Shown here in pieces: positions 1 through 34,433 of a stretch of 34,433 bases of DNA. The notes beneath the pieces are model-generated. The model saw only the letters and a program-made list of their open reading frames with translations. It did not search any database and had not been told where the DNA came from. The stretch comes from Caldifarciminota bacterium (GTDB lineage Bacteria > Hydrothermota > Hydrothermia > B15-G9), in contig WGAI01000042.1 in assembly GCA_015489175.1 (NCBI GenBank), positions 1 through 34,433 of the forward strand, read 5' to 3'. The position numbers and the translations under genes were made by a program. The stretch's first letter is position 1, and every line of letters starts with the position of its first letter.

Positions 1-1
1 G

Positions 2-241
2 ACCCGTTCCACCAACATCATGTTCGCTCTTCCTCACAGGGCTAATGTGAGACTTGATGTTTACGACGCTTCTGGTCGTCTGATAAACACGCTTGCGGAC
101 GGCGTCTATAAGGCTGGCTATCACAAGATCGCATGGGACGGCACCGACGCTAACGGATACAGGCTGCCGGCAGGCGTTTACATCTACCGTCTGAAAGCGG
201 ACAATTTCGTGGCTACCAGAAAACTGGTCATCCTGAAGTGA
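2..241 (+). CDS. C-terminal fragment of a secreted protein with FlgD-like/Por-type tail
   Basis: This is the last 79 codons of a gene that begins left of the window; the open frame runs to its first complete codon at position 2. The visible part resembles the FlgD-like Ig fold used as a C-terminal tail on secreted proteins of FCB-type and candidate-phylum bacteria. It opens with an STNIMFALP-like strand, followed by VRLDVYDASGR, the turn GxYKAGYHKIAWDGTDANG, LPAGVYIYRLKA, and a final strand ending RKLVILK. In known relatives this tail can act as a type IX-like sorting domain or simply as an Ig domain, and the fragment does not decide between them. The catalytic or binding part of the protein is outside the window. 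A strong terminator follows 22 bases after the stop. Confidence 0.85.
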   Translation, partial: TRSTNIMFALPHRANVRLDVYDASGRLINTLADGVYKAGYHKIAWDGTDANGYRLPAGVYIYRLKADNFVATRKLVILK

Positions 242-263
242 TTTCCTTCTGCTTCAGGCTCTT

Positions 264-291
264 ACGGGGGGCGTAAGCCCCCCGTTTTTTT
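264..291 (+). terminator. Rho-independent terminator
   Basis: A perfect 9-bp stem (ACGGGGGGC at 264-272 with GCCCCCCGT at 277-285) closes a GTAA tetraloop. A run of seven T residues follows at 285-291. It ends the transcript of the secreted-protein gene and separates it from the serine genes. Confidence 0.95.
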
Positions 292-351
292 ATTTTTCCA
301 CCTGCGCGATAACCCGGTTTAAATGTTTTCCTGTAAGAACCCCACAGTTTA

Positions 352-360
352 TGATATAAT
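352..360 (+). promoter_or_regulatory. Extended -10 promoter for the serine genes
   Basis: TG at 352-353, one base, then TATAAT at 355-360 form an extended -10 element. No good -35 is visible at the usual distance, which an extended -10 can compensate for. The expected transcript start is near 367, about 34 bases before the GTG start at 401. An in-frame ATG at 323 lies upstream of this promoter and is therefore unlikely to be the gene's start. Confidence 0.55.
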
Positions 361-400
361 TTGCATTAAAATTTCAAATTTGAAAAACTGGAGGTGCAAG

Positions 401-1477
401 GTGCATAAAAAACTGTTCATACCCGGGCCCACTGAGGTGAGCCATGATGTGCTGATCGCTCAGGCCCGTGAGCCTATGATAGGCCACAGGATGAAGGCAT
501 TTTCGGACCTATACCACCGCATCGTCACTACACTTGAGGAGATTTTCGCCACCAAATCCCATGCTATGGTTTTCACATCATCCGCAACCGGTGTCATGGA
601 AGGCACTTTGAGGAATGTGGTTAACAAGAACTACCTCTCCACAGTGAATGGTGCGTTTTCTGAGCGCTGGTTCAAAATAGGTCTTGTGAACGGCAAGGAA
701 GGCGAGAAGATAGAGGTCGATTGGGGGAAAGCTATCAAGCCCGAGATGGTGGCGGATGCGTTGAAGAAGAAACACTATGAGGCTGTGCTTGTTACTTACA
801 ACGAGACATCGACCGGCGTGATGAACCCGCTGAAAGACATAGCTGAAGTTGTTCACGACCTCTCGCCCGATACTCTCGTGCTTGTGGATGCTGTGAGTGC
901 TCTCGGCGGTGCACCTGTGGATATTGATGGCTGGGGCGTGGATGTGATCCTCGCATCGGTTCAGAAATGTTTTGCGTTGCCGCCCGGCCTGACGGTCGCC
1001 TTTGTCAGCGATAAAGCGCTCGAAAAAGCGAAAAATGTGGAGAACAGAGGCTACTATTTCGATTTCTTGCTCATGATGAAGTATTGGGAGACCAGAAACT
1101 TCCAGACGCCAGCCACTCCGGCAATATCTTTGATGTGGGCGCTTGATCATCAGTTGCAGAAAATGAAGGCCGAGACACTTGAGAAGCGGTATGAACGGCA
1201 CGCTGAGATGGCACAGATGGCTCGAAATTGGGCCAGGGAGAGGTTCGCCCTCTTCGCAGAGCCCGGCTACGAGTCGCTCACTGTGACGACGGTGGTCAAT
1301 ACCAGAAATGTTGACATCGTGAAGCTTAACGAAGAGCTTGGAAGGAGGGGCTTTGCAATTTCAAACGGCTACGGGAAGCTGAAAAATCAGACATTCCGCA
1401 TCGGACACATGGGCGATTTAACTACAGGTGACCTTAAGTCCCTGCTTGCAAACATAGATGAAATCATAGGAGCATAA
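401..1477 (+). CDS. PLP-dependent class V aminotransferase (probable phosphoserine/serine-type)
   Basis: This 358-residue fold-type I PLP enzyme belongs to the class V group that includes serine-glyoxylate, alanine-glyoxylate and archaeal-type phosphoserine aminotransferases. Visible signatures are IPGPTEV at residues 7-13, GHR in the substrate loop, TSSATGVMEG (cofactor phosphate loop), ETSTGVMNP, the VDAVSALGG segment carrying the cofactor-contacting Asp, and SVQKCF with the Schiff-base lysine at about K189. The GTG start at 401 is preferred because GGAGG lies 6 bases upstream. A further upstream ATG at 323 has no such site and precedes the promoter. The gene ends 2 bases before serA, whose ribosome binding site lies inside this gene's last codons. 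Cotranscription with serA makes 3-phosphohydroxypyruvate the likely amino acceptor, but sequence alone cannot exclude glyoxylate or pyruvate. Confidence 0.9.
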   Translation: MHKKLFIPGPTEVSHDVLIAQAREPMIGHRMKAFSDLYHRIVTTLEEIFATKSHAMVFTSSATGVMEGTLRNVVNKNYLSTVNGAFSERWFKIGLVNGKEGEKIEVDWGKAIKPEMVADALKKKHYEAVLVTYNETSTGVMNPLKDIAEVVHDLSPDTLVLVDAVSALGGAPVDIDGWGVDVILASVQKCFALPPGLTVAFVSDKALEKAKNVENRGYYFDFLLMMKYWETRNFQTPATPAISLMWALDHQLQKMKAETLEKRYERHAEMAQMARNWARERFALFAEPGYESLTVTTVVNTRNVDIVKLNEELGRRGFAISNGYGKLKNQTFRIGHMGDLTTGDLKSLLANIDEIIGA

Positions 1478-1479
1478 CC

Positions 1480-2385
1480 ATGTTCAAGGTCTTGATCACG
1501 GATCCCATAGCGCCTGAAGGTGTTGAGATATTAAAAGAGGCGGGCTTTCAGGTCGATGAAAGGCCTGAATGGAAAGGCGAGAAGCTCATCGAAAACATCA
1601 AGGGTTATCACGCACTCATAGTCAGGAGTGCCACAAAGGTTACAGCGGATGTGATAGCGGCTGCCGACACGCTCAAGGTCATCGGCAGAGCTGGCGTTGG
1701 CCTCGATAACATCGACCTCAAGGCAGCGAAAGAGCATGGAATTGAGGTTTTTAACACGCCCGGTGCCACCGCAATTTCCGTGGCTGAGCTGGCGCTCGGT
1801 TTCATCCTCTCGTGCGCGAGGTGGATACCGATAGCGGATCGCTCGATCAGAGCGGGCAAATGGGAGAAAAAGAGGTTCAAGGGCATCGAGGTGTATGGCA
1901 AGACGCTCGGAATTTTAGGGATAGGCAGGATAGGAACGGAGCTTGCGAAAAGGGCGTCGGCTCTTGGGATGGAGGTTATAGCCTATGACCCGTTCGTGGA
2001 GAAGCATGAGATCGCCCGAATGGTGAGCTTCGACGATGTCCTTTCCAGAGCCGACTTCATCTCCCTCCACCTTCCGCTAACGGAGGACACCTACCACATG
2101 ATTTCGGATAAGGAATTTGAGAAAATGAAGGACGGTGCGGTCATCATCAACGCTGCGCGCGGCGGCGTGGTCGATGAGAATGCTCTTGTTAAGGCTCTCA
2201 GATCGGGCAAACTCAGGTGCGCAGCACTTGATGTCTATGAGCATGAGCCGCCACCTGAAGATTCGCCGCTCAGAGAGATCGAGAATCTCGTCCTCACGCC
2301 ACACATAGGCGCTCAGACCATCGAGGGACAACGCAGATCAGGAGTGGAGATAGCGACGAAAATCAGGGATTTCCTGACGAAATAA
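1480..2385 (+). CDS. serA: D-3-phosphoglycerate dehydrogenase, short form
   Basis: This 301-residue D-isomer 2-hydroxyacid dehydrogenase oxidises 3-phosphoglycerate to 3-phosphohydroxypyruvate, the first step of serine synthesis. The NAD-binding Rossmann motif GIGRIG is at 147-152, and the conserved RAGVGLDNID segment is at 70-79. The catalytic residues appear as R227 (NAARGGVV), E256 (DVYEHEP) and H275 (TPHIGAQT). The protein stops right after the catalytic core, with no ACT domain or intervening domain, so allosteric serine inhibition through an ACT domain is not expected. AGGAG lies 7 bases before the ATG, inside the aminotransferase gene. Other 2-hydroxyacid dehydrogenases share this fold; the aminotransferase neighbour supports SerA. 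The phosphoserine phosphatase gene is not in this window. Confidence 0.9.
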   Translation: MFKVLITDPIAPEGVEILKEAGFQVDERPEWKGEKLIENIKGYHALIVRSATKVTADVIAAADTLKVIGRAGVGLDNIDLKAAKEHGIEVFNTPGATAISVAELALGFILSCARWIPIADRSIRAGKWEKKRFKGIEVYGKTLGILGIGRIGTELAKRASALGMEVIAYDPFVEKHEIARMVSFDDVLSRADFISLHLPLTEDTYHMISDKEFEKMKDGAVIINAARGGVVDENALVKALRSGKLRCAALDVYEHEPPPEDSPLREIENLVLTPHIGAQTIEGQRRSGVEIATKIRDFLTK

Positions 2386-2393
2386 CCTCGTTT

Positions 2394-2410
2394 TTCAGCT
2401 AAAAGCTGAA
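2394..2410. other. Short hairpin between convergent genes
   Basis: TTCAGCT at 2394-2400 and AGCTGAA at 2404-2410 form a 7-bp stem with an AAA loop in the 47-base gap between the convergent serA and yceD genes. Neither side has a clear T-run, so it is at best a weak bidirectional terminator. Confidence 0.3.
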
Positions 2411-2432
2411 GGGTATGGTTGGATGGGGGTTT

Positions 2433-2963
2433 TTATTTCAACTTTGTGGAAATCTCTAACAATTTTTTCCACCTCGCATCGATTTCTGTCTTCTGGTGCA
2501 TGTGTTCGCAGGTTTCGTAATTCCAGTTGACACCACATACCGGACAGAGGCCTTTGCAATCGGGTTTACAGAGCGGTTTCATGGGAACGGAAAGGATGAT
2601 GATCTCCCTTACAAGTGGCTTTATATCAAGCTCTTCAGTGGCGTAATACATCGTGAAGATGTCTTCTTCGGCGAGCGATTTTTCCTCGATAACCTCCTCC
2701 TTGCCTGCCTTTAAATAATAGGTAACTTTTTCATCGAACTTGCGGTCGAATTCCTCGAGGCAGCGTGAACATGTCAACCTGAGCGTGTAGCTGGCTTCGA
2801 GTGTCAGCTTGACATTGTTTTTGCTTTTGATTGCAACGATGTGCGTTTCCACATCGCTGTTGAGTGTGAAATCACGGCCTTTGCCGAGTCCAAGCTCAGC
2901 TGCCGAGTATGTGCGCCAGAACTCATTCCGACCCGGTTTGAGCTTCTCAAGATTGAGGATCAT
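2433..2963 (-). CDS. yceD: DUF177 / YceD family protein
   Basis: This 176-residue protein belongs to the DUF177 (YceD) family, linked in bacteria and plastids to accumulation of 23S rRNA and large ribosomal subunits. The signature includes LRLTCSRCLEEF at about 61-72 and a cysteine cluster near the C-terminus (C132, C136, C140, C143) that could bind a metal. The ATG at 2963 is chosen because GGAAGGTGAT sits just upstream; the frame stays open 15 codons further without a comparable site. In many bacteria yceD directly precedes rpmF (ribosomal protein L32). Here only 47 bases separate its stop from serA on the other strand, so rpmF is absent. It follows kbl by 79 bases in the same direction and may be cotranscribed with tdh-kbl. 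Confidence 0.88.
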   Translation of the reverse strand: MILNLEKLKPGRNEFWRTYSAAELGLGKGRDFTLNSDVETHIVAIKSKNNVKLTLEASYTLRLTCSRCLEEFDRKFDEKVTYYLKAGKEEVIEEKSLAEEDIFTMYYATEELDIKPLVREIIILSVPMKPLCKPDCKGLCPVCGVNWNYETCEHMHQKTEIDARWKKLLEISTKLK

Positions 2964-3042
2964 AAGTATCACCTTCCGATTAAAGTTAGCGGGATATTTT
3001 AAAGGCAACCCCCTGTATGACCACCCCCTCCGTGCAAAATTA

Positions 3043-4230
3043 TCAGCTGATTACGCCAAGTTTTTTGCCGATCTCCGTGAATTTCTGGATGGCGTAATCG
3101 AGGTCTTTCTTTGTGTGTGTTGCGGAAATCATGACCCTTATGCGGGCTTTGCCCCGTGGAACGGTCGGGTAGGTTATCGCCTGAGCGAATATGTCGGCTT
3201 CCTCAAACAGCATCCTTGAGAAGTCCTGGGCCACCTTCTCGTCATACAGCATAACAGGTGTTATCGGTGTCACGCTCTTGCCCGTGTCGAACCCGGCCTT
3301 CTGCATCTCGGCTTTGAAGTAGTTTGTGTTGTCCCAGAGCTTTTTAACGCGGTCTTCGGAGCGGTTAAGTATTTCGACAGCAGCCAGTGCGGCGGCGACA
3401 TCCGGCGGTGTGGGAGCGCTTGAGAACAGGAATGGTCTCGCCTTCTGCTTCAGAAACTCAACGACTTTGGCAGGCCCAGCGACATAGCCACCGACCACGC
3501 CAAATGCTTTGGATAGAGTCCCGACCTCCACATCGACGCGGCCATGAAGGCCATAGTGGTCAACAATCCCGCGGCCGCCACGACCGAGAACGCCCTCGCC
3601 ATGAGCGTCGTCCACCATCACCATTGCACCATACTTCTCAGCGACCTCGACGATCTTGTCGAGTGGCGCAATGTCCCCGTCCATGGAGAAAACGCCGTCG
3701 GTTATGATCAGAATCCTGCGTGCCGACGGGGCATGCTCCGCAAGCTGTTTGTCCAGATCTTCAACATCCAAGTGCTTGTAGATAACGCGCTTCGCCTTTG
3801 AAAGACGGACGCCGTCGATGATGGATGCGTGGTTGAGCTCATCGGAAACTATGAGGTCTTCGGGAGACGGCACGAGCGCAGGGATGGTGCCGAGGTTGGC
3901 GTTAAAACCGCTCTGATACAGGATGGCGGCTTCTGCTCCTTTGAATTCGGCAAGCCTTTTCTCTAATTCCACATGGAGTTTCATTGTGCCGGCAATGGTT
4001 CTGACGGCGGCTGGGCCAACGCCGTATTCGTCAATGGCCTTTTTCGCAGCCTCTTTGAGCTCAGGATCATCTGCAAATCCGAGGTAGTTGTTGGAGCACA
4101 TGTTAAGCACTTTCTTCCCATCAACCACTATCCATGCGCCCTGAGGGCTCTCGATCGTGCGGATGGTGATGTAAAGGCCCTTTTCCTTCGCCTCTCGCAG
4201 CTCTTCATCAATAAAATCAAGCTTTCCCAT
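3043..4230 (-). CDS. kbl: Glycine C-acetyltransferase (2-amino-3-ketobutyrate CoA ligase)
   Basis: This 395-residue alpha-oxoamine synthase uses PLP to cleave 2-amino-3-ketobutyrate with CoA into glycine and acetyl-CoA. Characteristic elements are [13 protein letters not shown], the GSGF-like YQSGFNAN segment, [11 protein letters not shown], the PLP-contacting [11 protein letters not shown] (about 206-216), and [13 protein letters not shown] with the Schiff-base lysine at about K241. The ATG at 4230 has AGGAGG 6 bases upstream; the adjacent in-frame GTG at 4233 would leave only 3 bases. It lies 35 bases after tdh, the enzyme that makes its unstable substrate, which supports KBL over the related 8-amino-7-oxononanoate synthase and serine palmitoyltransferase. 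Confidence 0.95.
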
Positions 4231-4265
4231 CACAAACCTCCTTTTGGATTGTTTTTTTTACCTTT

Positions 4266-5315
4266 CTACTCCGTTGATTCGGGATACAACACTATCTTTA
4301 CTGCCTTTTTATCCAGAAGCAGATGCATGGCTTCATCAAATTTCTCAAGCGGGAAAGTGTGTGTTATCAACGGTCTGATGTCCACTTTCCCTGATGTCAA
4401 AAGCTCCTGAACCTGATACCAAGTTTTGAACATCAACCTCCCGTTGATACCCTTTATGTTCAGATATTTAAACACAATGTCCTCAGCCAAGTCGATAGTG
4501 ACAGGCTTCGATGGAATGCCGAGAAGTGATACAAAACCATTCTTTCTGACCGATTTGAGCCCCTGATCTATCGCCTGAGGTGCACCTGACATCTCGATAA
4601 ACACATCCACGCCAAGCCCATGAGTGTTGTCAAGAATGAACTCGACTGGATCCATTTCTAACGGGTTTATCACAAAGTCTGCGCCCATCTTCTCGGCGAA
4701 CGAGCGCCTGTATTCGCTCGGCTCCACCGCAAATATCGTTGATGCTCCAGCGGCTCTGGCAACGGCGATTGACATCAATCCGATTGGGCCCAATCCAAAG
4801 ATCGATACGGTTTTGCCTGCAAGGTCGGTGGCAAGTGTTGCATGAACGGCGTTTCCAAATGGTTCCTGAATTGCGGCGACCTCAGGCGGTATTGACCTGT
4901 CCGTTTTCCATGCGTTTTCCTCAGGGATTGAGATGTATTCCGCATAAGCACCATCCACATCAACGCCAAGGATTTTCACATTCTGACAGATGTGTTTCTG
5001 GCCCGTGCGGCAATAATAGCACTTGCCGCAGGCAATGTGTGTTTCAGCAGAAACATAATCGCCGGGTTTGACCATCGTCACATCTCGACCAATTTCCACC
5101 ACTTCACCCACAAATTCATGGCCGAAGATGCGCGGAGGCTTAACGGCATGAGCTGCCCATTCATCCCATTTATAGATATGCACATCTGTGCCGCATATAC
5201 CAACAGCTTTGATCTTTACAAGCACATCGTGAGGACCCACTTTTGGCACAGGAACCCGATTAAGGGAGGCCCCAGGACCGGGCACAGCTTTGAGAATGGC
5301 TTTCATAGTTTCCAA
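4266..5315 (-). CDS. tdh: L-threonine 3-dehydrogenase
   Basis: This 349-residue zinc-dependent medium-chain dehydrogenase oxidises L-threonine to 2-amino-3-ketobutyrate with NAD. The catalytic zinc site is visible as C41 (GICGTDVH), H66-E67 (GHEF) and E151 (QEPFGNAVH). The structural zinc site has four cysteines at about 96, 99, 102 and 110. The nucleotide-binding motif GLGPIG is at 174-179. The start appears to be TTG at 5315: AGGAGG lies 7 bases before it, whereas the first ATG (5306) would be 16 bases away. The gene leads directly into kbl, giving the standard two-step threonine-to-glycine route. Confidence 0.95.
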   Translation of the reverse strand: METMKAILKAVPGPGASLNRVPVPKVGPHDVLVKIKAVGICGTDVHIYKWDEWAAHAVKPPRIFGHEFVGEVVEIGRDVTMVKPGDYVSAETHIACGKCYYCRTGQKHICQNVKILGVDVDGAYAEYISIPEENAWKTDRSIPPEVAAIQEPFGNAVHATLATDLAGKTVSIFGLGPIGLMSIAVARAAGASTIFAVEPSEYRRSFAEKMGADFVINPLEMDPVEFILDNTHGLGVDVFIEMSGAPQAIDQGLKSVRKNGFVSLLGIPSKPVTIDLAEDIVFKYLNIKGINGRLMFKTWYQVQELLTSGKVDIRPLITHTFPLEKFDEAMHLLLDKKAVKIVLYPESTE

Positions 5316-5340
5316 TTTTGAACCTCCTTCTTTGCATCGA

Positions 5341-5370
5341 ATGATAAACCTGAGATTTCTTTGAAGTCAA
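5341..5370 (-). promoter_or_regulatory. Probable promoter of tdh-kbl-yceD
   Basis: Read on the minus strand, TTGACT (5370-5365), an 18-bp spacer and TATCAT (5346-5341) form a sigma-70-like promoter. The predicted start near 5334 leaves a leader of about 20 bases before the TTG start of tdh, just enough to include its AGGAGG. Confidence 0.5.
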
Positions 5371-5597
5371 GCGTTAAATCCGTTGTCACATCAGCAATTT
5401 GGGCATTTACATATTAAACACATATTGTTGTTTTAAATTTCTCATGTCTTTTCGAGAGTCATTCATTTTGTCCCGAAGTGCCTTAAAATTATTTGTATTG
5501 CATAAAACTTTAAAATCACTTCAATTTTAGAGTTAGTGTGTTATCCAAAAAGAAACAGTAAAAATTTTTATACTTTTACAGTGAACTATTTTTTAGA

Positions 5598-5637
5598 TTG
5601 GTTAATAACCGTTAATGGATGTATTCTGCCGTTAATG
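5598..5637 (+). promoter_or_regulatory. Candidate LytTR-type regulator binding site (direct repeats)
   Basis: The 9-mer CCGTTAATG occurs twice, at 5609-5617 and 5629-5637, with exactly 20 bp between starts. In the register of the LytTR-family consensus [TA][AC][CA]GTTN[AG][TG], ACCGTTAAT at 5608-5616 matches 9 of 9 and GCCGTTAAT at 5628-5636 matches 8 of 9, with an 11-bp gap (12-13 bp is usual). A third GTTAAT lies at 5601, one helical turn upstream. The site ends 9 bases before a TTGACA element, the usual place for an activator. The nearest downstream operon encodes a LytTR regulator. The rest of the AT-rich 5371-5597 stretch shows no gene or clear element to me. Confidence 0.7.
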
Positions 5638-5646
5638 TAATTTTCG

Positions 5647-5674
5647 TTGACAGTGGTGCATACGCCATTATTAT
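5647..5674 (+). promoter_or_regulatory. Probable promoter of the sensor/regulator/surface-protein operon
   Basis: A perfect -35 TTGACA (5647-5652), a 16-bp spacer and TATTAT (5669-5674, 5 of 6 to consensus) predict transcription from about 5681. This leaves a leader of about 50 bases before the ATG at 5730. The slightly short spacer and imperfect -10 suit activation from the repeats directly upstream. Confidence 0.6.
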
Positions 5675-5729
5675 CCATAATACTATGATAAACATTGCTA
5701 CTATAGAAATTGCTCACCGGGAGGATAAT

Positions 5730-6755
5730 ATGCATGGAAGGGAATCCAGAAGCAGGGTAAAGATATACTGGAAACCCATAAGGTTTGGGATACTTATGTC
5801 CGTAATACTGACCTTTTTGTGGGCTTTGATTTTTAAAATCATGTCAAACTCATCTATCCTCCTATCAATTACCTTTGGTTTATTGACGGTTGTGTTTTCG
5901 TTCTTATTTACACTATGGATTTCAAAACTTATTCGCACATCCCGTATTGATATGATGGCAATAATTGTTGGAGTTTTTTCTTTGCCGTCGGTTTGGTTGG
6001 CTTATGGAACGTATCTGCTTATCTGTTGGATAAATACAGGCTGTTGGTTCAAAGGAACATCAACAGTTTTCTGGAAGGTAACCGCTATTGGCGGGATTGC
6101 TTCGTTTTTGGGCTCTGTAGGGCTTGGTTCCAATTTTACAAGGATTTACAACGAGTTGAAGAAGAAAAGTGCTAATGTGGAAGCCCAGTTGAGGACTTTG
6201 AAGGACATAATAAATCCACATTATCTTTTCAACATTTTCAGTTCCATACAGGCATACATGTGGCTTGATAAGAACAAAGCGGATAGGATGATAGTTTTGC
6301 TTGCTGATGCTCTTAGATATGTTCTTAAATCGGAAAGAAAAGGTTATGTTCCGATGGCAGAAGAGCTTGAGTATGTTGAGAAGCTTGCCCAGCTCAATAG
6401 CATGCAGGGAGGCAATGAGGATAAGGAAATCGTGATCATAAGGAATGGGGATGAGGATTACCTTATTCCACCGTTTGGCATTTTTGTTTTTGAGAGATTT
6501 ATGTTGAAATTCGATCAATTCACATCGCTCTTTTCGAGCAGACCTGTGTTATTTGAGGGGAGAAGATCGGGAAATTACTATTTCTTGCGTTATGGCTTTA
6601 GCAGCGATAGTGCCGCTGATGATTGGGTCGATATGGCAAATTTCATTGTAGAAACAGGTAGGAATTTCTGGGCAGGTCATGAGATAAAGTATGAAATAGA
6701 TAAAAAGGCGAGGGAGCTTAGATTATGGCTGCCGCTAAGAAGATCAAAGTCTTAA
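5730..6755 (+). CDS. LytS/YehU-type membrane sensor with degenerate ATPase domain
   Basis: The N-terminal half of this 341-residue protein has about four hydrophobic segments (roughly residues 14-125). The C-terminal half resembles the His_kinase/HATPase arrangement of LytS-type sensors. The phosphoacceptor box INPHYLFNIFSSI is intact, with the histidine at about H164, followed by LADALRYVL and a VPMAEELEYVEKL segment typical of the family. The ATP-binding part is not typical. The N-box usually reading ENAIKHG reads ERFMLKF (about 255-261), no DNGxG box is visible, and the glycine-rich lid is missing, although the final LRLWLPL strand is kept. It is therefore probably a pseudokinase or a strongly altered kinase. 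The ATG at 5730 has GGGAGG 5 bases upstream and lies downstream of the promoter. The gene overlaps the regulator gene by 31 bases. Confidence 0.8.
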   Translation: MHGRESRSRVKIYWKPIRFGILMSVILTFLWALIFKIMSNSSILLSITFGLLTVVFSFLFTLWISKLIRTSRIDMMAIIVGVFSLPSVWLAYGTYLLICWINTGCWFKGTSTVFWKVTAIGGIASFLGSVGLGSNFTRIYNELKKKSANVEAQLRTLKDIINPHYLFNIFSSIQAYMWLDKNKADRMIVLLADALRYVLKSERKGYVPMAEELEYVEKLAQLNSMQGGNEDKEIVIIRNGDEDYLIPPFGIFVFERFMLKFDQFTSLFSSRPVLFEGRRSGNYYFLRYGFSSDSAADDWVDMANFIVETGRNFWAGHEIKYEIDKKARELRLWLPLRRSKS

Positions 6756-7498
6756 TCGCAGAGGATGACAGGCCAACTCGTGAGTATCTTGAGAGGCTGC
6801 TCAAGGAGATGGAAGATATTGAAGTGGTGGCCTCTGTATCCAATGGCAAAGAGGCTTATGAGGCTGTCAAAAAATATAATCCAGATCTCCTTGTTCTTGA
6901 CATCGAGATGCCTTTTCTGAACGCATTTGAACTCCTTGAGCGATTGGACTCGCCTCCGCCTGTCGTTTTTGTGACGGCTTACGATGAGTATGCAGTTCGA
7001 GCATTTGAAGTAAATGCAATAGATTATGTTTTAAAGCCTATTCAAAAAGAGCGTTTGAGGATGGCGATCGATAAGGCATTCGAGCGAGTTTCAGATATAG
7101 ACGAATGGAGGTCAGATTTAAGGGATCTAATTGAGAAGTTTCAGCCCAAAAAGATAGTGAAGCTTCCAATAGTTACGCCCACCTCTTTGAAACTCATTCC
7201 GCTCGATGATGTGGTCTGGATAGAGTCGAGTGGTGATTCGAGCATTGCCCACCTGAAAAACGGGGATATGGGGAGGGTGCCCAAAAGGATCGGCGAGGTT
7301 GAGAAGATGTTGCCTTCGTCGAAATTCCTCAGGGTTCATAAGTCGTTTATGGTCAATCTTGTGCACATAGATGAAATTGTGCCGTGGTTTAACGGTGAGT
7401 ATCTTTTAAAGATGTCGGATGGTAGTGAGATAGTTGTGGCGAGAAGACGGGTTAAGGCCCTGAAATCTCGATTTGGACTAACAAAAATGGAGGAGTGA
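6725..7498 (+). CDS. LytTR-family response regulator
   Basis: This 257-residue two-domain regulator has a receiver domain (about 5-120) with the acidic pocket E13-D14-D15, phosphoacceptor D59 (LLVLDIEMP), T84 (VFVTAYDEYA) and K104 (DYVLKPI), all the residues needed for phosphorylation. The C-terminal LytTR DNA-binding domain (about 145-252) shows the family pattern, with VVWIESSGDSS, FLRVHKSFMVNL and LKMSDGSEIVVARRR. It starts inside the sensor gene with AGGGAG 8 bases upstream, so the two are translationally coupled. LytTR proteins bind pairs of 9-bp direct repeats, and such a pair lies upstream of this operon's promoter, pointing to autoregulation. The first surface-protein gene begins 6 bases after the stop. 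Confidence 0.95.
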   Translation: MAAAKKIKVLIAEDDRPTREYLERLLKEMEDIEVVASVSNGKEAYEAVKKYNPDLLVLDIEMPFLNAFELLERLDSPPPVVFVTAYDEYAVRAFEVNAIDYVLKPIQKERLRMAIDKAFERVSDIDEWRSDLRDLIEKFQPKKIVKLPIVTPTSLKLIPLDDVVWIESSGDSSIAHLKNGDMGRVPKRIGEVEKMLPSSKFLRVHKSFMVNLVHIDEIVPWFNGEYLLKMSDGSEIVVARRRVKALKSRFGLTKMEE

Positions 7499-7504
7499 TA
7501 CAGG

Positions 7505-8014
7505 ATGAAGAGGATATTGATAATCGGAAGTATACTGTTTGTGTCCACGATGTTGTGGGCACAAAGTAAGCAAGATACTGCCGAAAAAAGCCCTTTGAAG
7601 GCAGAGCTGAAGGCGTGGGTATTGCGGTCCGATACCGTTGACGGTAAGGTCGTTACCAAAAAACTCCCTGCTGACTCTGCCGTAAACGGCGATACAATTC
7701 AGTATGAGCTCATATATACCAATCTAAGTGATAAACCCATAAGTGGGCTTGAGCCTATGGCTTTGATACCTGACGGAACGGAATATGTGGTAGGCTCAGC
7801 TTTTAGCAGCGCAAAGGCCAGGGTGCTCTTCTCAATCGATGGGGGAAAATCTTTTCACGAGTTGCCTATCTACTACACGGTCACTTTGCCAGATGGCAAA
7901 AAGGTAAAGAAAGAGGCGACTCCTGATATGTTCACGCATATCCGCTGGGGCATGGAGGGGGAACTTCGCCCTGGCCATAGCGCTGTCTTTTCCTACAAGG
8001 TTGTTGTGAAATAA
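7505..8014 (+). CDS. Small secreted DUF11-like protein (P1)
   Basis: This 169-residue exported protein has a signal peptide (MKRILIIGSILFVSTMLWA, probable cleavage before Q) and essentially one DUF11-like beta domain. Visible DUF11 features are NGDTIQYELIYTNLSDKPI and the later LFSIDGGKSF and FTHIRWGMEGELRPG segments, and it ends in FSYKVVVK. The same kind of domain ends P2 and P4 of this operon, so P1 looks like a free-standing copy of their C-terminal domain. No catalytic motif, membrane anchor or lipobox is present. It begins 6 bases after the regulator gene, whose end carries its ribosome binding site. A structural or assembly role in the envelope is likely but not shown by the sequence. 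Confidence 0.85.
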   Translation: MKRILIIGSILFVSTMLWAQSKQDTAEKSPLKAELKAWVLRSDTVDGKVVTKKLPADSAVNGDTIQYELIYTNLSDKPISGLEPMALIPDGTEYVVGSAFSSAKARVLFSIDGGKSFHELPIYYTVTLPDGKKVKKEATPDMFTHIRWGMEGELRPGHSAVFSYKVVVK

Positions 8015-8039
8015 ACAAAAACAAGGAGGTTGATGCCTT

Positions 8040-10847
8040 ATGAATAATAAATGGAACAACCTGTTGAAGGTTGCATTGGTTCTGATCGTGTCGGGGGTCA
8101 TGACAGCTGCCACAGCTTTGACACCTGCTGGCACAGTCATAAGGAACCAAGCGTCCGCGAGATATAAAATAGGTGATACGGAATACACCTCGACATCCAA
8201 CGAGGTGATGACAGAAGTAAAAGCTGTTTACAATCTCGATCTCTTGCTCAACGGTCAGGATACGTCCGAAGCTACCAATCCTGTTGTCGTGCAATATGCC
8301 TATGTCGGTAACAATGTCTATATACAGTATGAGATAAGGAGCTACTCCAACACAGCTGACACTGTCGATATAACTGAGCTTGTTAAGGATGGGTCTTCTA
8401 ATATGCCAGACCCAACCGAGATTTCGGTTTACGAAGATGAAAACGGGAATGGCGCAGTTGATCCTGGCGAACAGCTTTTGGGAGTGTGGGATCCGTCTTC
8501 AAACAGCTGGAGCACAGTTTCTCAAAGCTTGAATGGCAACGGTTATCCCGATGTGTATGTGGACATGAATTCGAGCAAGTTCTTTGTAGTGACATACACA
8601 ATCCCGTCTGGAGCTTCTAATGGTCAGAAGTATATCCTCGGTGTGACGGTTCAATCGGGCGGCAACTCCTCCGTTCAGGATCCGGGATCAGAAGGCGGCA
8701 ACAACTACCATGAGGTTATAGTTACCACAGACGCTTCTATATGGGCCAACAAAACCGCTACTCCTCAGCAAGTGGCACAGGGCGATACCATTACATACAC
8801 GATTAGCGGTTCAAATGTCGGTGGACAGGTTACAGATACGGTATCCGTTGGTTACGATAACGATGGAGATGATAACATTGACGCATACTATCAGGGTGTG
8901 ATTCTCAGAGATGGAATTGACACATCGCTTGTCTATTTCGCGGGAGACTTATCGGCGACACCTTCAGGCAATGAAATCTACTTCTATGATGCCAACAATG
9001 ACGGCACATCTGCATGGCACGATACACCACCTAATGATTCCACGCTCATAGATTCTGTGGGTTATGTGTTCCCTAACATAGATCCCGGTCAACAGTTCAC
9101 ATTCACTTTCAAGGTAAAGGTTAGAGATAATGTTGCTGCCGATACATCCATCTCCAATGTCGCTGTCATAAGATATAAACTCCAGTCCGGGACGGATACT
9201 TCGTTCACCACGAATAACGCAGTTGTCACGGTTAACGCTTCTGGAGCTTACATTTATAGTGTTAGGGTGGGGCCTTATGGTAATCCAGAAGCCTCCGGTG
9301 GCGGAGCTACTGGCAATGTGAACAACGATACAGCAGCTGTAGATATAATCGAGGCTGGCGGATACGAGCTGGATACGATTACCGTTAAGAACATAGGTAA
9401 TGTGGCCGATGAGTATGTTCTGAGCGATACTGTTCTGACCAGCGGTGCTGAGAATAAGTTTTCAAGTATCACATTCTTGCACATGGATGCTTCCACTCCT
9501 ATTGCTAACAACAGGATTTCGCTCGATGCAGGTGAGTCCATGGACCTTATTGTGAGGATAGCGGTGAACGATACAGTTGACACTCGGGGTGATGATATCC
9601 TGATCGCTATTAAGGCCACATCTGTTAATTACCCCGACTCTTTCAACTACACACGCATAAGGATCGATAGCATAATTGGATTGAGTGTGGACATAGGTAA
9701 TGCAAATTACACTGCTGGATCTGTTGACAATACGCCTGCCGATTCTGCCAGTAATCCCGGCCGTTGTGTGACATTCCCGCTGGATGTGCTGAACCAGTCC
9801 GGTGTCTCTGATGTGTATGGTCTCTCCTATCATGTACCTGCCGGGTGGACGGTTACATTCTATCCTGATCAAAATGGCGACGGAACGCCTGATACACTTG
9901 TTCCTATAACTCAGGTTGGTCCAGTTAATCCTGGTGAAGAAGGGCATGCCGTGGCTTATGTGTGCATACCTGACAATGAAAGTCCTGGCGCCCAGGATGT
10001 CAATTTCGTTTCGTATTCCACCAGGGATACGACAGTTCGCGACAGCATAACCAACACCGTTACGGTCAACAATGTGTGTCAGATGTCTATAATTCCTGAT
10101 AGGCATTCAACTGGATTCCCCGGCGGCTTTGTCACCTATCAGCACAGGGTTACAAACTTTGGCAACAGCAATGCGAATGTGACAATAAACATAAATTCTC
10201 AGAGAGGCTGGACATATATAGTTCTTGACTCAGATGGCCAGACTGTCATAAGTGGTCCAATTACTCTTACGCCTGGTCAGGATACTGTTATTTATGTGCG
10301 TGCGTTCGTGCCGAGCGACGCTTCACCTGGACAGTCTGATATAGCTACAATAGAGGCTACAACCGGCACATGTGCTGACACAGTGACCGATGTGACAGAT
10401 GTGATAGCAGGTGCACTTCAGCTTACAAAATGGATTATGGACCCCAACCATGACGGAACGGTTGACGATAGTTCATATAGCAGTTACGGCGTGCCTTACA
10501 GCTACAACACGGATTCTGGAACGATTTGGTATCGTGTCCATTACAAGAACATAAGCACGGATACTGTGAAATCTCCTATCATCTATGAGCCTGTGCCCAC
10601 AAATACGATCATACTCGACGGAACGGTTGGTGGAACACCCTCATCGGGTCAGCTCCTCTATAGTTACAGCACAGATGGCGGTAACACATGGACTTCATGG
10701 TCAACTACTCACTCAGGATGGCCTGTTGACCAGATAACGAACATCAGATTTGGCATAGACAGCAACAGCGACAACACTATAACGGATGATGATGTAATCC
10801 TGCCTGGCGGAAACGGATATATAGAATTCAAGGTCAAGATCGAGTAA
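8040..10847 (+). CDS. Large secreted multi-domain DUF11 protein (P2)
   Basis: This 935-residue exported protein has an N-terminal signal peptide (hydrophobic core about residues 9-25). The first mature domain (about 30-230) resembles the start of P3: both carry an NQAxAxY-like opening and a DxNxNGxVDPGE loop at nearly the same offset (Y131 here, Y127 in P3). Next come a DUF11-like domain (about 231-381, KTATPQQVAQGDTITYTISG), further Ig-like domains with NEW3/DUF11 character, and a C-terminal pair (about 680-935) shared with P4, including SQRGWTYIVLDSDG. It ends in YIEFKVKIE. There is no transmembrane anchor or type IX tail. AGGAGG lies 10 bases before the ATG. I see no enzyme motifs; a structural surface or periplasmic protein is the best guess. 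Confidence 0.85.
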   Translation: MNNKWNNLLKVALVLIVSGVMTAATALTPAGTVIRNQASARYKIGDTEYTSTSNEVMTEVKAVYNLDLLLNGQDTSEATNPVVVQYAYVGNNVYIQYEIRSYSNTADTVDITELVKDGSSNMPDPTEISVYEDENGNGAVDPGEQLLGVWDPSSNSWSTVSQSLNGNGYPDVYVDMNSSKFFVVTYTIPSGASNGQKYILGVTVQSGGNSSVQDPGSEGGNNYHEVIVTTDASIWANKTATPQQVAQGDTITYTISGSNVGGQVTDTVSVGYDNDGDDNIDAYYQGVILRDGIDTSLVYFAGDLSATPSGNEIYFYDANNDGTSAWHDTPPNDSTLIDSVGYVFPNIDPGQQFTFTFKVKVRDNVAADTSISNVAVIRYKLQSGTDTSFTTNNAVVTVNASGAYIYSVRVGPYGNPEASGGGATGNVNNDTAAVDIIEAGGYELDTITVKNIGNVADEYVLSDTVLTSGAENKFSSITFLHMDASTPIANNRISLDAGESMDLIVRIAVNDTVDTRGDDILIAIKATSVNYPDSFNYTRIRIDSIIGLSVDIGNANYTAGSVDNTPADSASNPGRCVTFPLDVLNQSGVSDVYGLSYHVPAGWTVTFYPDQNGDGTPDTLVPITQVGPVNPGEEGHAVAYVCIPDNESPGAQDVNFVSYSTRDTTVRDSITNTVTVNNVCQMSIIPDRHSTGFPGGFVTYQHRVTNFGNSNANVTININSQRGWTYIVLDSDGQTVISGPITLTPGQDTVIYVRAFVPSDASPGQSDIATIEATTGTCADTVTDVTDVIAGALQLTKWIMDPNHDGTVDDSSYSSYGVPYSYNTDSGTIWYRVHYKNISTDTVKSPIIYEPVPTNTIILDGTVGGTPSSGQLLYSYSTDGGNTWTSWSTTHSGWPVDQITNIRFGIDSNSDNTITDDDVILPGGNGYIEFKVKIE

Positions 10848-10857
10848 TAAACTCGAT
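10839..10857 (+). other. Hairpin at the stop codon of P2
   Basis: ATCGAGT (10839-10845) pairs with ACTCGAT (10851-10857) around the 5-base loop that contains most of the stop codon. There is no T-run, so it is not a normal terminator. It may stabilise or process the mRNA between P2 and P3. Confidence 0.35.
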
Positions 10858-10879
10858 TAGAGGACTTATCTGGAGGGAG

Positions 10880-13800
10880 ATGTTGAAGGTTACTGAGAAG
10901 ACCCAAAGCGAAAAAAAAGGGGGATTGTGCCTTCTCATCTCCCTCCTTTTCATTTCTGTTGGATTCCTTAACGCCCAGCATGTAAGGATAACTAATCAGG
11001 CAATAGCTGTTTATAATCTCAATGGTGTTCGATACTCAATACCTTCAAATGTTGTAGAAACCACAGTTTTGCCTATCTACAGTTTTGAGATTTTCCCCAA
11101 CGGTGATACCATTAACCCAGCAAGAAGGGTTTTAACACAGGTCGGGGCAACGGGTTATATAGAATACATTCTGGTAAACACGGGCAATGCTACAGATAGT
11201 TTCAGGGTTTATCCAAGTTACATCGCGGGGAATTTCCCACTTGGAAATCTGAGGATTTATGAGGACTTGAACAGAAATGGAAGGGTCGATCCTGGGGAGA
11301 ATGTCCCGATAGACCGACTTGATGATGTTAGGCCGGATAGCATCGTTTATCTTATTCTGGCCTTTGATATACCTCCCAACGCCCCTTTAGGTGATTCTGT
11401 GTTTGTGGATATTATCGGAGTTTCTTTGAGCAATGGCCTTGTTGACAACGATAACTGGTCATTAGTAAAGGTCGTCCTTGGCCCAGTTATCGATGCATGG
11501 AAGACAGTAAACGCTCCCACCACACACCCTGGTGACACTTTGAGATATGAGATCAGATTTGTGAACAACGGGCAACAAAGCGCAGATTCCGTCATTGTGA
11601 TCGATTACATAAATTATGACGGTTATACGCCTTACACTACTTTTGTGCCGAATTCTGATGGTTCTATACCTTATTCGAGGATAGAGTATCTTTGGAGGGG
11701 TGATCTCACATGGCGCGATAGCCTGCCGCCTGAAGCCGAGGATGTGGCTGGGATAAAAGCTGTTTTTTACAACATATCAGTTTCGCAGAGTGCGAGGTTT
11801 TGGTTCTCTGTGGAGGTCGATTCGTCTGTTCCGGAATCTCTCCGAATAGATAATGTGGCATTCATCTTATCCTACGGATCTGAGGGCAGGGCTTCCGATA
11901 CAACAGTTACAAATGTGGCCATATCCGTCCCTGTAATTGCACCTGTGCTTCACATAGGGCCATACGGGAACCCTCGAGCTTTGCCCGGTGGGGAGGGCAG
12001 CGACGACGATGTCCAACATCAAGATAGCGTCGAAACAGGCGTCTGGCTTACCTTCCGCAACACCGTTCTGAACGAAGGGCCTGTCCCGGCTATGATCGAG
12101 TTTTCTCTTGATGCGGCTGAATTAGGCCTTGGCCCGAATTCTATGGTTTACCTCACGGATGCTACCCTTGAAACGCCTCTCTTCGACAGCAACGGCGATG
12201 GCCATCCGGATATGGGGCCACTTCAGCCGGGAGAGGAACGCCACATAGGCGTTAAGATATTGGTTCCAGATTCTCTGTCTGATTCGGCAAGCAACATTGT
12301 TAGAAGATTGGCGATAACTGTATATCCTCGCGGTATGGACACTCTGACGAACTCGACGGTGGACGAATTTATTGTGAGACCTATTACCCCAGCCTACAGC
12401 GTGAATTTGACCAAGTTTGTGGAGCCGGACACAGTTGTGGTCAACGGCACGAGGCTGATGTTCAGGATAAGGTTTGAAAACACGGGCAATTCTACGCTTC
12501 ATGCTTTCAACATCTACGATGGCCTTTCTGAATACTTCAACGATCCGCAGGTGCCTGAGCACCTCGTTGTTGAGGACTTAAACCATATGCACGAACCGAT
12601 TTTGGCTCATGGGGTATATGATTCCTCCTCTCGTTTCGTGCACTTCTACATGGATTCTGTTCCAATTGGTTTCGCTGGTGAGGTCAAGTTCTTCGTGACT
12701 GCCGCGATGCCAGATTCCGCCAATGAGGTCGTGGCTTATAACATCGCCAACAGCATATCGAGCGGCATGCAGCGGCCAGATACATCGAACAGAATCACAC
12801 TTCATATCATTAGGCCCGTGCTTGAAATCAACAAGCGCAGCAAAAACAACCGTGCTGAGATCGGCGATATAGTGCATTATGAGATAACTATCTCGAATAA
12901 AGCTTCTTACGGGACTCTTTACAACCTGACAGTTTACGATACAATGCCAAACGGCTTCCGCGTGATCGAAAACGGTTTACACCTACCCGACGGCGTCAGG
13001 GTTTTGAAAAATAAAGGCAACATCATTGAGTTTGGCCTCGATTCTCTCCCGTGCAGCACATCGGTTGTTATCCGTGTGGATGCTGCTATCGGGCCGGGCG
13101 CAAGGGTTGGGCATGCAGAAAACAGGGCATGGGTTGTCGGACACCTGCCGTCGAGCGGAACGCGCATCACTGACGGCCCGGCAGTCGCATCTGTCGAGGT
13201 ATCTGAAGGTTTCGCAACATCGCGTGGGTTCATCTTCGGAAAGGTCTTCATAGACGAAAACGATAACTCAATTCAAGACGAGGGCGAGCCCGGCGTGGCT
13301 GGCGTCATCGTTAGAATGGATAACGGCCTTTATGCCGTGACGGATTCGGCAGGTCGATATTCGATCTCAGGCGTGTTGCCGGGGCCGCACGGCGTGTGGC
13401 TGGACATGGTTAGCCTCCCGGACGGACTTGTCCCTGTGCCGGTCTCTATAGCCTCAATGGGCGATGGGCGCTCTCAACTGGTAAATCTTCCAAAATCCCT
13501 GCACTACAAGGCTAATTTCAGGCTAATCAGGATTGCAAAACGCATAACCCGTTTTGAGAGCGAGGCTTCACTCGTGAAGTCTGCCCATGTTGTCTCTGAT
13601 AGCACCTTTATCAACATCGTTCTGCCATCCGCTTACTTCAGAACGGGAAAGGCCACATTGATGCCGGACGCACCGATCGAGCAATTCAAAAACATCGCTG
13701 AACTTGTAAAATCCATTCCGGGATGGAAAGTTATAGTCGAAGGACACACCGACCCAAGGCCAATTCACACAAAGGAATTCCCTGACAACTATGCGCTTTC

Positions 13801-16800
13801 GATCGCAAGGGCGAAAGCTGTGGCAAAGTTGTTGGAAAGCTTTGGCGTCCCGGAAAGCGTCATCGAAATACATGGATATGGCCCGGATAGGCCGAAGGTG
13901 CCCAACACCTCGCTCGCCAACATGGCAGTCAACCGCAGGACGGAAGTCAGGCTTGTTCCCAAAAACGATATAGCCAGAGGACTTGTAGAATACAGGATAA
14001 GGTTCGTTTCTGGGACACAGCCTATCGATTCGCTTCTCATCTCGGATGTCATCCCTGAGGGTATGCAGGTTGATACGGTTATGGTCTTCCGTGTGCCGGA
14101 TGGATCGGCGTTTGATGTAGAACTAAGGGGGGACAAGCTTGAAGTTGAAGTCGATAAGGTTCAACCCCATGATACCGTTGAGGTTTGGTATCGCGTTCGA
14201 GTCACCGATGTCGTATCTGCTACGAAATACTACAACAATGCAAAGGCCCGGTTTTACATCAACTCGGTGTTACAGGGTGACTTGCTCAACGCCTCTGTGG
14301 AACTGGACACATCTGAGATCAGGACGCCTGTGAGTTATACGATTAAATTTCCATCTGATATACTGTTTGCAACGGGCAAAGCAAACCTCAGGCCCCAGTC
14401 AATTCCATATCTGAATCACATTTTGAAGATATTGAATGCGTATCCTGCTGCGCATGCGAGACTTGAAGGTCACACAGACCCACGTCCCATTCACACGAAA
14501 GAGTTTCCATCAAACATGGAGCTTGCGGAGGCGCGCGCGATGGCCGTTTACCGCTGGCTCGTGGCTCAAGGAGTGGATTCCTCGAGGCTTGAAGTCGCAT
14601 GGTTCGCCGATAAGCATCCGCTCGTGCCCAACACAAACATGAGGAACATGGCGATAAACCGCAGGACAGAGGTGACAATCTATTTCCCTCCTGAGAATGT
14701 TAGAAGCGAGAGCAAATCAGATTCATCGGACATTGAGTTTGTCACATTGAGATTTAAGATTAGTGACCAGATAGGTGCGAAACATAAGCTTAAAATAGGC
14801 GATGTGCTGCCTTTGAATATGAAATATGTGGATGGTTCAGCAACTGCGAACGGCGTTAAGATCGATGACCCTGAGCTGGTGGTCGATTCGTCCGATTCCG
14901 TGATTAGGTTGACATTCATGGTGCCGTTTGATGTGATTAAGAACAGCGACACTTTAACGCTCGTATATGCAGTTGTCAGAAACGGCGGCGTTGAGGTTAG
15001 CCGTAGCATCGAAGCGATTGATACGCTTACGGTTGACGATTTGCCCGCCATACTCTATCCGAAGGACGGTCAGGTCATCACTGACAGGAACGCTATTGAT
15101 ATTGATATCGCTGTCCATTACATGGTTCCATTCCAGTTGATAGTCAACGGTGAAGTCGTCCCGATGGACAAATGTGGTGTCACGAAGACCGTCCAGTTCC
15201 GATTTGTGGAAGAGCGTAAGTTTATCGGCATCAAGCTGCGTGGAGGAGAGAACATCATCGTTTTGAAAGGCGTGGATGCATCTGGCAAGATGGTCGAAAA
15301 GAAGGTCAAGGTTTATGCTTCAGGTGAGCCTGCGATCCTGAAGCTTCATGTTTTGAACGAACCGGTGCCCGCTGACGGCATCACGAGGCCCAAGGTCCTC
15401 GTTGAGCTTTTCGATGCAGACAGTTTGCCCGTCGGCTCAAACATCGTTCTTGACCTCGAATTTGAAGGCGTTAAGCCGTGGAGCGATGACCAGAGGCCCG
15501 TCATGCCGGGTTATCAGGTCGTGCTCAAAGAGGGCAGGGCAGTGGTCGAGCTCGCACCTGCCTCAAAGCCGCACAAGGGCACGGTCGTGGCCAGATACTC
15601 GGACGAGGTCGCTGACACGCTCAGCGTGGAGTATTTGCCCGACATCAAACCGCTTGAAGTCTTTGCGTTCGGCAATATTGAAGGGACTTACAACACTGGT
15701 GGATCGCAATTTACCCATCGCTCGATTTTTTACCTCTGGGCTTACGGGCGTGTCTGGCGCGATATAGTTATGAAAGCTTCAGCGAGATATGACCCGCTGC
15801 TCGATAGCCTTTTGGGCAGCAACAACGGTCTTCCTTTGATGGGAATCACATCACCGTTAAACGACCTGTATCCCACTTATGGCGATGCATCGAGGGTTGT
15901 CAATTTCGCTACATCGAGGACAGGCGTGTTCCTTCGGCTTGAAAAAGGCCTCTCTTACATTCAGTATGGCGATTTTGCCGGGTTTAAAGGTGGCATGGAC
16001 TTCAACTTTTCAAGATACCGTCGGGCCTTGACAGGGGTATCGTTCCACCTTGACGGGAAACTGATTGAAGTTGACGGCATGGCTGCCCCTGACGGGCAGG
16101 TTGTCAAGCATGATGAGTTTGCCGCTGATGGCACCTACGGGCCATTTATACTCTCCAACGCACCCATAATCGAGAATTCGGACGAGGTCTATGTCATAAC
16201 GCGCGATAGGCTGCATCCTGAAATAATACTCAATAGGGTCAAACTTGAGCGCAATGAGGATTATGAGCTCGATCCCGTGACAGGCAGGCTTGATTTGAAG
16301 ATGCCGATCCCATCTTTTGATGAGAATTTCAATCCCAATTATATCTTTGTGATGTATGAAGTTATCGGTAACGGCGGAGAATTGGCCTACGGAGGGAAAG
16401 TCACTTTGCATCCGTTCAAAAATTCGTCGATAGGGCTGACGCTGGGGCATTCAAGTCCCAACCGCAACAATTCTTTTGATGTGAAAGGTGCGTTTTTCGA
16501 TCTGAACTTGCCGAAATTCAGAGGCAGGGTTGAAGGAGCCCGAAGTTACATGAACGGCCTGTATCAGGGCGATGCATATTCGGTCAGTCTCTCGGCAGAC
16601 CCGTTTGAATGGCTTAAACTCAATGGGAAATATGCTTTTAGGTCGGATGGCTTTTCCAATCCATCGTCCATGCAGCCGTTGAACAGTTTAGGTAGTGAGG
16701 ATGGCGTTCTGTCCGCCGACCTCAGGTTGAGCAGGTGGCTGGGCATGAGGTCGAACATAAACATAAGGAAATCGAGCGATGGACGGAGGGCACTGTCCAC

Positions 16801-17977
16801 TGAAGAGCTCATAAAAGTTCGGTTCCCATCGACCGAATTTAGCATGGGTTACAAGCGCGTCGTGGAAAGGTCGCCACTCCCCGTGGATGGATATTCGAGG
16901 AGCACCGCATCGTCTGACATGATTGTCTTTGGCTTCAGCTCTTATCTCCTGCACAAGGTTAGAATTTCGTTGAAGCATGAGCAGGCGTTCAGGTCCGAAG
17001 GAGATCTCACGATTGATCCTCCGAGAAGCGTCGCTAAGCTGAATTTCAACCTCCTGAACAATCTCGGTGTCACGATGTCCGCTGAGCACAGATGGGATAG
17101 CGAAGGCAAAACGATCGGCCTCATAGGTCTTAACACATCTCCGTGGAAGAATGCAAAGGCGTTTACGAAATACAGCATTCAAGGCGTGGGATCCTCCGAG
17201 AGGAATCAGGCCATTGTCGGCCTCTCGCAGACGGTGCCGTTGACCCCGAAACTCAGCCTTCAGGGCAACATTGAATATGTGCATTACATGTCGGGCATCT
17301 CGCCAGGCCGTCTGAGCCTCGCTCTGGGCGGTCAGTTAAACGACACCGACAAAAAAGCCAGCCTCAGGCTCAGCGATGTTTTACAGGGAGGTAATCACAA
17401 TCTCGGAGCCATCTTCAGCTCTGTTTTGAAAGTTGCCAATGGAACGGCCATTGTGATTAATGAAAAACTTAACCGTTCCAACGGAAATACCATGAGTGAT
17501 GGGATGTTAGGATTTGCCTATAGGCCAGAATTCACCGATAAAGTCAACGCGTTCGCTGCTGTGAGACATTTCTATTCAAACAGACCTAATTCAGGAATTA
17601 CGAACAGGGTTATCGGTTTGTGTGACATAAGTTTCCAGCCATCCGGTGTAATCATATTAGACGCGAGATATGGGGTTAAAAGGTTGCTTGACTCACCTGT
17701 TACCAGCCACCTTCTGTCAATGTGGATCAGGTTTCAACAGCCGAAAAACAAAAGGTTTTATACAGCCATTGGCTTCCGCTCGCTCTATCAGCCTTCAACA
17801 TCTTCTATCGAACATGATTTATCGGCAGAGGTTGGATGGATCGTTGCGAGAAACATGGTTGTTGGCGCTGGTTACAACTTCTATGGCCTTGGTGACACTG
17901 GATTTACATGGGAAGAGACAAAGAAAGGATTTTACTTTAAAATCGGCGGGAAAGCGGACATCTTTCCTGCCTTTTGA
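10880..17977 (+). CDS. Giant outer-membrane barrel protein with two OmpA domains (P3)
   Basis: This 2365-residue exported protein has a signal peptide ending near residue 33 (LNA before QH). In order it shows: an N-terminal domain like that of P2 (34-200); DUF11-like domains near 203, 506 and 648; an SdrD-B/Cna-B-like domain (783-850, GKVFIDENDNSIQDEGEPG); an OmpA-like peptidoglycan-binding domain (915-1027); a DUF11-like domain; a second OmpA domain (1155-1269); another DUF11-like domain; Ig-like domains (about 1400-1590); and a 775-residue beta-barrel rich in alternating strands, ending in Phe as outer-membrane proteins do. Both OmpA domains keep the ligand-contacting HTD aspartate, the ARA arginine and the RRTEV end. 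GGAGG is only 3 bases before the ATG; a TTG at 10883 is an alternative start. It probably anchors or exports surface material; the exact role is unknown. Confidence 0.85.
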   Translation: MLKVTEKTQSEKKGGLCLLISLLFISVGFLNAQHVRITNQAIAVYNLNGVRYSIPSNVVETTVLPIYSFEIFPNGDTINPARRVLTQVGATGYIEYILVNTGNATDSFRVYPSYIAGNFPLGNLRIYEDLNRNGRVDPGENVPIDRLDDVRPDSIVYLILAFDIPPNAPLGDSVFVDIIGVSLSNGLVDNDNWSLVKVVLGPVIDAWKTVNAPTTHPGDTLRYEIRFVNNGQQSADSVIVIDYINYDGYTPYTTFVPNSDGSIPYSRIEYLWRGDLTWRDSLPPEAEDVAGIKAVFYNISVSQSARFWFSVEVDSSVPESLRIDNVAFILSYGSEGRASDTTVTNVAISVPVIAPVLHIGPYGNPRALPGGEGSDDDVQHQDSVETGVWLTFRNTVLNEGPVPAMIEFSLDAAELGLGPNSMVYLTDATLETPLFDSNGDGHPDMGPLQPGEERHIGVKILVPDSLSDSASNIVRRLAITVYPRGMDTLTNSTVDEFIVRPITPAYSVNLTKFVEPDTVVVNGTRLMFRIRFENTGNSTLHAFNIYDGLSEYFNDPQVPEHLVVEDLNHMHEPILAHGVYDSSSRFVHFYMDSVPIGFAGEVKFFVTAAMPDSANEVVAYNIANSISSGMQRPDTSNRITLHIIRPVLEINKRSKNNRAEIGDIVHYEITISNKASYGTLYNLTVYDTMPNGFRVIENGLHLPDGVRVLKNKGNIIEFGLDSLPCSTSVVIRVDAAIGPGARVGHAENRAWVVGHLPSSGTRITDGPAVASVEVSEGFATSRGFIFGKVFIDENDNSIQDEGEPGVAGVIVRMDNGLYAVTDSAGRYSISGVLPGPHGVWLDMVSLPDGLVPVPVSIASMGDGRSQLVNLPKSLHYKANFRLIRIAKRITRFESEASLVKSAHVVSDSTFINIVLPSAYFRTGKATLMPDAPIEQFKNIAELVKSIPGWKVIVEGHTDPRPIHTKEFPDNYALSIARAKAVAKLLESFGVPESVIEIHGYGPDRPKVPNTSLANMAVNRRTEVRLVPKNDIARGLVEYRIRFVSGTQPIDSLLISDVIPEGMQVDTVMVFRVPDGSAFDVELRGDKLEVEVDKVQPHDTVEVWYRVRVTDVVSATKYYNNAKARFYINSVLQGDLLNASVELDTSEIRTPVSYTIKFPSDILFATGKANLRPQSIPYLNHILKILNAYPAAHARLEGHTDPRPIHTKEFPSNMELAEARAMAVYRWLVAQGVDSSRLEVAWFADKHPLVPNTNMRNMAINRRTEVTIYFPPENVRSESKSDSSDIEFVTLRFKISDQIGAKHKLKIGDVLPLNMKYVDGSATANGVKIDDPELVVDSSDSVIRLTFMVPFDVIKNSDTLTLVYAVVRNGGVEVSRSIEAIDTLTVDDLPAILYPKDGQVITDRNAIDIDIAVHYMVPFQLIVNGEVVPMDKCGVTKTVQFRFVEERKFIGIKLRGGENIIVLKGVDASGKMVEKKVKVYASGEPAILKLHVLNEPVPADGITRPKVLVELFDADSLPVGSNIVLDLEFEGVKPWSDDQRPVMPGYQVVLKEGRAVVELAPASKPHKGTVVARYSDEVADTLSVEYLPDIKPLEVFAFGNIEGTYNTGGSQFTHRSIFYLWAYGRVWRDIVMKASARYDPLLDSLLGSNNGLPLMGITSPLNDLYPTYGDASRVVNFATSRTGVFLRLEKGLSYIQYGDFAGFKGGMDFNFSRYRRALTGVSFHLDGKLIEVDGMAAPDGQVVKHDEFAADGTYGPFILSNAPIIENSDEVYVITRDRLHPEIILNRVKLERNEDYELDPVTGRLDLKMPIPSFDENFNPNYIFVMYEVIGNGGELAYGGKVTLHPFKNSSIGLTLGHSSPNRNNSFDVKGAFFDLNLPKFRGRVEGARSYMNGLYQGDAYSVSLSADPFEWLKLNGKYAFRSDGFSNPSSMQPLNSLGSEDGVLSADLRLSRWLGMRSNINIRKSSDGRRALSTEELIKVRFPSTEFSMGYKRVVERSPLPVDGYSRSTASSDMIVFGFSSYLLHKVRISLKHEQAFRSEGDLTIDPPRSVAKLNFNLLNNLGVTMSAEHRWDSEGKTIGLIGLNTSPWKNAKAFTKYSIQGVGSSERNQAIVGLSQTVPLTPKLSLQGNIEYVHYMSGISPGRLSLALGGQLNDTDKKASLRLSDVLQGGNHNLGAIFSSVLKVANGTAIVINEKLNRSNGNTMSDGMLGFAYRPEFTDKVNAFAAVRHFYSNRPNSGITNRVIGLCDISFQPSGVIILDARYGVKRLLDSPVTSHLLSMWIRFQQPKNKRFYTAIGFRSLYQPSTSSIEHDLSAEVGWIVARNMVVGAGYNFYGLGDTGFTWEETKKGFYFKIGGKADIFPAF
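13622..14990 (+). repeat. Tandem (OmpA + DUF11-like) duplication inside P3
   Basis: Two copies of an OmpA-like domain followed by a DUF11-like domain start at about 13622 and 14342. The signature EGHTDPRPIHTKEFP is identical in both (13739-13783 and 14465-14509), although 10 of the 45 bases differ. The copies are old at the DNA level but strictly conserved in protein at this loop. Confidence 0.8.
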
Positions 17978-18003
17978 TAACCATGGAACTCTTTACATGG
18001 TTA
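17978..18003 (+). other. Hairpin just after the stop codon of P3
   Basis: TAACCATG (17978-17985) and CATGGTTA (17996-18003) form a perfect 8-bp stem with a 10-base loop in the 48-base gap between P3 and P4. It lacks a T-run, so transcription can continue. mRNA processing or stabilisation is possible. Confidence 0.4.
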
Positions 18004-18025
18004 GATAGTAGCTGTGAGGTAGATT

Positions 18026-21000
18026 ATGCTTAAAAGGACTTCATTTATTCTTAGCATTTTATCAACATTTTTCATTTTTGGGGTGCCATTATCCCTTGGT
18101 GCTCAGACATCAATAGATACTGGTGACACACTTGAAATCTATTACGAGACCGCTGGGCCTTATAGACTAACTTCAACTGCTGGAACATTCAGGACAAAAT
18201 CTAATGACGATGACGCTTCAGCCATACAGGATACCTCAACGGCCCAACTCACCATACCAGCGGGTGCTTTTATCAAGAAAGCGTTTCTTCTCTGGGCGGC
18301 TTCCAATAACACTGTGGATGATCAGGTCACCTTAAATGGCCAAAATATTACAGCTGATCGCACACATCTTGCTTCTTTTACATTTGGTTCTGAAACTTAC
18401 ACATATTATGGGGCAATATCTGACATTACAGACATGGTCAGGTATTATGGTACAGGCACATATACTTTAACAGATATGGACATTGACAATGGTTCTCCAT
18501 GGAACGGTGTTCAGGGGGTTCTTGGTGGATGGGCTATTGTTGTTATATATAGCACGGCTCTCAATGATACAATAAGAAAAATTGTTTTGTGGGAAGGTTT
18601 CAGAATTCAGCGATTTACCAATCGGGACTACACGCTCACAGGGTTCTGGGAAGCAAACCCACCTCAGGGAAAACTTTTAAACATAATATGGGAGGGTGAT
18701 CCCACGCTTGGAGGAAGCGATGAGTACCTTAAATTTAACGGTGATAAAGTGGCCGATACTTCCTATGATTCATACTCTTCTGCGATAGACGATACTACTT
18801 ATGGCGTCGATGTGGATACATTCGATGTCTCATCGTATTTGAATCCAGGAGACTCAACCGCAACAATGACCGTCAGTGTTGGCCAGGATATGGTGATCGT
18901 CCAAATGGTGGGAATGTATGACATAAACCCTGTTACAATAAGTGGTTATGTTCTGGAAGATGTCAACGGAGACGGCGATATGTCAGATGCACAACCTGTT
19001 GAAGGTGCACTTGTGCGCCTGTTTGATTCTACCGGAACATTGATCAAAGATACCCTTACTGATGAGATCGGATTTTATTACTTCGAGAATACAAAGGATG
19101 GGACATATTATTTGACGGCTGATTCCCGAACGGTAACACCACACGCTGGTTTTAACAGCGGATACAGTATCGGCGATGTTTGGGCCGAACAGACTTATGT
19201 GAATGCCCCCACGAACAGTTCATCCGAATCACACGGATATTGCGATTCGGATGCCGATCCTTCTACCGCTCCAAGCGAAATAAACGGATCAAGCGTTTGC
19301 TTTGGGGGGGCTTATGGCAATAGGTCAGACAGTGCGGCAGCTCTATCCACGGCCGAACACCTCATAAAGGTTGTAACCAGCGGTTATTACACATCTACGC
19401 CTAATAATTTTGGCTTCAGTTTCAATGTAGTTACGAACACAAACGACTCAGATGACGATCCTGACAGTAGCAGGACATGTCAGGGATGTTTGAGACAATT
19501 CATTAAAAACGCAAACGCAATCAGTGGTGCAAATGCCATGCGATTTGTGCCAGCTGTCCCTACCAACGAATCAGGTTCAAGTGGTTCATGGTGGCATGTC
19601 ACAGCGGGGTCAGCTTTGCCCAAGATTTTGGACGATAACACCACAATAGATGGCACTGCTTACAGCTACTCCGACGGCACGACAGTTGTTGACTCAAATA
19701 CAGGACAAATTGGCACAGGTGGCACCGTCGGCGTAGGCGAGGATGGCATACCCGGGAGCGGAGATGAGCCCACATTGCCATACTTCGACCGGCTCGAACT
19801 GGAAGTAAGCGCCCCATCGAGATACTATATTTTCAGAGTTGGAAATGGAACTTTGCACCCATCTGATGTCACCATAAGGAGGGTTTCTCTATACAAGGTC
19901 GGGAGAAACGGCATAAAGATAGACGGAGGTTGCAATAATTTCCTTGTTGAAGAAAATATTATCGGAGTAAGGGCAGATGGTTCCAATGTATCAGATGCGG
20001 ATCGCATTAAATGGCAGGGGATTAAAGTGACGGATGCATCATTACCCACACAGGGAGGTACAATAAGAAAAAATTACATAGGGTATTGCGGCAGATACAA
20101 TGTTTCGGTTGGTTTAAGTTCCACAAGTGGCAATGAGCCGATAAAAACATTGATCACACAGAACGAGATTTTCGACGGTGGCAAAGGTTCATCCTACGAT
20201 TACCCTGATGACATATCAATTTATGCTGATAGTGTTACCATAGAGGGGAACCTTATAACCACAGCTTACATGGGAAACGGAACCGACCCCACCACGGCAG
20301 GCAAAGGCGTGGAGATAAGATACGGGGCTCATAACATAGTTGTGCGTAACAATACCATAGGTTATACACATTCGGCAGGTGTTTATTTCGATGATAATAG
20401 CAGTAACGGGGTGGTTGAATATAACCTTTTTGAGAGGTGCGGCAAGAGTTATCCATCTGGTGGAGTCGTGGTTAGCGATAAGAATGGCAATGTCAAAGGC
20501 ATAATGATATCCAAAAATTCGATTTCCCAAAGTTATGGACTTGGGATCGACCTTGTGAGCGACGGAAGTGCACATGACGGGGTTACGCCAAATGATGGCG
20601 TATTTTCATCTGACAGCGTGAACAGTGGGATGGATTACCCAATATTGCGACATATAACTCTGTCAAATGCAAGTGACACTGTATATCTTCAAGGATATGT
20701 TGGCTCGGCCCCCAATCAGTCAACTTTTGCCAATGCCACCGTCGAATTTTTCAAGGTTGACAACGATGGAGATAACAACGGGGAGATCGTGTCCGGAGAT
20801 GGCCAATCGGTGCCACATGGTGAGGGAAGATATTACATAGGTTCCTGCACGACCGATGCAAACGGCAATTTCGACTGTGCACTTCCGATACCCTCTCAGA
20901 TTTCAATAAGTTTCGGTGATTCAATAACTGCAACTGCCACAAGCCCGGATAGCAACACCTCGGAATTCGGGCCCAATGCCCCTGTTATGGTTAAGGTTAC

Positions 21001-24000
21001 TGGGAAAGTCTTTGAAGATGTCGATGCCGAAGGTGAGGCGTTTTCGCCGTCCGATGGAGACAGCGGGAGGGCAAATGTCCTTGTTAGGCTGTATCGCGAT
21101 GCCAACAATAATGGGGCGTTGGATAACAGCGATGTTTTTGTCGATAGTGCGAGAACGGATGCCGACGGAAACTATGAGCTTCACGCGGATCTGCCCAATA
21201 CACGGTTCTTTGTGGTGGTTAACTCAAAGGACATTCAGCCCGAAAACGGCTACAATTCAGGATATGGGCCTGATACCGTTTGGGCTGAACAAACTTACGA
21301 AAAGGAATATATAAACGGATCATATTCCGAGCACACCGAGTATGGCGGTGAGGATCCGGAGGCATCCGATAACTTCTCTCTGGCCTCAACAGCTGTTGCG
21401 GATAACCACTACGAACATGTTGCCGAAGTGGATGTAGAGACCAATTCAGTTGGAGACATAGATTTTGGTTTCAGCTTCGATGTGATCGTAAACACGCTCG
21501 ATACAGATCAGGATGCTTCAAGCGATCGGTTTGCACAGGGAACTTTGCGTCAGTTCTTCTTGAACTCTAACGGTAAAGTCGGAAAGCAGACCTCGCGGTT
21601 CGTAATGATGGTCCCCATGAACGAAACTAACTGGTGGCGTATAGACCTGAACTCTCAGATAAGCGTAACGGATACGGTGGACTTCGACGGCACTGTGTAT
21701 GATACAAATGGCAATGTGAGGGATGAAAATACGGGTTACATAGGATACGACTACAGCACAATGCAGCTTGTGAACTCGTCAAGTAGTATGACGGTTGGAT
21801 TGGGTGCTGATGGCATCGAAAACACAGGTGATGAACCATCTATTTCGCCCATACCAAAACCCGAGATCGAGATATACGGCGATGGACTTCAAACGGCTAT
21901 CGATATCGCCGGTGGAGCCACAGCTTCATCATTTAAGAACTTCTCTATATTCGGCGCGACGGGAGATGACGCCTCAGGCAAAGAGGGCGCAAACCTGTTT
22001 TGCCACGCTGACAGTGTGGAATTCTATCACATATTTGTCGGAGCTCGTGCCGATGGCAGCGATCCCAAAGATTCAGGCCTCAACAGGCCAGGGAACGGCC
22101 TTATGACAGAAGGAAGCGTAAACACCGTCAACAATATCCTCGCTGCATACAACGGACTTACAGGTGTTGAATTTTTGGGAAGAAACACAAATGTGGATTC
22201 TGGATTGGTCATCCATTCAATAATTTACAAAAACGGGCTTCAAGGAGCTGCCAAAGATGGAGTTGGCGGCGAGTATGGCACTGTGGTGAAACTTGCATTA
22301 GTCGAAAACATAATTTCTTCGAACTCCGGGTTTGGATTTGAAACTTACAATTCTCAAGGAAGAAAACATCTCATAAACAATACCATAGAGAACAACGGCA
22401 TTGGAGATGAGGGCGGCACTATCGCTCAGGCCGGTGGCATGCGTCTTATAAGTGACAGCACCCTTGTGGAACTCAACATAATCAGAAAAAACGCAGGTGT
22501 TGGAATATTAATCAGGACATCATCTCAAAATAACAGGATCACTAAGAACTCTTTTTATGACAACCAGAACAGCAACGGACAAACTGATAATGGACTTGCG
22601 ATAGATCTCTCGACCACTGGTGGTTACGGAGATGGAGTGACAGCAAACGACGGTTCCACAGGAAGTGGGCCTGACAATTGGATGGATTACCCTGTGTTCC
22701 GTCGCGCTGTGCTAAACGGCAACAACCTTCACATAGAAGGATATGTAGGAACATCATCGAGTTACATATCGGGCACACATACGATTGAGGTCTATAAAGC
22801 CGACAATGACGGAAATCAGGATGGTGAGATTGAGCAGAGCGATGGCAAATCCGTGCCTCACGGTGAGGGTAGGTGGTATATAGGCTCATGCAACACCGCT
22901 TCTGACGGCAGTTTCAACTGTGATTTGACTGTCCCCTCAAGTATCTCCCTTAACGAGGGCGACTCTATAACGGCCATAGCTATCGACGCGAACGACAACA
23001 CATCAGAGTTCGGCCCCAACTTCCTTATCCCGTATGCCATAACGGGTCGAATTTTTGAAGATATGGATGCCATGGGGGAAGCGTTCGACGCAGGCGACGG
23101 CGATGAGGGCAAGCCCGGCGTTCATGTCAGGCTTTACAGGGACGCCAATGGTAACGACACACTCGACTCACCGGATGTATTTGTGTATGACACCACTACC
23201 GACGCAAACGGATACTACAAACTCTATGTGGATGCCGCAATAGCAAGGTTCTTTGTCGTTGCCAATTCCAAAGATATAGAGCCCAAAAACGGTTATAACT
23301 CAGACTATGGCCCCGACACGGTGTGGGCTGAGCAGACATTTGAGCGCGAATACATAAGCGGGTCCTATTCCGAACACGCAGAATATGGCGGTGAGGATCC
23401 CACTGTGTCCGACAGCTTTTCACTGACATCCACATCGGTTGCAGATAATAGATATGAACATGTTGCTGCCGTGGATGTCAATAACGCTTCTGTGGAGAAC
23501 ATTGACTTAGGTTTCAGTTTCAATGTGGTTGTGAACACGCTTGATACGGATCAGGACGCCGCGAGCGACCGGTTCGCTCAAGGGTCATTCCGCCAGTTTA
23601 TTTTAAACGCCAATGGGATAGCTGGCGGCAACCACATGCGGTTTGTGCCGATGGTTAGCCCCAACAGCGGTAGCTGGTGGACTGTTACGCTGAACGATGC
23701 CCTGAACCCTGTGGAGGACTCGCGCACGGTGATCGATGGAACCGCCTATAACCCGGATGGCAGCGTTCGTGATGAGAACAACGGCACCGTTGGGGGAGGC
23801 GTTTATGTCGGGCTTGGCGACGACCTGATCCCATCGAGCGGCGATGAGCATTACATTCAACCTTTTGATAAGCCGGAATTTGAGATTAACCTCAATAAAA
23901 AGAGCGAATACGGCATTCAGATAAATTCGAGTTCACTAAACGATACTATAAAACGGATAGCTGTTTACAACGATTCTTCCACCAACTTTGGAGCCGAAGC

Positions 24001-27000
24001 CGCAATTTTGGTTGATGGAGGGCAGGGTCATGTGATAGAGGATTGCTTCATAGGGCCGAGGGCCGATGGTAGCGATCCCGGCGAAAGCGAGCGCAATGGT
24101 AGATACGGCATCCGAGCAGACATCTCCGAGATAGAGATAAGACATAACTATCTCGCTTATAACGGCTACGGCGTGTTACTTTACGGTGCAGCCGGGGATA
24201 CCGCACACAGCTATGTCCACGACAACGAGGTGACCAGCAACGGCATCACTGGTAATTCTGCTGATGGCGACGGAATAGCTGTCTGGGACCTTGGTGGTGT
24301 TTTTATTGAGCACAACTACAGTCATGGAAACGGCACCAGCAGCTGTGGAGCTGACGGTGGCGCTGGAATTGAATTCTATGGCGTGAGTGCCGCCGCGGAC
24401 ACGATTATCGACAATACCCTGTCCGATAACTTCTGTCACGGCATAAGGATAGCTGATAGTTCACACGATAACATAGTTATAAAGAACCTCATAACGGCCA
24501 ATAAGGGGCCCGGCGTTTTCGTTGGAATAGAGGGCAACCCCGGTGTAACCAACAGGATTACCAGGAACAGTTTCAGCAACAACGATGGCCTTGCCATCGA
24601 TCTTTGTAACACGGCCTGGCAGAATGGCGACGGCGTTACTCCTAACAACGGGCAGATCATTCAGGACAGCACGGACGAAGACATGGATTATCCTGTGATT
24701 ACGGAAGCTGTGTTATCAAACGATACACTGCATGTTGAAGGGTATGTCGGCTCGGCGGCCGGTCAATCCACCTTTGAGAACGATACGGTCGAAATTTACA
24801 AGGCCAACAATGATGGCAACAACAACGGCGAGATAGTGGCAGGCGATGGCCTCTCAGTCCCACACGGAGAGGGTCAGTATTACATCGGCTCGTGTGTCAC
24901 GGGTAGCGATGGCACCTTCAGTTGCGACCTTGTAATCCCATCTGGTGTATCGGTATCGGTTGGAGATTCAGTCACGGGCATAGCCATTGATGGCAACGGA
25001 AATACATCGGAATTCGGCGCAAACAACTATGTCTCATTGTTGATAACAGGTAAGATATTCGAAGATATTGGAGGAGAGGGGGATGCTTTTAACGCTTCGG
25101 ACGGGGATGAGGGAAAATCTAATGTCCTCGTCAGGCTCTACTACGATGCAAACGATAATGACACGCTCGATGACCCGGACATATTTATTGACAGTGCGAG
25201 GACAAATGCAAATGGCGACTATGCTTTACATGCATATTACACGAATAAAACATTTTTCGTTGTAGCCAACTCAAAAGATATTATCCCCAAAAGCGGATAC
25301 AATTCGGGTTATGGCCCTGATACCATTTGGGCTGAGCAGACTTTCGAGAGGGAATACATAAGCGGCAGCTACTCCGCACATCCTGAATACGGCGGTGAGG
25401 ATCCCACTGTGTCCGATAGCTTTTCACTGACATCCACATCGGTTGCTGATAACAGATACGAACATGTTGCGCGCGTGGATCTCGGGACTGAATCCCTCTC
25501 GGACATAGATTTAGGATTTAATTTCAATGTTGTTGTGAACACAATCGATGCTGATCAGGATGCTGGTAGCGATCGTTTCGCTCAGGGCTCATTCCGCCAG
25601 TTCCTGTTGAATGCCAATGGAATAGTCGGAAGAAATGAGATGCGGTTTGTGCCGATGGTGTCCACTAACGCAAGTGGAGGTGGAGGAAATTGGTGGAGTA
25701 TAACGATATCGAGCACTTTACCAGCTGTTTCCGATACATCAACAGTGATCGATGGAACTGCCTACAACGAGGATGGAACTGTAAGAGATGATAACCCCGG
25801 CACGCTCGGCACGGGTGGAACGGTGGGGACGGGTCCTGATGGGATACCGAATACCGGAGATGAAGAAACTCTGCCCCTGTTTGACAGGCCAGAATTAGAA
25901 TTGATAGGAGGTAACTCATATCGTCTTACACTTGCTGGTAAGTATTCAGAGGTTAAAAACATAGCCTTTTACACGAGTGCGATCTATATGAATGCCGATT
26001 CCACTTTTGCAGAGGATAACCTTGTGGGCATGCGGCCTGATGGTTCAATACCAGCAGCTACAACTTCGTGGTTTGGGATAGAGATCAGTGGGGACAGGAG
26101 TTATGTGCATGTCAGACACAACTATTTAAAGATTGACAACAGCGGCATAAGGAAACAGGGGGGCGGAGTTACATACGGGTGTGTGGTTGAATATAACGAA
26201 ATCGATAATCCTGGCTCACAGAGCAGCACATTTGATGGACTCCTTGTAATTTCACTAAATTCAGCCGAGTTCCACAACGATACGCTCAGATACAATCTGG
26301 TCAAGAACCAGCGTGGCGGAGGAGTTGAGCTCGGATGGGTAAACGGCAAGCTAATCGACTTATACATCGAAGAAAACAGCTTTGTTCACAACGGTTATTA
26401 TGGCAGTTCCCCTTCATCAGAGAGCATGGCCATTGTGGCAAGAAAACTTGGTTCAGGCTCACACATCATCATAAGGCGTAACATCTTTACTCAGAATGCG
26501 TGGTCTGCGGTCGCTATCCAATCATCAGCTCAAAATGTTGAGGTTAGCCAGAACAGTTTTTACGACAATGGCGGTATTTCTATCGACTTTGACGCAGACG
26601 ATAGCGATCCGAATTCCAATAGTGCAGGTGACGGTGTTACGCCAAACGACGGAACCACAGGCAGCGGCGCAAACAACGGCATGGATTATCCCGTTTTCGT
26701 GTCGGCGGTGCTTAGCTCAGGTGTGCTCCATGTGACCGGCTTCGTTGGCTCGGACTCCAACCAGACTGCGTTTGCTAACGCCAGGATAGAGGTTTACAAA
26801 GCTGACGATGATGGCAATAACAACGGTGAGATAATTGCGGGCGACGGCAAATCTGTGCCTCACGGCGAAGGCCATTGGTATATCGGGACATGTTCGGCAG
26901 ATGCAAACGGCAACTTTGATTGTGACATAACAGTTCCGTCGAGTATTTCGCTATCGCCAGGTGATTCCATAACCGCCACAGCTACGGATGCCAATGGTAA

Positions 27001-28504
27001 CACATCTGAGTTTGGTGCTAACTATCCCGTCAGAAGCACTGTGATGATAAGGGGATATGTTTTCGAGGATGCCAATCACAACACGGTAATGGACGCCTCT
27101 GAAAGCGGCATCTCGGGCGTCAGAGTTGAGTTGTGGAGCTGGGATGGATCAAACTGGACACAGGTGAGGGATACGGTTACAAATTCAACCGGATATTACA
27201 GCTTTTCGCCTTCCGACACAGGGACTTACAGGGTGATAGAGGATTACAGCGACAACGCAGGCTCTGATCCCGACAACGGCTCAGATCCATCGGGTTATAT
27301 CTCCACCACACCGAATGTCATGGATGTGCACTGGGAGGCTCTTGTGGAGAAATGGGTCAATTTCGGCGATTATCACGGCTCGAAGATAACGGGTAAGGTT
27401 TTCTACGATGCGCAGTGCGGTGTCCAAAGTTCGGACAACAACGACGGCGAGCTGGATTCCGGCGAACCGCCAATAGCGGGGGTTACAGTCAAAGCTGAAA
27501 CCGGCAGCGGAACGCTGATCGATGAGGCCACAACCGACAACGACGGCAGCTATGTGTTGTGGATACAATACGATGTCTCTACCCCGTTTTACCTGATCGA
27601 GGACAACCTCGTGCATTATATTTCCACGGGCGATCACGAAGGTCAGGCCACTTATGTCGCCCATGCCAGCGATGCTGATACCGTCGAATTCTCATCGTTC
27701 TCTTCAGGAACAACCTATTCCGATTACAATTTTGGCGATGTGAAAGAGAACCTCTTCGAACCCGACAACAGCGGGAGTGGCATGCCCGGCTCCCCTGTGA
27801 CTTACAGCCACATATTTATCCCTGGCACGGACAGCAGGATAGACTTTTCTCTCACATCACAACGGGGTTGGACATGGGTGGTCATCCACGATATCGACGG
27901 CGATGGAGAGGTTGACCCTTCTGATACAGTTATAACGACACACCAATTTGTCGCATTACCATGCGATACAATTCACATCATAGTTCGCGGTTTTGTGCCG
28001 TCCAGTGAGCAGATGGGGGTTACAGAAGTTACTCAGTTATCGGCCATTTCAAGTTTTAGTAACAACACATCGCTTGTGGATTCGCTTGAGGTTGTGGATC
28101 TTACTACGATCTCAGGCCCGCTAAAGCTCACGAAGAGCGTTGACAAAAGCTCAGCAGCACCAGGCGAAGAACTAACTTACACGGTAACATTCAAGAACAA
28201 TGGCACCATGGCAATTGACTCCATAACCCTTTCAGATCCGATCGACAGGAATGTAGAATTCGTGCACGACGCTTTCGGTAGCGATCAGGATGTCGAATTC
28301 CATTATCCAGATGGCACGGTCATCTACCTGAAAGCTGAGAGCGGGAGCGATAGCAACAGCGACGGGGCGTGGCTGATGGAGATCGGCGTTTCGATCTTTC
28401 TGAGGATCGAGTTTGTGAATCTTGACGGGTCTTCACCGGGTCCGATAGAGCACTTACAGCCCGGTGAGAGTGGCTATATCGTATATAAGGTGCAGGTGAA
28501 GTAG
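18026..28504 (+). CDS. Giant secreted modular beta-helix protein (P4)
   Basis: This 3492-residue exported protein has a signal peptide (about residues 1-27, ending LGAQ). Residues 30-300 form a DUF3344-like beta domain. Four modules follow at 305, 991, 1672 and 2340, each about 670-686 residues. Each has an SdrD-B-like domain with acidic DANxNDTLD loops, a CSLREA-like entry (NTxDxDQDA...GSFRQFILNANG), a short right-handed beta-helix, and a closing domain ending in TATDxNGNTSEFG. Two more SdrD-B-like domains start near 3008 and 3121. The last about 250 residues (3242-3492) match the P2 C-terminus and end in YIVYKVQVK. There is no lipobox, LPxTG or type IX tail. Module architecture suits a long adhesin or surface fibre; the binding target is unknown. 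A GAGG ribosome binding site precedes the ATG. Confidence 0.85.
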   Translation: MLKRTSFILSILSTFFIFGVPLSLGAQTSIDTGDTLEIYYETAGPYRLTSTAGTFRTKSNDDDASAIQDTSTAQLTIPAGAFIKKAFLLWAASNNTVDDQVTLNGQNITADRTHLASFTFGSETYTYYGAISDITDMVRYYGTGTYTLTDMDIDNGSPWNGVQGVLGGWAIVVIYSTALNDTIRKIVLWEGFRIQRFTNRDYTLTGFWEANPPQGKLLNIIWEGDPTLGGSDEYLKFNGDKVADTSYDSYSSAIDDTTYGVDVDTFDVSSYLNPGDSTATMTVSVGQDMVIVQMVGMYDINPVTISGYVLEDVNGDGDMSDAQPVEGALVRLFDSTGTLIKDTLTDEIGFYYFENTKDGTYYLTADSRTVTPHAGFNSGYSIGDVWAEQTYVNAPTNSSSESHGYCDSDADPSTAPSEINGSSVCFGGAYGNRSDSAAALSTAEHLIKVVTSGYYTSTPNNFGFSFNVVTNTNDSDDDPDSSRTCQGCLRQFIKNANAISGANAMRFVPAVPTNESGSSGSWWHVTAGSALPKILDDNTTIDGTAYSYSDGTTVVDSNTGQIGTGGTVGVGEDGIPGSGDEPTLPYFDRLELEVSAPSRYYIFRVGNGTLHPSDVTIRRVSLYKVGRNGIKIDGGCNNFLVEENIIGVRADGSNVSDADRIKWQGIKVTDASLPTQGGTIRKNYIGYCGRYNVSVGLSSTSGNEPIKTLITQNEIFDGGKGSSYDYPDDISIYADSVTIEGNLITTAYMGNGTDPTTAGKGVEIRYGAHNIVVRNNTIGYTHSAGVYFDDNSSNGVVEYNLFERCGKSYPSGGVVVSDKNGNVKGIMISKNSISQSYGLGIDLVSDGSAHDGVTPNDGVFSSDSVNSGMDYPILRHITLSNASDTVYLQGYVGSAPNQSTFANATVEFFKVDNDGDNNGEIVSGDGQSVPHGEGRYYIGSCTTDANGNFDCALPIPSQISISFGDSITATATSPDSNTSEFGPNAPVMVKVTGKVFEDVDAEGEAFSPSDGDSGRANVLVRLYRDANNNGALDNSDVFVDSARTDADGNYELHADLPNTRFFVVVNSKDIQPENGYNSGYGPDTVWAEQTYEKEYINGSYSEHTEYGGEDPEASDNFSLASTAVADNHYEHVAEVDVETNSVGDIDFGFSFDVIVNTLDTDQDASSDRFAQGTLRQFFLNSNGKVGKQTSRFVMMVPMNETNWWRIDLNSQISVTDTVDFDGTVYDTNGNVRDENTGYIGYDYSTMQLVNSSSSMTVGLGADGIENTGDEPSISPIPKPEIEIYGDGLQTAIDIAGGATASSFKNFSIFGATGDDASGKEGANLFCHADSVEFYHIFVGARADGSDPKDSGLNRPGNGLMTEGSVNTVNNILAAYNGLTGVEFLGRNTNVDSGLVIHSIIYKNGLQGAAKDGVGGEYGTVVKLALVENIISSNSGFGFETYNSQGRKHLINNTIENNGIGDEGGTIAQAGGMRLISDSTLVELNIIRKNAGVGILIRTSSQNNRITKNSFYDNQNSNGQTDNGLAIDLSTTGGYGDGVTANDGSTGSGPDNWMDYPVFRRAVLNGNNLHIEGYVGTSSSYISGTHTIEVYKADNDGNQDGEIEQSDGKSVPHGEGRWYIGSCNTASDGSFNCDLTVPSSISLNEGDSITAIAIDANDNTSEFGPNFLIPYAITGRIFEDMDAMGEAFDAGDGDEGKPGVHVRLYRDANGNDTLDSPDVFVYDTTTDANGYYKLYVDAAIARFFVVANSKDIEPKNGYNSDYGPDTVWAEQTFEREYISGSYSEHAEYGGEDPTVSDSFSLTSTSVADNRYEHVAAVDVNNASVENIDLGFSFNVVVNTLDTDQDAASDRFAQGSFRQFILNANGIAGGNHMRFVPMVSPNSGSWWTVTLNDALNPVEDSRTVIDGTAYNPDGSVRDENNGTVGGGVYVGLGDDLIPSSGDEHYIQPFDKPEFEINLNKKSEYGIQINSSSLNDTIKRIAVYNDSSTNFGAEAAILVDGGQGHVIEDCFIGPRADGSDPGESERNGRYGIRADISEIEIRHNYLAYNGYGVLLYGAAGDTAHSYVHDNEVTSNGITGNSADGDGIAVWDLGGVFIEHNYSHGNGTSSCGADGGAGIEFYGVSAAADTIIDNTLSDNFCHGIRIADSSHDNIVIKNLITANKGPGVFVGIEGNPGVTNRITRNSFSNNDGLAIDLCNTAWQNGDGVTPNNGQIIQDSTDEDMDYPVITEAVLSNDTLHVEGYVGSAAGQSTFENDTVEIYKANNDGNNNGEIVAGDGLSVPHGEGQYYIGSCVTGSDGTFSCDLVIPSGVSVSVGDSVTGIAIDGNGNTSEFGANNYVSLLITGKIFEDIGGEGDAFNASDGDEGKSNVLVRLYYDANDNDTLDDPDIFIDSARTNANGDYALHAYYTNKTFFVVANSKDIIPKSGYNSGYGPDTIWAEQTFEREYISGSYSAHPEYGGEDPTVSDSFSLTSTSVADNRYEHVARVDLGTESLSDIDLGFNFNVVVNTIDADQDAGSDRFAQGSFRQFLLNANGIVGRNEMRFVPMVSTNASGGGGNWWSITISSTLPAVSDTSTVIDGTAYNEDGTVRDDNPGTLGTGGTVGTGPDGIPNTGDEETLPLFDRPELELIGGNSYRLTLAGKYSEVKNIAFYTSAIYMNADSTFAEDNLVGMRPDGSIPAATTSWFGIEISGDRSYVHVRHNYLKIDNSGIRKQGGGVTYGCVVEYNEIDNPGSQSSTFDGLLVISLNSAEFHNDTLRYNLVKNQRGGGVELGWVNGKLIDLYIEENSFVHNGYYGSSPSSESMAIVARKLGSGSHIIIRRNIFTQNAWSAVAIQSSAQNVEVSQNSFYDNGGISIDFDADDSDPNSNSAGDGVTPNDGTTGSGANNGMDYPVFVSAVLSSGVLHVTGFVGSDSNQTAFANARIEVYKADDDGNNNGEIIAGDGKSVPHGEGHWYIGTCSADANGNFDCDITVPSSISLSPGDSITATATDANGNTSEFGANYPVRSTVMIRGYVFEDANHNTVMDASESGISGVRVELWSWDGSNWTQVRDTVTNSTGYYSFSPSDTGTYRVIEDYSDNAGSDPDNGSDPSGYISTTPNVMDVHWEALVEKWVNFGDYHGSKITGKVFYDAQCGVQSSDNNDGELDSGEPPIAGVTVKAETGSGTLIDEATTDNDGSYVLWIQYDVSTPFYLIEDNLVHYISTGDHEGQATYVAHASDADTVEFSSFSSGTTYSDYNFGDVKENLFEPDNSGSGMPGSPVTYSHIFIPGTDSRIDFSLTSQRGWTWVVIHDIDGDGEVDPSDTVITTHQFVALPCDTIHIIVRGFVPSSEQMGVTEVTQLSAISSFSNNTSLVDSLEVVDLTTISGPLKLTKSVDKSSAAPGEELTYTVTFKNNGTMAIDSITLSDPIDRNVEFVHDAFGSDQDVEFHYPDGTVIYLKAESGSDSNSDGAWLMEIGVSIFLRIEFVNLDGSSPGPIEHLQPGESGYIVYKVQVK
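23381..23466 (+). repeat. Near-identical segment, module 3 copy
   Basis: These 86 bases match 25385-25470 in module 4 with five differences, all at third codon positions and all synonymous. They encode the stretch from EYGGEDPTVSD to NRYEHV. The two copies are markedly closer to each other than to module 2. Confidence 0.9.
25385..25470 (+). repeat. Near-identical segment, module 4 copy
   Basis: This is the partner of 23381-23466, with 81 of 86 bases identical and the encoded protein unchanged. It points to a recent duplication or gene conversion between modules 3 and 4, and could be a recombination or assembly hot spot. Confidence 0.9.
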
Positions 28505-28547
28505 GACTTACATTTGGATGAACTGTATCTCGCCCACTCTATCTGGC

Positions 28548-28576
28548 TTGACAAAAACATGTTTATAAATTATAAA
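28548..28576 (+). promoter_or_regulatory. Promoter of the tandem Met tRNAs
   Basis: TTGACA (28548-28553), a 17-bp spacer and TATAAA (28571-28576) form a near-consensus promoter. Transcription would start about 10 bases before the mature tRNA end. I found no terminator between P4 and this promoter, so P4 transcripts may read into the tRNAs. Confidence 0.8.
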
Positions 28577-28592
28577 TATTCGCCGAATTCAT

Positions 28593-28666
28593 CGCGGGGT
28601 GGAGCAGCCAGGTAGCTCGCCGGGCTCATAACCCGGAGGTCGCCGGTTCAAATCCGGCCCCCGCTA
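28593..28666 (+). tRNA. Initiator tRNA-fMet (CAT)
   Basis: The 74-base cloverleaf has anticodon CAT at 28627-28629. Initiator features are clear: the first base pair is unpaired (C1 opposite T72), and the anticodon stem ends in three consecutive G-C pairs (GGG/CCC) next to the loop. The D arm, T arm (GCCGG/CCGGC with TTCAAAT) and acceptor stem are intact. CCA is not encoded. Its usual bacterial mismatch is C1-A72; here it is C-T. Confidence 0.95.
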
Positions 28667-28674
28667 TTGAAATT

Positions 28675-28748
28675 GGCGGCGTAGCTCAGCTGGTTAGAGC
28701 AGCGGAATCATAATCCGCGTGTCCGGGGTTCGAGTCCCTGCGCCGCCA
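28675..28748 (+). tRNA. tRNA with CAT anticodon, probably elongator Met
   Basis: The 74-base cloverleaf has a fully paired acceptor stem (GGCGGCG/CGCCGCC) and anticodon CAT at 28709-28711 in an ATCATAA loop. The overall sequence resembles elongator tRNA-Met. A tRNA-Ile2, whose CAT anticodon is modified to lysidine, cannot be fully excluded without a model comparison. It lies 8 bases after tRNA-fMet and shares its promoter. CCA is not encoded. Confidence 0.9.
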
Positions 28749-28765
28749 CTTCTTTTTTATCCCCA

Positions 28766-28797
28766 ATTAACCTCCTACAAAGCATTAACTTAACCTA
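28766..28797 (-). promoter_or_regulatory. Possible second LytTR-like site cluster
   Basis: On the minus strand, TAAGTTAAT (28792-28784) fits the LytTR consensus 9 of 9. An overlapping TAGGTTAAG (28797-28789) fits 8 of 9, and a third copy at 28774-28766 fits 7 of 9. The cluster lies 23 bases upstream of the lipoprotein promoter. The spacing is irregular and the region is AT-rich, so this is tentative. Confidence 0.3.
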
Positions 28798-28820
28798 CTT
28801 TCCCTTTTGACAAAAAATTC

Positions 28821-28849
28821 TTGACACATAACTTGCTCGGGCTTATAAA
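28821..28849 (+). promoter_or_regulatory. Promoter of the lipoprotein/LysM operon
   Basis: TTGACA (28821-28826), a 17-bp spacer and TATAAA (28844-28849) form a near-consensus promoter with the same layout as the tRNA promoter upstream. A second TTGACA at 28807-28812 has no matching -10. The expected leader is about 20 bases. Confidence 0.8.
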
Positions 28850-28876
28850 TTAGGCCGAGATAAATAGGAGGTGAAA

Positions 28877-29149
28877 ATGAAAAAGGGGATAATTGCAGCA
28901 ATTATGCTGAGCATCATTGGGTTATCCCTCTCAGGCTGTGGCCCTAAAATGGCCAGCCAGGAGACATTGGCAAAATTAAATCAGGTATGTAGCGCAGCGG
29001 ATGCAGCTCAACAACAGATCCAGCAGGTTCAGGCTCAGATCGATAAACTCCAACAGGAAAAAGGCGATAAGCAGAAACAGCTTCAAGCACTTAAGGCTGA
29101 GCGCGATTCCCTGAGGGCATGGCTTGACCTGCTTGAGAAAGGTTACTAA
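28877..29149 (+). CDS. Small coiled-coil lipoprotein
   Basis: This 90-residue protein has a lipoprotein signal peptide with lipobox LSG-C (C21), followed by an alpha-helical, glutamine-rich coiled coil (about 29-86, with QQQIQQVQAQIDKLQQ-type heptads). It resembles Lpp-like or other small periplasmic helical lipoproteins in general form, but I do not recognise a specific family. The ATG at 28877 has GGAGG 5 bases upstream; the in-frame GTG at 28871 overlaps that site. The Gly after the lipid-bearing Cys does not suggest inner-membrane retention by the enterobacterial Asp rule. The next gene's ribosome binding site overlaps the stop codon, so the two are cotranscribed. Confidence 0.85.
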   Translation: MKKGIIAAIMLSIIGLSLSGCGPKMASQETLAKLNQVCSAADAAQQQIQQVQAQIDKLQQEKGDKQKQLQALKAERDSLRAWLDLLEKGY

Positions 29150-29160
29150 GGAGGTGGGTG

Positions 29161-29760
29161 ATGAAGAAAATCTTTTTGGCTGCAATAGTTTTAGGGGTTT
29201 TTGCCAGCGGTCTATGGGCCAAGAAGGACGGCCTTACAGAGGAAGAGGCACAGCTCAAAATCCAGCAGTGCCAGCAAAAGGTTGATTCCCTCAACGCCGT
29301 GCTTGAAAACCTTAACAAAAAGCTCGCAGCTCTTCAGGATGAGGTCAAACCAGTCGATGAGGAAATTGCATCTATCAGCAAAGAAATCGAAGACCTTAAG
29401 GCCGAAATAGCTAAGTATCCGTCCGAATATACTGTTCAGAAAGGCGATTATCTCGCTAAAATTGCGGCCATGAGGTATATCTACAACAACGCTAAGGCAT
29501 GGCCGAGGATCTACAGAGCGAACAGAGACAAGATCAAGAACCCGAACCTCATTTATCCCGGCTGGGTCCTCAAGATTCCGCACGGTCTGGTTACTGAGAT
29601 AGAGGTTATCCCCGGAGATTGCCTCTGGAAGATAGCCGGTTTCACATGGATCTACAACGATCCGCTTCAGTGGCCTAAGATCTACAAGGCTAACAAGGAC
29701 AAGATCAAAGATCCGGATCTGATTTATCCGGGACAGATCCTTTCCATACCGAGGGATTGA
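29161..29760 (+). CDS. Exported coiled-coil protein with two LysM domains
   Basis: This 199-residue exported protein has signal peptide MKKIFLAAIVLGVFASGLWA, a coiled coil (about 26-86), then two LysM-like domains (90-140 and 147-197). Both domains share YTVQKGDYLAKIA / IEVIPGDCLWKIA openings, WPxIYxANxDKIKxPxLIYPG cores and IP ends. LysM domains bind peptidoglycan glycan chains, so the protein probably sits on the cell wall in the periplasm. Its coiled coil could pair with that of the lipoprotein encoded just upstream, linking outer membrane and wall; this is inference. AGGAGG is 6 bases before the ATG. A terminator-like hairpin follows 21 bases after the stop. Confidence 0.9.
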   Translation: MKKIFLAAIVLGVFASGLWAKKDGLTEEEAQLKIQQCQQKVDSLNAVLENLNKKLAALQDEVKPVDEEIASISKEIEDLKAEIAKYPSEYTVQKGDYLAKIAAMRYIYNNAKAWPRIYRANRDKIKNPNLIYPGWVLKIPHGLVTEIEVIPGDCLWKIAGFTWIYNDPLQWPKIYKANKDKIKDPDLIYPGQILSIPRD

Positions 29761-29781
29761 GTAGGTTAAAATTTGAACATG

Positions 29782-29831
29782 AAAGGCTCCCGGCTCTGGC
29801 TCTATTTATCTTGCTTTTGCCGGGAGCTTTT
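29782..29831 (+). terminator. Probable terminator after the LysM gene
   Basis: GCTCCCGGC (29786-29794) pairs with GCCGGGAGC (29819-29827), extended by A-T pairs, and is followed by TTTT. The 24-base loop is long and the T-run short, so termination may be partial. The phoH ribosome binding site begins only 7 bases later. No clear phoH promoter is visible, so phoH may depend on read-through. Confidence 0.6.
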
Positions 29832-29854
29832 GCATAAAAGGAGGTGTTAATTTC

Positions 29855-30856
29855 TTGGGAAAGAAGAAGATTTCGCTGAGAGGTGTGAACATCCCCGCTT
29901 TTCTGGGTGTCCGTGATTCAAATCTCAGAGCCATCAACAGATATTTTGAAGACAGCAAAGTAGTCCTCAAAGGTGAGGAGTTGCACGCTTACGGTGAGCC
30001 TGACGCACTTGTCCAGCTTGAGAAGATCATCTTGATACTCAAGGAGAAGCTCAAAAGGAGCGGTCAGCTCGAGGAGATGGATGTCATCGAGGCTATAGAG
30101 GCCATCAAAAACGGCAACGGCACAGGTGCGTCATCTGACGGCTCGCTTGTTATTTTCACGCCTAAGAAGCGAATTGAACCAAAAACGCCCAATCAAGAGG
30201 CGTATTTGAGAGCAATTCTGGACAACGATGTGGTGATCGGAATTGGGCCGGCTGGCACGGGCAAGACATTTCTTGCTGTCGCGATGGCACTTAAGTTTTT
30301 GCGCGAAAAGAAGGTGGAAAGACTTATCTTGACGAGACCCGCCGTTGAGGCAGGGGAATCTCTCGGCTACCTGCCCGGAGACTTCGAGGAGAAAATAAGT
30401 CCCTATTTGACGCCGCTTTACGATGCACTTTACTCCATGATGCCCTACGACCGTGTTAGGAAGCTCATCGATACGAGGGTCATCGAGATCGCACCCCTCG
30501 CTTACATGCGAGGTAGGACGCTTTCCGATGCCTTTATCATCCTTGATGAGGCTCAGAACACGAAAACCGTTCAGATGAAGATGTTTCTCACAAGGCTTGG
30601 GCCAAGGTCAAAGGTTGTCATTACGGGGGATATAACCCAGATCGACCTTCCAAAATTTGAGGAATCAGGGCTTATAGAAATTCAGAAAATTTTGAAAAAC
30701 ATAAAAGGCATTGCGTTTGTCAAGTTTGGGCCTGAGGATGTCATCAGGCACCGCCTCGTTAAACGCATTATAGAAGCCTATGACAATTACTACGAATCAA
30801 GGGAGTTAGGCAGAAATGGGCAGGATACAGGTGATAAACGCTCAGGACAGGATTGA
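29855..30856 (+). CDS. phoH: PhoH-family ATPase
   Basis: This 333-residue cytoplasmic PhoH/PhoL-type P-loop ATPase has an N-terminal KH-like region (about 10-65) and an ATPase domain with Walker A GPAGTGKT (131-138), the conserved RPAVEAGESLGYLPGD (161-176), MRGRTL (218-223), Walker B FIILDEAQN (227-235) and TGDITQIDLP (257-266). PhoH proteins are RNA-related ATPases often encoded beside ybeY, as here, and are thought to act in RNA processing. The start appears to be TTG at 29855: the frame offers no nearby ATG, and AGGAGG lies 10 bases upstream, somewhat far. The end overlaps ybeY by 41 bases. Confidence 0.95.
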   Translation: MGKKKISLRGVNIPAFLGVRDSNLRAINRYFEDSKVVLKGEELHAYGEPDALVQLEKIILILKEKLKRSGQLEEMDVIEAIEAIKNGNGTGASSDGSLVIFTPKKRIEPKTPNQEAYLRAILDNDVVIGIGPAGTGKTFLAVAMALKFLREKKVERLILTRPAVEAGESLGYLPGDFEEKISPYLTPLYDALYSMMPYDRVRKLIDTRVIEIAPLAYMRGRTLSDAFIILDEAQNTKTVQMKMFLTRLGPRSKVVITGDITQIDLPKFEESGLIEIQKILKNIKGIAFVKFGPEDVIRHRLVKRIIEAYDNYYESRELGRNGQDTGDKRSGQD

Positions 30857-31208
30857 GCTGGACGACAGTTCAATAGAGAGGTTGAGGCAGTTCCTTGAAA
30901 AGGTCTGCGAGATGGAGGGATGCAATGACAAAGATAAGCCTATCAATGTTATCATCGTCGATAACGACTACATATCGAAACTCAACAGGCAGTTTCTCGG
31001 CAGGGAAGGCCCGACGGATGTGCTTTCCTTCGACCTCGATGATGTAGCTGAGATCTATGTTTCGATCGAGTATGACTCTCAAGCTATCCATCATTTTGCC
31101 CTGCATGGGCTTCTACACATCATTGGATATGACCATAAGGTTGAGAAAGACGCTTCTGTGATGCGTTCCAGGGAAGAGCAATACCTCAAGTTATGGACAT
31201 CCAATTGA
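30816..31208 (+). CDS. ybeY: Endoribonuclease YbeY (16S rRNA maturation)
   Basis: This 130-residue metal-dependent endoribonuclease acts in 16S rRNA 3'-end processing and ribosome quality control. The zinc motif HGLLHIIGYDH (near the C-terminus) gives the three metal-binding histidines, and the conserved arginine segment GREGPTDVLSFD is present. It is shorter than the usual 150-160 residues, because the stretch between the PTDVLSFD strand and the HGxLH motif is condensed and the GDI motif reads AEI. It starts inside phoH and ends 16 bases into the CNNM gene, so all three genes are translationally coupled. Confidence 0.93.
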   Translation: MGRIQVINAQDRIELDDSSIERLRQFLEKVCEMEGCNDKDKPINVIIVDNDYISKLNRQFLGREGPTDVLSFDLDDVAEIYVSIEYDSQAIHHFALHGLLHIIGYDHKVEKDASVMRSREEQYLKLWTSN

Positions 31209-32455
31209 TAACAATATCATTCTGGCTGGCAATCCTGTCAGCCCTTCTTGCATTATCGTTTATCTTTTCTGGCTCCGAGGTGGCTTTTTTCTCGCTTTCC
31301 CCTAAAACACTGGAACGAACGGACATCCCTCTCAACGAGGTCAGGACGATACAGTCCCTTCTGAGGGATCAGGCTCGTCTGCTATCTGCAATCCTTATAG
31401 GTAACACTATTGTAAACTCCTTTGCATCAGCCATTTTCACAATGATATTTGCGGGGCTCGTTGAGGCCATGAACATCTCAGAGCTCGCACTAACCATCCT
31501 TGAAATAGGACTGTTTACATTTGTGTTGCTAATTGTGGGTGAGATCACGCCGAAACTCATAGCACTTAACAAACCCCTTTATTTTGCAAGGAGGTTTGTA
31601 AAAGTCATTAAGTTCGTAGATAGGGTTCTCGGCTGGTTTGTTATAGTGCTGAAATGGTCAGAGAAGCTGTTGCCTCTTGACAACTTATACAGGCATCATG
31701 GCACTGCTTTGTTCGATGAAATATCGTCGATTTTGATGCAGGTGAAGAAGGAGCTGGTCATCGAGGAAGAAGAAGTTGAGCTTATAGATCGAATCTTAGA
31801 TTTGATAAGAGATAGGAGTGTTGAGAGCATAATGATGCCGCTGAGCGATGTGCGATTCGTTGAACCAGATGCTACTATCAAAAAGGCGCTCAGCGTCATG
31901 CGTGTGGCAGACATTGATTTCGTTCTCATCTACGAGGGCTCTCCCGACAACATCATAGGTATTGTGACACCGAAAAGGATAATCAGGCAGTCCAACTGGA
32001 CGCCCGATACGCCTGTCATCGAGGTCAAAGGGACTCCGCTCGTAGTGCCTTCAAGCATAGACATCAGTTCACTGTGGAGACTGATCAGGGACAGGGAGGA
32101 AAAGGTTGCGATCGTCGTGGATGAATATGGAAACACATCCGGTATCGTATGTCTGAGAGGTCTCCTTGAGCACTTCATATTTGGTGAATCTGGCGTAAAA
32201 CCCATTAGCAAAAATGTTGTCATCGTTGACGGTGATGTTTTTCTGTCGAGGCTTGAGTTTTTGTGGGGTCTGGATTTTGGGGAGGAGATGAGCATTGCTG
32301 GCTTCATCATGGATAAATTATCCCGCATCCCGCACGAAGGTGAAGCGTTTGATTTCAAGGATAAGCATGGTGTGCCCGTGAGATTTGAGGTTTTGAGCGA
32401 AGTAAACGGTCGAATAGGAAAAGTCAAGGTCGAGCTTATCAAGGACAGGAAATAA
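31193..32455 (+). CDS. CNNM/CBS-domain membrane protein (HlyC/CorC family)
   Basis: This 420-residue inner-membrane protein belongs to the CNNM (DUF21) family of divalent-metal (magnesium/cobalt) transporters or efflux factors. The N-terminal CNNM domain (1-160) has several hydrophobic helices with GSEVAFFSLS (27-36) and GEITPK (116-121). Two CBS domains follow (about 213-332), including MMPLSDVRFV and VVDEYG (308-313), then a CorC/HlyC C-terminal domain (about 340-416) with MSIAGFIMDKLSRIPHEGE. Adjacency to phoH-ybeY is a widespread bacterial arrangement. The ATG at 31193 lies inside ybeY with only a weak ribosome binding site, consistent with coupling. The stop is 4 bases from the 3' end of tRNA-Gln on the opposite strand. 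Confidence 0.93.
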   Translation: MDIQLITISFWLAILSALLALSFIFSGSEVAFFSLSPKTLERTDIPLNEVRTIQSLLRDQARLLSAILIGNTIVNSFASAIFTMIFAGLVEAMNISELALTILEIGLFTFVLLIVGEITPKLIALNKPLYFARRFVKVIKFVDRVLGWFVIVLKWSEKLLPLDNLYRHHGTALFDEISSILMQVKKELVIEEEEVELIDRILDLIRDRSVESIMMPLSDVRFVEPDATIKKALSVMRVADIDFVLIYEGSPDNIIGIVTPKRIIRQSNWTPDTPVIEVKGTPLVVPSSIDISSLWRLIRDREEKVAIVVDEYGNTSGIVCLRGLLEHFIFGESGVKPISKNVVIVDGDVFLSRLEFLWGLDFGEEMSIAGFIMDKLSRIPHEGEAFDFKDKHGVPVRFEVLSEVNGRIGKVKVELIKDRK

Positions 32456-32459
32456 AAAG

Positions 32460-32530
32460 CTGGGGCGGGTGGACTCGAACCACCACTACAGGATCCAAAA
32501 TCCTGTGTCCTGCCGTTAGACGACGCCCCA
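32460..32530 (-). tRNA. tRNA-Gln (TTG)
   Basis: Read on the minus strand, the acceptor stem TGGGGCG/CGCCCCA is fully paired, with discriminator G. The anticodon loop TTTTGGA in a CAGGA/TCCTG stem gives anticodon TTG, and the T arm is GGTGG/CCACC with TTCGAGT. The T1-A72 pair and G73 are usual for glutamine tRNA. CCA is not encoded. Confidence 0.95.
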
Positions 32531-32543
32531 GAAAGTGGTTGGA

Positions 32544-32572
32544 ATTTTAATTAGCCATCAAACAACTGTCAA
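32544..32572 (-). promoter_or_regulatory. Promoter of tRNA-Gln
   Basis: On the minus strand, TTGACA (32572-32567), a 17-bp spacer and TAAAAT (32549-32544) lie 14 bases before the tRNA 5' end. The layout matches the other near-consensus promoters in the window. The remaining 32573-32671 stretch shows no gene or clear element. Confidence 0.8.
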
Positions 32573-32671
32573 CCATTGCGGATATGCACAACGGCCGATG
32601 GAGTATCAGGCTAAATTTTAACGAAGTTCGCGGGGCGTAGTAAATGAATGGAGGGTTAAGTAGCGGGTTCT

Positions 32672-34210
32672 CTATAAAAGATTGAGTTGAACTGTTGTCA
32701 TTTTGTGCGTTTCTGACCTGTATTTCATAACCTGTCGCTCTGCAAGCCGTCGTGTGATCTCGTTATCTTTGCCTAACTCTCGTGCTAAGGCCATCAAGTC
32801 AATCAAATTGAGAAGTCGAGCTGTAATCGGGCGTTTCGAGTCCCAGAAGATAAAAGCCGATAAAAATTCTATGGCTGGCTCGGACATAATGAGTTCGTAG
32901 AGCACGCGGCATTCTTCTTCTGATTGGCATGGGAAAAAGTAACATGTATCATCGAAAACTACCGGTCGCCCTTGAAAAGGCGGAACCTGGACGAACTCGA
33001 GTTTCTTATATAGTCCCGAAATGGCGACTTTCCACGGGGCAAAGGAATATGGCCCGACGCCGAAAATCGAGAAGCGGGGACGATTTTTATATACAGCGCT
33101 TTTCCTCTTGTCCAGAAGATGTGCATGAGTCATGAGATAATTCCATGTTTTGGGAGCATCAGTTTGCAGGTGACTTATATCTTCTCCAATTGTCCTCTGG
33201 GGAACGATAAGCCAGCGCTGGGGAGGTCTATGGGCAACGAGATCGGAACTTTTTAGTAAAGGGAACAGCACATCGGGTTCAATATCAACCACTTCACCAA
33301 AACCGTTAATCAATTTTCCATTGATCAGGCGCAGCTCAAACACCTTACTGGCATCATGCTTTATCCCTGACCGCCAACCTCTTAATCCGTTACCCATAAG
33401 GTGTTTCCATTTTTCGTATAAATGGATGTCAGCTACGAGCAGCCCATCCCGCAGACCAAACATTTTCGTCGCCTGTCTGGCATGGAGGGAAGGATAAACT
33501 CGGGCCTCCTTACTGCGGCCTGCTGGAGAGGTTCTAACCAAAAGGAGACATGCGTCAACTGCGGCACCAAAATGTTTTTGCGCATCGATTTGGTAAATGG
33601 CTGCAGAAGCGATTGTTATCCCTTTTTTCCAAGCATACTGCAGAACTTTTCGGGCTACCGTTGTCTTGCATAGCATAGCGAGCATCCCGTCCTTTCCGTC
33701 AAGCCACTTCAAGTTCTCTCTGAGCATCCACTCGGAAATGTCGAAATTGCTTTTACCGGTGAGGGCATCGATCCCTCGAAGGCCATCAAGGTTGGACTTT
33801 GCTGGGAGGTTGTTACTGCCCAATGTGCTTAATCTCGCATTAGTTACCCACGGCGGATTACCTATGATAAGGATGGGTTCGGGTAACTCTTCAATTACCC
33901 GAGACCAGTCGGTCAGGAAAAAATCCGATTGACTTATTTCAATATCTGTTTGAGATGTCATAAACGGCTTAAGCACCTTGCGTGCTTTTAGTATGTATTC
34001 ATGATTGATATCGAAACCCAGGACGCGTTTCGTATCAGAGAATGTTTCCAAACTGGCCCGAAGAAAGGATCCTGTCCCACATGTCGGTTCAAGGATCGAT
34101 GCGGGACGAAACCCTGTCTGTGCAACCATCGCACAGACTTCACGAGCCAGATTGATGGGGGTTTGAAAGTCCCCGAATTCAACTTTGTGCCGTTTCTGGG
34201 TGTTCATCAT
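32672..34210 (-). CDS. N6-adenine-type DNA methyltransferase
   Basis: This 512-residue class I SAM-dependent methyltransferase resembles N6-adenine enzymes of restriction-modification systems. The order of motifs is FGDFQTP (about 12-18), SAM-binding motif I ILEPTCGTGSFL (39-50), GFDIN (65-69) and catalytic IIGNPPW (115-121). The C-terminal about 300 residues, including IVPQRTIGE and FFPCQSEEE stretches, would hold target recognition. NPPW rather than NPPY occurs in Eco57I-like and related groups. Two adjacent ATG codons (34210, 34207) overlap the upstream gene's TGA in an ATGATGA junction, so the two genes are coupled. No nuclease motif is evident in this protein. Confidence 0.88.
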   Translation of the reverse strand: MMNTQKRHKVEFGDFQTPINLAREVCAMVAQTGFRPASILEPTCGTGSFLRASLETFSDTKRVLGFDINHEYILKARKVLKPFMTSQTDIEISQSDFFLTDWSRVIEELPEPILIIGNPPWVTNARLSTLGSNNLPAKSNLDGLRGIDALTGKSNFDISEWMLRENLKWLDGKDGMLAMLCKTTVARKVLQYAWKKGITIASAAIYQIDAQKHFGAAVDACLLLVRTSPAGRSKEARVYPSLHARQATKMFGLRDGLLVADIHLYEKWKHLMGNGLRGWRSGIKHDASKVFELRLINGKLINGFGEVVDIEPDVLFPLLKSSDLVAHRPPQRWLIVPQRTIGEDISHLQTDAPKTWNYLMTHAHLLDKRKSAVYKNRPRFSIFGVGPYSFAPWKVAISGLYKKLEFVQVPPFQGRPVVFDDTCYFFPCQSEEECRVLYELIMSEPAIEFLSAFIFWDSKRPITARLLNLIDLMALARELGKDNEITRRLAERQVMKYRSETHKMTTVQLNLL

Positions 34211-34433
34211 TTCAATCTCTCGATCCCTGAAACTTTACCAGCTTTATCGATCACTCGGCGGTATTGCAGTCGCCATTGAAGCGCATTCGAGACTGTCAGA
34301 TACCCAACCTTTGGAGGATTCCGAAGGATTTCATCGGCAAGTGCTGAGGCACCGATCTCATCTACTGGAAGCCTTCGTTCTTCGAGAAAGGCCAAAATGT
34401 CATCTTTATTGCCTTCGTTTTCAAGAATTCGGA
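34207..34433 (-). CDS. C-terminal part of an unknown gene coupled to the methyltransferase
   Basis: This open frame enters from the right edge on the minus strand and gives the last 74 residues of a protein (RILENEGNKDD... to GIERLK). It overlaps the methyltransferase start by 4 bases. I do not recognise the family. The fragment is charged and probably helical (FLEERRLPVDEIGASALADEIL). Position suggests a restriction endonuclease or other partner of the methyltransferase, but nothing in this fragment shows nuclease residues. Confidence 0.65.
   Translation of the reverse strand, partial: RILENEGNKDDILAFLEERRLPVDEIGASALADEILRNPPKVGYLTVSNALQWRLQYRRVIDKAGKVSGIERLK

Follow-up and report, generated by a model that had tools for sequence, protein, structure and literature searches.

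A six-gene locus in a WOR-3 bacterium with a LytTR-type promoter and a candidate outer-surface assembly cassette

Organization of the locus

The window, i.e. the whole stretch of 34,433 nucleotides that was analysed, comes from a bacterium placed in the candidate phylum WOR-3. It contains six open reading frames in the order P1-P2-P3-P4-P5-P6, all on the same (+) strand, with spacings of -31, 6, 25, 32 and 48 bp, and their starts are preceded by sequence resembling ribosome-binding sites. Families were assigned by Pfam matches. The operon and its promoter are made up as follows.

5608 to 5636, + strand: LytTR operator, direct repeats ACCGTTAAT (5608-5616) and GCCGTTAAT (5628-5636) with 11 bp between them (repeat search, geometry)
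5647 to 5674, + strand: promoter TTGACA-16-TATTAT, 10 bp 3′ of the operator (11/12 consensus matches)
5730 to 6755, + strand: P1, membrane LytS-like pseudokinase, 341 aa (PF06580 only; histidine box kept, ATP-binding motifs lost)
6725 to 7498, + strand: P2, receiver and LytTR DNA-binding domain, 257 aa (Response_reg, LytTR)
7505 to 8014, + strand: P3, small secreted DUF11-like single-domain protein, 169 aa (weak DUF11-like Pfam match)
8040 to 10847, + strand: P4, secreted DUF11/NEW3 linker protein, 935 aa (weak NEW3/DUF11-like Pfam match)
10880 to 17977, + strand: P5, 2365 aa (Pfam DUF11, SdrD_B and two OmpA domains, then a putative barrel)
18026 to 28504, + strand: P6, read as a giant surface fibre, 3492 aa (Beta_helix, SdrD_B, CarboxypepD_reg, DUF11)

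The first-pass annotation had listed six co-oriented genes with gaps of at most 48 bases, and this layout was borne out with every ORF in its place, except for the start of P1. The listed start at 5619 (ORF 5619-6755) falls inside the promoter, between the two LytTR repeats; the true start is ATG 5730, preceded by GGGAGG. LytTR, LytS-type His_kinase and TIGR01451 DUF11 repeats are found at this locus and nowhere else in the genome. The order P1-P5 recurs in an independent congeneric MAG (G001), where P5-P6 lie on a second contig, while G002 holds P3-P4-P5N. The locus had been taken not to be a described system, and indeed no name for it was found in Pfam, NCBIfam, the PDB sequences or the literature that was searched; PHROGs gave no match.

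The promoter and the regulator pair

The complete promoter reads ACCGTTAAT-11-GCCGTTAAT-10-TTGACA-16-TATTAT. Matches to the promoter consensus alone are not significant (2 found, with 2.5 expected in shuffles), so that weight is placed on the repeat, its spacing, its uniqueness and its conservation. The operator is a single site in the 2.06 Mb genome, and was found in 0 of 100 shuffles of the window. In G001 the first repeat is identical and the second partly retained, and the promoter counterpart is TTGACA-16-TATCAT. LRS promoters have 9-bp direct repeats that are 11-13 bp apart and about 10 bp upstream of the -35 element (Zou et al. 2018, PMC6193735), and the repeats of the P1-P6 operon, 9 bp long, 11 bp apart and 10 bp before the -35, have this geometry, from which positive autoregulation is predicted. 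The promoter looks built for activation by the regulator of the locus itself, and its architecture now lends sequence support to the term autoregulated, which had been mere inference.

P1 retains the PHYLFN histidine box, while its N-box is changed from VENA to FERF. Pfam finds no HATPase_c domain in P1; intact WOR-3 LytS proteins match HATPase_c weakly. Comparison with G001 gives an omega of 0.063 for P1 and 0.064 for its ATPase-like part, i.e. strong constraint. P1 is a conserved pseudokinase rather than a product of decay, and pseudo-sensor was the right word for it. The receiver motifs of P2 are complete (EDD, LDIEMP, VTAYD and LKPI; Response_reg E 2.3e-24), so phosphorelay is possible. 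P2 resembles BtsR and LytR, with NCBIfam scores of 165 and 130 bits that lie below both family cut-offs.

The pair can be compared with two known kinds of system. It shares with LRS (PMC6193735) a membrane protein and a LytTR regulator in one operon, as well as the promoter geometry. By contrast, the LRS regulator has no receiver and its gene lies upstream, whereas P2 has a receiver and follows the membrane gene P1; note that some LRS-like operons do carry the membrane gene first (PMC6193735). Nor is P1 a DUF3021/DUF2154 protein; it is a degenerate histidine kinase that keeps its His_kinase domain and lacks HATPase_c, where the LRS membrane inhibitor has no kinase domains. The likeness to LytS/LytR-type two-component systems (BtsSR, LytSR) lies in the resemblance of P2 to BtsR and LytR and in the PF06580 histidine box of P1, but a canonical sensor of this type has a functional HATPase_c. 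It is quite conceivable, if rather short of an even chance, that the pair is a conventional two-component system, with P2 phosphorylated by a different kinase and P1 serving as a phosphatase or phospho-carrier. The complete receiver and the surviving histidine box are what this would lead one to expect; the loss of HATPase_c from the sole LytS-type protein of the genome, and a promoter with the geometry of a positive-feedback LRS, argue against it.

The surface proteins and their distribution

Within P4, P5 and P6 the following parts were distinguished.

10422 to 10844, + strand: C-terminal P3-like domain of P4, ending IEFKVKIE (best P3-profile match in P4; left border approximate)
10880 to 13579, + strand: P5N, DUF11 and SdrD_B part of P5 (encoded on its own in Thermus, Deinococcus and Cyanobacteria)
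13592 to 13951, + strand: OmpA-type peptidoglycan-binding domain 1 of P5 (Pfam OmpA)
14363 to 14659, + strand: OmpA-type peptidoglycan-binding domain 2 of P5 (Pfam OmpA, E 4.2e-29 for the whole protein)
15656 to 17977, + strand: P5C, putative C-terminal outer-membrane beta-barrel region (C-termini of relatives, beta-alternation)
16127 to 16369, + strand: P5C insert SE.V.V..RD...L.R..DYE[IL]D..TG.L.L..P, conserved over phyla
18104 to 18925, + strand: N-terminal tip domain of P6 (an unrelated domain in G001, with 16-26% identity over aa 1-300)
18926 to 26950, + strand: four modules of P6, about 655 aa each (18926-20908, 20951-22948, 22991-24955 and 24995-26950)
28121 to 28501, + strand: C-terminal DUF11/P3-like domain of P6, ending IVYKVQVK (last 132 aa 98% identical in G001)

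All of P3-P6 have Sec-type signal peptides. P3 is related to the domains at the C-termini of P4 and P6: in 17 of 18 P4s it is the C-terminal domain that the P3 profile matches best, and proteins of the P3, P4 and P6 types end flush on a terminal beta-strand in 34 of 40 cases, against 2 of 318 control ORFs (ordinary ORFs, not unlinked DUF11 proteins). Some P6s also carry P3-like domains internally, so the restriction of this domain to the C-terminus is strong in P4 but only partial in P6. P4 has the N-terminal motif TPAGTxIxNxAxAxY and is matched over its whole length by a Thermus homologue (phmmer E 2.5e-78). No relative of P3 was found in the PDB, and its AlphaFold model (1 sequence) has a pLDDT of 42.

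P5C has no Pfam family match and no PDB relative. Its barrel character by beta-alternation is seen in the relatives only, being weak in the P5C of the window itself (z 1.6), and the AlphaFold model (2 sequences) has a pLDDT of 26. No Pfam or PDB family was found for the conserved insert. We had suspected that its DYExDxxTG motif resembles SprA of the type IX system (T9SS), but profile search of Pfam and the PDB did not support this likeness.

P6 is best read as a fibre with a swapped tip and a conserved base. There are four modules here and five in G001, and the C-terminal 540 aa are 94-98% identical between the congeners. The very long modular stalk, the varying number of modules and the exchanged tip recall the fibrillar adhesins; P6 differs from these in belonging to a Gram-negative envelope and in having a putative barrel and linker genes of its own. 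No known adhesive domain was recognised in P6.

Homologues of P3, P4, P5N, P5C and P6 are syntenic in Thermus, Deinococcus and Cyanobacteria, with variant forms in Alpha- and Gammaproteobacteria. This cross-phylum evidence was taken from plasmids; a scan of genome contigs returned the congener only. P4 adjoins P3 in 12 of the 13 plasmid records that bear P3, the exception being split by a transposase, and P3 homologues adjoin P4/P5 in Deinococcota, Cyanobacteria and Alphaproteobacteria. P5N and P5C are one gene in WOR-3 and Proteobacteria and two in Thermus, Deinococcus and Cyanobacteria, and OmpA, here part of P5, is a separate adjoining gene in Acinetobacter. Some species' P6 calls are based on weak matches together with position, and no P6-like gene was recognised in Pacificitalea, Novosphingobium or D. 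radiodurans. The cassette as we define it (P3, P4, P5 or P5N plus P5C, and a surface protein, on one strand) is present at the locus. Chance juxtaposition of its genes was considered and rejected.

Judged from sequence, conservation covers a core of four genes, P3-P6, a portable cassette present in at least four phyla including WOR-3. The orthologues are not scattered, and a conserved neighbourhood, which the first-pass annotation had proposed looking for, exists for this core. It does not extend to the LytS-like/LytTR pair, which on the same comparison is a lineage-specific addition to P3-P6 found only in this WOR-3 genus. No published description of the cassette was found in the searched literature.

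A model for assembly at the outer surface

A regulated outer-surface assembly, as first suggested, remains the best reading of the locus. The gene set probably builds and anchors a giant outer-surface fibre, and we think the chances slightly favour P3-P6 being a dedicated display and assembly cassette under an LRS-like switch, with all parts in the roles that follow. The model draws on gene order, domains, synteny, the shared C-terminal domain, the promoter, the constraint on the pseudokinase and the swapping of the tip; from these we infer topology, docking, export and inhibition. P5 would be an outer-membrane protein tied to peptidoglycan via its two OmpA domains, its putative barrel forming the base, and probably also the passage, for P6. 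P5 is best read as an anchor and candidate translocon. In the displayed P6 the variable N-terminal tip would point outward and the conserved DUF11-like domain of the C-terminus would form the base, where P4 would act as linker and P3 as adaptor, each with the same kind of terminal domain. P3 and P4 would probably dock by their free C-terminal strands, either with each other or on the DUF11 part of P5. P2 is predicted to bind the paired LytTR sites at the one promoter of the operon, and P1 may restrain P2 or relay a signal to it, so that release would lead to positive feedback on the whole operon.

We put forward more tentatively a broader proposal, that P3-P6 are an undescribed secretion-and-anchoring system of at least four phyla, in which the large P5 barrel both exports and holds giant surface proteins, recognising the DUF11-like domain that they share at the C-terminus, and P3 is a dedicated adaptor, and which in this WOR-3 genus has come under a formerly two-component, phosphorylation-independent LRS-like switch. 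A less probable alternative to the display cassette is a passive envelope connector or S-layer-like scaffold, with P5 merely a tether between outer membrane and peptidoglycan, and P3, P4 and P6 structural proteins of the surface or periplasm whose export takes a different route. DUF11 and Ig-like domains are indeed frequent in structural surface proteins, P5 has two OmpA domains, and Deinococcus SlpA, with an SLH domain, a coiled coil and a large C-terminal outer-membrane barrel, is a connector of outer membrane and wall (PMC9388160). Like SlpA, P5 joins a large C-terminal barrel (putative in P5) to a wall-binding part, but it uses two OmpA domains with DUF11/SdrD_B in place of SLH, and no sequence match between them was found. 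Moreover, a passive connector leaves the small conserved P3 and the shared terminal domain unaccounted for, as it does a P6 without the T9SS tail that the genome employs elsewhere.

Type IX and chaperone-usher systems likewise pair a large barrel (putative in P5) with surface proteins that bear a C-terminal domain or a terminal strand, but neither a T9SS tail nor an usher or chaperone family was matched in the P1-P6 locus. An arrangement with P3 as periplasmic chaperone, P5C as usher and P4 and P6 as subunits joined by strand exchange would suit the small secreted beta-rich P3 next to a putative large barrel, and the terminal beta-strands of P3, P4 and P6. We consider it unlikely; no usher or pili-chaperone Pfam match was obtained in the window proteins or the tested relatives, and P3 is a single short domain without a PDB relative. 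Export of P4 and P6 by the type IX system of the genome through an unrecognised signal, with P5 unrelated to export, is very improbable. T9SS tails are plentiful in this genome (79 matches, one of them at 14-232 of the window), yet the earlier statement that the locus has no type IX component holds: none of the matches lies in P1-P6, and P3-P6 have no match to the C-terminal sorting domain (TIGR04183/PF18962, Por_Secre_tail). In addition, the same C-terminal domain is shared by Thermus, Cyanobacteria and Acinetobacter, none of which is known to have a T9SS. Two-partner secretion found no counterpart at the locus, where Pfam gave no POTRA (TpsB) or TPS family match. In a classical autotransporter a C-terminal barrel exports its own N-terminus; P5 has no Pfam autotransporter match, and its OmpA domains lie between the putative barrel and the N-terminal part.

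If the putative barrel of P5 exports the fibre, the cassette would be an additional route to giant surface structures in bacteria with an outer membrane. It is present in the model organism Thermus thermophilus HB8 (plasmid pTT27) and partly in Deinococcus radiodurans, both of which are tractable in the laboratory. In HB8 the homologues of P3, P5C and P6 are WP_081481500, WP_011229122 and WP_011229121, respectively. The regulator would be an intermediate of a rare kind, lying between two-component systems that work by phosphorylation and LytTR systems that work by an inhibitor, in which a conserved pseudokinase and a self-activating promoter appear to serve one operon.

The locus and its conservation in WOR-3

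The window is contig C42 of a MAG of 2.06 Mb (96% complete) in the WOR-3 phylum, whose present NCBI name is Caldifarciminota. The closest named relative, JALVZN01 (G001), is also a MAG of candidate division WOR-3; the barrel regions of the two P5 proteins are 87% identical. The first-pass annotation described six co-oriented genes with small gaps; the ORFs were confirmed, and the gaps are -31, 6, 25, 32 and 48 bp. The products are

P1, LytS-like membrane pseudokinase
P2, receiver-LytTR regulator
P3, small DUF11-like protein
P4, DUF11/NEW3 linker protein
P5, DUF11 and SdrD_B part (P5N), two OmpA domains and putative barrel region (P5C)
P6, giant fibre

P3-P6 have Sec-type signal peptides, judged by eye from the translations. 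This locus is the only place in the genome with LytTR, a LytS-type His_kinase or the TIGR01451 repeat family, and is therefore a self-contained module. Downstream lie ordinary genes (28871-32455; a coiled-coil ORF, LysM, PhoH, YbeY and CNNM/CorC). The window begins with a T9SS C-terminal tail (14-232), and the gene on the matching side in G001 encodes a gingipain-like peptidase (C25) that bears a T9SS tail.

That the neighbourhood is conserved, as opposed to a chance arrangement, is upheld by G001, where the P1-P6 order is repeated on two contigs each ending inside P5. The WOR-3 genome G002 has P3-P4-P5N running to the contig end, and whole P3 proteins are encoded by G000, G001, G002 and G037. 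Any LytTR protein is found in just 5 of the 147 genomes of the phylum; the two WOR-3 genomes in which the whole cassette (P3-P4-P5-P6) was seen have exactly one each, located in the cassette. In other WOR-3 LytTR operons, those of G047 and G046 (L050, L051), the regulator is accompanied by ABC transporter genes and by an intact LytS kinase, where the window has a pseudokinase.

Regulator and promoter

The actual start of P1 is at 5730, and is preceded by the arrangement

ACCGTTAAT-11 bp-GCCGTTAAT-10 bp-TTGACA-16 bp-TATTAT

In G001 the first repeat and the -35 are identical and the second repeat retains GCCGTT, amid otherwise diverged DNA. The repeat pair is unique in the window's genome, even allowing three mismatches in a longer pattern. 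Published promoters of the LytTR Regulatory System (LRS) act by positive feedback; their repeats are spaced by 11-13 bp and are strongly biased towards a position 10 bp upstream of the -35 (PMC6193735). AgrA sites are centred near -60 (PMC4227749); the centre here is at about -59 from the predicted transcription start near 5681.

P2 has all the receiver motifs. The proposal that P1 is a pseudo-sensor holds: PHYLFN is kept, but the N-box and glycine motifs of intact WOR-3 LytS proteins have been lost. Since the ATP motifs are lost yet the ATPase-like part is 90.5% identical to that of G001, with an omega of 0.064, P1 is a conserved pseudokinase. The P1/P2 pair would work like an LRS, yet is not a member, as it lacks two defining features of the latter, a receiver-free regulator and a regulator gene placed before the membrane gene. 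The most economical view is that P1/P2 is intermediate between TCS and LRS.

The cassette in other phyla

Plasmids were searched by tblastn with the barrel and P3, and further loci came from P4 and Thermus P3 queries. The barrel and P3 matches coincide at the same places, in different phyla.

Gene order at plasmid loci, called from annotated regions and phmmer classification
Thermus brockianus, T. thermophilus HB8, Deinococcus QL22, Deinococcus ficus: P3-P4-P5N-P5C-P6
D. aquaticus, D. radiodurans: P4-P5N-P5C, with or without P6
D. gobiensis: P4-barrel-P6 form
Synechococcus NIES-970, Kovacikia: P4-P3-P5N-P5C, then a surface-protein gene
Pacificitalea: P3-P4-P5
Acinetobacter haemolyticus, Novosphingobium: variant, partly fragmented forms
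Eleftheria, Vibrio (L032 2203-14436, L033 467-14406): two genes, giant DUF11/SdrD protein and barrel protein

The two-gene form may be the minimal unit. P4 adjoins P3 in 12 of the 13 plasmid records with P3. In T. parvatiensis (L072 12917-15617) P3 stands alone with a transposase ~1 kb downstream; this is a broken cassette. In Sinorhizobium the barrel and P4 each occur alone, in different strains. On the A. haemolyticus plasmid p4 (L029 7840-21347), which also carries arsenic resistance genes, the variant operon has several short DUF11/NEW3 genes and encodes, besides the barrel protein, OmpA in a gene of its own and one more DUF11 protein. On pTT27 of T. thermophilus HB8 (L034 8363-22719) there is a complete five-gene cassette, apparently unstudied in this model organism. 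The preceding gene is annotated as a 3'-5' exonuclease. It probably corresponds to TTHB178 in published work, in which case the cassette would be approximately TTHB179-183. We found no description of the cassette in open-licence papers (DUF11 with OmpA, SdrD or barrels; Thermus/Deinococcus; WOR-3; guessed Thermus locus numbers), an absence that is not proof.

In a tree of P4 the WOR-3 genus forms a separate long branch, the G037 copy groups with Thermus, and Deinococcota fall at two places, consistent with horizontal spread. The G037 copy, a P3-P4-P5N start on contig C60 (L053) of a WOR-3 MAG from another family, may be a recent transfer or a contaminant contig; that genome has 7% contamination.

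Surface proteins and a possible mechanism

A profile built from 13 P3 proteins has its best match in the C-terminal domain of 17 of 18 P4 proteins, and in most P6 proteins that domain ranks first or second. A terminal strand, hydrophobic-x-hydrophobic-x-[VI]-polar, directly ends 34/40 P3, P4 and P6 proteins vs 2/318 other ORFs, a control that is not ideal as it comprises ORFs of the same loci and not unlinked DUF11 proteins. Identity of this domain as a T9SS tail was rejected, with 0 tail matches in the locus vs 79 in the genome.

P5N and P5C are encoded by separate adjoining genes in Thermus, Deinococcus and Cyanobacteria, and are fused into a single protein in WOR-3, Acinetobacter and Pacificitalea. 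OmpA is part of P5 in WOR-3 but is encoded by the next gene in Acinetobacter. These fusions suggest a physical partnership. The P5 barrel has no sequence relative in Pfam or PDB. Some P5C relatives have a terminal aromatic, and an insert SE.V.V..RD...DYE[IL]D..TG is conserved in several phyla. Beta-strand alternation is significant in 6/8 relatives (z 2.9-5.5) but weak in the window's own P5C (z 1.6), so the barrel assignment is good for the family and we infer it for the window. Three 38-stranded barrels have been predicted in D. radiodurans (Deinococcus SlpA paper, PMC9388160).

P6 has four modules of ~655 aa in the window and five in G001, one inner module having diverged. Identity between the two is 94-98% over the last 540 aa, whereas the first 300 aa are unrelated (16-26%). 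Other tip domains are DUF3344 in T. thermophilus and DUF6923 in Deinococcus QL22. A fixed C-terminus and variable N-terminus fit a fibre held by its C-terminal end. The unrelated N-terminal region of G001 P6 (L011 3376-16995) spans several hundred residues, with a DUF11 domain near aa 537, and its start is preceded by ~400 bp vs 48 bp in the window; the 5' end seems to have been exchanged as a block.

From the observed sequences, synteny and promoter we infer a scheme of signalling, export and docking. A change in the signal sensed by P1 would lead P2 to bind its two sites and raise transcription of its own operon. Sec would export P3-P6, P5 would be inserted in the outer membrane, and its OmpA domains would hold it to the wall. 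P6 would pass to the surface tip first, through or beside P5, while its C-terminal domain, together with P4 and P3, would stay at the base.
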